Below are positions 1 to 64,000 of a DNA stretch of 64,000 nt, piece after piece (position 1 is the stretch's first letter; every line of letters starts with the position of its first letter). A program made the position numbers and the translations under genes. The DNA is from Tridacna crocea (taxonomy: Eukaryota; Mollusca; Bivalvia; Cardiida; Cardiidae). The DNA lies in NCBI GenBank assembly GCA_943736015.1, contig OX031058.1, positions 23,833,001 through 23,897,000 on the forward strand, read 5' to 3'. Under the pieces are notes generated by a model. It was given only the letters and a program-made list of their open reading frames with translations, did not search any database and was not told the DNA's origin.

Positions 1-62
1 TCTTGATCTACATTGCTATCCGAAAAAGCGTGTGTTTTCGCAGATGATGCCAAAAGGGTTAA
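1..62 (+). mobile_element. Pal-A3 right-end fragment
   Basis: The window opens inside the right end of a Pal-A3 element: tcttgatctacattg, then a diverged CCGAAAAAGCG stretch, ending aagggttaa. The rest lies outside the window. A Pal-A1 end starts on the same TTAA. Confidence 0.6.
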
Positions 63-140
63 CTTTTTGTCCACATGACAAAATTTTAGATTGGTCCAAA
101 TTGAATGCATTTGCAGACATAACTCTTGTTAAGGGTGGGG
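59..140 (-). mobile_element. Pal-A1 fragment
   Basis: Only the R arm remains (TTAACTTTTTGTCCACATGA, then a match to the 'gattggtccaaattgaatgc atttgcagac' region). The central hairpin and L arm are missing, so this is a truncated copy. Confidence 0.6.
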
Positions 141-319
141 ACTTTCTATATCAATTTATATGGATGTCTCAAACTTGTAAGAGTCAAAATTATGCATAAT
201 TATTATAGGGTTTATAATAGTATATTGAAAGAGGGATCTCGCTTATAAAGATCAATATCTATCTTACCTACTCTCTCTAGAATAAATAATTTTATGATGT
301 ATTTTAATCCACTAGAGCT

Positions 320-546
320 TTAACTCTTTACCAAATGACACATTTTTAAGCTGCTTCAAATTTAAAGCACTTGCAGACAACAAAATAAACATAACTTAGA
401 TATTGAAAATTGTTTTGAACAGGTGAGAAAACGTGGGAACAAATGAAATATTGGTTACCAGCATTTTTTTTCCTTTTCCCACAATATTTTCATAGTGCTT
501 CTACCTCAGGGTCGTTAAAACCAGGGATTTTGTCTTAAAGGGTTAA
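320..546 (-). mobile_element. Pal-A1 MITE, full length but diverged
   Basis: TTAA at both ends, 227 bp in all. The right hairpin arm is well kept and the left one is eroded (aacgtgggaacaaatg). Its right-hand TTAA (543-546) is also the left TTAA of the next fragment, giving a head-to-tail pair on one target. Confidence 0.85.
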
Positions 547-625
547 CTCTTGTGAAATGCAAAATTTTGGACTATTCTAAAATCCCTGCATTTGCAGAAA
601 TGTGCGTTCATTCACTGTGGTTCAA
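543..625 (-). mobile_element. Pal-A1 fragment sharing a TTAA
   Basis: R-arm remnant (ttaactcttgtgaaatgc, ctattctaaaat, catttgcagaaa) that stops before the hairpin. It begins on the TTAA that closes the preceding copy. Confidence 0.55.
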
Positions 626-762
626 ACTCTATGTTTGGGAGTCTAAAATTTTGTCCTCTGGTAAAGAAATTGAAGATTGTTATGATGTAAGGGAGAGGAA
701 CAGTAAGATTTTAACTTAAAATTACCATAGCTGGATTGACCTATATCAGTCAATAATAATAT

Positions 763-991
763 TTAACCCATTACCAAACGACAATATTTTAGACTGGTCC
801 AAATCAAAAGTATTTGCAGAGGACAAAGTAAAAGTGACGGAAAATTTGAAATTTGTTTTGTGAAGGGTAGAAAACATTGTGGGAAAAGGAGAAAATGCTG
901 GTTACCAGCATTTTCTCCTTTTCCCACAATGTTTTCTAAAGGCCTTTTTTTCAGGGGCGTCAAAAGTAGGGATTGTGTGGTAATGGGTTAA
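763..991 (-). mobile_element. Pal-A1 MITE, intact 229 bp reference copy
   Basis: A clean copy: TTAA-CCCATTACC at the left and GGTAATGGG-TTAA at the right. R arm with 'gactggtccaaatc' and 'atttgcagagg'; a hairpin of ~33 bp arms meeting at ctggttaccag (centre near 904); L arm with 'ttttttcaggggcgtcaaaa'. An open frame on the minus strand here is read-through of the palindrome, not a gene. Confidence 0.92.
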
Positions 992-1634
992 ATGGATTTA
1001 AAAGAACCTCTTGTATGGGTGTAGGTGGAGAATATGAATGCCCTATTTGGTAGATTAATATTGAAAACTTTACATATGCATAAGAAAGCTAATAGTATAT
1101 TACCTTATTACATCATGATAAATACTATTTTATGTACGGAATGAACATTTTAGCTTGGATAATTTCAAAGATGTTAGTATTGTCATTGCCCTATCATTGT
1201 TTGCTTTGACATTTTACATCTTTGTTGTTTCTGAAGGTATTTACTTCAAAATGGTTGCTGGTTGCTAACTGTCCAAAGGGATTGATACAATAGGGGCAGG
1301 TAACCTTCCAACTTTTTTTTGGACAAAGTTATGTCCTTTTACCAACTTAAAGTCAATCTCTAAAAGCAGCAGCAACCGACCAACCGTAGGCAACGCATTT
1401 GATAATTTCAGTGTTTTAGAAAGGGAATAGTCAAAGATCAGACATGTTTTCAGTTTAATTCTGATCTATGGTATGCCATATGCTATTAACCCTTTGTTTG
1501 TGTCAGTGGCACTGAAAAGGTTTTATGTTCACCAGTATCTGGCAGCTTTCTCAACATTGAAAACATAAGAAAACATTGTTGTAAAAAAGAGAAATTACTT
1601 GCAATAAGCAATATACTCATATCTTTTTTTTTTT
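992..1634. other. No recognised gene
   Basis: AT-rich sequence with no open frame over 60 codons. A short segment near 1300-1350 (ggtaacctt, then ggacaaagttatgtcc) recurs loosely near 2996-3030, so part may be an old dispersed repeat. Confidence 0.4.
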
Positions 1635-1643
1635 ATCATGATT
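1635..1643. repeat. Left 9-bp target-site duplication of M1
   Basis: atcatgatt, identical to 2194-2202. Confidence 0.85.
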
Positions 1644-2193
1644 CATCTTCGCAAACCAAGGATACTAACTCCACTTTGTTCGTTACGTACCTTGGCCGCT
1701 CGCCTCTTTAAAACTCGAAACTCCCGCTGCGCCACCTGTCAAATATTACGAGTTGCATAACCTTTTGCTGATGTTATTTCTGACCAATCAAAGTGCTCGT
1801 AATAAAATTTGTTGGCCATGTATCAAATGTGGCTGCGCTTTTGGATTCATCACGTCAAAAACAAGACGAACAGACTTACCATAATTCGCAATCATTTGGC
1901 TATAGAACCCGTCCTAATACTTCACATAATTGACCGTAAACTAAAAAAAACTCATTAAATATCGATCGTCTACTCTTTCTTGGCAAATTTTCGTCACAAA
2001 CACGACAACTTTCGTTTTTAATGGGCACCGCCATTATTGTTTTCTGTTTTGCGAAAGATTTCTTGTTACGGATGGTTTGATTGGACGCGATGGGTTTTGA
2101 TCGCGTCCAATGAAATGGCGCAGCAGGAGCTTCGATTTTTAAAGAGGCGAGCGGCCAAGGGTACTACCTTAGTATCCTTGGCTTGCGAAGATG
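1644..2193. mobile_element. 550 bp TIR element with 9-bp target duplication (MULE-like), M1
   Basis: The nonamer atcatgatt occurs at 1635-1643 and again, exactly, at 2194-2202. Between them the ends are inverted repeats of roughly 70 bp: CATCTTCGCAAACCAAGGAT at the left matches the reverse complement of the right end, continuing through ccttggccgctcgcctcttt. The centre encodes nothing recognised. Nine-bp duplications with long terminal repeats are typical of Mutator-like elements; with no transposase present this is inference. The open frame at 2037-2396 starts in this element and runs past its end into other repeats. Confidence 0.85.
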
Positions 2194-2202
2194 ATCATGA
2201 TT
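2194..2202. repeat. Right 9-bp target-site duplication of M1
   Basis: atcatgatt, identical to 1635-1643. Confidence 0.85.
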
Positions 2203-2268
2203 GTGCTGTTGTCTTTTATAGTAGCTTAGTTTTATGTGCCTGTTATGCAGAAATAGAGAATGAAGTAT

Positions 2269-2407
2269 TTAACCCTTTACAACATAATTCGGAGTCCAAC
2301 AACACTGAGGAAAACCTGGGTAAGGAGAAGTTGTTTACTAAGCATCATCTCCGTTTCTCACAATGTGTTTTACCCTATCAAAGTTTTGATGCCTGATATA
2401 GAGTTAA
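2269..2407. mobile_element. Decayed, shortened Pal-A copy
   Basis: Both TTAA ends survive (ttaaccctttac and gagttaa), with traces of the hairpin (gaaaacctgggtaagg and ctcacaatgtgtttta). Only 139 bp long, so internally deleted. Confidence 0.6.
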
Positions 2408-3038
2408 AAGATAGGTAACTACAGATTAATGTTTTCCACCTAAAGCCTGTGCTTTACATTTCCACTAGAATGATCATGAAATTTTTTAATTAGTACCCAC
2501 ACTGTAGGTTTTAGTAAAAAATAAGCAGATTTTATATTAGCTACCCTCACATGTACCTAACAGAATCTCCTCAGCAATTTGGATGAATGCAGTTGTTGTA
2601 TATGAGGTAATTAGTGTACTGTATAACATATGTTCCAGAGACTAAAGATAGAAACATTATTTTCTCTGGTGAAACAAGAATCTTTCCTTACCGAGGCCTG
2701 GCAAATAGGGCTATCTCTCAGGAATGATTAACAGGCTCACTTCTGAAGTGGTAGAATTGAATGTACTGTCAAAGTGTTGAAGCTGATCTTTGATTATTGT
2801 CCATCTTCAGCTCCATTTTTTTCTGGCTGTTTTTGAAGAAATCTGTGAGGTTTGTTGTTGGCCTGTTGTCTGCCTAATATCCCATGACTGTGAGAGAACT
2901 TTCCTTTTTTTTTATATCTTTGTCATGATTGTAGGTATTTTTCCAAATAAAGTGCTTATCATTAATTATTAAAATGGAAATCCATACAAGAATAGTAGGT
3001 AACCTTGAAAATATTTTGACAAAGTAATGTCCCTTTTT
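2408..3038. other. No recognised gene
   Basis: No domain, RNA or terminal-repeat structure seen. Small open frames at 2790-2972 (+) and 2874-3068 (-) overlap on opposite strands and resemble no protein I know. Confidence 0.35.
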
Positions 3039-3408
3039 TAAAGGGTGGCCCTTCAGATTTTGGGACAAAAATCTTACATAAATACAAAGTTATAATCTTT
3101 ATACTACCAAAGCCTTATAATTTTCATTCATAAAACCCCAGTAGTCGAAAACCATCCAACAACAAGAGAAATTAGAGATTTACTACAGCCCAGGTCGACG
3201 CCGATGGGAAACACGATCTATTTTTACATGAGCAACTCGCTCATTTACATACTGGAAATACACAGACAAAGCTTCAAACATAGCGTCCGAAGAAGACATG
3301 GAAAATAATTACATATTTGTTATATAAGCGTCATTAGTCACGTGCCAGACACTTAAACATTGCCACAATGCTTGTTTTGATGTTTGGCGCGAAATCTAAA
3401 AATAGCTC
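3039..3408 (+). repeat. Dispersed repeat W, copy 1
   Basis: About 370 bp from 'aagggtggcccttcag' to 'gcgcgaaatctaaaaatag', repeated in inverted orientation at 6156-6535. Shared landmarks include the cagcccaggtcgac/cctgggccgtag region, 'gcgtccgaagaagac' and 'cacgtgccag'. It is richer in CpG than its surroundings. I see no terminal inverted repeats, so the class is unknown. Confidence 0.85.
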
Positions 3409-3411
3409 AAC

Positions 3412-3475
3412 TCATTACCAGACAACATTATTTTAGACTTGTCCAAATCAAAAGCATTTGGACCTCTACCAAGCT
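3412..3475 (-). mobile_element. Pal-A1 R-arm fragment
   Basis: actcattaccagacaacatt, then tttagacttgtccaaatc and aaaagcatttg. It abuts repeat W and lacks the hairpin. Confidence 0.5.
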
Positions 3476-4225
3476 TTGAGAAAACTTATAAGTCTTCTTG
3501 TTCAAAACCATTTGGCCTAAAATTGTAATGTTTAGTCTGTATGGTTTGTACTTATTAGCCTGTGGAGCAATACCTGCCCAACATGTCCTTTTTCTGTTGT
3601 TAGTATTATCACAACAAATAATTTGGGAGAAGTATAGATACAGAGGATATTTTGGAAGCTTTTCAATCCTGAAGTATGGAATAATTGGGGAACAGTCAAG
3701 TGTGGAATTTTATTTGCACAGGTTTTGACTGCAGACAATAAATTACGTCTGTGCTATATCCATATTTATGTTCTTACTGCAGTAATTGACAGTGTGGCCT
3801 TGTTCGAGTTGTCTCCACTGTATTTTACAGGTATCTTTTATGCATGTATAATTACTATTTTCTTATTTTCCCATATTGTTTTCAAACAGCTTCTTTCTTA
3901 AGGGCTTAAGGTACTTATAAACTTGCTGGAATTGTAAATCTTTAAAAGGGAAAAACACCAGTAAGATAGTCTAGAAATAAGAGCAAATTAGTTGCATTTT
4001 CATGGTCACTTTTGTCTAAGGCATTTCAACAAAGTGGATTATGAAGATGAAAGGTTAGACTTCACATTTTCCGGTCTGATCTTGATCTGAATCACTGGCC
4101 TTAAAGGTAACTGTAGTTGTGAATGGCACTTTCAGGAGATATACTTTTAGACATGTCAATTATTCAAAGCATTCTAAGAAAATAAAAAGATTGAGCTTGT
4201 AAGGATTCTTTGAAAATGAAGGAAG
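3476..4225. other. No recognised gene
   Basis: Overlapping opposite-strand frames (3498-3728 and 3532-3738) are shadows of one another. Around 3850-3910 a faint Pal-A hairpin arm can be seen (tcttattttcccatattgtt). Nothing else recognised. Confidence 0.35.
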
Positions 4226-4360
4226 TATTTTAGGAATAGGAAAACAATCCAATTTCAAGCTTTTTCTCCTATTGCCTCAGTGTTTTCATAGCCTTCTTTC
4301 TCAGGTCTTCAAAACAGGGGAAAGTTAAGTAAAGAGTATTTGGTAACTAAAGGGTTTAGA
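4225..4360 (-). mobile_element. Decayed Pal-A1 right half
   Basis: Eroded hairpin (ggaaaacaatccaa and ctttttctcctattgcctca), then an L-arm remnant (agccttctttctcaggtctt) and a trace of the ggtaactaaagggttta end. Confidence 0.5.
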
Positions 4361-5460
4361 GCCATGCAAGTCTGCCAGACATAAAAATGGTGTTCAGAAC
4401 AAAAAAAGTCCAGACCTTTTTTTTTCTGGATTTATGGTTTTTACCTGAACTTGGTTCTGGTTTACCATATTAAAACTACCATGCAGTCAAGACCTATTTA
4501 TACTATTCTTCATGATTTCCCAGGGGTCACCTTTGATATTATTAAAACTTTGTACTGGGCGACAAATTTTAGACCCATCCATATTGAAGCATGTGCAGTT
4601 TACAACTAAAGTCTGGTTCTGGCCTAAAGGATAGAAAACTTGATGAGGGAAAAGGAAAAAAAAATCTGGATTCAAGCATTTTCTCCTTTTCTAGTTTTGA
4701 AATAATTCTTCCTAGGATTAGCTAAAACACAGGATTGGTATGGTATAGGGTTGAAAAAAAAGATGGGAAGCTTGTTATGTTTTCTGTCTGTCTTTCATCA
4801 ATACATTCTGTGCCAAAAAACTGTTTCTCTTGTTAAACATGGTTTTGAACCTATTGTCCTGGAAAATGGGAAACAGTTTAGACAATGAAAGATCAGAGTG
4901 CAGAATAGTTTTCAGAACAATGTTAATTTTAATATATACACTCTGCAGAAGTAAAGCCCTTGTCACACCATAGGCATTTCCAGTGTTTGCTCGGCGTTGT
5001 TTAATATTGGTGAGCGCCATCCAGGCATTGCACGAAAAATCAGATATTTTTCCCATAGACAGATGTCATTGTGTTCTAACCACAGCCAACTGGCTTGCTA
5101 TGGAGCACCTTTGGCGAGTCATTGTATCCCTACAGAATTCTTCTAAGCGATTTTCTGTTCTCTCATGGCCCTACCACTGTGTATTATGTGCTGTCATGGT
5201 GCTCATACTCCTTGTACGGGGCCTTCGTGGCATTTTCTCCCTCTTCCACAATGTTTTTTATCCTTTTCAGTGTAAATGTCAATTCCAAAGTCATATTCGT
5301 TTTGTTGTAAGCAAATGCTTTCAATTTGGACTAGTCTGAAATATCCCCATTGGGTAAAACAGTTAGGTAAGACTGTATTTTGTAATATATACCTGTATCG
5401 AAGTATCTAAATGATCCCTATCAAAAGTTGACTAGTACAGTTGCAAGCGATAGGGATAAA
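4361..5460. other. Old repeat debris, no recognised gene
   Basis: Pal-A-like fragments appear at ~4560-4740 (gacccatccatattgaagc, gatagaaaacttgatgaggg, cattttctcc) and ~5240-5340 (cacaatgttttttatcc, tttcaatttggactagtc). The intervening open frames (4775-5056 and 4983-5339) lie on opposite strands, overlap, and match no family I can name. Confidence 0.4.
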
Positions 5461-5464
5461 GGGA

Positions 5465-5710
5465 TATGTCTTTAAAATGGTAGGAAATATTGTCAGAAAA
5501 TGCTTTATATGAGTATTTTCTCCTTTTCCACAGAAGTTTTCGCAAACTTTTTACTTTAGGGTCCTTAAAACTATGGATTGTTTGGTAAAAAAAGGGATAA
5601 ATAAAGGATTAAATAAGGCTCATTGATGGGGTTCTGTCTATTGATAGGGTAGAAAACATTATGGAGAAAAAATGCTGGGTCCAACCACTTTTTCCTATGC
5701 CCAGAATGTT
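5465..5710. mobile_element. Two decayed Pal-A copies in series
   Basis: Hairpin remnants at 5485-5540 (aaatattgtcagaaaatgc, gtattttctccttttccaca) and 5648-5712 (gaaaacattatggagaaa, agaatgttttattaac) with L-arm text between (tttagggtccttaaaac, then ggattgtttggta). Confidence 0.5.
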
Positions 5711-5713
5711 TTA

Positions 5714-5944
5714 TTAACATTTTACCAAATAATAAAATATAAGCCTTGTCCAAATTGAAAGCATTTGCAGATCACAATATCAGCGTGGCTTGAAAGGTGC
5801 AATTTTTCATTGAAAGGGTAGAAAACATTGTGGGAACAGGAAGAAATGCTGGATTCCAGCATTTTCTTCTTTTCGCACAATTTTTTCAAAAGGCTTATTT
5901 CGGAGGGGCGTTTAAAGGTAGAATTGTGTGGTAAAATGGTTCAA
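5714..5944 (-). mobile_element. Pal-A1 MITE, full length
   Basis: 231 bp. R arm (ccttgtccaaattgaaagc), hairpin of gaaaacattgtgggaacagg type, L arm and a gtgtggtaaaatgg end. The right TTAA has decayed to TCAA. Confidence 0.8.
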
Positions 5945-6155
5945 GTATACCTCAGCTCTGTGATTAAAAACAGTGGGATTGTCTTAAAGGTGGGTATTTA
6001 GAATTTTTACATCTCACCAAATTAAAAAATATATATATATGACTGAAATTCATACGAAAAAATAATACAAGTCATCAATAATTAAGATTCATAAAATTAC
6101 AAAAAAAATGTTTTTTGATGGTATTCCCTTAAAAGGCTACGTAGCCTCTGAAGCT

Positions 6156-6535
6156 ATTTTTAGATTTCGCGCCAAAAATCAATAAAGCATTGTGGGAATG
6201 TCAGGTGACTGGCACGTGACTCATAACGCTTAAATTCCCTATCATAACAAACATGTAATAATTATTTTCCATAATGTCTTCTTCGGACGCTATGTTTGAA
6301 GCTTCTTCTGTGTATTCCTGTATGTAAATGAGCGAATTGATCATCTAAAAATAGAATGTGTCTCCCGTTGGTGTCAACCTGGGCCGTAGTAAATCTCTTA
6401 ATTTCTCGTGTTGTCAGACGGTTTTTGACTACTGGAGTTTTATGAATGAAAATTAAAAGGCTTTGGGAGTATAAGGATGATTTTTCGCACTTTTGTAAAA
6501 TTTTCGTCCCAAGATCTGAAGGGCCACCTTTAAGA
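6156..6535 (-). repeat. Dispersed repeat W, copy 2 (inverted relative to copy 1)
   Basis: Reverse-complement match to 3039-3408 along its length, from ctatttttagatttcgcgcc to gaagggccacctttaag. The two copies differ by scattered substitutions and small gaps. They enclose about 2.7 kb, and nothing shows the pair moved as a unit. Confidence 0.85.
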
Positions 6536-6722
6536 TAAAGTGTTAAATGTGAACTGTATCAATCAATAAGTAAAACATTATGACTACATCCATCACTGGT
6601 TGATTGTAACACTGCTGAAATATCCCCTGCTTTCAATGAGTACAGCACACCCCCTTCAAAACCAGCTGTTGTTTGTTTATTTCATACATACAGAAGTGTT
6701 CAACAGGCTTTGTGAAATTGTC

Positions 6723-6963
6723 TTAACCCTTTGCAAACCCCAGGAGCTCAGTCGGTAGTGTACAGGATTTGAGAAAAGCGGGTTGCTGGTTTGATCCACA
6801 ACTTGGCCACAGTTTGGAGGATTGATGATAATCATTGTGACAGGATTCATTCCTTTCTCACATATGAGAGGAAATGATTATATTGTGCAAAAAGAGGAAA
6901 TCCATGTAAGCAGCATTCCTTCTTGAGACTGTTAAAACTCCGGACTGTATAGTAGAGGATTAA
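6723..6963 (-). mobile_element. Pal-A1 remnant with a SINE inside it
   Basis: Left end TTAACCCTTTGCAAAC (6723-6738), then a tRNA-headed SINE, then the right half of a Pal-A1 copy (agaggaaatccatgtaagca, ccttcttgagactgttaaaa, gtagaggattaa). The L-arm order shows minus orientation. Confidence 0.65.
6739..6885 (+). mobile_element. tRNA-derived SINE, truncated
   Basis: Head with an A-box-like gagctcagtcggtagtg and a B-box-like ggtttgatcc, the pol III promoter layout of a tRNA. It is followed by 'gatgataatcattgtgacag gattcattcc', which recurs in the SINE at 29632. The tail is missing. Confidence 0.7.
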
Positions 6964-7090
6964 TGTGGACAATTTTAGACCCATTACCTCCTGCCAGATG
7001 GCACTCTACAAATACACATCTATCTAATATGGGCATTCTGGGAACATCATCTTCGCAAGCGGAGGCTGATGATTTAGGAGGTGTAGATCA

Positions 7091-7704
7091 GGGTCCGTAA
7101 TCACCAACCATTCTTGAGAATATTCTTTGTCTGAATTCTCCAAGGTTTTCCAAATTTGTAAGTATATAACACAACTTCTGGTTGGCTAATGGTTTAGCCA
7201 ATCAGAAGTTGTGTTACTTACTAAGGTAGAAAATTTCGGAGAATAAGAGACGAATGACTGCTTTCCTTGTAATTCGTAGGATTGCAGCAGGCTGGGTAGT
7301 TCTTGTTCCAAATACTATATTTTTTTCTTGATGTAAATAGGGTTTGGAATGGAAATCAACTGGCCTGTGGGACCCCGTGTTGTTTATTCGGGGGTATAAG
7401 AATAAACCACTGCAGTCCCGCGATCTCGTCACATCTGCCATTTCATCTCGCTGAACAAACGTGACAGCATGCTTGTCGTAAAAGACGACAAAAGGGGCAT
7501 CATTTGTGTTTATCCATCCCTCTTTATCATGTTTTTCTTATGTTAATTGTCACACATGTATGTTATTTTCACCTCGCATTATTGTTTACTAAGTAAGTGC
7601 GCCCAATATGACCTAACTTGTCGACGGGCCTTAAAACGTTATTAATTCATTCATTCTGGAGAAAAAGACAAAGAACGATCTTAAGAATGATTGATGAATA
7701 CGGG
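7091..7704. mobile_element. Foldback MITE family Z, split by a retroposon
   Basis: Ends ggtccgtaatcaccaacc (left) and gattgatgaatacggg (right) are inverted repeats matching the intact Z copy at 23342-23539. The hairpin centre (gttggctaatggtttagcc aatc) is at ~7175-7215. The right arm breaks at 7247 and resumes at 7658, with a 410 bp insertion between. Confidence 0.8.
7248..7657 (+). mobile_element. SINE-like retroposon nested in Z
   Basis: Bounded by a ~10-bp target duplication (ggagaataag at 7238-7247, ggagaaaaag at 7658-7667, one mismatch). Its tail, gggccttaaaacgttattaattcattcatt (positions ~7625-7655), and the internal gcttgtcgtaaaagacgac resemble molluscan SINE sequence as I recall it. 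A minus-strand open frame of 75 codons at 7214-7441 is unrecognised and crosses the insertion edge, so I do not call it a gene. Confidence 0.7.
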
Positions 7705-7714
7705 TGAATATGGG

Positions 7715-8433
7715 CAGGGTTTTCCCTCGGCTTTGAAAATTGGGGGTCATTGTGACCCCCTTCCTCATTAGTTGCGGGTCATTTCATTAATTTTGGGGGT
7801 CAAAAATATGGATTTCCTCGTCATCAACTTCAAACACGATTCATATTGCATTTTACCTTTTAAACGCCAACTTCCAAGATTGAAAAGTTGGTTGGTCATT
7901 TCTGACGGAAAGGCCGATGTTATTTTTTGACAGACCAAACATTTTCGTCTGAATCGCTGCTTGACGTGGCTTGATCGGCAGCTGTAGCAAGCAGACGATA
8001 GAAGAATGCTACAGTTTTCTTCGTCATGACATTACTTTTCCGCTAACAGCACAGACCGGTAATGTGTACTTTTATATACCGGAAGTCGTGTAAATGAAAT
8101 ACAGAGAACCCAACCACGACTTTGACTGGGCCCATATTTACGACACGTGTCCAATATACATTTCGGCAATAATGCGTAAACCAGTCTTAACCTATAAATA
8201 ATTTACCGGAAAACCACTTTTATCTAAAATAAACCCTGTAGTTAAAAAAAGAACGGTGTTCGTCTGACATTGAAGCAAGAACAGACTTGGAATTATGACG
8301 CTTCATTCAACTTCGTACATTATTTAGATTTTGGAAAGTTGCGTCACCGATGACGCACTGTCATTTATTTTGGGGGTCATTTGAATTAAAATTGCGTCAA
8401 TGACGCAGGATTTGTGCGTCATAGAAAACCCTG
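7715..8433. mobile_element. 719 bp CAGGG-ended DNA element (hAT-like)
   Basis: Starts CAGGGTTTTC and ends GAAAACCCTG, flanked by atatggg at 7708-7714 and 8434-8440. Inside the ends lie repeated 'gggggtca' and 'tgacgca' motifs in both orientations. CAGGG ends are common in hAT elements, whose duplications are usually 8 bp; only 7 match here, so the assignment is tentative. No coding capacity. Confidence 0.75.
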
Positions 8434-8440
8434 ATATGGG

Positions 8441-8826
8441 TCAGGATCACACTGCTGAAAATGTGCAGCCAATCCTGAATCTACAATTCCCTGTGTTGAA
8501 ATACCCTAGATGAAGCCAGAAATGAATTAGCTATTATTTGGGGCTTATTTTCAGACTGAAATATCTTTTGGTTAACTGACTTTATCACACAATCCTGAAC
8601 TTTACTGAAATAGTTAAGACTTATAAAATCATTGTAGGAAAGGAGAAAATGGTAGTAACCAGTATTTTGTGCTTTCGTCACAATGTTTTCTAGCCAGTCT
8701 TAGACAGTCATCTATAAGGCTACATTTAACATTTTGTCTTCAAATATTTTCAGGTTAGTGGAGTTAGATTTTTTTTTTCATTTGGCTAATAGTTATTTTG
8801 GCACTCTTTGGGTAGCTTCATCTTGA
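8441..8826. other. Pal-A debris, no gene
   Basis: A worn hairpin at ~8630-8695 (ggaaaggagaaaatgg, tcacaatgttttct) marks an old Pal-A copy. Nothing else recognised. Confidence 0.45.
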
Positions 8827-8853
8827 TTAACCCTTTTCCAAACAGATCCAGTT

Positions 8854-9085
8854 TTAACCCTTTACGTACCACACAACAAGGTAGCAGACTAATACACTTG
8901 AAAGTATCTACAGACGGAAAATTAGAAGTAGCTCACATCATTGGATTTCTTTTTGACAGGTTAGAAAACATTGTGGGTAAAAGAGAAAATGCTGGTTACC
9001 AGCATTTTCTCCTTTTACCACAGTGTTTTCTTTCGGCTTTCTCTGTGGGGTCAATAAACCATAGGATTTTTTGGTAAAGGGTTAA
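8854..9085 (-). mobile_element. Pal-A1 MITE, full length
   Basis: 232 bp between TTAA at 8854-8857 and 9082-9085, with a strong hairpin meeting at ctggttaccag (~8996). A second TTAACCCTTTTCCAAAC at 8827 just upstream is the stub of another copy, so this one probably inserted close to an older end. Confidence 0.85.
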
Positions 9086-9099
9086 AAACCTCTTGGAAG

Positions 9100-9470
9100 A
9101 CTACTTGGAAGATCATTGTGGGAAAAGGAGAAAATGCAGGTAACCCATTACCACACAATCCCTATTTTTGACGCCCTTGTGAAAGAAGCCTTTTGAAAAC
9201 ACTGTGGGAAAAGGAGAAAATGCTGGTAACCAGCATTTTCTCCTTTCCCCACAGTGTTTTCTACCCTTCTCAAACCAAATTTTAATTTTTCAGCCACCTT
9301 TATTTTGTAGTCTGCAAATGCTTTTGATTTGGACCAGTCTAAAATTTTGTCGTTTGGTAATGAGGTAACCAGCATTTTCTCCTTTACCCAATATTTTTCT
9401 TGTAACCTTTCAAGGACAAATCCAACAATAAGATTTGCATTTGTCAAAATTTCATTGTCTGGGGGAGGAG
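9100..9470. mobile_element. Outer Pal-A1 copy split by 9140-9368
   Basis: Left hairpin arm (gatcattgtgggaaaaggag) at 9110-9139, and right arm plus R-arm text from 9369 onward (tttctcctttacccaatat). Outer ends are poorly preserved. Confidence 0.65.
9140..9368 (+). mobile_element. Pal-A1 MITE inserted into the centre of another Pal-A1 hairpin
   Basis: 229 bp copy flanked by GTAA at 9140-9143 and 9365-9368 rather than TTAA. To the left is 'ggagaaaatgcag' and to the right 'ccagcattttctcc', the two halves of a Pal-A1 hairpin. Removing the element restores a centre of cag-GTAA-ccagc, so GTAA was duplicated on insertion. Confidence 0.88.
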
Positions 9471-9569
9471 TGGTAACCCATATTCTGCTAAAGAACTCAT
9501 ATGAAATTTTCAGTTTGAAAGACTATTACACCTCAAATTATTTTTTTTCCCTAAAGTTATGTTTTGGAG

Positions 9570-9662
9570 AATAATATAACCAGCATTTTCTCCTTTTCCC
9601 ACAGTGTTTTCTAACCTTCACAAAACAAATTTCAAATTTTCAGTCACTTTTATTTTGTCGAA
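9570..9662 (+). mobile_element. Pal-A1 right half
   Basis: Begins at the hairpin centre (ataaccagcattttctcc) and runs through the R arm (cacaaaacaaatttcaaat, cacttttattttgtcg), then joins a Pal-A3 right-end remnant (gagtcacacttagcacctta). Confidence 0.7.
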
Positions 9663-9764
9663 TAAGGTCTCAGAGTCACACTTAGCACCTTAAGGGTTTC
9701 TTGCTCACAAGGATGTGTCCAAAGTCATGTGCTGCAAGTTTGCATCACCAGGAGATGAATTTAC

Positions 9765-10003
9765 TTAGCTCTTTACAAGATTACAAAATGTGGTAACCCG
9801 AGTTTCAGTGACCCTGAGAAAGAAAGCCTCAGAAAACATTGTTGGTAAAGAAGAAATTGCTAGTAACCAGCATTTTCTCCTTTTCTCAGTTTTCTGTACT
9901 CTATCAAAGAGTAATCATCCATTTAGTACACCTTTCATTTTTCATCTGAAAATGCTCTGATTTTGGAAAGGTCTAAGATTTTATTGTTTGGTAAAAAGTT
10001 GTA
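9765..10003 (+). mobile_element. Pal-A1 MITE, diverged
   Basis: ctctttacaag start, L arm (gaccctgagaaagaaagcct), a hairpin with a gap in the right arm, R arm (gaaaatgctctgattttgg) and a tgtttggtaaaaag end. Confidence 0.75.
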
Positions 10004-10014
10004 AAGTAAAGTAT

Positions 10015-10348
10015 TTAACCTTTTACCAAACAACAAAATTTTAGACTGGTCCAAATTGAAAGCACTAATTGCAGACGACAAAATAAGCGTAACTCATAAA
10101 TTGAAATTTTAATTTTATTATTAAGTAATTAAATAGCTTAATCAACGCTTAACAGGCTATCGTATGATAAATTATAATACTCATGAAAATTGAGTGCAAA
10201 TGCAGAAGGGAAATTGAATGAAGCTCAAAGAAAGACATTCGTTTTGCAAAAATTACAGAAATAAGAGAAAATGCCCGTCACCAGCACAAACAATGCTTTC
10301 AAAAGGCAGTAGCTTGATCAAAATAGGGACTGTCTTGTAAAGGGTTAA
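10015..10348 (-). mobile_element. Pal-A1 MITE with ~100 bp of foreign sequence
   Basis: R arm intact to 'aaaataagcgtaactc' near 10100, then AT-rich unrelated sequence (10115-10200), then a worn hairpin (agagaaaatgcccgtcacc) and an L-arm end (tcttgtaaagggttaa). TTAA at both ends. Confidence 0.7.
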
Positions 10349-10739
10349 TCTTAAATAAGGAAGAAGGAAATTTCCACCATAACAGTACACTGTTTATCTT
10401 AATTGTCTGACTGTTTTGCCAAAGTATATTTGACAAATGAATGATGGAATGGGTTGTTTCAAGATCAGACTGAATGATCATGCAGTCTAGTTTCTGATCC
10501 AATGATCCATGCTACACAGAAAAGCATTGATCCAATGCTGATAGTAGGGATGCTAAGAGCCAGACTGGTATCATAATTGGACTGTCTTTTGATGTAAACC
10601 TTTATGAAAACTAAGGAGGACAAAATTTTAATAGACAGCCTAGTAACAATGACAGGCTACTAACCCTTTACTATGGTAAATCTGCATTTTTAATGACCCT
10701 GAGTACAGTTTTACAAAAGAACTAGTGCAAAGGTAAGTT

Positions 10740-10931
10740 TTAACTCTTTTACCAAACAACAAATTTATAGACTGGTCTAAGTTGAAAGCCTTTACAGACG
10801 ACAATATAAATGTGACTGAAATATCAAAATTTGATTTGGGAAGGGTTAAAAACATTTGTCCTCCTTTTCACACAATGTTTTCAAAAAGCTTCTTTCTCAG
10901 GGTTGTTAAAAGTCGGGATTGTGTGGTAAAT
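10740..10931 (-). mobile_element. Pal-A1 MITE lacking the left hairpin arm
   Basis: Complete R arm and L arm, but after gggttaaaaacatttg the sequence jumps straight to cctccttttcacacaatg, so about 40 bp around the hairpin tip are deleted. Confidence 0.8.
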
Positions 10932-11140
10932 ATAATGTGAAGGCTTGGTCGGACTGGCTAACAGATATGTAATGGAGTGAAAACAGACAAAAACATGCAA
11001 AATTTTATAATCCTGTGAGGAAATTCATCTCTGCTGCTCGAGGCTCAAGGGATCAGTGTGTGGAGCGAAGATGCCACACAATGACTGCGCAAGTAACATA
11101 CACTTACCAATATATAACAGATATTATACTGTCTATTTTT

Positions 11141-11385
11141 ACGATATACATTTTTGAACATGCTCAAAACTTCCCACCAGATAGAAAGGACGATATACAT
11201 TTTTGAACATGCTCAAAACTTCCCACTAGATGGAAAGGACGATATACGTTTTTGAACATGCTCAAAACTTCCCACCAGATGGAAAGGACGATATACGTTT
11301 TTGAACATGCTCAAAACTTCCCACCAGATGGAAAGGACGATATACGTTTTTGAACATGCTCAAAACTTCCCACCTGATGGAAAGG
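11141..11385 (+). repeat. 49-bp tandem array, five copies
   Basis: Five perfectly phased units, each starting acgatatac and ending gatggaaagg, with very few differences between copies (for example ataca/atacg). Units touch with no spacers. The array ends cleanly at ggacatcactgg. Confidence 0.95.
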
Positions 11386-11762
11386 ACATCACTGGACATC
11401 GCTGGACAAGTGGGGGATTCACCAATGTTAGAAGGCATCTTTGTTACAAGCAATTTTTTTGCCATTACACATAATGTTTTGAAAAGTTGTCTGCTGCTAG
11501 ACCATAAAATATTGTCCACAGGATGTTATCATAGTTAAAACAGTTAAAACAGTTACTGTTTGAGAAGACCAACAAAACATCCTCTTTTATTTCTAGATCT
11601 ATTAACCAGTTATTTACATATCTTAAACAGTGTGGAAAAGTATATTTTCACCGAGTCAACACCAAGGTTATGAGAAAATCGATGGTGGTCAAATTCATTT
11701 ATTGACAAGTATTTGCCTAACTGGCTCTATATCAGACAGAACAATTTTAGAGTCTTCCATTA

Positions 11763-11992
11763 TTAACCCTTTACCACACAATCCCTGGTTTTTACGACTC
11801 TGAGATAAAAGCCTATTGAAAACATTTTGGGAAAAGGAGAAAATGCTGGTAACCAGCATTTTCTCATTTTCCCAAAATTTTTTTTACCCTGCTCGAAACA
11901 AACTTCAATTTTTGAGTTATGTTTATTTTGTCATCCGCAAGTGCTTTCAATTTGGACCAGTCTAACATTTTCTTGTGTGGTAATGAGTTTAA
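11763..11992 (+). mobile_element. Pal-A1 MITE, full length
   Basis: 230 bp. L arm (aatccctggtttttacgact), hairpin with an attttggg variant in the left arm and cccaaaat in the right, so both arms carry the change. R arm has 'caagtgctttcaatttggacc'. Confidence 0.88.
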
Positions 11993-12892
11993 GGCTTTTA
12001 CAGTCAATGAAGTTTGTAGTAGCTCAAATAGATATAAGATTTATCATTGAAACATTTGAAGACACTGTAGGAACATTCTGTTTACCTGAAGTTTCTGCTT
12101 TTCCGACGATGCTTTCCAAAGTCTTCTGCCTAAAGGCGCTGTCACACTCTAGCGTATAGAGCCAGCGTATGAGGAACGTATCAAATATTTCGAAAAATTG
12201 TTTATACGCACAACATTTTAGCGTATGAAGTCAACTACCAACTGTAACAAATCTTGGTGATGTTGCAGCACAGCAACCTCCATCTCTGAATAGCTAGTAC
12301 AAACTGATACAGATTTGGAAATGTGAGACTTTATATACCCCCCCCCCCCCCATACGCTGGAAATACACATGTAATACGCATGGGATATGTTGGCTGTACG
12401 CTTAGAACACGTTAGGCATAAGTTGAGTACGTTAGACTGTCGTTAAAACTACCATTATAACGTTAGCCATTCGTTAGACACACGTCAGACACACGTTCAT
12501 TATACGCTTCTCTAACGCTAGGTTTCCTGACCCATTCAATTTCAACGTATGAGAAGCGTACTCGACGTATGAGTAACAAACCTTCAGCGTACCTCTAGCG
12601 TGTTCAGCGTATGAGAAACGTATGATGAGCGTAAAATTCATACGTCGGCATACGCTGAAAATTTTTGTGCATGTTCAAAAAATTTTTTGGCCGTCAACGT
12701 ACATCAGCGTACACCGACGTACCCCGGCGTACTAGAAACGTATTCCAGCGTACCCCTTGCGTGTTTCAGCGTATGCCCAAAAAGTCCATACGTTCCTCAT
12801 ACGCTGGCTCTATACGCTAGAGTGTGACAGCCCCTTAAAGCTTGTCAAAAGAATGGGGGGGGGGGGGGCGCGGTCTTTTTGTGGAGGGTTAA
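11989..12892. mobile_element. Decayed Pal-A copy split by the CGTA-rich element
   Basis: Old hairpin traces (gaagacactgtaggaacatt, ttccgacgatgctttcc) run to 12130. After the insertion the copy resumes (agcttgtcaaaagaatgggg) and ends ggagggttaa at 12892. A 14-base G run lies at ~12854-12868. Confidence 0.6.
12134..12835 (+). mobile_element. CGTA-lattice element H1, copy 1 (PIF/Harbinger-like MITE)
   Basis: 702 bp with near-perfect ~50-bp inverted ends starting AGGCGCTGTCACACTCTAGC, flanked by TAA at 12131-12133 and 12836-12838. The interior holds about 30 RCGTA or TACGY motifs in both orientations plus a C14 tract at ~12339. A 3-bp TWA duplication is characteristic of PIF/Harbinger elements. 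No transposase is encoded, so it would be non-autonomous. The second copy (63206-63909) is flanked by TTA. Confidence 0.88.
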
Positions 12893-13919
12893 TTTAGCCT
12901 GAAATATGATACTAAGTAACGACATGCATCATGGGTAGCTTGTTTAAATGTATATAAAGCTGACTAATTTCAGCAGAGTAGACATCATTTGAAATCATCA
13001 GGACAACTTGAGAAAATGCTTGATTTCTCCATTTGTAACCATGTTTTTTTTTTTCTGAAATCTAAATGTTGCTTGCTCAAGTTTGACTTTGCCTTAGGTT
13101 TTGGAGATAAAGTATGAAGTTGATTACCTGTTATGAAAGTCTTGTGCTTTGATAACCGAGAGGTAGACAGCTTTTGAAAACTGTGAGATAAGGAAAGAAT
13201 GTTTTCAACCAACATTTTCTCTTTTTCCCTCAATGTTTTTAGGTGTTTTAAAGACAGTTTTCATCATTTACAAACATTAAATTTTATTTTGTCATCTGCA
13301 GATACTCTCAGATTAGACTAGCCTATAATTTTGTTGTCATGTAATACCCCCATTCCACTAGGGCATGATCTACAGTGCTCTGTGGGCTCATACAGAGCAC
13401 CGTAGATCGCCTCAGATTGCTGCCAGATTCGTGATCATGAGGACCCTTCCTCTCAGATAACAAGCAGATGACGCTCCGCTGGCAATCAAGTAACGACCAT
13501 TGAAATTCGATAGCGATTGAACTGTACATGGTCACTATCATAGCCTCGCTAGGAATTGTGACCTTTATACGACCTGTTTTCGCTCTGTTAGCGACCCGAC
13601 CATACTGTAGTTAAAACTTTTGACCAAGGAATTCATTTTACCTACACCTGGTGGTTTCCAAATGCGAATTGATGATATGATGACTTTGTAGGATTAAAGT
13701 CCCTCCGTACTCAAGGCATTTACATAGTATGGATCGTTAGAGAAAGGATCAGATACAAGGAAATACGGGTACAAGCCCCAAGCTCTTCCTCAAATAGACT
13801 TCCTTGGTTCCTTAACCTTCCTGGTGTAAAGCACTAATGCACGCGGCGCTACCTCTGGGTTTCAAACCAGTTCACCTCTAGTTGGATGGGAACACAAGGT
13901 GTCTCAGCAAGGTCTTAGT

Positions 13920-13990
13920 TTGGCTGGGTATTGAACTTTGGGCCTCAGGATTGATAGTCCAGTGTTTTACCATTGCCCTGAAATGATGAT
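13920..13990 (-). mobile_element. tRNA-like SINE head inside H3
   Basis: On the minus strand there is an A-box-like ggcaatggtaaaacactgg and, after anticodon-arm-like sequence, a B-box-like aagttcaatacc. No clear tail. Confidence 0.45.
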
Positions 13991-14032
13991 AGCTGAGTAG
14001 ACCCTCATTTATATAATTTCCCAAGAGCGCTA

Positions 14033-14164
14033 TTGGAGCGCCATCATATCACCACTTGATCGTAATGAAGCGCCGTCATATCGCCATTTGATCGTATCAG
14101 AGCGCTATCATATGGCCACTTGATCGTATCGGAGGGCTATCATATCGCCACTTGATCGAAACAG
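14033..14164 (+). repeat. 32-bp tandem array, four diverged units
   Basis: Units of the form 'gagcgctatcatatcgccac ttgatcgtat', phased at 32 bp with several substitutions each. Lies in the middle of H3. Confidence 0.85.
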
Positions 14165-14510
14165 AGCACCAGTGCATCTCTAATGGTCACTATTGGATCA
14201 CATAGGAGTGCGATTACTGACATACTGGCAAACATTTTGAACTCATGAGCGATCCGATAGAGCCCCAGTTACAATGTTTAGGTTCAAATTGCATTTCGAA
14301 AGTGATTAAGCAGTGATGTGATGGCGTTCTGAACAGATCGCCACAGATCGCCACAGATCTTTGTGCAAGGGAGTAGACTTATTGCGATCTTGGAGATCCA
14401 TTAAAGATCTGTTAGCATTCTTGGTCAGTTCTTGGTGCTCTGTGTGGCAATCTAAGGCCCTCTGTGAGAGCGCCGTAGATTGCCTACCAGTGGAATGGGG
14501 GTATAATGAG

Positions 14511-14705
14511 TTAACTCTTTAATTCTGCTGAGGAAGAAGACTTTTAAAAACATTTTGGGAAAAGGGGAAATGATCGTAACCAGCATTTCTCCTTTTCTCA
14601 CGCAGTGTCATCTAACCTCCCAAATATAAATTTTAATGTTTATTGAAATTTATTTTGTTGTCTGCAAATACTTTCAATTTAGTCATGTCTAGAATTTTTT
14701 TTGCA
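14511..14705 (+). mobile_element. Pal-A1 copy sharing TTAA with its left neighbour
   Basis: Starts TTAACTCTTTAATTC on the same TTAA that ends the 13145-14514 copy. Hairpin gaaatgatcgtaaccagc is worn; the R arm is present, with the end lost near 14705. Confidence 0.7.
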
Positions 14706-15110
14706 AGAACAGGTATTGGAGAAAGGGCTTGGTGAAATTTCAACTGTTTATCTCAAAGTGAAGGACTTTGCCAATATGTTACATAGACAACTTTTTGAAA
14801 ATAATTTGACAAAAGGAGAAATTATGGCTGACAACTAATTTTTTCCCTGTGCCATAGTGTTTTCTAATGTATGTATAAGACCATAATTTGTTTTGATAAT
14901 GTATGATTTAAAAGGAAATTTTCAAGATTATCTGCTCCAAGTTTGTTTCAGCAAGTAAAATACAAAAAATTCTTTGACTGCTAAATAGATACAATTATTA
15001 TAAAGCCGCATGAGACCGAGGTGATTTCAAATTCTAAACTGCTCATGTAATAATATTCTGTAAATGAAATGGACAGTGTAGCCTCAAGATAAGACTGTTC
15101 ATTCTTTAAC
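14706..15110. other. No recognised gene
   Basis: A faint Pal-A-like hairpin at ~14770-14870 (ttgacaaaaggagaaatta, ttccctgtgccatagtg). Otherwise plain AT-rich sequence. Confidence 0.4.
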
Positions 15111-15115
15111 CCTTT

Positions 15116-15351
15116 CCCAAACAATCCCTGGTTTTTACGGGCCTGGAATAGTAGTTTTTTGAAAACAATGTTGGAAAAGGAGAAGATGCTGGTAACCAGC
15201 ATTTTTGCTGGTAACCAGCATTTTCTCCTTTTCCCACAATGTTTTCTACCCTATCATAGACAGAAATAATCTTTTCAGCAAGAGTTGAATTGGTGTCTGC
15301 AAATGCTTTGAATTTGGTCTAGTCCAAGTTTGTCGTTTGGAAAAGGGTTAA
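15116..15351 (+). mobile_element. Pal-A1 MITE with a duplicated hairpin tip
   Basis: Full ends. The centre reads ...gctggtaaccagcattttt followed by a second gctggtaaccagcatttt, so ~16 bp spanning the loop were copied in tandem. Its right TTAA is the left TTAA of a Pal-A2 copy. Confidence 0.88.
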
Positions 15352-15568
15352 CCCCTTTACGGCATAAGACATTTATATGGTATCTCTAATTGACCCTAAA
15401 TAACAGCAAGGATGAAGCTTTTCTAATGTGTATATGACACCTTTTGATAGCATAGAAAAACATTGTCACAAAAGTGAGTCACGAGCAATTTCACCTTTTG
15501 CCACAATGTTTTCCAAAGGCTCCTACAAGCAATGCGTAGAAATGAGTATCTATGGAGTAAAGGGTTAA
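15348..15568 (-). mobile_element. Pal-A2 MITE
   Basis: 221 bp. L and R arms differ from A1 (R arm has gtatctctaattgaccctaa; L arm has caatgcgtagaaatgagtat). Hairpin core uses agcaatttcaccttttgcca. The left hairpin arm is partly eroded here (acaaaagtgagtcacg). Confidence 0.88.
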
Positions 15569-16480
15569 ACATTCTGATTATGAATCTATACTGTCCACAA
15601 ATATAATTTAATGACCAGACCATAGGGGTGCCAAGAATTAGAATTTCCCCTATTGTGTTTAAGCTATTGATTGTTGCTTGGCAACTTCAAGCTGTCTGGA
15701 AATGAGGCACTCAAAAGCAAGTATGCAGAGTGAAGGTTTTCAAAGGTCAAAACTAATTACACTGTCATATCCTTAATTCGTTTAGTTCTTTTTTCCCCTC
15801 TGATAGTCCTAATTACTATCCTGGCCATCAAAGACATCATGATTAGTTATAATGATGTGGATTTAGGCTCATCTTCAGCCAACATGTCTGGAGATTCTAT
15901 GGCTTTCTTGAAGATATCTAAGAGAGGAATGAATGAGAGTAAATGATGAACTTAAAGGAGCAGGTCAGTAATGATATCAACCTGTTGTGTCTTTCCATAT
16001 AAGAAAGACCTGGGCATGGGCTGCATATACCAACCAGAAGGCAAGGCAAGGCGTGGCGCGGGGCTCAAGGTGACAAAGTGAAAGGCTGTTGTACAAAGTT
16101 TATATCTGTCTGCACAATGGTCACCATCAGTGTTGAGTACATGACAAAGACATTTGGCTGTAAGTCTGTGGACTTGTTCCACGAAAGAAAGTCAAATAAC
16201 TTAAACAATTTACCAGTAAATGTATGAAGACTTAGTAAATTTCTGTATTCATTATGTGTAGAAATTTACTATTAGTCTAACAAATTGACGTGAAATAAAT
16301 GACCTATAATAATATAACCATATTATACACGCTTGAATTATTGTCCGAACTTAGCTTCAGCTAATGTTATCTGAATGCAGAACTATGTGCACATTTTTTA
16401 ACTCTTTAGGTGGCCATAGATTTATAGTGTCTTCAAAAAATACTTAAAATAATATTATATAAAATGAAAATTATTGTGTT
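15569..16480. other. No recognised gene
   Basis: The longest frame (15952-16182, minus, 76 codons) opens MEQVHRLTAKCL, has fairly non-random composition and lies in a locally GC-richer patch (16040-16080), but matches no family I know. It could be a fragment of a decayed repeat or an exon. Confidence 0.3.
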
Positions 16481-16848
16481 GGTTTAAACTGGTAATAGGT
16501 GGCGAGTGACTCGGATCTAAGATTCACTTTCTGTTCAGCCAGATCTTGATCTATGCCATCCGCAAAAGCTTTTTGATTTGGCTATAGTGAAGTAAGGGTC
16601 AAACCAGACATTTTATCAACAGGTATTTCGCTCATTACTACAAAGGTCCATCTTCCCCAAGACAGAACTGTCAACATGAAAAGAGAGATCTGTGTTCATC
16701 ATTCTGTTTTTAAGACAGGTTTTTCTGTAAATGATGGACAAAGTCCAAAAAAAATTAATTGAAGCATACTGTGACGTAAGTGTCAGTGGTTGCATTTTCA
16801 TGATTTTTTTTCCAAAGATCAGCAGAAGTACAAAAATGTCATACTAAA

Positions 16849-17092
16849 TAGCTCAGTTGTAAAGGTTTTGGATCAGTAATTCAAAGTTTTGGGCATTGTC
16901 TTTAGCTGAGGAACACTGTTAGTTTGTTGTAGTGTCTTTGTGCAGTCAGGCACTGCAGGATCTCTGCCTAGCGTAAAGGAAACTTCAGGAAGGTTTGATC
17001 ATGTGAGCTGTTGCTTTGATGTCTGAAATAGTATTGAAAATGGAATAAACAATTAAATCAGGCAATCAATCAATCTAGCAAGCAAGTAATAA
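16849..17092 (+). mobile_element. tRNA-derived SINE with AATC tail
   Basis: tagctcagttgtaaagg is a good A-box; the B-box region (gtaattcaaagttt) is worn. The 3' end reads gtctgaaatagtattgaaaa, then 'ggaataaac' and a run of caatcaatcaatc at ~17060. Confidence 0.7.
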
Positions 17093-17387
17093 ATTATAAG
17101 TTTTCCTCTGAGGTCTTCCCATTCACATCTGCAGTTTCCTTTGTGGCATGTGTTGATCAAGATCAAACTTCAGAAACCATGCAATCTGATCTTTTGCCCA
17201 CTTTGACTACCCTCAATGCTGAAACATTCTGGATGGAAGTAACCTTGAATTTACCATTATTTAGTTCCTGTACAAACTGAAAATGCCTTTTTTGTTAAGT
17301 TAGTGCTGCGAGTGTTTTTTAACCTGTATGGTTACAAACAAGACACTCACTGGCACGGACTGTCTGTCAAAACCAAAATTAATTGCC

Positions 17388-17821
17388 AGAGCTCCGCAGA
17401 TACTCAGGGAGTGATTGGGATTTCAAAATTGAAATTATCAGTTATTCTCCATTAACCCTTTCCCAAACAATCCCTGGTTTTTACGGGTCAGGACTAGAAG
17501 CCTTTTGAAAACATTGTGGGAAAAGGAGAAAATGCTGGTAACCAGCATTTTCTCCTTTTTCCACAATGTTTTCTCCCCTATCATATAGAAAAATCATCTT
17601 TTTAGCAACTTTTAATTTGTCATCTGCAAAATGCTTTCAATTTGGCCTGGGCCAAAATTTGCCGTTTGGGAAAGGGTTAAACCCTATGTTATGCCTTATG
17701 GTACTCATTAGAATAGTCTCATAGTCTCATCGAGACGATTCTAATGTGTACGCACAACATAGGGTTTGGAAGAGAGGTAATGGTTTTAAAGTACCATCAC
17801 TCCCTCTTATCTGGAGCTCTG
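17388..17821. mobile_element. Foldback family Y, split by Pal-A1
   Basis: Inverted ends cagagctccgcagatactca (left) and tctggagctctg (right), with the Y core palindrome (actcattagaatagtctc, gagacgattctaatgtg) at ~17705-17745. A Pal-A1 copy occupies 17453-17680 at what in other Y copies is ctccactaaac. Confidence 0.85.
17453..17680 (+). mobile_element. Pal-A1 MITE nested in Y, TTAA target visible
   Basis: Full 228 bp copy with a near-perfect hairpin. Flanks read ctccaTTAA and TTAAaccctatg, whereas uninterrupted Y copies read ctccactaaacgctatg, so the empty site held a single TTAA-like tetramer. Confidence 0.92.
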
Positions 17822-18338
17822 AATTGCAACAGAACTGTGCAGGTATTCAGAAATAAGAAAAATACTGAAAATTAGAATTGTTTGCAAATCAAGATAAAAC
17901 AAGATCTATGCATTGGAAGCCGAACTATTCCCACCTGGCTTCAATATAACAGGCCATTGAGATTATGACCGAACTGTCTTAGCTCAGATTGTTGATGAAA
18001 GAATATATTTATCCCATCATTCTACATACAAACTCACTTTGCATTCCAAGTTTCTCAGGTATAATATAGTCTTGGGCCTTGCAAAAGAATTAATATTCCA
18101 GGTGAGTACATAACCTTGTGAAGGGTCTTTTGAGATTCACATTGGCTTTGTGGACATTTTAAGTAGAATAAATTCTGACTGCTAGAAACAGGATATCTCA
18201 ATCATCTCTTATGTACTTTGTCCACTTTGCCAAGATATTCTGGATAAAGCATTTTTGAATTTGCAATTTCCTTTGTGTCTTAATTGATACAAGACTGACA
18301 TGGCTTGCAACATGCAAAATAGGGCATTTGGACATTTG
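17822..18338. other. No recognised gene
   Basis: No terminal repeats, SINE boxes or protein similarity seen. Confidence 0.35.
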
Positions 18339-18339
18339 C

Positions 18340-18430
18340 TTAACCCTTTACCAGACGTCAAAATTTTAGCCTTGTCCAAATTGATAGCGTTAGCAGACAG
18401 CAATTTCATTGTGGCTCAAATTGTGTAATT
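18340..18430 (-). mobile_element. Pal-A1 R-arm fragment
   Basis: ttaaccctttaccagacgtc, agccttgtccaaattgatag and a tail of ttttcttttcttttc. Hairpin absent. Confidence 0.65.
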
Positions 18431-18509
18431 TTTTTTCTTTTCTTTTCGCGACTGACAGGAGAAGGGTTGATACAAGTGACAAACTCCGTTGTCTCAATGA
18501 AGAAAGGTC

Positions 18510-18758
18510 TCAACCCTTTCCCAAACGACAAAATTTTGGACCAGTCCAAATTGACAGCACTTGCAGACGACAAAATAAACGTGACGACAAAATAAACTTA
18601 ATTCAAAATTTAAAATTTGTTTCCAGCAGGGTAGAAAACATTGTGGGAAAAGGAGAAAATGCTGGTTACCAGCATTTTCTCCTTTTCCCACAATGTTTTC
18701 AAAAGGCTTCTGTCTCAGGGCCCTAAAAACCAGGGATTGTTTGGTAATTTAGGGTTAA
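18510..18758 (-). mobile_element. Pal-A1 MITE with a duplicated R-arm segment
   Basis: 249 bp, about 20 longer than usual because 'gacgacaaaataaac' occurs twice in a row at ~18565-18600. Perfect hairpin at ~18632-18705. Left TTAA has become TCAA. Confidence 0.88.
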
Positions 18759-18902
18759 ATGATGAACCTGTGTAACAAGAAATAGCTAGTCAAAGAAATA
18801 TTCCACTGTGTATAATAAAATGGTGCTGTGCTACAAACAGATACAGTTAGATAAAAGGGACTCGTAAATTATATTCCTGTCTGGGAAATACCTGTTGACT
18901 AA

Positions 18903-19013
18903 TTAACCCCTCAATAAACAAGAATAGGATTCTAAAAAAATTATTTGAAATGGAGACAATATTTGTGACCAGCATTTATTCCTTTTTCCCCTCAACATTA
19001 TAATACCTATTAA
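18903..19013. mobile_element. Short decayed Pal-A copy
   Basis: ttaacccctcaataaac, then gaccagcatttattcc and a final TTAA shared with the next copy. Confidence 0.5.
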
Positions 19014-19237
19014 CCCTTTACCGCACAATCCCGACTTTTAACGACACTGAGAAAGAAAGCCTTTCAAACATTGTAGGAAAAGGAGAAAATGCTGGTAACC
19101 AGCATTTTCTCCTTTTCCCACAATGTTTTGTACCCTTTCCAAATCAAATTTCAACCTTTGATTCACATTTATTTTGTCGTCTGCAAATGCTTTCAGTTTG
19201 GATTAGTCCAAAATTTTGTCGTTTGGTAAAGAGTGAA
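19010..19237 (+). mobile_element. Pal-A1 MITE, full length
   Basis: 228 bp. L arm aatcccgacttttaacgaca, strong hairpin, R arm 'gctttcagtttggattagtcc'. The right TTAA is mutated to TGAA, where a Pal-A3 begins. Confidence 0.88.
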
Positions 19238-20275
19238 ACTGTCATCCTGCTAAGTAACTGAAATGAAACTTTCAAGCTGGCAGTAAAACCCAAAATATTG
19301 TCAAAATATTGCTATTTCAAAGATATAATTACTTTAGAGAAAACTTCCCCGTTTCGGACAGTGTAGATCAAAGATGAGCCTGCACATTCTGTGCATTTAG
19401 ACCTCAATCTACATTGTCTGCAAAAGGTCGGCGAGTCACCCTTAGGCAGAGTTCTGCCAAGCTTTTTACCTTATGGGGCCAATGGCCCATCCAAGCCCAA
19501 AAAGTGGGGCCAGCTTTTTACAACATGGGGCCATGACTGAAGTTTGGAAATAAATTGAATATAATTACAGACTAGAAACAGAATACCCAATAAAAATCAA
19601 ACATTTCGTATTAATTTAGCAGTTATCTGTTTTATTGATTCTTATTTACAAAGAATTTCCTGCGGTTCAAGGGCCAAAGAAAATGGAAGTATCTCACTTT
19701 GGCATTTCATGTTGCCCAGAGGGCTTGGGCTTGCTATTTGTCATAGCCACTTTTGGTTTTGTTTGACCAAAATAGCTTAGTTTACATTTACAATTCTTCT
19801 TTTCGGCCATCGGAGTTTACCAAGAACAGCGATCATTTGATGCAGAACAAAAAACGAAACCGTTTTCTATTTACTTGTGAAAACGACTCATTGGTTCAAA
19901 ATTCGGGAAACCCAACTTTCATTAAGTAATAAGCCTATCAGAATTGCCGTTATGATCCATAAAACGACTTTGCGAAAAACATGGAAACACTCTCTTGCAC
20001 TCCGGATCATTCACATTCATGTATATGGTGAGTAACGAACGACAACTCTGCTGGGAGATTGACACAGAAGTGAAATTGATTCGAACAAAACAGACTTCCA
20101 GTGAATTTGTTCCAAGTAATCTTCATACCTATGTTGCATGGCTCGTATTTTTAATGAGCCGGGTGGCCCCTCGGATATATTTTTTTAGCGCCATCTGTAA
20201 TTTTTTAGCGCCGATCCCGCAATGGCATGTCCTCGGCAGAACTCTGCTTAGGTGCCTAATTACGGTGAAGAAAAA
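19238..20275 (+). mobile_element. Pal-A3 copy split by a CAGAGTTCTGCC element
   Basis: tcatcctgctaagtaactga start, then ggacagtgtagatcaaagat and the 'atctacattgtctgcaaaa ggtcggcgagtcacc' right part, broken at 19446. The continuation after 20252 is short and weak (tgcctaattacgg). Confidence 0.6.
19447..20246. mobile_element. 800 bp element with CAGAGTTCTGCC ends and 6-bp duplication
   Basis: Left end CAGAGTTCTGCCAAG, right end CTCGGCAGAACTCTG, flanked by cttagg at 19441-19446 and 20247-20252. CAG ends suggest hAT, but hAT duplications are normally 8 bp. Near each end are GGCCCC/GGGGCC-containing segments. An open frame at 19995-20333 (112 codons) inside it and crossing its end is unrecognised. 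Confidence 0.75.
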
Positions 20276-20685
20276 GATTTTTTGTATGAACCATATCAAA
20301 TTTGTCTTCTGCAGTTATGTTAGATATAGCTAGAATTCTGAAATTTTGTCATTTTGTAAATGGCTTACTGATGCCATTATTACCTGAGCAATCATAGCCA
20401 AGTAAATAACATGGGTATGTATTTATTACCTTTCTACCAGACTAACAGGTTCTATGACTTGTACAAATTGGTAACACTCGCATACCACAAAATTGTTGAA
20501 TGTGACTTAAATGATAGAATTCATTTTTAAAAAGGTGGAAAATACGGCTTGTTTCCCAAATTTGCTACTTTTCCCACCTTTTTTTGTAAAGCCTCCTTCT
20601 TCAGAGTCACCAGATGAGTTTCTTGGGAAAGGGTTTAAAAGCTAGGAAGTTATTCTGTCATCATTACTAGAGCCAACTAATCCAC

Positions 20686-20822
20686 TTAACCCTTTACTAA
20701 ACAATCCCTGGGCTTTATGAATCAGGAAGAAGCCTTCTGAAAACATTGTGGGAAAAGAAAAAAATGCTGGTATCCAGCATTTTCTCCTTTTCCCACAATG
20801 TTTTCTATCCTCTCCTATAGGA
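20686..20822 (+). mobile_element. Pal-A1 left half
   Basis: TTAA, L arm (aatccctgggctttatgaat) and complete hairpin, then a break at ctcctatag. The R arm does not reappear. Confidence 0.8.
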
Positions 20823-20825
20823 ATT

Positions 20826-21110
20826 GCTAGTTGAACGTATTAAACATGCTACGGTTAAGTAATGTCAAATTGCAGCTAACTACGGTCAAATACATTTAAA
20901 CTAAGGTACGTACAGTAACAACATCATAGTTAACCATAACAAATTTTTGAACATGGTCAACAATTTTGCACGTACTACAGGAAAATCGTAAGTTCAAACT
21001 ACGTTCATTAAAACGGTTAACTAGGGGTAACTACATAACTATGTTCAGTACATTTAACTACAGCCATCTACAGTCATTCCCCACTACGTAACATGTAACC
21101 AATTGGCTTA
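20826..21110. repeat. Region of scattered ACTACG / GTTAACTA motifs
   Basis: Motifs such as ctacgg, actacg and ggtaactac recur in both orientations over ~280 bp, giving more CpG than the surroundings, much like H1 and H2 interiors. I could not define ends or target duplications; it follows a truncated Pal-A1. Confidence 0.4.
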
Positions 21111-21194
21111 AACTACTGACTTGTTCCTGATTTTCTTGCTAATTCCAAAGTGAATTACTACTTCACATGAGATTTTTTTTTCTAAAAAGATTCA

Positions 21195-21422
21195 GGTCTT
21201 TTACCACACAATCCCTACTTTTGACGACCCTGAGAAAGAAAGCCTTTAGAAAACATAGTGGGAAAAGGAGAAAATGCTGGTAACCAGCATTTTCTCCTTT
21301 TCCCACAATGTTTTCTACCCTTCACAAAACAAATTTCAAATTTTCAGTCACTTTTATTCTGTTGTCTGCAAATGCTTCAGATTTGGACAAGCCTAAAGTT
21401 TTGTCGTTTGGTAATGAGTTAA
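21195..21422 (+). mobile_element. Pal-A1 MITE, full length
   Basis: Left TTAA is lost (ggtcttttaccacac), right end gtaatgagttaa intact. Hairpin nearly perfect (one acatag in place of acattg). A further R-arm fragment in the opposite sense follows at ~21423-21495. Confidence 0.87.
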
Positions 21423-21495
21423 GTGTTGTTACCACATGACAAAATTGTACACTATTCCAAATTAAAAGCATTTGCAGACATCAATATAACACCAA

Positions 21496-22150
21496 AGATG
21501 CCAACAACTCGAATGAATTTGTTCAGGGATCTTGTTGAATTGTTTTGTGTTGGTAATACACATACAATCAAAGAAGTTTTTAATTTATGCAGTAACTGTC
21601 TTATTTCATCATATTTTCTTTGGAAGATAATCCATAAACATAAAGAATATACCTAATGGGCACTTCAGTGCTAGATTTATGAACAGTCAGCATGCAACAT
21701 AGCCATTTGTTTTTCATAACTAGGCTAGTGCTTTATGTTCTTGTAGACAACTCGATAAATAGTCTTGTATAAAATTGCATTTTTGAAAACATTACAAAAA
21801 ATCAGTTAAAAAGGTAGAAAGTGCTTGCTGCAAGCAAATTTTCTTTCTTCCACAAGGTTTTCACAATGTAGTCATTTATCAAACTTGAATTTCTTCTGAT
21901 TATTTCTTTTTCCTGGGATCAACTCTGATGAAATTTGTTTCATTGTTAGAAGCAGGTGAAAACTTAAGTGTGTGAGATCTAGCAAAAAATTTGATCACAA
22001 ACTGGCCTCAATGTATTGAAGAAATATCAGACACATTAGACTTGGGTTACCAAATGGTACTGTTGGAAATGTAATTTACCTTTATGACAATTATGCTTCC
22101 TGCCACAAATATTTCACTGAAGAGTCTTTCAGTCTAAAAGTAAGACCATA
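21496..22150. other. No recognised gene
   Basis: Overlaps the end of a 77-codon frame that begins in Pal-A sequence. A worn hairpin (ggtagaaagtgcttgctgca, agcaaattttctttcttcc) at ~21813-21860 is probably another Pal-A relic. Confidence 0.4.
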
Positions 22151-22154
22151 TAAC

Positions 22155-22391
22155 TGAGCCATGCTCTGACATAAAGGGTCCTAGTGTATCTTCATAAATA
22201 TGGTACACAGTAAGCCATCACAAAGTTTTGGATCCATAATATCCACTTCTTTGAAAAACCAACTTAATCATGAGATAGACCGGTCCATGAGCATACAGAA
22301 AATTGATCAGTGGTGAAAAACTTTGGCTCTGGTCAGCCTGCACGGACTTTTCTAGATGCAATAAGCTCCTTTTTCATAGAGCCTGACTCAG
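22155..22391. mobile_element. Foldback family X, uninterrupted copy
   Basis: Ends tgagccatgctctgacataa (left) and agctcctttttcatagagcc (right) are inverted repeats. The interior has 'ctggtcagcctgcacggac', a shared X landmark also at 44188 and 55433. The 72-codon frame at 22310-22528 is read-through. Confidence 0.75.
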
Positions 22392-22647
22392 ATACTGTAA
22401 TTTCAAGTTTGTTATTGTCCAGAATGTCTCAGAGCAAAGCAGACAGGGTAGATCTAAAATTTGGGTTTAATTTTGCAATAGCAGCCTGTCTACCATGGGA
22501 ACTTGTACACTTTCAGCTTTCATCATGATTAGTCTCTGTTACAGGAATTACAGTCCTTTGAAATTATTACTTTGATCCAGTCGCAAGATTAGGAACTTGT
22601 GAGGACTACTTGCCAGCCTGCAACAGTTCTTTTTAACATCAGGTTAC

Positions 22648-22875
22648 TTGACTCTTTACCACACAATCCCTACTTTTGACAACCCTGAGAAGGAAGCCTT
22701 TGGAAAACATTGTGGGAAAAGGAGAAAATGCTGGTAACCAGCATTTTCTCCCTTTTCCAGGATGTTTTCTACCGTTCACAAACAAATTTCAAACTTTCAT
22801 TCACTTTTATTTTGTTGTCTGCAAATGCTTTGGATTTGGACAAACCTAAGATTTTGTCGTTTGGTAACGAGTTAA
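22648..22875 (+). mobile_element. Pal-A1 MITE, full length
   Basis: Left TTAA decayed to TTGA, right gtaacgagttaa kept. Hairpin right arm carries an extra C and ccaggatg in place of cccacaatg. Confidence 0.87.
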
Positions 22876-22989
22876 GAAGAGAATGATACAAGGTCTCCAT
22901 TTCTTTAATGTCATACTAGCAGACCACACCCAGAGTAAAATTATACCTCCAGGATATTGATTCCTCTTCATTACTAGTTTCTCAACACT

Positions 22990-23185
22990 TTCAGTTGTAA
23001 GCTTTACCAAACAACAATATTTTATAGTTAGCCAACTTGAAATAGAATGAGAATTTTCAGAAAATAGCTCAAATATTGGAATTTATCATTGAAAACGTGG
23101 GAAAAGGAGAAGATGCTGGTTACAAATATTTTCTCTTTTCCTCCATGAGTTTTTCCAACACTTTCTTTGAGGTCTTTTATATAAA
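22990..23185 (-). mobile_element. Decayed Pal-A1 copy
   Basis: agctttaccaaacaacaata, then a hairpin (gaaaacgtgggaaaaggaga, attttctcttttcctccatg) and a short L-arm trace (ctttctttgaggtc). Confidence 0.6.
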
Positions 23186-23341
23186 ACTTAAATTTGTATA
23201 AGGTTACGCCTGTGACTGAAAGTATAAAAAAGATCAGATTCAAATAGTGCTTCAACTTTGTACCAAATGAGAACATTTCACAGTTGACCATTATCAAAAG
23301 AATGGCCAAACGAAAAAGCATATATTGTTCAAAAGAAACCA

Positions 23342-23539
23342 GGGTCCGTATTCACCAACCGTTCTTAAGAATATTCTTAGGCTTATTCTTCAGAATTTTG
23401 TCAATGTGAAAGTAACAGGACTTTTGATTGGCTAAACCAATTGGTTTAGCCATTCAAAAGTCCTGTTACTTTCACAGTCAGAAAATCTTGAAGATTTAGA
23501 CAAAGAATGTTCTTAAGAATGGTTGGTGAATACGGACCC
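23342..23539. mobile_element. Foldback family Z, intact reference copy
   Basis: 198 bp, an almost complete inverted repeat: gggtccgtattcaccaacc to ggttggtgaatacggaccc. The innermost stem (aacaggacttttgattggct on one side) is close to perfect. Contains ttcTTAAgaa at both ends of the arms, the site used by Pal-A1 in the copy at 50 kb. Confidence 0.9.
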
Positions 23540-23756
23540 AGGATTCAGCAATGAAACTGAAGAAAAAAGATGTGGGGAAAAAGTAAAAATGCTATGAAGT
23601 AACCATTTTTTTTTTACAATTACTTTTCCCAACATGACTTATTTGGTTTCAATACCCAATCACATCATTTTGTCAAAAGTAGCCATGAGTGATCAGCAAA
23701 TACTTGTAATTCTGGACAAGCTGAGATTTTTGCAGTCTTTCAGTATTGTAATGAAA

Positions 23757-23945
23757 AGCTCCAGATAAGAGGGACTGATGGTTTTCTAAATCCATTATTT
23801 CTCCTTCAAATCCTATATTGTGGGTACTCATTAGAATCATCTCAATAAGATGATTCTAATGAGTACCCACAATATGGGGTTTAGTCGAGAACTATTAATA
23901 TTTTCAATTTGAAATCAAAATCACTCCCTCTATCTGCATTGGTGC
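23757..23945. mobile_element. Foldback family Y, uninterrupted copy
   Basis: Ends agctccagataagagggact and tcactccctctatctgc are inverted. The core stem tgggtactcattagaatcat is mirrored around 23845. Confidence 0.85.
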
Positions 23946-24325
23946 AAAGTTTCAAGCACTGTGGCTTGGCCTTAGCAGGCAAAAGAATGGGCGAGACTGA
24001 AAGCAGAACATTAATTTTGCTGTAAAAAACTTATTGTTATATCTCTGTTGTTATTGAAACATTGTGGGTAAAAGAGCAATTGCTTGTGACATGCACTTGG
24101 TCCTTTTCCATAACATTAACCAACCCTGGAGCGATTTATGTCTCTTTCGAATCTTTAGATCAATTTTTCAGTGGATCTAGAAATTCTGCACAACAATAGG
24201 GAAGGAGGTGGAATGGTGATAAGAATAGAATCCAGGTGAACTGGATTTGAACTCAATTCTTCCATCCATGTGGTTTTAATTATCTATGTACTAGCTTGGT
24301 GATTATTTTCATTTTCTTACCTTTC
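23946..24325. other. Worn repeats, no gene
   Basis: Hairpin remnant at 24055-24115 (gaaacattgtgggtaaaaga, tccttttccataacatt) of Pal-A type. Nothing else recognised. Confidence 0.4.
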
Positions 24326-24326
24326 C

Positions 24327-24555
24327 TTAACCCATTACCACAAAATCCCTACTTTTGACAACCCTGAGAAAGAAACCTTTTGAAAACATTGTGGGAAAAG
24401 GAGAAAATGCTGGTAACCAGCATTTTCTCCTTTTCCTACAATGTTTTCTACCCTTTGCAAAACAAATTTCAAATTTTCAGTCACATTTATTTTGTTGTTT
24501 GCAAATGCTTTCAATTTGGACTAGTCCAAACTTTTGTGGTGTGGTAAAGTGTTAA
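24327..24555 (+). mobile_element. Pal-A1 MITE, intact
   Basis: 229 bp with TTAA at both ends and all parts present: L arm, hairpin, R arm with gctttcaatttggactagtc. Confidence 0.92.
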
Positions 24556-24639
24556 TGACCACAGAAAAGAAGTTACTTATTGATTCCCATTGCTTTTCCT
24601 TTGGTCTTTTGTCACATCATGAACTCTCATTAAACACAC

Positions 24640-24804
24640 CTTTTCTTGTGCCACAATATTTTTTAAACCCTTTAATGTGGCAAATTTAGACAATTCCATA
24701 TCAAATAAACAAACAGACAATGGATTATGATAGAATTTAACCTGGAAAAAAAGGTAATCTTTCTCAGGAACACCACAACTTGGGAGTGTGTGGTAAAAGG
24801 TTAA
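24640..24804. mobile_element. Decayed Pal-A remnant
   Basis: gccacaatattttttaaacc at the left and gtgtgtggtaaaaggttaa at the right, with a worn R arm between (gacaattccatatc). Confidence 0.5.
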
Positions 24805-24930
24805 TAATGGTGAACTGCAAGTAAAGAAAGTGGTCTGCAACTTATAACTGTGTTATAGCTTGTACTGAAAGATAGAATGGTATTTTACAATGCTTTCAAC
24901 ATGATTTCAGCCATTACATGTGTGTGAGCA

Positions 24931-25122
24931 CAGAGCTCTAGATAGAGAGAGAGCTTTTGATTTCAAATTCGAAAATGTTGATTATTCTCCACTAAACGCT
25001 ATGTTGTATATACTCATTAGAATTGTCTCATTGAGATGATTCTAATGAGTGCCCACAACGTAGGGTTTGGAAGAGAAATAATGGATTAAGAATACAATCA
25101 CTCCCTATTATCTGGAGCTCTG
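24931..25122. mobile_element. Foldback family Y
   Basis: cagagctctagatagagaga to ctggagctctg, with core stems catt agaattgtctcattgag and gattctaatgagtgcccac around 25035. The uninterrupted ctccactaaacgctatg here gives the empty-site reference for the Pal-A1 insertion at 17453. Confidence 0.85.
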
Positions 25123-25135
25123 AAGCTGGTAACCA

Positions 25136-25308
25136 GGGCCCATATACACCAACCATTCTTAGTGTCATTCTTAGTCTTACTATAGATTTAGAAAGTAATA
25201 CAACTTTGACTGGCTTGATGTAGCGAATCAGAAGTTGAGCAGTTTACAAATTTAGAAAATTATTGAGATTAAAACTAAAATTTCCTTAATTTGGTGGACA
25301 TTAGCCCA
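25136..25308. mobile_element. Foldback family Z, diverged copy
   Basis: agggcccatatacaccaacc at the left and a worn mirror at the right (ttggtggacattagccc). The middle stem (caactttgactggcttgatg, gcgaatcagaagttg) is recognisable. Confidence 0.7.
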
Positions 25309-25528
25309 GGTTTTACTGGTAGATTGTAACCATATGACAATATTCAGAAAGCATTCACAGAGCAGCCATCTGTTTTGGTGATATTCTTCTTTGTTTTGGC
25401 TACAAACCTAATCCTTTAAATATGTTTGAATTTAAGACAGTTATTGTGAAAGAATATCTCATATAAAACTGGAAAGAATATCTCAAATAAAACTGGATAT
25501 CATAGATCCAAAGTCTGTATCTTCAAAT

Positions 25529-25735
25529 ATTCCCCCATCCTGCTCAATAACTGAAATGCAACTTTCAAGCTGATTGCGAAAAGCTGAATATTTCTTTTTC
25601 AAAGGTATGGGGGTGAGGATATTGCCTTATCAGATTGTGTCGATCCAAGATCAGTCTGCATGTTCTGTGTAGTCTGATCTTGATCTACACATTCCGTAAA
25701 AGGTCTGTGAGTTGCAATTAGCAGCCTATGGGTTA
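25529..25735 (+). mobile_element. Pal-A3 MITE
   Basis: ccatcctgctcaataactga start; central palindrome of gatccaagatcagtctgca and cagtctgatcttgatctaca about 25655; right part aaaaggtctgtgagttg and a tgggttaa end. Confidence 0.78.
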
Positions 25736-25750
25736 AGAAGGTGTTCATTT

Positions 25751-26060
25751 TGCAATATTGAATTTAGAAGATTAGACCCATCAGCATTTAAAATCTGTCC
25801 AAAATCTAGAATATTTAATCCAATGGATTCAAAATGTGCAACATGAAAAGTAGACCCAAAACATGCAATACTGAATTTAGAAGATTTAGAATTAGCAACT
25901 TTTTAAGTCAACTTAAAATCCACAGCATTTAGGTCAGTAGATCTGAAAGTTATATATACAGATAGAAAGTTGATCCCAGAATTCCCTAACATTGAATGTA
26001 GAAGATTTAGAATCTTCACTATTTAAAATTGATCCAATCTACAAGACTCAGTTCAGTATT
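25751..26060 (+). repeat. Degenerate ~115-bp tandem repeat, three units
   Basis: The phrase 'tgaatttagaagattta' or a close form starts three successive units (25759, 25872, 25994), each followed by a tttaaaat...gatcca-like stretch. Units differ by many substitutions and small gaps. Confidence 0.65.
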
Positions 26061-26222
26061 ATAACCCTTACAGCTCCAAATAAATGCAAGAGATATTTTC
26101 AGTTTAAAAATAAGACAAAAATAACTGCAAATCAAGATTCCTGTTGTTCATAGTGTTTCAGCAGAGTGGACAATGTAGATCAGACTACACTGGCGGCAAA
26201 GGCAATGAAAGTGGTGAAAGGC

Positions 26223-26451
26223 ACTATAACTCTGTACCACACAATCCCAAGTTTTAACGACCCTGAGGAGGAATCCTATTTAAAATATTGTTGAAAAAGG
26301 ACATGCAGGTTACAGCATTCTTTTCCTTTTGCACAATGTTTTTCACCCTTCACACAGTGTGTGTTAATTTTTCAGCTACAGTTGTTTTGCCGTCTGCAAG
26401 TGCTTTCGATCTGGTATAGCTGAGAATTTGTTGTATGCATGGTTATAAGTT
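26223..26451 (+). mobile_element. Pal-A1 MITE, diverged full length
   Basis: L arm aatcccaagttttaacgacc, shortened hairpin (ggacatgcaggttacagca), R arm, ataagttaa end. Confidence 0.8.
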
Positions 26452-26775
26452 AAGGGGTAAAGTTGATGTAAAAAAACTGCTGCATTATTGCAACATTGAC
26501 TTAAAGAGATTAAATTCTAAGATTGATTCATAGTTAGATATTGAATTTGACTGTTGTAAACTATAAAAAAAAGGTGACAAAAGTTCAATTAAAATTCAAT
26601 AGTCTTCCAGGAAATGATACAGTTTTTTGCTAATAAGCAAACATGGCAGTTTTTAGATCAATTATTAAACAAATACAACTTTTTGCATTGCTGAATCTAA
26701 CAACTACTGAAATCCATTGTTCAAAGGAGCAACTTTTTTAATCATTATATATGATATTGTCAGATAATTATTTTA
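26452..26775. other. No recognised gene
   Basis: AT-rich sequence between a Pal-A1 copy and the large foldback. No structure seen. Confidence 0.35.
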
Positions 26776-26779
26776 TCTG

Positions 26780-28425
26780 TTTCTTCCAATTTTTGTGGTA
26801 TTTGTCATAGACAATACCACTATGAGTTCAAGATTGAATTCTGAAGAGCATGTATCGTATTTTGTGCAAAGCCAAAGGAAATAAACCCAATTAAACTTAA
26901 TTTTTCTCAGGCAAATGAGTTTTTTGGTAGCACTCAGATATGTAATTTGAAATGGCATGTTAAAACACACTGAGTGAGGCCATCGATCATTGAAATACTT
27001 ATTTTTGATTGAACATAGTTTCACTCGCTCATAGCCTTTTATTGGCGCAATGATACACAGTTTGCCTACCGACCCTTTGCTTTTTTGGCCCAAAACCAGT
27101 TTGCCCCATGGCTTATTCATACTATGATTACGCGCTACTCCATTTGATTGCGTTGGGAATTAAATGTTAATGTCTAAGGATATTTCAACACTTTGGTTTT
27201 CGGGGACAAACTTAATTTTATTCTATACATTCACATCGTTTCTCTCTCTGTCCATCATGCATCCTATTGTCAAGGGGCGTTACTTCTGACTCCTCCTAGT
27301 GATCAAGGAAGATTTTCTTTTGGAAATGGAAAATCAACAAATTTAAGGTCCAACGAAAATGCCGAATTTGAAAAATCTACGAAATTTCATACCAACGAAA
27401 TTACATGAATCCACAGTATCAAGAAAACTTTATGCAATACAGCACTAGAGGTTATAGGGGTCTACTTACTACCTTAACATTATGCTAGACGGAGAAAATC
27501 TCTGAAACTAGGAAAATTTGCTTTGTATGAACTTTTAGCCCGAATGCTGTCACATTGTTAAGTCTATACAGCTTTGCCTAATAAGGCTATTTGCAAAGTT
27601 TTATGCTGCAATATTTTAACCATGTTCAAAGTCAAAGCGTCGAAAATACTGGAGTGCTATTTATCACGGAAGCCATTGTGTGGAATTAATAATTTGAAAG
27701 AAATATTATTCAAATATTTGCTTGAAAGTCAACCTTCTAAGCAATTGAATACCTTTTCAGTTGAAGGGAGAGTACTCATGACAAAGTTAAGATTATTTGT
27801 GTATTGGTGGTCTGCCTTTGATCATTAGGCAGAGTCAGGAGTAACGTTTCTTGATAGTATGATGCAAGATGGATAGAGAGAGAAACCATGTAAATATATC
27901 AAATGAAATTTGTTTGTATCTAAAAACCATGATTTTGAGATAGGTTTGGCCATTAAGATTTAATACCCAATATTACAATCAATTAATTTTGATCTATAAA
28001 TACTCATGCACTATCAAATGGAGCAGCACGTAAGCATGAGATGAACAAGCTAAGGTACGAACTGATTTTGGAATGAAGAAGTCCAGGACCAAGGGATCAG
28101 TAGAAAAATTTTGTGTATGTCATTGCGCCAATAGAAGGCTATGAGTGGTTGGAGCTATTTTCAATCAAAACTTGTATATCCACCATTGATGGCCTCACCC
28201 ACTGTATTTGAACATGCTATTTCCAATTATATATCGAAGTGCTACCAAAAAACTCATTTCTCTGAGAATATTTGAGTGTAATTGGGTTTGTTCCCTTAAG
28301 CTTTGCACAAATTATAATACATTGTCTTCAAAATTCAATATTGAACTCGTACTGTGCCAGTGGTATTTTATTTCAACAAAAATTGCAAAAATCCTGAAGT
28401 TTGATGATCATGAATATGACGTCTT
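26780..28425. mobile_element. Large ancient foldback FB2
   Basis: Left arm ~26780-27325 is the reverse complement of right arm ~27800-28425 with moderate divergence. Shared landmarks are gtgctaccaaaaaactcatt, cattgcgccaat and agagagagaaac. The spacer (27326-27800) has no frame I recognise. Both arms yield similar peptides (for example SATKKLI), one on each strand, as expected for an inverted repeat rather than two genes. Confidence 0.8.
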
Positions 28426-28429
28426 ATGA

Positions 28430-28590
28430 AAACATTCTGGGACAAGGAGAAAATGTTGGTGACCATCGTAGCTCACAATGTTTTCAACTTCATCAACACA
28501 AATCCCTCCAATTGTATGGCATATTATTATTTGTAGTCTAGAAATGCTATGGATTTGGACAAGTTGAATTTTTTGTCATGTGGTAAACAC
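28430..28590 (+). mobile_element. Decayed Pal-A1 copy
   Basis: aaaacattctgggacaagga, an unpaired tip, cacaatgttttcaacttcat, then an R arm ending catgtggtaaacacataa, which supplies the start of the next copy. Confidence 0.65.
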
Positions 28591-28755
28591 ATAACCCTTT
28601 ACCACACAATCGAGAGTTTTTATGAGCAGGTGAAGGGAAAACCTTATGAAAACATTGTGGGAAAAGAAGAAAATGCTGCAGTAACCAGAAATTTCTCCTT
28701 TTCCCAGAATATTTTCTACCCTATCAAGAATAACTTGCGTCATTGTGGCCATTGT
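28588..28755 (+). mobile_element. Pal-A1 left part
   Basis: cataaccctttaccacacaa, L arm and hairpin (centre ctgcagtaaccag), truncated in the R arm near 28755. Confidence 0.7.
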
Positions 28756-28761
28756 TTAAAT

Positions 28762-28973
28762 TTAACCGTTCACCAAACAATTCCAAGTTTTCACAACCCT
28801 GATAACAATTCTTAGGCTTTTTAAAAACTTATGGGTAAGAGAACATGCTGGTAACCAGCAATTTCACCTTTTCCTGCAATCTTTTCTGACCTTCTTGATC
28901 ACAAAATAATTTGTTGCCTGATAATGCTTTCAACATAGGCAAGTCTTAAGTTTTTTCGTGTGTAAAGGGTTAA
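28762..28973 (+). mobile_element. Pal-A1 MITE, diverged
   Basis: TTAA-CCGTTCACC to gtgtaaagggTTAA. Hairpin worn (acttatgggtaagagaacat). A further R-arm scrap follows on the same TTAA (28970-29037, gctctcaagttggacaatc). Confidence 0.75.
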
Positions 28974-29296
28974 GTTGTCATCATGTGAATGCTCTCAAGT
29001 TGGACAATCAAAAACTTTGCCATGTGGTAAGGAGTTGAGGAGGTAAAGAGTATTTTACAGGCTTTAGGATTGTTTCTGTTTTCCATTGCTATATGATTCC
29101 TTCAAAGCAGAATGGAATCATGGTCTGTTTGTATTTCAATATCATCTAAAATGTTGTAGTTAACTTCAGACTTCATGCATCCCAAGAGAGCAATAGAGAC
29201 CCTTCTACCATTATGAATCTCTTTCTTTTTCTCTTTACAGACTGTAGAGTAAATTGTTATGAATTTAGAAATTGATGGCTGTTACATTGTATTACA

Positions 29297-29531
29297 GTCT
29301 TTACCAGACAATCCCTGGTTTTAATGATCCAGAGGAAGAAGCCCTCTGAAAACACAATCGGAAAGGAAGAAAATGCTGGTAAATGCTGGTAACTAGCATT
29401 TTCTCCTCTTCTCACAGTGTTTTCTGTTCTTCCAAATCCAAGTTTCAATTTTTTAATCACATTTATTTTGTGGTGACTCCAAATGCTACCAATTCGACTT
29501 GTCTATAATTTTATTTTGTGGTAAAGAATTC
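29297..29531 (+). mobile_element. Pal-A1 MITE with a hairpin-tip duplication
   Basis: L arm aatccctggttttaatgatc; at the tip aaatgctggt is repeated (29370-29390) before aactagcattttctcc. The right end is worn (gtggtaaagaattca). Confidence 0.8.
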
Positions 29532-29631
29532 ATATTAGATGTTAATTAGATCATGATAAGACTATAGAAAATGCATTTTGATCTTCTGTCAGTACTGTCT
29601 GACATTTCTTCAGATTTTCTGCTCAAACAGC

Positions 29632-29928
29632 CCCACCCAGTAGCTCAGTCAGTAGTGTGCAAGACTTGGGAACACTGGGGGTCCCAAGTTCGAACCTTTG
29701 CCCATCCAATTTTCTTTCTGAGGATTGATGATAGTCATTGTGACAGGATTCATTGCTCTCTCACTACTGACCATTGTTTTAATGTTCGTTATGTGGAAAA
29801 GCAGCCAGAGGTCTGAAAAGAATATTGTGTGGAGTGCAGGTTAACGAAAATCCAGGAAAGCATGGATGTGTGGATTGGCTGCCATGATATAACTGAAATA
29901 ATGTTGAAAATTCCATTAAACACCATAA
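29632..29928 (+). mobile_element. tRNA-derived SINE, near full length
   Basis: A-box tagctcagtcagtagtg and B-box aagttcgaacc give a recognisable tRNA-like head. The body has 'gatagtcattgtgacagg', and the 3' region 'ggctgccatgatataactga', aataatgttgaaaa and 'attaaacacc'. This head and tail combination is the basis for suggesting a molluscan host. The 81-codon frame at 29571-29816 is read-through. Confidence 0.82.
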
Positions 29929-29937
29929 AAATGATTA

Positions 29938-30073
29938 ATCAATTGACCTTTTACCATACAGTAAAATTTTTCAACTCGTCCAGAGAGAAGGAATATACAG
30001 TCGACAGTTTTTAAATTTTTCGAATGATAGTCTTTAATCCTAAAAGATGGAAAAAAAATTGTTGGAAAAGAAT
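29938..30073 (-). mobile_element. Decayed Pal-A R-arm remnant
   Basis: ttgaccttttaccatacag, aactcgtccagag, and near the end aaaaattgttggaaaaga immediately before the TTAA of the next copy. Confidence 0.5.
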
Positions 30074-30291
30074 TTAACTCATTACCAAATGACAATATTT
30101 TAGGCTTGTCCAAATTGAAAGCTTTTGCAGACGTGACAGAAAATTTGAAATTTGTTTTGTGAAGGGTAGAAAAAATTGTTGGAAAAGGAGAGAATGCTAG
30201 TTACCAGCATTTTCTCCTTTTCCCACAATTTTTTTCTAAAGGTTTCTTTCTAAGGGTTGTCAAAAGTAGGGATTGAGTGGTAATGGGTTAA
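30074..30291 (-). mobile_element. Pal-A1 MITE, full ends
   Basis: 218 bp; the R arm lacks ~11 bp (gcagacgtgacagaaaat). Its left flank gttggaaaagaa and position suggest it inserted into the remnant at 29938. Confidence 0.87.
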
Positions 30292-30569
30292 ATCTCTAAG
30301 AGAAGAAAGTGTCAGTGTGGAATAATTTGGAATCATTCCACTGGAGTAATACGAAATATTTGCATGTTTTCCATAATTCTTGTCAAACAGAGAGATAGCC
30401 GTTAGATGATATCGGTCCACCATAAAGAGAGACCACATGATCAGGTTTTTTGTAGACAATATGATCGTCTTTTTTGCCAAACGTCATATTTAACCACATT
30501 TAAATCTCATGCCTGTAATAGCTATTGAAATGGCTATTCCAAAATTTGCATTCTGGTAAATACATGAAT

Positions 30570-31022
30570 AGTCAACCCTATACCAAACAATCTCCACATT
30601 GCTGACCTTAACTCTTTACCACACGAGAAAATTTTGGACTTGTCCAAATTGAAAGCATTTGCAGACGACAAAATAAAAGTGACTGAAAAATTGAAATTTG
30701 TCTTGTGAAGGGTAGAAAACATTGTGGGAAAAGGAGGAAATGCTGGTTACCAGCATTTTCTCCTTTTCCCACAATGTTTTCTAAAGGCTTCTTTCTCAGG
30801 GGCGTCAAAAGTAGGGATTGTGGGGTAATGGGTTAACTAAGAAGCCTTTTGAAAACAATGTGAGAAAAGCAGAAAATGCTAATAGCAAGCATTTCCTCCT
30901 TTTCCCACAATGGTTTCTAACCTAATAGATAAATCCTACCTCTTTAGTTACTTTTTACTTTCAGTCTGCAAATGAATTTCATTTGGCCATGTTGCAAATT
31001 TTGTCGTTTGGTAAAAAAGTTA
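30570..31022 (+). mobile_element. Outer Pal-A1 split by another Pal-A1
   Basis: Left: tcaaccctataccaaacaat and a partial L arm to 30607. Right, from 30837: ctaagaagccttttgaaaac, hairpin, R arm and a gtttggtaaaaaagtta end. Confidence 0.78.
30608..30836 (-). mobile_element. Inner Pal-A1 MITE, intact 229 bp
   Basis: TTAA at both ends; R arm, hairpin and L arm all close to the family consensus, so clearly younger than the copy that contains it. Confidence 0.92.
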
Positions 31023-31080
31023 TGAAGTAAATTATGTCTCTTGGTCCTTTGCATATTCATTAGTTTTATAATATCTTTCT

Positions 31081-31284
31081 TTAGTTCCTGGTCACATGAT
31101 CATATCCTTCACAAAGCAGTTTTCTTCTGTCCCTGACAAATTTCAGATAGAAATGCTGCAATCTTGCTTTGATTAGGTAGAAAACTTTGTGGTAACTGGC
31201 ATTTTCTCCTTTTCCCACAATGTTTTTCCAAAGACTTTTTCCTTGAGCATTCAAAGTTATCATTGCATGGTAAAGGGTTTAACT
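31081..31284 (-). mobile_element. Pal-A-like copy missing a hairpin arm
   Basis: The R arm is unusual; then gtagaaaactttgtggtaac joins straight to tggcattttctcc, so the left hairpin arm is deleted. L-arm remnant and gcatggtaaagggttt end. Confidence 0.65.
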
Positions 31285-31441
31285 CTTAATCCTTATGCTG
31301 CTTAGTGCAACTCACTGACCTTTTCTGCACAGTGTGTATTATTAGATCAGATTGCAAAAGTGTGTGGTCTGATCTTTGACCTACACTGTGCAATTAGGAC
31401 ATAATTATTTCACCCCAAAACATTTTTTTGAATTTTGGTTC

Positions 31442-31535
31442 TTAACCCTTTACTCCATAGATACTCATTTCTACGCATTGCTTGTAGGAGCCTTTTGAAA
31501 ACATTGTAGCAAAAGGTGAAATTACTTGTGATATT
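31442..31535 (+). mobile_element. Pal-A2 left half
   Basis: TTAACCCTTTACTCCATAGA, caatt-type A2 arm text (cattgcttgtaggagcc), aaaacattgtagcaaaaggt, then stops at the hairpin centre. Confidence 0.75.
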
Positions 31536-31537
31536 GA

Positions 31538-31595
31538 ATGTGCAGTCTGATCTTGGATCTACACAGATGTGCAGTCTGATCTTGGATCTACACAG
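31538..31595 (+). repeat. 29-bp tandem duplication
   Basis: atgtgcagtctgatcttgga plus tctacacag occurs twice in a row without change, inside the Pal-A3 core. Confidence 0.9.
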
Positions 31596-31693
31596 TCTGC
31601 TAAGGAGATATCAGTCCCTGAAACATACCTTTGAAAAAGCAGCATTTGGGTATTTACTGTCAAATTGAAAATTTCATTTTAGTTATTTAGCAG

Positions 31694-31923
31694 GTTAACT
31701 CTTTACCACACAATCCCGACTTTTAATGACCCTGAGATGGAAGCCTTTTGGAAACATTGTGGGAAAAGGAGAAAATGCTGGTAACCAGCATTTTCTCCTT
31801 TTCCCACAATGTTTTCTACCCTGCTGGAAACAAATTTCAATTTTTGAGTTATATATAATTTGTCGTCTGCAAGTGCTTTCAATTTGGACCAGTCTACAAT
31901 TTTATTGTTTGGTAAAGAGTTAA
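31694..31923 (+). mobile_element. Pal-A1 MITE, intact 230 bp
   Basis: TTAA ends, L arm aatcccgacttttaatgacc, perfect-looking hairpin, R arm gtgctttcaatttggacc. Confidence 0.92.
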
Positions 31924-31927
31924 AGGT

Positions 31928-32061
31928 TAAAGGATGTAAAAATATATGGGTAAAAGAGAAAATATGACCATATAAGTATTCTCTTCTCTTTCTTCAATGC
32001 TTACAAAAGCTTTCTTCTTCAAGCTGATGAAAACATTAGAGAGTATGGTAAAAGGGGTTAA
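31928..32061. mobile_element. Shortened Pal-A remnant
   Basis: Worn hairpin (gggtaaaagagaaaatatga, tattctcttctctttcttc) and a tatggtaaaaggggttaa end shared with the next copy. Confidence 0.55.
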
Positions 32062-32271
32062 CTCTTAACCAAATGACAAAATTTAACACAAGTCCAACTT
32101 GAAAGTATTTGCAGGTGAAAAAATAGATGTGACTCCAATTTGGAAAGGATAGGACACATTTTGGGACAAGGAGGAAATGCTGGGTACCAGCATTTTATCC
32201 TTTTCGCACAGTGTTTTCAAAAGGCTTCTTTTTCAGGGTCGTTAAGTCAGGATTGCTTGGTAAAGGGATAA
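32058..32271 (-). mobile_element. Pal-A1 MITE
   Basis: ttaactcttaaccaaatgac, R arm, hairpin (ttttgggacaaggaggaaat, ttatccttttcgcacagtg), L arm and a gcttggtaaagggataa end. Confidence 0.83.
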
Positions 32272-32915
32272 ATTCATGGAACTTGCAAGTGTTGTGGAAC
32301 ATTTAATGCCCTCAACTTGTTGATTAAATTTCAAAGACATGAATATAAATCACTCTGACTTACATTTTCCTGAAGTCTTGATCTCCTTAGAAGCTGAAGC
32401 AGTCAAGTCAACAGTTACCTTACTCTTTGACCATTGTGAACCAAGATCAGACTTCACCAACTTTGCAGTCTCATCTTGGATCTTCATTGTAAAATGTTTT
32501 ATAAAATACTTAGGCAATTAGGATTTTAAATTGCGATATCTAGCTTTTTATTTGGCTTGGAAATATTATTTCATGCATTTTGCACTCTTTATTCAGTAGA
32601 AAGTCCTAATGTTTGAGTCATTCAATGATAAAAGGGCAAGCTACATATATGTTGCTAATGAATAAGGTGGCAAAGTGAAAATTGAAACATTTGCAGACCA
32701 CAAATTAAGTTGAGGCTGAAATAATCTGATTTTTCTCAGAAAATGGGTAGAACACAAATAGGGAAAAGAAGATAATGTCTTTCTGAGGGTCTTGAAAACA
32801 GGGTAATCTTCCCTAACCTGAATTTTTTTCAGTTCATAAATTATGTTGATGGTAAAGATTTGCTTATTCCTCTGTCAAATAATTCTTATGACACACAATT
32901 CAGAGTTTACTTCTT
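32272..32915. other. Pal-A3-like debris, no gene
   Basis: Around 32440-32490 'ccaagatcagacttcacc' and 'gtctcatcttggatcttc' form a worn Pal-A3 core. Around 32690-32790 a faint Pal-A1 R arm is visible. No frame recognised. Confidence 0.4.
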
Positions 32916-32921
32916 TACCAG

Positions 32922-33150
32922 CCCAGAAGTTCAGTGGGTAACATTCGTGGCTTGTAATGTATGGGGTGCAGGTTCGATTCACAGCGCTGCCATTAATTTT
33001 TCACGATGAGAGAATATAGGATTCATTCCTCTCTCACCATTGAAAATTAATTGAACAATTCTTATTCTGGCATGAAAAAGGTATTGTACCAAATATTGGA
33101 AAAAGAAACTCTAGGAAAGCATTGCTAAGTTCACTGGCCACCGCAAAGTA
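32922..33150 (+). mobile_element. tRNA-derived SINE
   Basis: Head gcccagaagttcagtgggta (A-box region) and gcaggttcgattcac (B-box), then aggattcattcctctctcac as in the SINEs at 6739 and 29632. The 3' part is diverged (gcattgctaagttcactgg). Ends against a Pal-A1 copy. Confidence 0.75.
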
Positions 33151-33179
33151 ACAGTTACTGTATTCTACTTAAAATGGTG

Positions 33180-33408
33180 TTAACTCTTTACCAAACGACA
33201 AAATTGTAGACTGGTCCAAAGTCAAAGCACTTGCAGACAACAAATAACATGTAACTCAAAAATTGAAATTTGTTTCCAGCAGGGTAGTAAACATTGTGGG
33301 AAAAAGAGAAAATGCTGGTTACCAGCATTTTCTCCTTTTCCCACAATGTTTTCAAAAGCTTTTTATTTCAAGGTCGTTAAAAGTCAAGATTGTGTGGTAA
33401 AGGGTTAA
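33180..33408 (-). mobile_element. Pal-A1 MITE, intact 229 bp
   Basis: TTAACTCTTTACCAAACGAC to gtgtggtaaagggTTAA. Hairpin differs only at ggaaaaagag in the left arm. Confidence 0.92.
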
Positions 33409-33650
33409 ACATAAACTAGCTAACAAATCAAGATCTGGCTGCATGGTCTGTATAGTCTCATTTAAATCAGTTCTGTGTATTCCGTAAGCTTATAATGTCA
33501 GTCATCGAGAAAGGAAGCCCATCTATCACTAGAAAGCAAGTTATCTGGAAGAGATAAGGAAGTGAACCAGAAACTTTCAGAGAAAAAAAATATTAGGTAG
33601 TTTTTATGGTAAAACAAGGATCAAACAACAAACATTTCAGATAAAAATCT

Positions 33651-33970
33651 TGACCCTTTACCAAAGGACAAAATTTTAGACTGGTCCCAATTGAAAGCAC
33701 TTGCAGAGAACTGAATAAACATAATTCAGAAATTGATATTTGTTTCCAACAGGGTAGAAAACATTTGGGGAAATGGAGAAAATGCTGGTTACCAGCATTT
33801 TTTCCTTTTCCCACAATGTTTTCAAAAAGATTTTTTACGAAGCTGTTAAAATCCGGAAAAAGCAGAAAATGCTGGTAACAGGTATTTTCTCTATCCTCTC
33901 TTTTTTTCTATCATATCCAAAACAAATCATATTTTGAGTAGCAATCATTTGACCTCTGTAAATGCTTTTA
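33651..33970 (-). mobile_element. Pal-A1 copy fused to a second hairpin
   Basis: Normal R arm and hairpin to 33825, then the L arm (gaagctgttaaaatccgg) runs into another worn hairpin in the opposite sense (aaaaagcagaaaatgctggt, aacaggtattttctc). A chimaera or a nested, part-deleted pair. Confidence 0.7.
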
Positions 33971-34238
33971 ACCCTTTACCACACAATGAGGACTTTTAAC
34001 TATGCTCAGAGGAAGAGGCCTTTTGAAAACCTTGTGTGAATTGAACCTGCACCCCATACATTACAAGTCAGAAATGTTACTCACTAAACTTCTGGGTAAT
34101 CCGCATTTTCTCCTTTTTCCACAAAGTTTTCTACTCTATCAAAGAAAATTTGCATCATTTTTAGCCACTATGAAGTAATCGTCTGAAATTGCTTTTGATT
34201 TGGAAAGGTCTAAAACTCTTCTGTGTGGTAAAGGGTTA
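33968..34238 (+). mobile_element. Pal-A1 MITE with a SINE fragment at the hairpin centre
   Basis: L arm and gaaaaccttgtgtgaa, then ~62 bp of SINE, then taatccgcattttctcc and a complete R arm ending gtgtggtaaagggTTAA. The left hairpin arm is partly lost. Confidence 0.82.
34038..34098 (-). mobile_element. SINE head fragment inside Pal-A1
   Basis: Reverse complement of the SINE head at 32925-32985: cccagaagtttagtgagta, then acttgtaatgtatggggtgc and the B-box caggttcaattc. Confidence 0.75.
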
Positions 34239-34371
34239 ATTAGATAGATTCATAAATTTTATCATTAGGTAAACATTTAAGCTACATTAATTCTGTTATC
34301 TGCAAATATTGCCAGTTTATAATGCTTTCAACAGGGGCAAGTCTAAATATCATTTGCTGAAGTCTATATAA

Positions 34372-34570
34372 ACTCTTTACCACAAAGTCCTAAGTCTTAG
34401 CCACCCTGAAGAAAAATACTTTAGAACATTGTTAGAAAAATGGGAAATGCTGGCAACCAGCATTTTCTCCTTTTCCCACAAACTTTTCTTTTCTTTCAAA
34501 AACAAATTTCATCTTTTTTTTTTGTCTTTAATGGTTTCAGTTTAGTCATGTTCAAGATCTTGAGGTTTAT
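34372..34570 (+). mobile_element. Pal-A1 MITE, right end lost
   Basis: aaactctttaccacaaagtc, L arm, hairpin (ttagaaaaatgggaaatgct, ggcaaccagcattttctcc), R arm down to agtcatgttcaagatctt. Confidence 0.72.
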
Positions 34571-34799
34571 TTCCGAGTTGGATTATGGTGCTTGTGAAAG
34601 TGATGTGTCTGTTGTTTGGCTTTGAGAGGGTCAAGTTGTGATGTTTTTGTCTCAAATATTTAGGTTTTGTTAAGTATTCTGCTGACAGGTCGATACTGGC
34701 TGGGCCTATAGGCTCTTAAAGTGCAAAATAAAGTGATTATTTTCAGCAGAGTTAGAATAATACCCTGTAAATTACTATAAGGATAAATCCCTATATACT

Positions 34800-35100
34800 A
34801 CCAATTATAGACTTTTAATGACCTTGCCATAGAAGCCCTTTTAACCCATTACCACACAATTCCTACTTTTGATGCCCCTGAGAAAGAAGCCTGTAGAAAA
34901 CATTGTGGGAAAAGGAGAAAATGCTGGTTTCCAGCATTTTCTCCTTTTCCCACAATGTTTTCTACCCTTTTACAAAACTAATTTCAAAATTTCAGTCACT
35001 TTTATTTTGTTGTCTGCAAATGCTTTCAATTTGGACGAGTCTAAAATATTGTCATTTGGTAATGGGTTAAAACATGGTTGAAAAAGGAGAAAATGATGCC
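34800..35100 (+). mobile_element. Outer Pal-A1 split by 34841-35070
   Basis: L-arm text (gacttttaatgaccttgcca, gaagccctt) to the left and aacatggttgaaaaaggaga to the right of the inner copy, so the insertion fell at the L-arm/hairpin junction. Confidence 0.72.
34841..35070 (+). mobile_element. Inner Pal-A1 MITE, intact
   Basis: 230 bp. Hairpin with paired change at the tip (ctggtttccag). TTAA both sides. Confidence 0.92.
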
Positions 35101-35274
35101 TGATCTAATATGTCTGCCAAAGGTAGCCTGATTTTGACCTACCTGATTTACAAAAGCAACTGTTGTTGGGCTTACAGCACTTAAAGGGTTAATGAACACC
35201 TGACCAGAAAATATGACCATAGACTCTTCCAAAATCGAAGACAGACTAAGAGTGGCTTAGACAGTTAGATGGGC

Positions 35275-35366
35275 CAATTTGATAGAAACTTTGTGGGAAA
35301 ACGATACAATGCTATAGTCACCAGTATTTTCTCCTTTTTCAAAAATGATATTAAAAACTGTCTTCC
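35275..35366. mobile_element. Pal-A hairpin fragment
   Basis: gaaactttgtgggaaaacga, caccagtattttctcctttt and tcttcc immediately before the TTAA of the next copy. Confidence 0.6.
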
Positions 35367-35597
35367 TTAACTCTTTACCACACAATAAAATTTTTGACTG
35401 GTGCAAATTGAAACCATTTGCAGACAAAAAAATCAAGGTGATTGAAAAATTAAAATTTGGTTTGGGAAGGGTTGGAAACACTGTGGTAAAAGGAGAAAAT
35501 GCTGGTTATCAGCATTTTATCCTTTTCCCACAGTGTTTTTTAAAAAGGCTTCTTTCTCAGGGTTGTCAAAAGTAGGGATTGTGTGGTAAAGGGTTAA
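35367..35597 (-). mobile_element. Pal-A1 MITE, intact 231 bp
   Basis: Belongs to the variant with cactgtgg/ccacagtg at the hairpin base. L arm ggttgtcaaaagtagggatt, TTAA both ends. Confidence 0.9.
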
Positions 35598-35885
35598 AGT
35601 AATTTAAATATGGTATTGTTTGCTAATACCATGTAGTGCTACCTTTCAGACACAGGCACACAAGGGTGATAAGTTTTAGTATTTTATTTTGCTGATGCCA
35701 GCAGATAGGTTGTTGGCTGATAGGGTTTCATTGTCAAGGGAGATCAGTATAGTCCAAAAATCCATATATTGAGTGTCTTGTTTTGTGAAGTCATTATCAG
35801 ATATGCAATTTTGATTGCTCTCTCAGATTCATTTGGAATATCAAGTTATCTGTTTGATTATACAGAGAGGATATTTTGTTTCTTG
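35598..35885. other. No recognised gene
   Basis: The 62-codon frame at 35769-35957 runs into the inverted array below and shows no known motif. Confidence 0.35.
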
Positions 35886-35887
35886 GT

Positions 35888-36071
35888 GAAAGATCGAAAT
35901 TTATTTCATAGAGTGAACATCATTGCTAATATTTTCATGAGTGGCTGCCACTCATGAAAATGTTAGCAATGATGTTCACTTGGATGAATGAATTTTGATC
36001 CTTCCCTGAAAAGTCACTTATGAAAATATTATCAATGATGTTCATTCAATGAAATGAGTTTAGATCTTTCA
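35888..36071. repeat. Three-unit array of a ~58-bp repeat, first unit inverted
   Basis: Unit 1 (35888-35945) is the reverse complement of unit 2 (35949-36005), with the join at gagtggctgccactc. Unit 3 (36015-36071) is a direct, more diverged copy of unit 2. All contain gcaatgatgttcac or its complement. Confidence 0.88.
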
Positions 36072-36270
36072 ATGAAAAAAAAAAACCCCAAAAGCTATTT
36101 ATTTCATGTTTCTATCCCCCTTATCTCTATCTGTTGGGACCTTATTCAAAATCCATTCAAGTTATTTTCAGAAATTAACTACAGCATACTTCCACCACCC
36201 AGTGTATTGCAGAAAAGCACAAGAAATGTTGGTTAAATGTGCGTAAATTGTTGTATTATGGTCTGGTTGA

Positions 36271-36342
36271 TTGGCACACAGTGTTTACCATTAGGTAACT
36301 GAAGTATTGGCACACACTGTTTACCATTAGGTAACTGAAGTA
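36271..36342 (+). repeat. 36-bp tandem duplication
   Basis: ttggcacaca, 'tgtttaccattaggtaact' and gaagta occur twice at a 36-bp period with a single difference (agtg/actg). Confidence 0.92.
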
Positions 36343-36414
36343 AGTGGGAACTACAGTGTTTCTGCCTTCTATTGAAGAGTCAAAGTATTTATAGTTAATT
36401 TCACTGGCCATGAA

Positions 36415-37375
36415 ATCCATCCTCGGTGACCTAGTTTTGATTCATTCTGTAACCAACCCTGGGTTATTTCACTGGTGTTTCCTTGTTTTCATGAATAATT
36501 CATGAAGTATTTTGATTAGTGATCTCGGCTTTTCTTCGAGTAAATTAAAACTATTTTTATGACAATATGCCGTCATTTCTATCTTTTACTTGTCAATATC
36601 CAATCACATAATTTGTTGCAAATTTTTAAATATGGCGGCCACCACCATCACCAAAATCAAGAAGCTTTTAAAAGAGATTTTTGGTGTAACACCAAAGGAT
36701 TTTCAGTTCAAATCGTACACAAAGAACGATAGTGGTCGTACCTGTATTGCAGAATGGCATATCTCACAGGAGACAAACACGCAGACAGCCTTTGTATTTG
36801 TTGACAACCTCTGGTTTTTTCCAGGGTTATTTTTAGTAATGAGAGAAATGAAATTATCCTCTCTACAAGATAATATCATTATGTTATTGATCTTTCGATT
36901 GGCTATTGGGGTACTTCCAGATCACATGAACATTCATAAGAAAGGACAAATTGCTATTCAATTTTCCCAGGGGTAATGCATGGAGACTAACGTTATGCTC
37001 CAAACCTGGGTTCTGCATCCTTGGAACCCAGGTTTAAATATTTCGTTACTCTCCATGCATTACCCATGGGAAAATTGACAAGCAAATCATTGTTTCCTAT
37101 GAATATTCACATGGTCGAAAAGTACTCTAATAGCCAATCGAAAGATCGATAACATATTCATTCTCTCTTGTAGGGACCGCAATTTCATTTTGTCAGTTAC
37201 TAAAAATAGAAATGATGGCGTATTCGTGATAGAAATAGTTTAAATTTTTTCAAAGAAAAACTGAGATTACCAATCAAAATGCTTCATGAATAATCCACGA
37301 AAACCAGGAAACGCCAGCCAAATAACCTAGGGTCGATTACAGTATGAATCGAAACTGGATCAACGAGGATAGGGG
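36415..37375. mobile_element. Foldback element FB3 with unequal arms
   Basis: Left arm 36415-37013 and right arm 37024-37375 are diverged inverted repeats, hinged on aaacctgggttc/gaacccaggttt. Matching landmarks include ttcatgaataattcatgaag, 'gatctttcgattggctat' and 'ggtaatgcatggaga'. The left arm holds ~245 bp (36591-36836) missing from the right. No target duplication was identified. Confidence 0.8.
36632..36976 (+). CDS. Exon-like open frame inside FB3, function unknown
   Basis: A 114-codon frame whose first ~65 codons (opening MAATTITKIKKLLKEIFGV) coincide with the segment that only the left arm of FB3 carries. The start context aaatATGGCGGCC is favourable. This part has balanced codon use, charged and aromatic residues and no low complexity, unlike other frames nearby. 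It ends at ttttttccaggg; the remaining ~49 codons read into the shared arm and are probably not biological. I do not recognise a domain. It could be a captured first exon, a transposon gene remnant or chance. No promoter or polyadenylation signal was identified. Confidence 0.3.
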   Translation: MAATTITKIKKLLKEIFGVTPKDFQFKSYTKNDSGRTCIAEWHISQETNTQTAFVFVDNLWFFPGLFLVMREMKLSSLQDNIIMLLIFRLAIGVLPDHMNIHKKGQIAIQFSQG

Positions 37376-37849
37376 TCTGAGGATGCATGAAACCATGAAT
37401 TTTCAAATCTTACAATCCACCATTATTTCTTGATAAATTATCAAAAAGCATGAAATATTTTGTCGAGTTTTTGGGGATTGCTTAAACTAGCTGATTATAA
37501 AGTAGTTGCAGAAAAAGTTTTTTCTTTATCAATGCAGGTGTTTTCAGACAGGTTATGAATACATTGTTGGTAAAGTATCAATCGTTTGTTGCTGTCCCAT
37601 GTGAAAGGCAGAGTTGTTACCCACAAAGACCTGTAATTTTGTTTGACCAACCAGTGCAGATACAATACATTTTTGCATGAAAAAACATTCAATTTTTACA
37701 GGCGATTTATTTTATCAGGGTAATAATGTAATGCATTGAAAAAGCATACCAGATACATAGGTCAGATATTATAATTTGCTAAATCTAAAATGGTGATCCT
37801 TGGTAAATTTTGATTAGTGTAATATTAGGGGCAGTAACAGCTTGAATTT
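37376..37849. other. No recognised gene
   Basis: AT-rich, with one minus-strand frame (37495-37692) of no known family. Confidence 0.35.
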
Positions 37850-38045
37850 ACAAGTCTTCATTTTGACTGGTGCTTCTTTTAGTACATGGTGAAGTATTTT
37901 GTCTAAGCTACAGGAAAGAGTGTAAGGGGTGAATGAGAAATTTTTCTTGCCAAACAGGAGAGAATTTGGTAGACTCCTTGGAATCGAACCATGGAGCCCC
38001 ATGTTTTAAACACAGTATGTTAGTATGAGCTTGGCAGACATAATA
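37850..38045 (-). mobile_element. tRNA-derived SINE
   Basis: On the minus strand catggttcgattccaagg is an excellent B-box, preceded by atactaacatactgtgtt in the A-box/anticodon position. Downstream, ctcattcaccccttacac resembles the cattcctctctcac block of the other SINEs. Tail not clear. Confidence 0.6.
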
Positions 38046-39180
38046 ACAGTAAATATTGTTAGTCATAGTTTCAGTTTTTAGAACACGAAGATCATTATTG
38101 TTTAACCAGATCCAAGTACCATGGTATTGATGAGATTGGATTATATATATTTTCCCTATCTGTGTCAAGTTTATGTTCAATGAGTGTGAGGTAACTGCCT
38201 GTTTCCACCAGTATTCCATTATTAGTACTGATATAGCTGGTCTCTTGGGAATAAACAGCGAGATTACTGGTAGTTATCTAGATAAACACTTTCCTCCACG
38301 AATTTCAACTTTTTTTTGTTATTGTAACTCGGTATTTAGATTGTTTGTTTTTCTAACTTCAAGCTTTGTGGATTTCAAAACTTGACTGTAAAACCTTTAA
38401 TATTCTAGAGCTAGACTGCACAAGACAGTTTTAGCAACATAGATCTTTTTTCATACTGTTTGCTCATTTTTATCTGCATGTTGTTTCATGCTTGGAGCTT
38501 TTCCAGACAGTTCAGATCTGGATCAGGCCATATGGAAAGTCAGTCTCATCTTTATCATCCTCTTTGATGCCTCTTGTAATGATTGTGAGCTTTCCATGAA
38601 GTGATTGCATGTGGGGCCACAAGGATCTATCTAGGTACCTGGAGATATAAGGATTAAATATTGATTGGGGTAAAGGTTAAATCCATTAACTGAAAGGTTA
38701 CAGTAGCCCACTGGTTTACATGAAAAGTACTGAAACTATTGCTGAGAAATGTCCAAAATTGATAACAGGTACAAGGCTTGTGACCACACAAATGAACTGT
38801 CTGCTGCAAAATTTATCTTTCAAATTGACCAGTATTTGTGTTTGATTTTCTTTTTGCCATTATACTGCATAGATTCTGAAGCAACCACAAACAAGAGTTA
38901 GATGTAAGTGTAAACAGTTTTGTACAGGGTAGATAATTACATATCTATGGTGTTTTTTATGACCAAATCCAAATCCAGTCTGAATCTGTGAAAATCTAAC
39001 ATTTCCAACAAAATTAGTTAAATTCTTAAACTGCTGATAAAATTTATGAATGAAGATTTCAAGCAAATAAATTGTACCAAGAAAAGAATTTTTATTGTTT
39101 CATGGTTCTTTTAGCAGCTAGTAAAAAAAGCCATCATATCAAGTCAGTGTAGATCAAAGACTAGACTTTACAATTTCTGC
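38046..39180. other. Over 1 kb with no recognised feature
   Basis: Frames at 38173-38385 (+) and 38860-39066 (-) show no known motifs. This is one of the few stretches not built of visible repeats. Confidence 0.35.
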
Positions 39181-39184
39181 AGTC

Positions 39185-39310
39185 TGGTAACCAGCATTTC
39201 GTTCTTTACCCACAAAGTTTTCTACCCTTCCCCAAACAAATTTGAATTTTTGAGTTACGCATGATTTGAATTCGGACCAGTCTAAAATGTTGTCGTTTTG
39301 TAAAGAGTTA
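39185..39310 (+). mobile_element. Pal-A1 right half
   Basis: Begins at the hairpin centre (ctggtaaccagcatttcg) and runs through the R arm (gaattcggaccagtctaaaa) to gtaaagagtta. Confidence 0.75.
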
Positions 39311-39457
39311 GCCCTTTATATTAGGATGGAAGTCTTATTAATGTGATGCTTGCAACTTGGGAACTATATGTGAGCAATGCATTTTCTCTTAGCTTTTAAC
39401 TGTTAGTATTGGTTGATGAGCAAGGGTGCATAATTATAGACTATTAAACTGTCATAA

Positions 39458-39486
39458 TATACTCTACAAAAGAAGTTCTTTGACAA
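39458..39486 (+). repeat. Left TIR and TA of the Tc1 element
   Basis: TA then TACTCTACAAAAGAAGTTCT and TTGACAA; pairs with 40933-40961. Confidence 0.88.
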
Positions 39487-39644
39487 TGAATGCACAATTA
39501 AAAACTAACACATTTATATGTGATATATGTTCACAGTATTACATAGAATGGATAGCTAAGGAATCCCCAAACATATTCTATATAGAGAATTTCATTGTTC
39601 AGTGTTGGTATCGAAGAATCACATGGCTGATAGTGACAAAGGGG

Positions 39645-40639
39645 TCAGTACCTTGTGTGACTGCCATGAGCCTGAACCACTGCCTCACAACGATGAAGTA
39701 TGAAGCCAACAAGCTGCTGAATGTTGTTTTGTGGAATGTTCCGCCATTCTTCCTTGAGGGCAGCACAAAGTTCTCGGAGATTCTGAGGTGGTTGACATCG
39801 CTTACAGACACGTCGATCTAGGACATCCCAAAGATGCTTGATTGGAGACAGATCTACGGACAAGCTGGCCACAGCAAGACTGCAGTGTTGGTTTGTTGTA
39901 TAAAGTTCTGACAGACACGGGCTACGTGAGGTCTGGCATTATCTTGCTGTAACACGCAGCCATTTGTGTTCATGAAGGGATGAACATGACGTTGAAGAAT
40001 CTCCTCTCGATACCGGATAGTGTTTAGAGTCCCATCAACATGAATAAGAGCTGTTCTGCCATCGTGCCGTATTCTTGCCCACACCATTACGCTGCCACCA
40101 CCAAAACGATGGACTTCCTGTACACAATTCGCAGTGTTAACATTCCCCACATTGTCGTAAACATGTGAAGGACCATCGGTTCGTTTCAACAGAAAATGGG
40201 ACTTGTCTGTGAAAAGGACAGCCCTCCACTGATTCCTGGTCCATCTACACCTCAATTTGCACCAGTAAAGACGTTCAGCACGGTGACGTGGGGTTAATAC
40301 ATTACGTCAAACGGGTCTTCTAGCTGCAAGTCTGGCCCCTTGTAGCCAGTTCCGCACAGTCTGGTCCGAGATTCTGTGCAGTCCAGGAACTTCTGTAGTT
40401 GTTGAGCTTGCGGTAAGGGTCTGGTGACGCAAATGCTGCAGTAATATGTTGCGGTCCTGGGCGACTGTAGTTGTTCTTGTTTGCCCCGACGTTGCTCTGT
40501 CCTGGACGCTTTGAGTTGAGTTATACTGACGCCAGAGGTTGGAGATTGTCTGTCTTGATACACCAAAGTGGTTTGCTACAGTTCCTGCTTGTAGCTGCTC
40601 AATTGCATTCTGATGTTATTCATCTGTCTATTTCAGCAT
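39645..40639 (-). pseudogene. Tc1-family DD34E transposase, inactive
   Basis: The encoded enzyme would cut and paste its own element in the nucleus. Reading from 40639: an N-terminal helix-turn-helix region (QLQAGTVANHFGVSRQTISN, about residues 15-34), a second DNA-binding segment (ISDQTVRNWL), then the catalytic domain with LFTDKSHF (first Asp), GGGSVMVWA, and QQDNARPHVA (second Asp). The expected Glu, 34 residues further on, is Lys in SPIKHLWD. Further lesions: two stops just after the start (MLK then TAG; TDE then TAA), TGA at 40307-40309 where CGA is likely original, and a one-base frameshift near 39855-39870 between WPA and DLSP. Length (~331 codons) is typical. It cannot make active enzyme. 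Confidence 0.93.
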
Positions 40640-40932
40640 TTTTTGTAGCAAATCTGTGTCACAACGTGGTCTGTCCTAAGCATTTCATTCAAGGCTTTTT
40701 ATACCCAAAGTAGTGGAGTGACAACATGACCAAGTAATGAACCTAAAATTGCATGTGCATTTTGAGAAGGGTATGTTTTGTGCAATTTAACATAGACGTT
40801 TTTGTGAGGTAATGTTTACCTGCAATTGTTTGTGTTACCCATTGATTGTCTCATACTCATCCCATGTTTTGATCTGACAATCCTACTGCATTTAGATTTT
40901 TGCAAGACTTAGTACAGGGAGGTATTTCAACC

Positions 40933-40961
40933 ATGTCAAAGAACTGTTTTTGAAGAGTATA
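40933..40961 (-). repeat. Right TIR and TA of the Tc1 element
   Basis: gtcaaagaactgtttttgaa followed by gagta and TA; four or so mismatches to the left TIR. Confidence 0.88.
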
Positions 40962-41099
40962 CACAAAATGAATACAGTTTTGTTGAAATTATGAAATTAG
41001 GCTAAATGCCATACAATTTTATTGTATGGAAGAGTACCATACTTGATGAATATATACCTATGTTTTTCTGAACACAGATTAGCTTGACAATCTTGTATT

Positions 41100-41285
41100 T
41101 TTCAACCCTTAGTCTAGGAACAAGGCTTTTTGAAAAGGGCGAAATGACAGGAAACAATGTTTTCTCTCTCACAATGTAATTCAGCCCTCAGTCAGTCCTT
41201 TAGGGAAACAATTCCCATTATTTTAGCCATGCATATAACATTTTGTGTGCAAATACTATCAGAATGGCAAGGTCTATTTTTTTTC
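41100..41285 (+). mobile_element. Decayed Pal-A1 copy
   Basis: caacccttagtctaggaaca, tttttgaaaagggcgaaatg, tctcacaatgtaattcagcc, then an R-arm trace (gcaaatactatcagaatgg). Confidence 0.55.
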
Positions 41286-41845
41286 GCCATATGTAGTGTA
41301 AAATACAAACTGTGTGTATCATCAAGCTGATTCGTGACGACAAACAGCTGTTGCAATGGTTTTTTCAATGCAATCTGGCCAGCAGATCTATTGGTGGTTT
41401 CATGTGGTATTCATACACAATGATTAATATTGAGAAATTAGCTGAGCTTTGTTTCTCATCATAAAAAAAAAAGATAGATCAACCCTTTCCATATCCCAAA
41501 CCACTGTTGGACACTGACTGCTACTGACAGCAGTGACAATATTGTGGCAAGCAGGGGAATTGCTATTGGCTAGGAAAGCTCCTTTTCCTTCAAAATTTTC
41601 TGTATCATTAAACTGTTTTCCTTTCACTTATTTCTATTTCTTTGTTTCATTTTTTGTATCTATTCATATTTTCGATAAATAACTCTGAGGTTATTGGATA
41701 GATAATGAGGTTTACAGACCACCATTAATAAAATGTGGTTTATATATATATGATAGTCATAAACTGTTGGTTGGTTAACCCATGACTGCCCAGTATTGTT
41801 AGACCTACCTAGACCTTTTATGAAGTACACCAAAGATTATAATTA
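41286..41845. other. No recognised gene
   Basis: Plain AT-rich sequence with a short TA run at ~41745. The minus frame at 41424-41627 is unrecognised. Confidence 0.35.
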
Positions 41846-41848
41846 TAT

Positions 41849-41905
41849 GAGCCATGCCCTAACAGAAGGGGGCATCTCCAGGATGCATGATACCAATGAT
41901 ACTTC
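41849..41905. mobile_element. Foldback X end fragment
   Basis: atgagccatgccctaacaga and agggggcatctcc match the left end of X copies at 22155 and 43827. No partner end was found. Confidence 0.5.
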
Positions 41906-42156
41906 CTACATTAACAGTGGTAAAATGTACCATGCTGATTTCTCCATTTGTATGAATGTTTTGACAAATTGTGTGTAAAAGATGTATCGGGTAAAAGATG
42001 TATCAGGGAATGCTTGTCTAGGAGCCCTCAGGCATTCCGAGGTAAGAAAATCTTTGGAATTTGTTCATTTTTTTTTTTGCCAAGGAAGTGTGATGATGGG
42101 TTCACTGCCTGAGCCTGAGCCTAGTGAGGATGATACCCATTTTTTGAAGGAGTATG

Positions 42157-42385
42157 TTAACTCTTTACCACACGAGAAAATTTTAGACTAGTCCAAATTG
42201 AAAGCATTTGCAGACAACAAAATAAAGGTGACTGAAAAATTAAAATTTGGTTTGGGAAGGGTAAAAAACACTGTGGGAAAAGGAGAAAATGCTGGTTACC
42301 AGCATTTTCTCCGTTTCCCACAGTGTTTTCAAAAGGCTCCTTTCTCAGGGTCGTTAAAAGTCGGGATTGTGTGGTAAAGAGTTAA
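42157..42385 (-). mobile_element. Pal-A1 MITE, intact 229 bp
   Basis: cactgtgg/ccacagtg variant with both arms matching. One right-arm change, ctccgtttccc. TTAA both ends. Confidence 0.92.
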
Positions 42386-42512
42386 GCATAGCCATGGTAT
42401 AATTGAAATACTGATGAAGAGGGCTTGAAATAGTATTTTGTTATGAAGGAAAAGGTTGTCTGCAAAAATACAGTAAATGATAGATTCTTCTAGTCTGGTG
42501 AAAATGATACCA

Positions 42513-42732
42513 TTAGCTCTTTACTAGAACACAATGAACTGAATTTATTCCAGTTGAATGCATTTGCAGACAACATAATGTGGCTAAAATGATATTTATC
42601 CAGGATAGGATAGAAAACTTAGTGGGCAAACGAGAAAATGCTGTTACCAGCATTTTCTCCTTTTCCCTCTATGTTTTCAAAAGCTGTCTTTCCAAGGTTT
42701 TTCAGAACATGATAATGTTTGGCATAGTTTAA
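42513..42732 (-). mobile_element. Pal-A1 MITE, diverged
   Basis: agctctttactagaacacaa start, R arm, hairpin (acttagtgggcaaacgagaa) and an L arm ending gcatagtttaa, shared with the next copy. Confidence 0.8.
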
Positions 42733-42961
42733 CTCTTTACCACACGAGAAAATTTTAGACTGGTCCAAATTGAAAGCATTTGCAGACGACAAAAATAAAG
42801 TTGACTGAAAAATTGAAATTTGTTCTGGGAGGGGTAGAAAACACTGTGGGAAAAGGAAAAAATGCTGGTTACCAGCATTTTCTCCTTTTCCCACAGTGTT
42901 TTCAAAAGACTTCTTTCTCAGGGGCGTCAATTTTAGTAGGGATTGTGTGGTAATGGGTTAA
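42729..42961 (-). mobile_element. Pal-A1 MITE, intact
   Basis: 233 bp, cactgtgg/ccacagtg variant, beginning on the TTAA that ends the previous copy. Right end gtgtggtaatgggTTAA. Confidence 0.92.
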
Positions 42962-43655
42962 GAGGGTTATCAAGTTACTGAATTATCATTTATCATAGCT
43001 TATGTCCTGGTATTACAAGAGGAATGAAAATTGCCATGTCATAATGCCTCTGGTTATTTCTCCGAGTCTGAAAAGAAAAAAGAACTCGAGTTTGATCAGG
43101 ATTTCTATCTAGCCATTGACTGCATGTTGTGTTGTTGAATATTATGAGAAACATTTTTTTTTCTCATAAAGAGGGTTGCACAGTAATTACTTTGTTTTGG
43201 ATTTCCTGCATCAGATGATAATGAAAACATTTTCAAATCAAGATAATCACTATATCAAGATTTAGTTTGTAATTGAGTCTTGTACTGCATGTGTGAGGGA
43301 GAAGTTGTTTGATTCTAACATTCTGGCAAAAGACAAGAGAGTTGTCTCTAAGTCATGAGTAAACTCTTGTAGCAGTAAATAAATGCAATGGATTTATTAA
43401 TACTAAGTAGGAACTCTTAAGCAGTGAATAGTATTTCTAGGATGATTTTGTGAGAATATCTGGCAAAGAAATGGAGAGCCCAGATCCAAGATCAGATTGC
43501 ATTTTTCTTGTACATTATGATCATAAATTCCTTTCTAATCAATTAAACATGGGAATAGATTTATAGGAATTTCGTACTTAGTCTAAATTGCTGGCATTTG
43601 CCAATTAGAAATCAAATTGTGGTTCTTGTAATATTTCATTTTGAAAGAGTACACA
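42962..43655. other. No recognised gene
   Basis: AT-rich, no structure apparent. Confidence 0.35.
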
Positions 43656-43765
43656 TTACTGAGGAAAAATTAGAACATGCATGCTACAAGCATTTTCTCC
43701 TCTTCCCACAAAATATTTTATCAGGATCGCTAAAACAGCGTTGTTTGGTAAGAAGGTTAGATAAA
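43656..43765 (-). mobile_element. Decayed Pal-A remnant
   Basis: Hairpin scrap (ctacaagcattttctcctct, tcccacaaaatatttta) and L-arm end (tcaggatcgctaaaacag, ttgtttggtaa). Confidence 0.55.
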
Positions 43766-43826
43766 AGTCTTGTCATTCAAATATCTGCATCTTTTGTACA
43801 GGCTGAGTTTACCATCTGTTTTATCA

Positions 43827-44273
43827 ATGAGCCATGCTCTGGCAAAAGGGGGCTTAAAGCATTTCCATGACATATGATACCAGGCAAGTCATAGCATGAT
43901 AATGGATTAACCCTTAACCACACAATCCCTACTTCTGACACCTGTGAGAAAGAAGCCTTTAGAAAACATGGTGGGATAGGGAGAAAATGCTGGTAACCAG
44001 CATTCTCTCCTTTTCCCACAATGTTTTCTACCTGTTCAGGAACAAATGTTATCATTTAAAAACATGAATTGTCCACTGTGAATTCTATGAATGAATACCT
44101 GGCTGAAATTCTGCTGTGTGGTAAAGGGTTAATACAATCCATTGTATCTAACAATCTACTGAATGATAGCGAAAAGTTTCGGCCCACTGGTCAGCCTGCA
44201 CAGACTGCAGGCAGACCTGGGTTGATACTTTTTGCAGATGCACTAAGCCCCCTATTAACAGAGCTCAGCTCAA
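43827..44273. mobile_element. Foldback family X, split by Pal-A1
   Basis: Left end tgagccatgctctggcaaaa, right end ctaagccccctattaacaga (inverted). Interior palindrome tcagcctgcacagactgcag at ~44190. A Pal-A1 copy fills 43907-44132. Confidence 0.82.
43907..44132 (+). mobile_element. Pal-A1 MITE nested in X
   Basis: 226 bp, TTAA on both sides (gataatggaTTAA, TTAAtacaatcc). The R arm is diverged (tgtgaattctatgaatga). Confidence 0.88.
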
Positions 44274-45090
44274 ATTTATTAATAAATCTTTGTACGACAA
44301 GAAAGTTTTAGACTCTTCGAAACTGAAAGAATTGGCAGACAATAAATTCAGTGTTTTCAAACTCAAACTGCAACTCTGCAAATGAAATACAACTGAGACC
44401 AAACTGTTGTTGTGTCATCTAGAGTTTTTTCTCCTGCAATTATCATCTGGTAAAACATACATCTGTTTTAGTGAAGATGTCAGATTCAATTCAAATTCTT
44501 AGGGTACACCAGAGGATACCATGATTCTTCTGCACAGGCTGTATGATTGATGATATATGCCCATGATGAAATCGATCAGCCAATCAATAATCATATGACA
44601 AACCTGAGCTTATAACTGTCAAAAAGTACATTCAGGTTCCTGCAATAGCCTATTTTGTTTTCCAAGTAAGATTTTGAGGAGATATGAAAAGCTGGGCAGA
44701 TTTGTTTCGGGTATGCTATAGGTGAGATGTAATAAACAAGACAATAAACAGGCAGGGTATTAACTCAACAATGGAATACAGATGGTTCCAGTTACTGTTA
44801 GCTGTAATGATCCATGTGGTCTCTTGGATTGATTAACACTGGGGTTTCAAAACCATAGCTGCCTTTGATGCAAGTGAAGAGCAAGATCAGACTGCACAAA
44901 ATGATATCTACATTTAATCGACATTGCTTTGTTGAGGCATTATGGGCAAGTGCAGCACTAAAATTGCCTTGATTAGCATGTTAATTGTTCTATGATAGGA
45001 CAGACTACATGTAGGAAAAGGAAAAGGATAGAAGCATGTAGGAAAAGGAAAAAAACATGCTAAGTTGTTAAAACTTGACATTGTGTGGTA
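44274..45090. other. Repeat debris, no gene
   Basis: A Pal-A3 core trace at ~44880-44935 (gcaagatcagactgcaca, atctacatttaatcgacatt). At 45007-45055 'catgtaggaaaaggaaaa' is duplicated. No coding frame. Confidence 0.4.
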
Positions 45091-45091
45091 A

Positions 45092-45530
45092 AAAGTTAAT
45101 GGTGTTTAATGCCACTTTCATCATTACTTTCCATAGATTATAGCTAACTTGTTCATTGTATTTGGTTCAGGTTCCACATTAGATGCTTAGGGGTCCCAAA
45201 GTGTCTTGTCCAAAGCTCTTTCCCAAACAAATCCTGGTTGTGGGAGAAGGAGAAAATTCTGGTTACCAACATTTTCTCTTTTTCTCACAATGCTTTTACA
45301 GTAGTCTTCTAAAGTTAAATTTCAATATTTGAGCCACATTTATTTTGTTATCTGCAGGTGTTTTCAATTCAGATAAGTCAAAACTTTTGTCATTTGGTAA
45401 AGAGTTAAGTAAGGATTTATTCTGAGGCCAAGCACTCAGCCAAACACCCTAAAAAAGGAGCACATAGAGTATGGATCGAACCTTTGGCCTGTGACCTTGT
45501 AACAAAATTAACAGTTTTTACCAAAATAGT
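45092..45530 (-). mobile_element. SINE split by Pal-A1
   Basis: Minus strand: B-box aaggttcgatccat near 45470 (head) and tail aaagtggcattaaacaccat at 45095-45120. A Pal-A1 copy separates head from tail. Placement of head and tail as one element is inferred. Confidence 0.5.
45216..45408 (+). mobile_element. Pal-A1 MITE lacking most of the L arm
   Basis: agctctttcccaaacaaatc goes almost directly into ggttgtgggagaaggagaaa; right half complete with gtaaagagTTAA. Confidence 0.82.
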
Positions 45531-45624
45531 CCCCCGATTATGTAGCTTTGTAATCAGCCTCTTGATTCATCAGAGGATAGTTATTGTATCATTAAGATTT
45601 TCTAAGTATATGTAGATACTGTTT

Positions 45625-45816
45625 CAGAGTTCCAGATAGGGAGTGATGGTATTCTGAATTCTTTATTTCTCTTCCAAACCCTATGATGTGGATACTCATT
45701 AGAATTGTCTCGATGAGACAATTCTAATGAGCACCCACAACATAGGGTTTAGTGGACAATAATTAACATTTTCAATTTTGAAAACAAAATCACAGGCCCC
45801 TCTATCTGGAGTTCTG
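45625..45816. mobile_element. Foldback family Y, uninterrupted
   Basis: cagagttccagatagggagt to ctggagttctg; core actcattagaattgtctcga with its mirror around 45712. Confidence 0.87.
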
Positions 45817-46312
45817 CTGTTTTACAAAAAGTAAGGAATTGGATGCAAGGAAAAATGTGGTGGTAAGAACAGTTGTGATAATTATGAATTGATCCCGCAA
45901 GAATAGAAATGAGATATCAGGAGCTCATGAAATGTCTTTTTCTCCTTTTCATGGTCAAACTAATGGTCAATCAGTCAATCTAAGTCTCCTTAATGTGTCT
46001 ACTGGCTTATCATAAATTCTTATTTAGATCAAAAGAAATGCTCGTATAGATTATATCCAGTGTTACAATCTTGGCTTTTTGCCCTTAGATCAATGGATCC
46101 CAAGCTTAAAAGTTTACTTGTGCAAACAGTGTAGATTAAGATCAAATTGAGGAGAGCTTGCAGTCTGAGCTTTTAACTAAATTGTCTGCTACTTTGTTAC
46201 AAGTTCTTTCCCAAATAACCTTGAAATGAGTATATTTCGGCTGTTTTTTGACATAGAATTAGTCTTTTTAAATAATTCAGGGTAAGAAACTCTTCTGTTT
46301 CAGTGGCACGTT
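45817..46312. other. Repeat debris, no gene
   Basis: Pal-A3 core trace at ~46120-46190 (gtgtagattaagatcaaatt, gcagtctgagctttt). Nothing else recognised. Confidence 0.35.
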
Positions 46313-46315
46313 CAA

Positions 46316-46545
46316 TTAACCCATTACCACACAATCCCTGCTTTAAAGTTTGACAACCCTGAGAAAGAAGCCTTTGGAAACATGGTGGGAAAAGGAGAAA
46401 ATGCTGGTAACCAGCATTTTCTCCTTTTCCCACAATTTTTTCTACTCTTCACAAAACAAATTTCAAATTTTCTGTCACTTTTATTTTGACATCTGCAAAT
46501 GCTTTTGATTAGGACAAACCTAAAATTTTGTCGTTTGGTAATTTG
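46316..46545 (+). mobile_element. Pal-A1 MITE, full length
   Basis: TTAA left; the L arm has a short internal duplication (ctttaaagtttgacaaccct). Hairpin arms differ at acatggtggg/cccacaatt. The right end stops at gtttggtaattt. Confidence 0.87.
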
Positions 46546-46637
46546 TATTTACTGACATCTTCTTTGGATTTCACTTTTGCATTACAGAATTGTTATCATC
46601 AATGTCTCTGTCACTGCTGAGTACATGATACATTTAT

Positions 46638-46870
46638 TTAACCCTTAACCACACTGTCCTGACTCATAAAGACTCTGAGAAAGAAGCCTTTTGAAAACAT
46701 TATGGGCAAAGGAGAAAATGTTGGTAACCAGTATTTTCTAATAATGATAATTTTTACTGTGCTTTCTAACCTTTCCAAAAATGAATTCCAATTTTTGAGT
46801 CACATTTATTTTGTAGTCTGTAAATGCTATCAGTTTTGACAAATCTAGAATTTTGTTGTCAGATAAAGAG
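46638..46870 (+). mobile_element. Pal-A1 MITE, diverged
   Basis: ttaacccttaaccacactgt, L arm, left hairpin arm good, right arm interrupted by taatgataatttttactg, R arm intact to ttgttgtcagataaag. Confidence 0.78.
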
Positions 46871-47008
46871 AAGGCAGAAGAGAGATACAGGGCATTATCA
46901 TGGCCTTCTTGTTTATCTTGCTTAATTGACCACTTTGAAATATTGTGGCAAATGAGAAATGAACTGTTTTGTTACAGAATTTTCATATATATTCAAGTTT
47001 TGAACCTC

Positions 47009-47226
47009 AGCTCTTTACCATACTGTCCTGAGTTTTTATTTCCAGGGAAACAAAGCTTTTGAAAACATTGTGGGTAAAGAAAGTCTGCAGCATGTTCTCC
47101 ACTACCAGCAAATGTCTCTACATTTTGAAAGACAGATTTTATGTTTTTAGTTGTGTTTCTTTTGTTATTATGCAACTGCTCTCAGGTTGGACAAGTCTAT
47201 GATATTATTGTTGTGTAGAGAGTGAA
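47009..47226 (+). mobile_element. Pal-A1 MITE, diverged
   Basis: agctctttaccatactgtcc, gaaaacattgtgggtaaaga, then a rearranged hairpin tip and R arm (gctctcaggttggacaagtc), ending tgtagagagtgaa. Confidence 0.7.
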
Positions 47227-47258
47227 CTTGTGTGCCTGGATATAAGATGGAAACAATT

Positions 47259-47734
47259 TAAGCCAAGATATGTGAAAAAGGGGCTGAATACATCTGTGAA
47301 AAGTTTCGACCGAGGTCAACCTGGGCGGATTGGGTAGACTGACGTAGACCAAAACTTTTGGCTATTGGTCAATTTTCTGTATGTCCAAGGACCAGTGTAC
47401 CTTATGATTAAGTAGGTTGTTGAAAAAATGGCCATGATGGACCCATAATTATATGAGTATCATGCATTAACTCGTTACCAAACGACAGTATTTTAGGCTT
47501 GTCAAAATCCAAAGCATTTGCAGACAACAAACTGAAAGTGACTGAATATGTGAAATTTTTTTAAGAAAAATAGAAAACATTGTGGGAAAAGGAGAAAATG
47601 CTGGTTATTAGCATTTTCTCCTTTTCCCACGATGTTTTCTAAAGGCTTCTTTCTCAGGGTTGTCAAAATTAGGGTTTGTGTGGTAATGGGTTAAGGAGAT
47701 GCATGGGGCCCCCTTTTGCCAGAGCATGGTTCAA
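47259..47734. mobile_element. Foldback family X, split by Pal-A1
   Basis: Left end aagccaagatatgtgaaaaa, right end cccccttttgccagagcatg, interior gaccgaggtcaacctggg. Pal-A1 at 47467-47694 sits close to the right end. Confidence 0.8.
47467..47694 (-). mobile_element. Pal-A1 MITE nested in X
   Basis: 228 bp with TTAA both sides (catgcaTTAA, TTAAggagatgc). Hairpin tip ctggttattag. Confidence 0.92.
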
Positions 47735-47889
47735 TTATTTTTGCCTCTATCTTTTCCCACAGTTTTCCTTTGAGTTCCTTGAAATATTTGATCAGAATCA
47801 TTAAACGTATCAGATCGTTTTTTCTGTTCTGTGTGCTGAAATTAATTCCATGAAACTCTGAGGAAAGATAAAAAAGATCATTTTTTTTC

Positions 47890-48095
47890 TTAACTCTTTA
47901 CCACAAAAAAACGACTTTTAACAACCCTGGAAAAGAAATCTTTTGAAAACATTGTGGTAACCAGCATTTTCTCCTTTTCCCACATTGTTTTCTTCCCTTC
48001 CTATAACAAATTTCAATTCTTTATTGTCACATTTGATTCGTTGTCTGCTTTCAATTTGGATCAGTCTAAAATTTTGTCGTTTGGTAAAGAGTTAA
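47890..48095 (+). mobile_element. Pal-A1 MITE missing the left hairpin arm
   Basis: L arm to gaaaacattgtgg, then straight to taaccagcattttctcc: about 24 bp deleted exactly between the hairpin base and tip. R arm slightly shortened, TTAA both ends. Confidence 0.85.
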
Positions 48096-48258
48096 GCAGA
48101 TGGTAAATTCCCAAATTCTGCTATTTCAAAGGTATTTCTTAGGGGGAGAAATATGTCCTTATTGGACATTGTAGATCAAAGATATTCTGTGCAGTCTGAG
48201 CTTGATCTGTACTGTCCAGTTAAGGTCACTGAGTCAAGCTTAGCAGCTTAAGGGTTAG
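48092..48258 (+). mobile_element. Pal-A3 MITE, left part shortened
   Basis: Starts on the TTAA that ends the Pal-A1 copy; ctgctatttcaaaggtattt, ggacattgtagatcaaagat, cagtctgagcttgatctgta, then gcttagcagcttaagggtta. Confidence 0.78.
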
Positions 48259-48505
48259 CAGCCTAAAAGCCATGTTTTTTGTCAGAATATCTCAGGTAAA
48301 GAAGGGATCTGTGTAGATCCAAGATCAGACTCCATATTGTGTACATCAGTCTAATCTGAATCAACAGTGTCCCTGTATGGGATTGAGTATGGGATTCATA
48401 CCTACAAGGTTAATGATTACCACCTTCATAATGATAGTTAAATGGCTCAGTACCGCTTTTCTCTTAAACTTTGATAGGTTGGAGATGTAATTTGTCCAGG
48501 TACTA
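48259..48505. mobile_element. Pal-A3-like remnant
   Basis: 'gtgtagatccaagatcagac' and 'gtctaatctgaatcaacagt' form a worn Pal-A3 core at ~48312-48372. The ends are lost. Confidence 0.45.
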
Positions 48506-48514
48506 AATGAACCA

Positions 48515-48956
48515 AGCAAGCCAAGGGTGACGATCCACTATGCTACTTTACTCTTGGCGGATCGAGCTTGGTTGCAGCTAGCTCTAACTGCAGGAATCAA
48601 ATCGCTCGTAACATTTCATCTTTGATAAAAATAGAACAAAGATTTGACCTTTTGGATAAAAATAGAAGGTAAACATGAATACCTCCATGGATGTGTGCAG
48701 GATCTGTAAGGATTTATTACCGAAAAAAACATAAATGAACAATATTTACCGAAAGTTTCAGCGTGACCTTGATTATTAGAGGTTTTAGGCTATATCCAAG
48801 CACCTGACCATGTATTCATAAACAGTTTGTAAAACAATGTAAGTGGGGATAATAAGCAGCATCCAATAGGGGGCGTATCGCGGGATTCTTGAAATCAGGC
48901 TCGATCCACCAAGGTAAGATCCACACAGTGATCGTAAGCTTGGCTCGCGAAGATTT
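48515..48956. mobile_element. 442 bp TIR element with 9-bp duplication, M2
   Basis: aatgaacca occurs at 48506-48514 and 48957-48965. Inside, agcaagccaagggtgacgat (left) mirrors the right end, whose inverted reading is aatcttcgcgagccaagctt, continuing through 'ggcggatcgagc'/'ggtggatcgagc'. The motif cttcgcgagccaag is very close to the M1 end cttcgcaagccaag, so M1 and M2 may belong to one superfamily. The left TIR is about 10 bp shorter than the right. Confidence 0.72.
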
Positions 48957-49171
48957 AATGAACCACACTTCACCTTGAGCTTTATTTTTGGACATTCAGG
49001 TTACTTCAGTTTAATGGACATTGTAGATCATGATCAGCCTGCAAAAGATGTGCAGTCTGATCCTTGATTTTACTCTTTCATGTATTTAAAGAAATATTCA
49101 ATCATATAGAATTACACCAGTTTGTACTTATTCTCTGATTGACTGTAATTAGTCTAAATATATGGTATGCA

Positions 49172-49333
49172 TAGCTCCAGATAAGACTGAAGTGATAGTA
49201 TTCTGAATGCATCATTTCTCTTCCAAATCCTATGTTGTGTGCACTCATTAGAATCGTCTCAATGACACAAATCTTATAAGTACCTGCAACATTTTCAATT
49301 TTGAAACTAAAATCACTCCATCTGTCTGGAGCC
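49172..49333. mobile_element. Foldback family Y, truncated at the right
   Basis: agctccagataagactgaag, core actcattagaatcgtctcaa with a decayed mirror (acaaatcttataagtacc), ending ctgtctggagc against a Pal-A1 copy. Confidence 0.75.
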
Positions 49334-49336
49334 TTT

Positions 49337-49564
49337 TTAACCCCTTACCAAACAATCCCTTGTTTTCATGACCCTGGGGAAGAAGCCTTTTGAAAACATT
49401 GTGTGAAAAGAAAATGCTGGTAACCATCATTTTCGCCTTTTCCCACAATGTTTTCTCTCCTTTTTCATACAATTTTTTTTAAATTTTCGGTCACCTACAT
49501 TTTGACATCTGCAAATGCTTTCAATTTTGACCATTCGAAATTTTGTCCTTTGGTAAAGAGCTAA
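49337..49564 (+). mobile_element. Pal-A1 MITE, full length
   Basis: Left TTAA, right CTAA. Left hairpin arm 6 bp short (gtgtgaaaagaaaatgc), R arm ending gtcctttggtaaagag. Confidence 0.87.
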
Positions 49565-49998
49565 ACATTATTTCTGTTGAATTGTAAAAGCCATTTCTAT
49601 GCTTTGTAACATTTCTGGAGTTACATGTTCTTCTCAAGCCACTGGCTGCTTTTTGCACATGTTTTCAAAATTGATCTAATTAGTGTAAGGTTTGAAAAAT
49701 CTTGAGGCAGAAAAAAGTCAGATACTAAACCCAGAACAATCAATCACCAAGTTTCAGACAAAAGTTCCCAAAATGATGATTATAGTGTCTTATCGAATAT
49801 CCTATGGAGCAAAATGAACCTCTACTTCTGAACAGGTCACTTTGAAGACATAATGATTATAGGACAAATCGCTAATTTTGAATAGCTTCTCCATTTTCCA
49901 CAGTGTTTTAACAAAACTAAATTCATGGTTGTCAGTATTTTCTCATTTTCTCACAATTTTTTTCAAAGGCCTTTTTACACTCGGGGTCAAAACACATC
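49565..49998. other. Repeat debris, no gene
   Basis: Pal-A hairpin remnant at ~49885-49975 (ctccattttccacagtgttt, attttctcattttctcacaa). Nothing else recognised. Confidence 0.4.
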
Positions 49999-50415
49999 AG
50001 GTCCGTTTTCATGAACGATTCTTAACTCTTTACCAAATGACAAACTTTTTAGACTTGTACGAATTGAAAACATTTTCAGATGACAAAATAAACGTATCTC
50101 AAAAATTGAAAGTTGTTTATAGCAGGAAAGAACACATAGGAAATGGAGAAAATGCTGATTACCAGTATTTTCTTCCTTTCCCACCTTGTTTTTAAAAGGC
50201 TTCTATCTCGGGGTCCTAAAAACCAGGGATTTTTGGGTAAAGGGTTAAGAAATTGTTTAGTCTTTTTCTCCAGAGTTTTGTTATTGAAGGTAGTAGCATA
50301 TCATCTAATCGGTGAAACTGTTTGGCTTAGCCAATCAGAAGTAGTGTTATTTTCAAAGTGAGAAAATCTTAAAGGGTAAGACAAAGATTGATTTGCTGTT
50401 GAATACAGTTCCAGA
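49999..50415. mobile_element. Foldback family Z, split by Pal-A1
   Basis: aggtccgttttcatgaacga at the left; after the insertion the Z interior resumes (gaaactgtttggcttagcca, atcagaagtagtgttat) and fades at gaatacagttcc. The insertion lies exactly in the TTAA of Z's ttcttaagaa. Confidence 0.85.
50022..50248 (-). mobile_element. Pal-A1 MITE nested in Z, clearest TTAA duplication
   Basis: Flanks gattcTTAA and TTAAgaaatt against the intact Z sequence gttcTTAAgaata (23360-23372). The element is 227 bp with duplications included. Confidence 0.93.
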
Positions 50416-50658
50416 TTTACATGTAATTAGGTTTAAGCCTTTCCTTACTGTTTGTCAGTCATACTAAGTGCTACAGCTCACCTATTCATGTCTCTTCTGG
50501 CAGTCACCTATTGTAGACTAGGGTTTGGGGTATCAGCTGGCTATTTTGGGTAGATGTGAATGTTTTCACCTTAGATCTATAATGCTAGACAGGTTCTCCA
50601 GGCATTGTGTTGAGGAATGTCAGTGTTGACGAACTTGATCAGACTGTGATGAGAGATT

Positions 50659-50850
50659 GATTGAGTGAATTGTATTTTATACCACTTTCAGAATTATTAA
50701 GTCATATCACAAAAGTAGCTCACTTAATCCTGTGTGGTTTGTTTCGCCAGTTCCAGGTAGGGAAATGTATTGCCAGAGGAGACTAGTATGGACAACCAAA
50801 CGGTTGAGCCTCCAGATTACAAATCTTATACCTCCAGGCACACCGAACTT
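50659..50850 (-). mobile_element. SINE, diverged
   Basis: Minus-strand tail aataattctgaaagtggtat then aaaatacaattcactcaatcaatc (positions 50660-50705). A tRNA-like head around 50790-50850 (gtataagatttgtaatctgg) is weak. Confidence 0.5.
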
Positions 50851-50928
50851 TTCTGCCAAAATTTTCTCCAAACAGACTTGAACTATTTTCAGACAAAGTG
50901 GATGTATTAGCGACCTTTTATGATTTGT

Positions 50929-51156
50929 TTAACCCTTTACCAAACATTCCCTGGTTTTTACGACCCTTAGATAGAAGCCTTTTGAAAACATCGTGGGAAA
51001 AGAAGAAAATGCTGGTAAGCAGCATTTTCTCCTTTTACCACAATGTTTTCCACCAAGCTGGAATCAAATCTCAATTTTTGAGTTTGGTTTGTTTTGTCGT
51101 ACGTAAGTGCTTTCAACTTGGACCAGTTAGAATTTTGATGTTAGGTAAAGAGGTAA
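50929..51156 (+). mobile_element. Pal-A1 MITE, full length
   Basis: TTAA left, GTAA right. L arm attccctggtttttacgacc, hairpin with a taccac change in the right arm, R arm gtgctttcaacttggacc. Confidence 0.88.
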
Positions 51157-51266
51157 GTTATTTTCCAAAGCACTCTTCCTCTTAGGGTTTCTAAATATTA
51201 TACTTACGAGAGGGAAAGTATGATTATTTGAATGTCTCAAAAAAAAGTTACTTTGATGATATTATA

Positions 51267-51717
51267 CACGGCGGGGAATCACGTGACACAACAACAACAA
51301 CAATGACCGTTATTTGAAAAAATTCCCCAATTTCTGGTAAGAAAATCTTCAATAATTCCGTTAATACATGACCGATTGGAATTTGGTTTGAAGCAGAGAA
51401 GGCGGAAGGACTCCAGGGATTTGCTTGATGTGTTAGATTTTTTAAACAACACCTGATAAAAAAGTTATTGACGAGCAAACAAATTATCCAGGGTAAAAAA
51501 TTTGTTTGCTCGTCAATAACTTTTTTATCAGGTGTTGTTTAAAAAATCTAACACATCAAGCAAATCCCTGGAGTCCTTTCGCCTTCTCTGCTTCAAACCA
51601 AATTCCAATCGGTCATGTATTAACGGAATTATTGAAGATTTTCTTACCTGAAGTCGGGGAATTTTTTTAAATATCGGTCATTGTTGTTGTTGTTGTGTCA
51701 CGTGATTCCCCGCCGTG
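51267..51717. mobile_element. Nearly perfect 451 bp palindrome FB1
   Basis: Arms of about 215 bp match with only a handful of differences around a short loop (ttatccagggtaaaaaa, centre ~51492). Ends CACGGCGGGGAATCACGTGA; flanked by ttata at 51262-51266 and 51718-51722. An (ACA)n/(TGT)n run sits in each arm. The arms' similarity points to recent origin or arm-to-arm correction. Superfamily not assigned. The frame at 51248-51478 lies in one arm and is not a gene. Confidence 0.92.
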
Positions 51718-51722
51718 TTATA

Positions 51723-52195
51723 GAAAACTTACTTTCTGTACTTGCTAAAATATGCCAAAATAGAAGTTAGCATACCAATTATTGTTTTCCATGAAGGCAA
51801 ATAAATAGTTATGACACAAGGTTGACCCCTTTCAGTGACATTCACAGCAAGTACAAAAGGTACAGATATTGGAGTTTTAAAGCTCCTTTTGTTAGAATCT
51901 CTGGTAAAGTAGTGGCCTGTGTAAGATTCAAGGTCTAAGACTTTATTCCTCCGTGTACAAGCTGATCTTGATCTAGGCTAGTTGCTGTAGTAAATAAGAC
52001 AGGTTCAACACTGAGGGTTAAGATTCCTCAGGTTACATGTTGGATCCTAATTATGCTTTCCCTGATTATTTCCATGTGGAAATATTTTGGCAGAAAGCCT
52101 AGGCTTGTGGGTCTTTAAGCCAGATATTATGATACTTGTGTTTCAAGGATTGGGAAGGCAGTAATACCCATTTCTTTACATAGAATAACATGAGC
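51723..52195. other. No recognised gene
   Basis: AT-rich sequence without visible structure. Confidence 0.35.
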
Positions 52196-52196
52196 A

Positions 52197-52408
52197 TTAA
52201 CCCTTATCCTGCTCGATAACCAAAATGGAGTTTACAGGTCGAAAGTAAAAACCCAGTTATTGCTATTTCAGAATGATGGTTTAGGATATCATGTCTGCTT
52301 ATCGGACAGTGTAGATCCAAGATCAGACTGCATGTTCTGTGTATTCTGATCTTGATCTACAGTGTCCTCAAAAAGGTCAGTGAGTCTGGCTTAGCAGCTG
52401 AATGGTTA
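52197..52408 (+). mobile_element. Pal-A3 MITE, best copy
   Basis: 212 bp, TTAACCCTTATCCTGCTCGA to gcagctgaatggTTAA. Core gtgtagatccaagatcagac mirrored by tgatcttgatctaca around 52338. It shares the TTAACCCTT end and TTAA flanks with Pal-A1 and A2 but has no sequence in common with their hairpins. Confidence 0.87.
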
Positions 52409-52424
52409 ATGCATATCTAAGGAA

Positions 52425-52640
52425 CATAAATTTTTACCAGACTGCAACATTTTAGACATTGCCTGAAAGCAGATGGCACAGAATAAAATGGCTCTGATGA
52501 TGGGATTAAATGTCTTTGAAAGGTTTGAAAACACTTTTGGAAAAGGAGAAAATGCTGGTAACGATATGAGTACCAGGGCTTTGTCCCTTTGCTCATATTT
52601 TAAAAAGCCTTCATAAGGCAATAAATTTTGAAAGGGCTAA
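52425..52640 (-). mobile_element. Decayed Pal-A1 copy with an insertion at the hairpin tip
   Basis: Worn R arm (tttttaccagactgcaac), good left arm (gaaaacacttttggaaaagg, gaaaatgctggtaac), then gatatgagtaccagggcttt in place of the right arm. Confidence 0.6.
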
Positions 52641-53310
52641 ATTACAGGTTCTTTTAGCATGTGATATTTAAGATGTCCAAACTTACACTTGATTCTGCTT
52701 CCTGAAAACTACAACAGTGGATTTGCACCGAGTGTGTGGGCCAATGAAAAGTCCCAAAGTTCACACCTACTCCAGGGATTCAGGACTCCGGACCTTATGG
52801 TTAGAAGGCTGATGGTCTTGCCTCACAACCACACTATAATTAAATATAAAATGCTTCATTGATACAAAGTGCTTGCTCATAAAAGCACAATATGTCAAGA
52901 ACTGGAGAAGTGGAGAAGAGATTATCAGAAGTTATCAAATCGAGCAAAGTATTTGAGAAGAGGGGTATCTTAGTAGCTATCAAATTATTAGTCACAGCTA
53001 GGTCACACCTGACATTGAAATTTTGAAAATTACATTTATTCTCATTAATGAGTCAATGCTTTCAAAAAATGGTCTTCTACCCAGTTGCCTTTTTACTTAA
53101 AAAAAATTTGACTCAAAAATAGGAAAAATCATGTGCTTTTAGTAACTCAGAGTGCCCATTTGCCACAATTTCCCATGTTCAGGGATATTTTCAAAGGTGT
53201 CTGCTTCAGATTTGTTTCTGGAGATAACAAAATTTATATACATGAACAGCAGCTGTTACTAAAAGCATGTGTTAATGAGATATTTGAATGAAGGTTATTA
53301 TCCATACCTT
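52641..53310. other. No recognised gene; possible tRNA-like fragment
   Basis: On the minus strand at ~52720-52830, ggtccggagtcctgaatccc could be a B-box region, but the A-box is unclear. Around 53060-53200 a Pal-A-like worn repeat may be present. Confidence 0.35.
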
Positions 53311-53312
53311 TG

Positions 53313-53530
53313 TTAACCCTTTACCACATGATCCCAACTGTTAATGACCCTGAGATAGAAGCCTAATGAAAACACAGGAAAAGGAGAAATGCTTGTAACT
53401 AGCATTTACTCCTTTTCCCACTATGACCCTTCCTAATATAAATTTCAAATTTTTAGTCACTTTTATTTTGTCGTCTGCAAATGCTTTCAATTTGGACCAG
53501 CCTAAAATTTGTCGTTCAGTAAAGAGTTAA
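53313..53530 (+). mobile_element. Pal-A1 MITE
   Basis: 218 bp; hairpin shortened on both sides (acaggaaaaggagaaatgct, tttactccttttcccactatg). Right TTAA shared with the next copy. Confidence 0.87.
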
Positions 53531-53751
53531 TCCTTTACCACATGGCAAGATTTTAGACATATCCAAATTGAAAGCTTTTGCAGACAATAATTTTATAGTG
53601 GCTCAAATAACACAATTTTTCTATGACAGGGTAGAAAACTTTGTAGGTAAAAGAGAAAATGCTGTTCACTAGCATTTTCTCCTTTTCCCTCAATTTTTCA
53701 AAAAAACTTCTTCAGGGTCGTAAAAGTCGTCATTGTGTAGTAAAGGATTAA
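53527..53751 (-). mobile_element. Pal-A1 MITE sharing TTAA, opposite orientation
   Basis: ttaatcctttaccacatggc to gtagtaaaggattaa. R arm ctcaaataacacaatttttc is a variant; hairpin present. Confidence 0.85.
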
Positions 53752-54375
53752 GATACAACAAACGTTGGGCGTCATGCATAGGCCTAGCCCAGATTACAAT
53801 ATTTGTATGCACAATGAGGCGCAAAGTGTCAATGGGAACGGGGCGGGGGTTGGTGTGTGTTGTAAAGCATCTCGGAGGAATTCCCTAGTCATGAGTGCAT
53901 CAATTAAACCCATTTATTTTGTTTGTAAAGGAGCACAGATCTAGAGAAAAATCGATACAATCATTATGTGATTTTGAGATTTAGAACTTTGATTCCAGAC
54001 TTTTTTATAAGCATATACCTATTGTGTGTAATGAGCGCTATGGCCTGGTAATGCATCTCCACAATGGACTATATCAAGCAAGTTATCACATAATTGGATC
54101 CATGCAATCCATAATGCCTAACTGCCAACTGAATCATGGGATGGAATGGTCATTTGACAAGCAAAATTTACAAAGAGCAAAAAGTATCAAGCCAGGTAAG
54201 TTTGTGCTGACCACACAGGCTGACTGGTTGATATTTTTTCGCAGAATGCATTGAATACTTGTTTCATAGAATGTTGTTAAAATAAGTATTCTGTGGCCTT
54301 TACCATTTTCAATCTAATGACAATTTTTCTTCATTTTTCCCGATGTTTTGTTCCAATCTTAAGACAGACCCCATC
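53752..54375. other. No recognised gene
   Basis: The 76-codon frame at 54024-54254 (opens MCNERYGLVMHL) is unrecognised. Its surroundings include X-like words (accacacaggctgactgg), so it is probably repeat-derived. Confidence 0.35.
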
Positions 54376-54379
54376 ATTG

Positions 54380-54608
54380 GTAACCCTTTACTCCATAGAT
54401 ACTCATTTCTATGCATTGCTCGTGGGAGCCTTTGGAAAACATTGTGGCAAAAGGTGAAATTGCTCGTGACGAGCAATTTCACCTTTTGCCACAGTGTTTT
54501 CTACACTATCATGAGGTGTCATATACACATAAGAAACAGCTTCATCCTTGATGTTATTTTGGGTCAATTAGAGATACCATAGAAATGCCTTATGGGGTAA
54601 AGGGTTAA
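54380..54608 (+). mobile_element. Pal-A2 MITE, intact 229 bp reference copy
   Basis: L arm ctccatagatactcatttct; hairpin left arm gaaaacattgtggcaaaagg then tgaaattgctcgtg, with matching right arm; R arm cattatacacataagaaac-type text and ggtcaattagagataccata. Left flank GTAA, right TTAA. Confidence 0.92.
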
Positions 54609-54862
54609 GATATTGGAATAAGTAAGTCTGTCTGCCTGGTAGTGCCTATGTATACATGCAGGAGGTGCATTTTTCTGTGCTTGTCTGCTGTAATTTTTGA
54701 CAGAATTAGCTGGAATTTGACATCACACCTGCAATTTTTCATATGAATGGTCACAGTTAATGGGAGTTTTTGTCCATTGAATGATTTTTTCCTGATCCAG
54801 TTACATTAGGCAAGCTGGATTGTTTTATTCAAGGACCTGGGACCGTTCAAGTTTGAGCTATA

Positions 54863-55093
54863 TTAAACCCTTAACTAAAAAATGTTGATTTTTAGCAACA
54901 CTAGGAAAGGATACTTTTGAAAACATTGTGGGAAACAGAGAAAATGTTGTTAACAAGCATTTTCTATTTTTCCCTCAATGTTTTCTACCATTCCAAAAAA
55001 AAAATCGCGTCATTTGAGTCAGTATGAATTCGTCATTTGGAAATATTTTAAGTTTGGACAAAGCTAAAATTTAGTCATCTTGTAAAGGATTAA
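54863..55093 (+). mobile_element. Pal-A1 MITE, diverged full length
   Basis: L arm gttgatttttagcaacacta, hairpin tip tgttgttaacaagca (here TTAA is at the centre), R arm, cttgtaaaggaTTAA. Confidence 0.83.
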
Positions 55094-55110
55094 CTCTGGT
55101 AAAGGGTTAT
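55090..55110. mobile_element. 21-bp Pal-A remnant with terminal repeats only
   Basis: TTAACTCT joined to GGTAAAGGGTTAT. The interior is gone, and it starts on the TTAA of the previous copy. Confidence 0.6.
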
Positions 55111-55369
55111 CCACCTGAAGTGATGTCATTTGAGACAAACTGATATCTAGTGGAACTGAACTTGAGACCATTTTGAGGAAAAGTTATTTATCTGACTGAT
55201 ATATTATTAGAAATCTTGATCGTTTCAAATTCTCTGTCAGCAAGTAAAATTATTAACAGCTTGCCCTACAGATATGAATGAAGAATTTCAAGACTGGAAG
55301 TTTTTCCCACAGTCTGTCTAATTTGGGAATAGATTTTCAGAAACATACCTGTCAGATTAGTAAAAAATT

Positions 55370-55631
55370 TAGCCATGCTATATGAAAACAGGGCTTAAGA
55401 GTAGTGCAAAAAGTATTGACTCAGGTCAGCCTGAGCAGTCCGCGCAGGCTGACCTAAATCAAAACTTTTCGGTATTAGTCAATTTTCTGTATTTCCAAGG
55501 ACCAGTTTACCACATGAATCGGTTGGTTGCTACACACACTGGACTTTATGGATCTATAATTATGTGATGACTTGGATGGTATTATGCATCAGAGACAGGC
55601 ATTAAGCCCCTTTTTGCCAGAGGATGGCTCA
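55370..55631. mobile_element. Foldback family X, uninterrupted
   Basis: Left end agccatgctatatgaaaaca, right end ccctttttgccagaggatgg (inverted). Core palindrome aggtcagcctgagcagtccg with its mirror, then aaaacttttcggtattagtc as in the copies at 44 and 47 kb. Confidence 0.85.
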
Positions 55632-55654
55632 AATGGATAGTGGCTACCATGTTT

Positions 55655-56100
55655 AATTGATCCTTTACAGAACTATCCCTTAGCAATTTTGTAGGACAGA
55701 GATGTTGAAAACAAACATTTTTACTTGTATCACAATGTTTTCTTGCAGTTTCACACATTTATTTGTCACCTGCTAATGCCTTCAGCATGGACATTTTTAG
55801 AATTTTGGTGTTTTAGTTAGGAATTCAAAATGTACACAACTTTTTCGTATATCTTTGAAATGAAAACATTGAGAGAAAAGGACTTTAAAATAAGATAAGA
55901 AAATACTCTTGCTCTTGTACCATCAATTATGACAAAAAAAATGTCAGAGTCAGGTTCCTAGCTGCCATCAAACATTTTTTGTCTGTGTTACTTTCAAACT
56001 TCATCAACTTTTGAGCTACCAAGGTCTGAAATTTGACTGTGTAGTAATTGGTTAACAGAAGCATAGGCAGGCAAAATAGCAAGCTAAAGCAGATGTCCTG
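55655..56100. other. Repeat debris, no gene
   Basis: Worn Pal-A text at ~55660-55820 (acagaactatcccttagca, cacaatgttttcttgcag, gctaatgccttcagcatgg) and again at ~55855-56055 (gaaaacattgagagaaaagg, gtgtagtaattggttaa). Confidence 0.45.
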
Positions 56101-56105
56101 CATTA

Positions 56106-57290
56106 AGCTTGTTACACATCAGCCTTACAACAGCCATACGGGAACATTTTTTGACAAATCGCAAGACTTCGCGTGGACTCCACAAGACTGCCGTACGAAT
56201 TAGCTTCGCTGTAGATGTTGCAAACTGGTTTTTCAATATGCACATTTTCCTTGTGATTTCTTTGCAATTTTTGGAGATGGCATGGCAACTGTACGGTGCC
56301 ACACGACTGCCAATAATTATTACGGCTACCTTGAGACCATCACACATCAATCATATGGTTTTATACTTGCGTTTGTCCTGCAAAGGCTGCACCACGATTG
56401 CACGAACATGTTGCGGCTGTCTTGCATATGCCTTGCGTTTAGTGAAAGTCTGTCTAAAGACTACTGCGGAACATAAAAACAACATATAGATTTGCAAGGC
56501 TGCCCCGCAAATGCCTTGCGAAAAGTTAGCATCATCCCTCCTCTTTTAGAAAGATTGTATGTCTTGTTTGTCATCAGTCGCTGCTGAGATTTCAGGAAGA
56601 GAAGGTCATGCCGAGGAAAACAAAGATCTCAGAAGGGAAAGGGTAAAGCTTTGCTGAACCACCCCACCCCCCAAACCCAATCGAGAAAACCGAGGTACCA
56701 CCAACCCAGAATTCAGATGATGAAGGCATGTGCCTGTACAGGAGTGACAAATATGTCTTGAGCATAAAAAAGCATTTTTCCGTTCTTCATCCGCAAGCAT
56801 CCTGTTCATGGCTAAAATATGCATTCTATGTGGCTGGACAGCCATAGTTAACTAGTGAAGGCCTGCTGCAGATTGAGACTATTGCTGCATAACATTGTGT
56901 ATCCAAATATATCCAAATCTAGACAAGAGGAGGTAATTCCTCCTCCTTATGGCGATCACATGAACACCGTACAGCTGTCTTGCAAATTCGTGCTTGCCCT
57001 ACAGTGGTTGTAAGAACCTTTGCAAATTCTAACGGCAGTCTTGCAGATGCCTTGAGAATTTGTGCAGCAGCCTTACGATAACTGCATGACAGCAGTGCAA
57101 ACATGCAGCTTTGCTTTTTTCGTGTGTTCAACCTGCGAACACCGTATGGTTCATGAGTCAACTGTGTGAACGATGTGTGGAGATGGCTGTGCAAATTTGC
57201 AGTATGTGCAATGGATACGAATACCTAGCAATTGTGTTTGCTACTGAAATCGTATGACAAAAAAATCGCAAGGCTGATGTGAAACAGGCT
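56106..57290. mobile_element. 1.19 kb TTA-flanked element H2 (PIF/Harbinger-like)
   Basis: Ends AGCTTGTTACACATCAGCCT and, reversed, AGCCTGTTTCACATCAGCCT, flanked by TTA at 56103-56105 and 57291-57293. The interior repeats short words (cttgcaa, ccttgcg, cgtacgg and their complements) in both orientations. Ends resemble those of H1 (AGGCGCTGTCACAC), hinting at one superfamily. Frames at 56084-56489, 56606-56845 and 56919-57194 fall on both strands in this repetitive sequence and match no transposase. Confidence 0.83.
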
Positions 57291-57293
57291 TTA

Positions 57294-59335
57294 ATTATTG
57301 ATTAGCATGCAATAACACCATTATTGTGAGTGACATGTTTTTTTTTAAACTCTATTCTTGATTTAAAATAAGTTAAGGCTTTTCCAAATCCAAAGCATTA
57401 GCAGATTTTAGATGCTGATTTGGCTTTAAAAGAATCTTGGGATGTGCCATTTTTCAGTGTCTGCTGGGTGACATTATAATTCCCAGAGTAGCCAATTTTG
57501 CAGCCTTCACAGTCTGGATTTCCAGACTTGAAAAATGTATCTCTATCAAGGGGAGAATATTTTGAAGGGATGAAATGAATGAAATATATGCATTCTCAAT
57601 GCCCATGTCACCTTGATTTATTTCTGGTCTAAAGAGAATCTTTAAATTTGAACACCGAGTAGTCAGCTAATTCCAGTTTCAGCACTAAGTATTTAGGGTG
57701 CATGATGGCAGTTTGTAAAGTTTGGTATTCAAGGTTTTAGCACAGAGTTTTGATATGACATTGATACTGCATTGTTTAGTAGAATCATTAAAACCACAAT
57801 ATAGCCAAAGAATAAGTAATTTTCACGGTTTGTAACTAGAAAAATAAAAGATTACCCATAGCAACACACATATATGTAAGATCGGAGAAAACCTAAACAT
57901 GTCAGTTACTGCTATTTGTTGCCATGATATATGCATGTGAAAATGCATGGAGAAGCCTGTCGATTTCAGGGTCGCCATTGATCGAGATAACCTTGGTTAT
58001 CATTTAGATATATTCGAACTAGGTCTTCGAGAAGGTGTGATAGCATTGCATCTCATTAGTGCTATGACTTAGTACACAGGACTACAGTAAACGTTTACAC
58101 TTCAAATATTATGCCATTGGAGAGTAGGATTGCTCATTTTGAACCCATTTTCTTATTTAGATATAGTAAACTCTTCCTGTATTGATGATAAATGAATGAG
58201 CAATGATCAGCCTTTGTCATTGTTTCTGTTTACAATGTCGATCAACTTACGTTTTTCAAGCTTAAAATTGGGACAAAGGAATCTAGTGTATGAAGGGTTT
58301 ATTTTGATGCTTTGAATGATCATGCTGTGTAAATTTATGTCACTAACACATCACTGTGGACATTTACGACGAAAAGTCGGTTAATCGTCGCCGATCATCA
58401 ATGTAAACAAACAGATAATGCGGTATGGTAGGATCTGTTCTAGTTTCAAAATTCTTTTTTCTGCATCTGACTGGAACTTCTGGAACTACACCTTTACATA
58501 TGGTGAAAGTAATAATAATAGCCATATTTTACATGGTAAAAATGAAAATTGCTTTTATTCTATGAACAATTTTAATTGGACGCTTCTGAGACTTTAAGGT
58601 GATGTCACAAGTCACTTGGAAAAACAAATCTTAGAGAAAGTGTTTTCACACTTGTATCGGTATAAAACATAAATAATCTGATGCAAGACAAAAATAAAGT
58701 AGGAACATAGTAGGTAAGTTTTGAATGTAGCAAAAGACTTGAGGGTAGACTATTCTTAATGAAAGTTCTTTTGCCAAATAATGATTGTATAACTTAATAT
58801 CCTTTTCAATGCCAGTTGAGTGCATGATGCATTTATTTAAATGGCAAAGAAGCCATGTAGGGCTATTATTGCCCTGAGAATCCTTACTGGACTTGGCCTA
58901 TGAAATGAAAGTCTTTGGGAGGACCCAGGAGTCATGTGAACCTCAGAAAAAAAAAGACAGACAGATGGACAGATGGGGACAGCTTGATGTAAAATTGTAA
59001 ACCCCCAATATTTGACACCCCAAAGCTGCAGATCATAGTAGCCCAGATCAAGCTTGAATGCTTTGGTTACTTACGGTATGGAAAAGTTGAGAACTGTAAC
59101 TGTCGTGGACATGTGGACTTTGCCCTGAAAATCCATGAACTGAACTAAGACTTTCACAGGTTGCCAAACAGGGACAGTGAGAATGTGGCTTAATAGAGAA
59201 TTAAAGATTTGTGGTGGCAAGCAATGATAGTTTTATGGGGAAATTGATTTTGTAGGGGCCCCTTCATATTTTTGCCCATGAATCACAGAAAGTGATCCAC
59301 CAAAAAGTTACTTGAGGCAAAAGCTGGATTATCAT
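57294..59335. other. 2 kb without recognised features
   Basis: No frame over 60 codons, no Pal-A copy, no SINE boxes and no obvious inverted repeats: the longest repeat-free stretch in the window. A short CpG-bearing patch is at 58375-58395 (gaaaagtcggttaatcgtcg). It may be intron, intergenic or regulatory DNA. Confidence 0.4.
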
Positions 59336-59337
59336 CA

Positions 59338-59567
59338 GTTATCCCTTTACCCCATAAAGTATTTCTATGGTATCTCTAACTGACTTTAAATAAAAGCAAG
59401 GATGAAGCAGTTCCTTATGTGTATATGACACCTTTTGATAGTGTAGAAAACATTGTGGCAAAAGGTGAAATTGCTCGTGACGAGCAATTTCACCTTTTGC
59501 CACAATGTTTTCCAAAAGCAACTACAAGCAATGCGTGGAAATGAGTATCTATGGAGTAAAGGGTTAA
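59338..59567 (-). mobile_element. Pal-A2 MITE, intact
   Basis: R arm first (cataaagtatttctatggta), then a perfect hairpin meeting at ctcgtgacgag (~59475), L arm caatgcgtggaaatgagtat. Left TTAA decayed to TTAT. Confidence 0.92.
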
Positions 59568-59756
59568 AAGAAGAAACTAAAAATTCATGTTAACAAAAAA
59601 ATCAGAGGTATTTGGCAGTATTTGTTAGTGTTTATAAAAAAAAAACAGATTTAATATAAGAAAGCCCTAGTACCAATATAACCTTTTTCAGAGGATACAA
59701 TGTATTATGTCATGTAAATTGACATGTTGGGTTCTTTAATGAATGAAATGGTTGTT

Positions 59757-59985
59757 GAACTTGTTACTCAATGACAGAAATTTAGACCTGTTTACTTTGA
59801 AAGCTTTAACAGAACACAAATTGAATGTGACTCAGTTGACAAGATTTTTCTTTGAAAGAATAGAAAAAAGTAAGGGAAAAGTAGATAAGCTGATAACCAG
59901 CTTTTTTTCCCCTGTCCCAACTGTTTACAGAACCCCAAATCCTTAGGGCTGTTGAAAAATTGGGGTTATTTTGTAGAGAGTGAAG
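59757..59985 (-). mobile_element. Decayed Pal-A1 copy, full span
   Basis: acttgttactcaatgacaga, R arm gacctgtttactttgaaagc, hairpin (agtaagggaaaagtagataa, gctgataaccagc), L arm agggctgttgaaaaattggg, ttttgtagagagtga end. Confidence 0.7.
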
Positions 59986-59989
59986 CTTG

Positions 59990-60455
59990 TCAAGTGTGGT
60001 TAATTATTCTCTTTGCATCCACTGTTGCAGTCTAGAAGAGCATAAATGATGCTATTGCATCTGATTTGTTATTGTAAATCAATACTTACTCTGACAATAC
60101 AAGATTAATCTGGACGCTCATGCATTAGGAAAGCTATCTACAAATCCCCAGTTAACCCTTAAACCACTTATTACAACTTACCTTGCCTATGCTGCATTTG
60201 AAGTAAACAGAAGTAAGGTCTGATTGCAAAAATCATGCAGCTTTATCACTGATCTGTCCATAGTCTGCTTTTCTCAGACATACTGGACATAAGCAGCCTT
60301 GAAAATGAAATTATTTTAGTCTTATGTCTGGACTAAAAATCTTCTTTAGGATTATCCAGTGCTCTTTAGAAGGGTTAAATGTAGACAGTTATAACATTTA
60401 GACAGAAATTCCCCCTCTGAATATTTTTATACCCTGGCAACATTTAGAAACTTTT
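59990..60455. other. Pal-A3-like debris, no gene
   Basis: ttaacccttaaaccacttat at 60152, then gtaaggtctgattgcaaaaa and atcactgatctgtccatag: a worn Pal-A3. No end found. Confidence 0.4.
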
Positions 60456-60460
60456 CATGA

Positions 60461-60560
60461 GTGTATTGATTGATTTAAAAGTGTATTTTGCCCCTTTCAA
60501 CATTATTTCAGTCATACAATGTCTACAGCTCATCTATTTATGGGTTTTACCAGTTCTAGG
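60461..60560 (-). mobile_element. SINE tail, minus strand
   Basis: Reversed: tgactgaaataatgttgaaa, then gggcaaaatacac and aaatcaatcaatac. It matches the tail type at 29900. The head was not found with confidence; a plus-strand tRNA-like stretch at 60694-60765 (gagctacagtttactag, tgtttgattctc) may be separate. Confidence 0.6.
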
Positions 60561-60765
60561 TCAGGGCTCTTACATATCTTTCCGAAGGACACTCCCAAAA
60601 AAGTGTATCTAACACCAGATTTCTCACAACTTCGACCCTAATAACATTGTATTGATGCATTCATTGGTATCATTTAGACATTTTTGTTGATGGAGCTACA
60701 GTTTACTAGTAAGATGCACATGTAACAGTCTAAAGGTCTTATGTTTGATTCTCAGCTTTGAAATT

Positions 60766-61230
60766 GTGTTTACTTCCTATTACTGTTAGTTCCTAAAATT
60801 ATACCAAGTTTACAAAAGGCACAATGGGTCTGTTTGAAGAACAGCAAAGTCAAACATGCACAAAGTATTCTTGTATACATTTTTTTCTTTAAAACTTCAT
60901 ACCACTTGATTTTGGAAAACAGAATAATTTTAATCCTTGGCCATGTGGGCAATATGGGCACTTGGCCCATAAAATGTTAAGATAAAAGCTATGTAGAGAC
61001 ATGTTGGAACAAATTTAGTTTATTAAGCATTCATAGGCTTTTTGTGCAATATTTCATTCTAGGATGCTGTAAAATGGTAAAAGTCAATAAAGCTTGTTTC
61101 CCAGACTTTAGCAAAGAAAACATGCTCTGAATTCCCAGAATCCATTCCAGTTATAATGTTTATTGTGTTGTTTTTATTATTCCACTGTTTGTAATAAGGC
61201 TGATGTTTGGTTCACTGTTCAGAACTGGGG
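60766..61230. other. No recognised gene
   Basis: The minus frame at 60770-60970 is unrecognised. No structure. Confidence 0.35.
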
Positions 61231-61234
61231 CTCC

Positions 61235-61274
61235 ATTATGTTACATTATGTTACAATCTGTTACATTTTGTTAC
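61235..61274 (+). repeat. 10-bp tandem repeat, four units
   Basis: attatgttac, attatgttac, aatctgttac, attttgttac in succession. Confidence 0.9.
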
Positions 61275-61410
61275 ATGAATAAAGCTTCAGACTCTGCATG
61301 ATTTATCATTTACCTTATAAATAATGTCGTTTGACTATTTATCAGATGGCAAAACAGTAGATTTGTCCGTTTTAGAGAGCTCCTTGCATTCTTTCCTTTC
61401 TCTTGATTTC

Positions 61411-61638
61411 TTAACCCTTTACCACACAATGACTACTTTCGATGACCCTGTGATGGGGGCCTTTTGAAAACATTGTGGGAAAAGGAGAAAATGCTGGTAA
61501 CCAGCATTTTCTCCGTTTCCCCAATGTTTTTTACCCTTCACCGAAAAAAAAATCAAATTTTCAGTAACTTTTATTTTGTCATCTGCACATGCTTTCGATA
61601 TGGACCATGGTATAAATTTGTCGTTTGGTATAGAGTTA
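61411..61638 (+). mobile_element. Pal-A1 MITE, intact 228 bp
   Basis: L arm aatgactactttcgatgacc; hairpin right arm carries tccgtttcccc; TTAA both ends. Confidence 0.91.
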
Positions 61639-61704
61639 AAGCCTTCTTTTATTAATGGACATGAAAAAAATCTTTTAGATGGGATTCAGTAATGGACTTA
61701 TTTG

Positions 61705-62152
61705 TTAATTCCTTACCACTGAAACCATAGAAATGTAGATTTGTCCAAATTGAAAGCATTTGCAGACATTATTTACATGTGACTCAAATAATAGAACATG
61801 TCTTTAACCCTTTACCCCATAGATAGTCATTTCTATGCATTGCTTGAATGAGCCTTTGGAAAACATCGGTGAAATTGCTCGTGACAGACAATTTCACCTT
61901 TTGTCACAATGTTTTCTATGCTATCAAAGGTGTCATATACACATAAGAAACGGTTTCATCCTTGCTCTTATTATGGGTCAATTAGAGATACCATAGAAAT
62001 GCCTTATGGGGAAAAGGGTTAAAAGATTAGAAAACATGTTGGGAAAAAGAGAAAATGCCAGCAGTATTCATTTCCCCACAATCCTCTCAAAAGGGTTCTT
62101 CCTGAGGATCTTTTAAAACAATGTGATTGTTTGGTAAAAGGGAATAAAAAAT
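61705..62152 (-). mobile_element. Pal-A1 copy split by Pal-A2
   Basis: R arm to catgtct at 61802, then after the insertion aagattagaaaacatgttgg, hairpin remnant, L arm and a gtttggtaaaagggaat end. Confidence 0.82.
61803..62022 (+). mobile_element. Pal-A2 MITE nested in Pal-A1
   Basis: 220 bp between TTAA at 61803-61806 and 62019-62022. Left hairpin arm shortened (aacatcggtgaaattgctcg). It shows that Pal-A2 moved after at least one Pal-A1 insertion. Confidence 0.9.
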
Positions 62153-62224
62153 AGCAGATTAATTTGCAAGAATCTGTTCAAAGTTTGTAAAATAGGGATA
62201 CTTGGTTTGAAATTTGTTAATGTA

Positions 62225-62410
62225 TAGTACAGCTAGGTGGAAACATTGTGGCATATTGGAAAATATGTTTGTTAAGGGCTATTTTTGTTCAACATACAAA
62301 AACTACATGCAGCTTAAGTATTTCTCTTTGCTGAAAGCATGTTCTATAATTATTTTAGTCACTTTTTGATTTCATATGCTTTTGAATTTTTTCCTCTGGT
62401 AAAGGGTTAA
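62225..62410 (+). mobile_element. Decayed Pal-A1 right part
   Basis: gtggaaacattgtggcatat, then agtcactttttgatttcata and tttcctctggtaaagggttaa. Confidence 0.6.
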
Positions 62411-62599
62411 TAGATGATTATTATTATAGTATTAGCAATCTTGTATTTATTGTCAATAAGATGATGATGCCCTTTGAAGTTTATTGACTTATTATGATTT
62501 GTACAATAAACATTTACAATAGCATTACATCTAACAGATTGAAACAGATGGACTTGGACCAAATTTGTTATGTCTAGCTTTCTGTACTTTGCAGAGCAG

Positions 62600-62828
62600 T
62601 TAACCCATTACCACACAATGACACCTTTTAACGACCCTGAGAAAGAAGCCATATGAAAACATTGTGGGAAAAGGAGAAAATGCTGGTTACCAGCATTTTC
62701 TCCTTTTACCACAAAGTTTTCTACCCTATCAAGGAAAATTGGGATCATTTGCACCACTAAGAAATTGTTGCCTGCAAATGCTTTCAATTTGGATAAGTCT
62801 AAAATTTTCCTGTGTAGTAAATGGTTAA
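62600..62828 (+). mobile_element. Pal-A1 MITE, intact 229 bp
   Basis: L arm aatgacaccttttaacgacc, hairpin, and a variant R arm (gggatcatttgcaccactaa) that also occurs at 34145, marking a sub-lineage. Confidence 0.91.
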
Positions 62829-63030
62829 ACTTGAAGCTGCTTGACATGACTCACTGACCTTTTGCAGACAGTGTAGATCAAGATCATTCTGTGCAGTATG
62901 ATCTTGGATTTACGCTATGCGATAAAGACTTTTTTTTCCACCCAAAAAAAAAGTTAGAAATAGCAATTATGCAACTTTTTACTATTGCCTTGAAAGTTAC
63001 ATTTAAGTTATTTAGAAGCATTAGGGTTTA
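62825..63030 (-). mobile_element. Pal-A3 MITE, reversed
   Basis: Begins on the TTAA that closes the preceding Pal-A1; gctgcttgacatgactcact, gacagtgtagatcaagatca, cagtatgatcttggatttac. The far end is lost after atttaagttatttagaagca. Confidence 0.75.
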
Positions 63031-63139
63031 TATCCCCTAAAAATTATACTGTACCAAGAATATAAATATTTATAGATGCTGGATTAAAATTGCAGTAGTT
63101 TTGTTGTTGCAATAATATCAGAAAAAACTGATCAATGTA

Positions 63140-63995
63140 ATGGCAAAATCTTATTGTTGATTGAGTAGAAAACATTTTAAGAAAAGGAAAAAAGTACTCA
63201 GGTTAAGGCGCTGTCATACTCTAACGTATAGAGCCAGCGTATGAGGAACGTGTGGACTTTTTGGGTATACGCTGACATACGCTGAAACACGCTAGGGGTA
63301 CGCTGGAATACGTTTCTAGTACGCCGGGGTTCGTCGGTATACGCTGATGTACGTTGACGGCCAAAAAATTTTTTGAACATGCACAAAAATTTTCAGCGTA
63401 TGCCGACGTATGAATTTTACGCTCCTCATACGTTCCTCATATGCTGAACACGCTAGAGGTTCGCTGAAGGTGCGTTGCTCATAAGTCGAGTACGCATCTT
63501 ATACGTTGAAATTGAATGGGTCAGGAAACCTAGCGTTAGAGGAGCATAAAATGAACGTGTGTCTGACGTGTGTCTAATGAATAGCTAACGTTATAATGGT
63601 AGTTTTAACGACAGTCTAACGTACTCAACTTATACCTAATGTGCTCTGAGCGTACAGCCAACTTATCCCATGCGTATTACATGCGTATTTCCAGCGTATT
63701 GGGGGGGGGGGTGTCTCACATTTCCAAATCTGTATCAGTTTTGTACCAGCAGTTCAGAGATGGAGGTTGCTGTGCTGCAACATCACCAAGATTTGTTACA
63801 GTTGACAGTTGATCTCATACGCTGAAAAATTGCACGTATAAACAATGTTTCGAAATATTTGACACGTTCCTCATACGCTGGCTCTATACGCTAGAATGTG
63901 ACAGCGCCTTTACCAGTATATCTTCTATTTCCATAATGTTTTCAAAGGGCTTCCTCCTCAGGGTCATAAAATCTGGAATGTATGATAAAGTGTTA
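63140..63995 (-). mobile_element. Pal-A1 copy split at its hairpin centre by H1
   Basis: gtagaaaacattttaagaaa, ggaaaaaagtactcagg to 63202; after the insertion ccagtatatcttctatttcc, ataatgttttcaaagggctt, and a tgataaagtgTTAA end at 63995. Confidence 0.82.
63206..63909 (-). mobile_element. CGTA-lattice element H1, copy 2
   Basis: 704 bp, reverse complement of 12134-12835 along its whole length (with a G tract at ~63701 matching the C14 tract), flanked by TTA at 63203-63205 and 63910-63912. The empty site would read caggTTAccag, the centre of a Pal-A1 hairpin. Confidence 0.9.
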
Positions 63996-64000
63996 AGCAA

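Follow-up and report, generated by a model that had tools for sequence, protein, structure and literature searches.

What is the short repeat that recurs throughout this 64,000-nucleotide window (the whole stretch of DNA analysed here) of the Tridacna crocea genome, what moves it, and why does it carry a hairpin in its middle? A profile of the family, which we call Pal-A, was built from 24 window copies and recovered 90 non-overlapping pieces covering 16,365 of the 64,000 bases (25.6%); 38 of these are full-length copies, and at the same threshold there was no match in the reversed window or in five first-order Markov simulations. An earlier note on this DNA had counted more than 60 whole or partial copies, which is a fair figure, some of the 90 pieces being two halves of one copy (e.g., 15106–15205 and 15206–15351). 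The shared termini that it described are directly observed: 103 window termini match TTAACCCTTTACC with at most two mismatches against 2.52 expected, a count equalled in none of 100 shuffles. Across all sampled loci, 54 of the 84 distinct left-right end pairs lying 150–300 bp apart are 226–233 bp long. Exact TTAACYCWTTACC ends number 478,905 in the 1.05 Gb genome, which also contains 261,851 perfect hairpin cores of subfamily A1 and 29,913 of subfamily A2. The consensus is 229 bp long, and the short, uniform length and high copy number are those of a MITE. The elements are non-coding: 14 of the 15 window stop-to-stop frames of at least 110 aa have no Pfam match, and the remaining one, with a weak DDE_3 match, lies outside any Pal-A piece. 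As about a quarter of the window is Pal-A, the family can be said to shape the genome.

The five copies singled out in the earlier note are real, align with one layout and are full-length members of A1: 763–991 (+ strand; ATT-type ends, TIRs at 763–775 and 979–991, and a 67-nt central hairpin at 870–936, +), 24327–24555 (−), 30608–30836 (+; the top profile score in the window, 247.0 bits, and asymmetric ends TTAACTC/TTAACCC), 33180–33408 (+), and 50022–50248 (+; hairpin in part decayed). Further full-length A1 copies lie at 31695–31923 (−), 34841–35070 (−; ATT-type ends), 42157–42385 (+), and 42729–42961 (+; ATT-type right end), the last two carrying a compensated stem variant, T-A to C-G, at the pair 115/167. 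Full-length A2 copies are found at 54380–54608 (−), with unlike arms and four compensated pair flips in the hairpin, and at 59339–59567 (+), with the same four flips. Asymmetric ends are frequent: at least 31 of the 83 A1 copies combine a CT-type left end with a CC-type right end. The description of the element as palindromic does not hold for the whole of it, as palindromy is confined to the 13-bp ends and the central hairpin. Two copies, 53313–53530 (−) and 53527–53751 (+), lie end to end with one TTAA in common (53313–53751), and at 15106–15568 a copy that the profile splits in two (15106–15351) adjoins an A2 copy (15348–15568). In the former of this last pair the hairpin centre is duplicated as two 19-bp units (15187–15224).

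Copies were compared in a non-random sample of 296.8 kb in 74 records, some of them overlapping, which comprises the window together with loci chosen for an exact end, a piggyBac gene, or an exact hairpin. Removal of exact duplicates reduced 131 copies to 106, with nested copies common to paralogues of the PB7.2 element described below (L034, L037, and L039) staying in the sample. Conservation tests used 93 copies, 13 of the 106 being set aside as hairpin bait; the nearest-neighbor count for copy-private changes used 71 of the 93, and one stem-variant tabulation all 106.

TTAA, likewise directly observed, is present at both ends of 64 of the 106 distinct full-length copies, at one end of 34, and at neither end of 8. 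The four bases outside it match between left and right in 25% of cases, as expected by chance, and the duplication therefore does not extend beyond TTAA. Empty-site comparisons furnished two weak cases: the MITE at L033 against seven uninterrupted relatives that read TTTA rather than TTAA, and L046 paired with the window around 22264, a comparison in which the uninterrupted copy has one TTAA but the right end of the inserted piece is doubtful as a TIR. The rest of the paralogue pairs, among those listed of 115 candidates, are mostly MITE against MITE or ambiguous. The ends are 13-bp TIRs beginning with CCC or CTC, i.e., short TIRs of the CCY type, from which the CTC variant, shared with the right end of PB7.2, differs at the second base.

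The earlier suspicion of a piggyBac origin, drawn from the TTAA target and CCC...GGG ends, is supported by an element that has the same ends and encodes a piggyBac transposase. PF13843 occurs at 118 places in the genome. The same-ended element, PB7.2, a candidate autonomous partner, is 7.2 kb long and present at seven loci, of which five have one uninterrupted 492-aa DDE_Tnp_1_7 frame. In the copy at L039:267–7469 the frame matches all 349 positions of PF13843 (2.7e-88), and comparison with the solved transposases gave 8.2e-40 for piggyBat and 3.3e-36 for piggyBac; the coding region appears to be split by an intron. The element starts with TTAACCCATTACC at six of the seven loci, and its end, located at six of the seven, reads GGTAATGAGTTAA in five of those six. 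Its copies are flanked by TTAA, lie in unrelated places with differing flanks, and are young, given that they are near-identical; the exact left end is found at six places genome-wide. Seven Pal-A pieces and one weak one are nested in PB7.2, and within it a profile of the hairpin matches only these pieces and PB7.2's own end. Transposition as such therefore does not need the hairpin. Membership in a different TTAA superfamily, Kolobok for instance, is very improbable for Pal-A: PMC6004289 describes TTAA duplications there too, but with AG/RR-type ends in place of the CCC or CTC of Pal-A, and the transposase in the same-ended element is that of piggyBac.

How closely PB7.2 is tied to Pal-A varies with the subfamily. 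The A1 copies with an ATT right end are the younger ones (n=24; median divergence from their own consensus 7.8%, against 15.8% for 56 CTTT copies), and both 13-bp ends of their consensus are those of PB7.2. Beyond the TIR, one end of this consensus agrees with PB7.2 at 18 of 25 bases (reached in 1 of 20,000 shuffles) and scores 28 with it, against at most 17 with four other autonomous families. The other end agrees at 4 of 25, showing no likeness past the TIR, and scores 14 with another family against 12 with PB7.2; a gapped likeness of A1 to PB7.2 beyond the TIR was reached in 34 of 1,000 shuffles and is one of 40 comparisons tabulated. End types are mixed within single copies, the CTCA/CCCA pair of PB7.2 occurring in only 5 of 83 A1 copies, and a TGACG motif, which runs from bp 26 of the PB7.2 left end, is exact in only 14 of 93 Pal-A copies. 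From these sequence comparisons, PB7.2 is most likely the present mobiliser of A1. For A2, agreement with PB7.2 beyond the TIR is 11 of 25 (941 of 20,000 shuffles; with gaps, 27 of 1,000 for the left end), and no mobiliser was found among the autonomous families with defined ends, a comparison that left out piggyBac loci without defined ends (e.g., L009, L010, L012, L024, and L036).

The central hairpin between unlike arms, previously put at about 66 bp, occupies 67 nt (positions 108–174 of 229), with 33 complementary positions around one central base, and folds into 32 pairs and a 3-nt loop (−51.7 kcal/mol, z −15.3). A TIR-like motif inside the stem was considered and dropped: the matches to CCCTTTACC (7 of 9; 366 of 2,000 shuffles for A1 and 171 of 2,000 for A2) and CCCATTACC (6 of 9; 984 and 689 of 2,000) are near shuffle level, and the longer CCCTTTACCACACAAT (11 of 16; 34 and 23 of 2,000) is a weak match and one of several tries. 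The A1 and A2 consensus sequences are each 229 bp long, with the hairpin at the identical position. Their TIRs agree at 25 of 26 positions and their hairpins at 58 of 67 (87%), as against 38–48% in the arms (left, 36 of 94; right, 20 of 42). Eight of the nine hairpin differences form four compensated pairs, observed directly in the stem, and the ninth is the central base. The fifth compensated change, that at 115/167, marks a third subfamily (13 of 93 copies), whose members are akin (mean arm distance 0.215 vs 0.372 for all copies). Carriers of the single uncompensated stem changes that were checked (eight kinds, in 3–9 copies each) are no closer to one another than copies in general (0.357–0.463), such changes being scattered over unrelated copies, while the consensus stems of the ATT and 115/167 C-G groups have zero unpaired positions. 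Stem pairing is 86.7% in register, against 33–42% when slid by 1–3. The ratio of hairpin to arm divergence is 0.63–0.76 among copies (46 disjoint pairs), but between the A1 and A2 consensus sequences the hairpin differs at 8 of 66 positions and the arms at 80 of 136, which points to strong constraint in the source lineages, a long-term constraint that rests on this one deep comparison with 9–10 A2 copies. As copy-private changes are also rarer in stems (0.043–0.055; TIRs, 0.053) than in arms (0.082–0.089), part of the slowdown in the stem may be mutational or stem from unresolved subfamilies.

On balance we favor, with some confidence, the reading that Pal-A consists of piggyBac MITEs mobilized in trans by a piggyBac transposase, and that its hairpin is a separate, selected cis structure. 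The transposase would bind the 13-bp ends, and perhaps also the TGACG site 26 bp inside one end, cut at TTAA, and insert at another TTAA. The hairpin is no part of the ends; selection would maintain its pairing in lineages still transposing, while resident copies decay.

The barely similar arms of A1 and A2, of which the right ones resemble each other near the hairpin and the TIR, could instead signify that an unrelated palindromic element (e.g., a mariner-type relic with TA flanks, as some copies read TA-GAAAAC...GTTTTC-TA) was caught in an ancestral piggyBac MITE and is conserved through recent capture or a swap between A1 and A2 by recombination. We regard this as improbable: no strong hairpin was found standing alone, the nine matches to the hairpin region only (seven distinct places) among 337 pieces all being weak (22.6–39.6 bits), and A1 and A2 have equal lengths and identical hairpin positions. 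Moreover, the in-register agreement of their left arms slightly exceeds chance (25 of 2,000 shuffles), and recent capture leaves the compensated changes unexplained.

The compensated changes themselves might arise with no selection if the palindrome mended itself, template switching either transferring a mutation in one arm to the other or restoring the mutated arm from its partner. Of the five subfamily changes, four are pair flips, i.e., double transversions lacking a wobble intermediate, for which one mutation and one templated event would suffice; genome-wide, at two stem positions, paired double mutants occur at 3.44 and 3.02 times the number expected under independence. The somewhat lower rate of copy-private changes in stems fits as well, and the duplicated hairpin centre noted above implies that replication is able to slip there. 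Unpaired double mutants in the same cores, however, are already at 2.57 times expectation, presumably owing to differing copy ages, and the pairing-linked excess is small (about 58 against 8,410 singles and about 54 against 11,237 singles), which puts mending of resident copies at about 1% of cases at most. That seems too rare to keep the stems perfect over the A1–A2 split. The genome-wide double-mutant test thus speaks against mending in resident copies; a possible variant would limit correction to the transposition step, and we deem self-mending as a whole unlikely, though less so than capture.

A role as RNA, with a pre-miRNA-like or siRNA-forming transcript tuning silencing in the element's favor, is about as improbable as capture. 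The size and fold of the hairpin (67 nt, about −52 kcal/mol) are pre-miRNA-like, and MADE1 MITEs gave rise to mir-548 (PMC1784062, in part), but Rfam at gathering scores has no match in the window. Wobble pairs are not preferred either (105 wobble-forming vs 101 mirror-image transitions, a weak test in decayed resident copies), and the four flips among the five fixed changes bypass a wobble intermediate.

Returning to selection on a cis structure, the hairpin would act as DNA, either as a cruciform or as a hairpin on the lagging strand in the replication that lets cut-and-paste elements multiply, and would raise mobility or copy gain. That its pairing was kept by paired mutations while the surrounding sequence changed greatly suggests that it helps the element spread. 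Tentatively, and with rather less assurance than the trans-mobilization reading as a whole, we propose that it is a third cis-acting part besides the ends and subterminal sites: a DNA structure selected for its pairing, used by the MITE and absent from the autonomous element, that raises the rate of transposition or copy gain. It is a long-standing question how certain MITEs come to exceed their autonomous parents in number by many thousands to one, and such a part, if real, would help explain so few autonomous copies (the six exact left ends) beside more than a quarter of a million MITEs. Compensated change together with a candidate autonomous partner bearing an open frame makes a role of the hairpin in MITE spread directly testable.

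The closest precedent is found in two corals, Acropora millepora and A. palmata, whose CMITEs are MITEs of the piggyBac type (PMC2872659, in part). These share with Pal-A tandem arrays, the TTAA duplication, ends of the CCC type, a genome that also carries piggyBac transposase genes, and an internal region that is better conserved between families than the ends and lacks a clear counterpart in the autonomous element. They differ in being about 100 bp long, 75 bp of which form the internal region, and in a copy number estimated at 1,600 (PMC2872659), against hundreds of thousands for Pal-A. Their 60-bp internal consensus folds no better than shuffles (z −0.57) and has no blastn match at E ≤0.01 in the 296.8-kb sample described above, whereas Pal-A conserves a hairpin that has 33 complementary positions, shows compensated changes, and is set off from the ends by arms of 94 and 42 bp. 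The conserved internal region that was left without explanation in CMITEs has in Pal-A a definite shape, a perfect hairpin. The earlier remark that piggyBac MITEs do not usually have an internal hairpin stands, qualified by this coral region: in the portion of the literature searched we met no such MITE in which an internal hairpin is conserved. PB7.2 shares the DDE_Tnp_1_7 domain, TTAA duplication, and 13-bp ends with piggyBac (IFP2) and piggyBat, and differs from them in its 7.2 kb length, inferred intron, and nested Pal-A pieces; its TGACG is a putative likeness, by sequence, to the second CRD site of the IFP2 left end (TGACGCATG, bp 27–35; PMC7351741, in part). The Kolobok T2-MITE/Xmix group of Xenopus is also abundant and duplicates TTAA, but has AGGRR ends and a transposase of another superfamily (PMC6004289, in part); the words hairpin and palindrom- are absent from the main text of that paper. 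None of six Pal-A motif strings had a match in a transposon context in the part of the literature searched. In MADE1 the hairpin is the whole element, built of its terminal repeats, unlike that of Pal-A, which is internal and unrelated to the terminal repeats. What MADE1/mir-548 and Pal-A have in common, going by part of PMC1784062, is a short hairpin made by a MITE.

The palindromic family of the earlier note, the MITE family Pal-A, proved to be real in the window: TTAACCCTTTACC, with up to 2 mismatches, has 103 matches there as against 2.52 from shuffles, and a profile built from 24 aligned window copies recovered 90 non-overlapping pieces (38 full length; 25.6% of the window), with zero matches in the reversed window and five Markov simulations. 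The common layout of these 24 copies is a 13-bp end, left arm, central hairpin, right arm and second 13-bp end, and 54/84 distinct left-right end pairs from the window and the loci taken from the genome span 226-233 bp. Genome-wide (1.05 Gb, 31 contigs; window G000:C3:23833001-23897000), exact TTAACCCTTTACC occurs 66,634 + 66,849 times (reversed-pattern control 28 + 20), exact TTAACYCWTTACC 239,418 + 239,487 times (control 104 + 94), and the hairpin cores of the two subfamilies, A1 (AAAATGCTGGTNACCAGCATTTT) and A2, at 261,851 and 29,913 places, respectively (control 0 for each). Since the window's 18 A1 cores and 42 exact ends lie near the ~16 and ~29 of the genome average, it is fairly typical; scaled up from this one window and not measured, the Pal-A share of the genome might be very roughly 18-23%. 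The number of copies is striking; a piggyBac MITE as such is ordinary in kind.

The part worth following is the hairpin, kept by compensated change while most of the likeness between the subfamily arms has gone. Each consensus, that of A1 and that of A2, is 229 bp long, with a 67-nt hairpin at 108-174 folding at ~-52 kcal/mol (z ~-15). Ungapped, they agree at 13/13 and 12/13 positions of the TIRs, 58/67 of the hairpin, 36/94 of the left arm (25 of 2,000 shuffles as good) and 20/42 of the right arm (0 of 2,000); with gaps, the left arms past the TIR are no better than chance (146 of 500 shuffles as good) and the right arms better than shuffles (1 of 500). The nine hairpin differences comprise the central base and eight stem positions that compensate one another as four pair flips (G-C to C-G, A-T to T-A twice, G-C to C-G). 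A fifth pair, 115/167, has changed from T-A to C-G, again with compensation, in 13/93 copies; in 12 more, just one base of this pair is altered (6 TG, 3 CA, 3 TT). The 13 carriers are akin (mean arm distance 0.215 vs 0.372 for all copies), whereas carriers of the eight single-change kinds checked (3-9 copies each), which include the two commonest, A-C at 120/162 and 121/161 (9 copies each), are no nearer than average (0.357-0.463), so that these changes look like repeated independent hits rather than subfamily marks. The consensus stems of the 115/167 variant and of the ATT group, one of the two right-end types of A1, have zero unpaired positions. Across 93 copies not selected by hairpin, 86.7% of stem pairs 112-136 are Watson-Crick in the true register; sliding one side by 1-3 lowers this to 33-42%. 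Hairpin-only pieces number 9/337, in 7 distinct places, all weak. In one window copy the hairpin centre is duplicated exactly and in tandem (15187-15224, two 19-bp units), perhaps a slippage trace. The closest comparison, the coral CMITEs, are likewise piggyBac MITEs whose internal region is better conserved than the ends, its origin and function left unexplained there (PMC2872659); Pal-A differs from them in sequence, size and structure and is no member of that group. From searches of an open-access library, a piggyBac MITE with a compensated internal hairpin is not known to have been described.

The piggyBac classing made from the sequence was also correct, as a same-ended element encodes a DDE_Tnp_1_7 transposase. 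PF13843 matches fall in 118 stretches of the genome, and seven of the 30 piggyBac loci fetched (L025-L029, L034, L037) form one family, its repeat spanning all 4.1 kb of the locus in six of them and only part of L037. L025-L029 share one 492-aa open frame, free of stops; that of L034 is open for 462 aa and that of L037 has two stops. Two 10-kb stretches gave an element of 7,203 bp, TTAACCCATTACC to GGTAATGAGTTAA, which we call PB7.2 and whose C5 and C9 copies are 99.9% alike. It starts with TTAACCCATTACC at 6/7 loci, its end was located at 6/7, TTAA finishing 5 of those 6, and the flanks differ at all seven. The frame matches DDE_Tnp_1_7 over the whole domain length (2.7e-88), piggyBat (8.2e-40) and piggyBac (3.3e-36), the piggyBat match aligning what we take to be the three catalytic aspartate regions. 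Upstream, L039:3153-3524 would, by look alone, be an acidic exon; Pfam gave no match to it. The entire genome has six exact instances of the 24-base left end. PB7.2 contains seven nested Pal-A pieces plus a weak eighth, suggesting that its lineage was resident during the MITE spread and multiplied recently; within PB7.2, the hairpin profile finds nothing beyond such nested pieces and an end of the element itself. The left end (L039:267-466) also carries imperfect ~35 bp tandem repeats, seen as self-matches, with CTTTTGACGCCCC, and TGACG at bp 26, 61 and 131. At L079, on C17, the left flank of a PB7.2 copy is a MITE end, so an existing MITE's terminal TTAA seems to have been its target.

As a candidate mobiliser of A1, PB7.2 is most like it at one end. 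Split by right end, A1 falls into two groups, ATT with 24 copies (7.8% median divergence from the group consensus) and CTTT with 56 (15.8%); A2 is likewise young (10 copies, 5.7%). The ATT consensus has left TTAACTCATTACC and right TTAACCCATTACC, the right and left ends of PB7.2, respectively. Past the TIR, its right end matches PB7.2 at 18/25 positions (1 in 20,000 shuffles), its left end at just 4/25. End types are mixed within single copies, the exact CTCA/CCCA combination occurring in 5/83 A1 copies. Among the five autonomous families with defined ends (several piggyBac loci without them being left out), PB7.2 scores highest for the A1 right end (28; next family 17); for the left end another family scores slightly higher (14 vs 12 for PB7.2). 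With gaps allowed, the A1-PB7.2 likeness past the TIR is equalled in 34 of 1,000 shuffles, and A2 fits PB7.2 poorly. In PB7.2 and the A1 consensus alike, TGACG begins 26 bp in from the cut site; it is exact in only 14/93 copies, and the CTTT consensus has TAACG there. In IFP2 piggyBac, bp 27-35 of the left end hold a second CRD site, TGACGCATG (PMC7351741). Other piggyBac families with different ends lie at L011, L013-L023 and L031-L033: one of ~2,765 bp ended by TTAACCCTTTATATAC, most pairs 96-99.9% alike, and others ended by TTAACCCTAGTCATGC, TTAACCCATTTATGCC and TTAACCCTTTCAGYGC; some are apparently young.

Were the hairpins of resident copies mended from the opposite arm, paired double mutants should far outnumber unpaired ones. 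Genome-wide, paired doubles do occur at 3.44-fold (232) and 3.02-fold (364) the number expected under independence. The unpaired control, doubles made from those two changes, is however already at 2.57-fold (464), presumably because copies differ in age, and the paired surplus over it is 58 and 54, ~0.5-0.7% of singles; at the two stem positions tested, resident copies are thus rarely mended. Among all 106 copies, 70/93 double changes are Watson-Crick, mostly the five shared changes, and we estimate the remainder to be near the level from independent, transition-rich mutation. The hairpin/arm difference ratio is 0.63-0.76 (three bins, 46 disjoint copy pairs), and copy-private changes are 0.043-0.055 in stems, 0.082-0.089 in arms and 0.053 in TIRs; the slowdown is mild, and mutation or unresolved subfamilies may account for part of it. 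Against this, A1 and A2 consensus sequences differ at 8/66 stem and 80/136 arm positions, and constraint therefore seems to have been strong in source lineages, as would be expected if pairing helps the element be copied. The hairpin would then be selected in mobile lineages and might act there as a DNA hairpin. Wobble bias is absent from the single changes (105 vs 101), which thus give no sign of a role as RNA, decayed copies being a weak test of it.

TTAA flanks both ends of 64 of 106 distinct full copies, one end of 34 and neither of 8, and the four bases outside it agree left-right at 25%. Neighbouring pieces abut in 12/89 cases in the window; one such join falls within a copy that its own duplication has divided, and three are with weak pieces of ~60 bp. 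Many of the 471 window TTAA are themselves MITE ends, which makes insertions there expected; coral CMITEs form arrays too (PMC2872659). A near-perfect palindrome at 51266-51718 (220-nt arms, 97% complementary, 13-nt spacer), with no match to the Pal-A profile, looks like a separate foldback-type element. A 150-aa open frame at 39854-40306 (-), which matches DDE_3 weakly (8.6e-05, short of the curated cut-off), is by its look a Tc1/mariner-like transposase remnant, and 11141-11387 is a tandem array of 49 bp period (5 copies, 97% matches).
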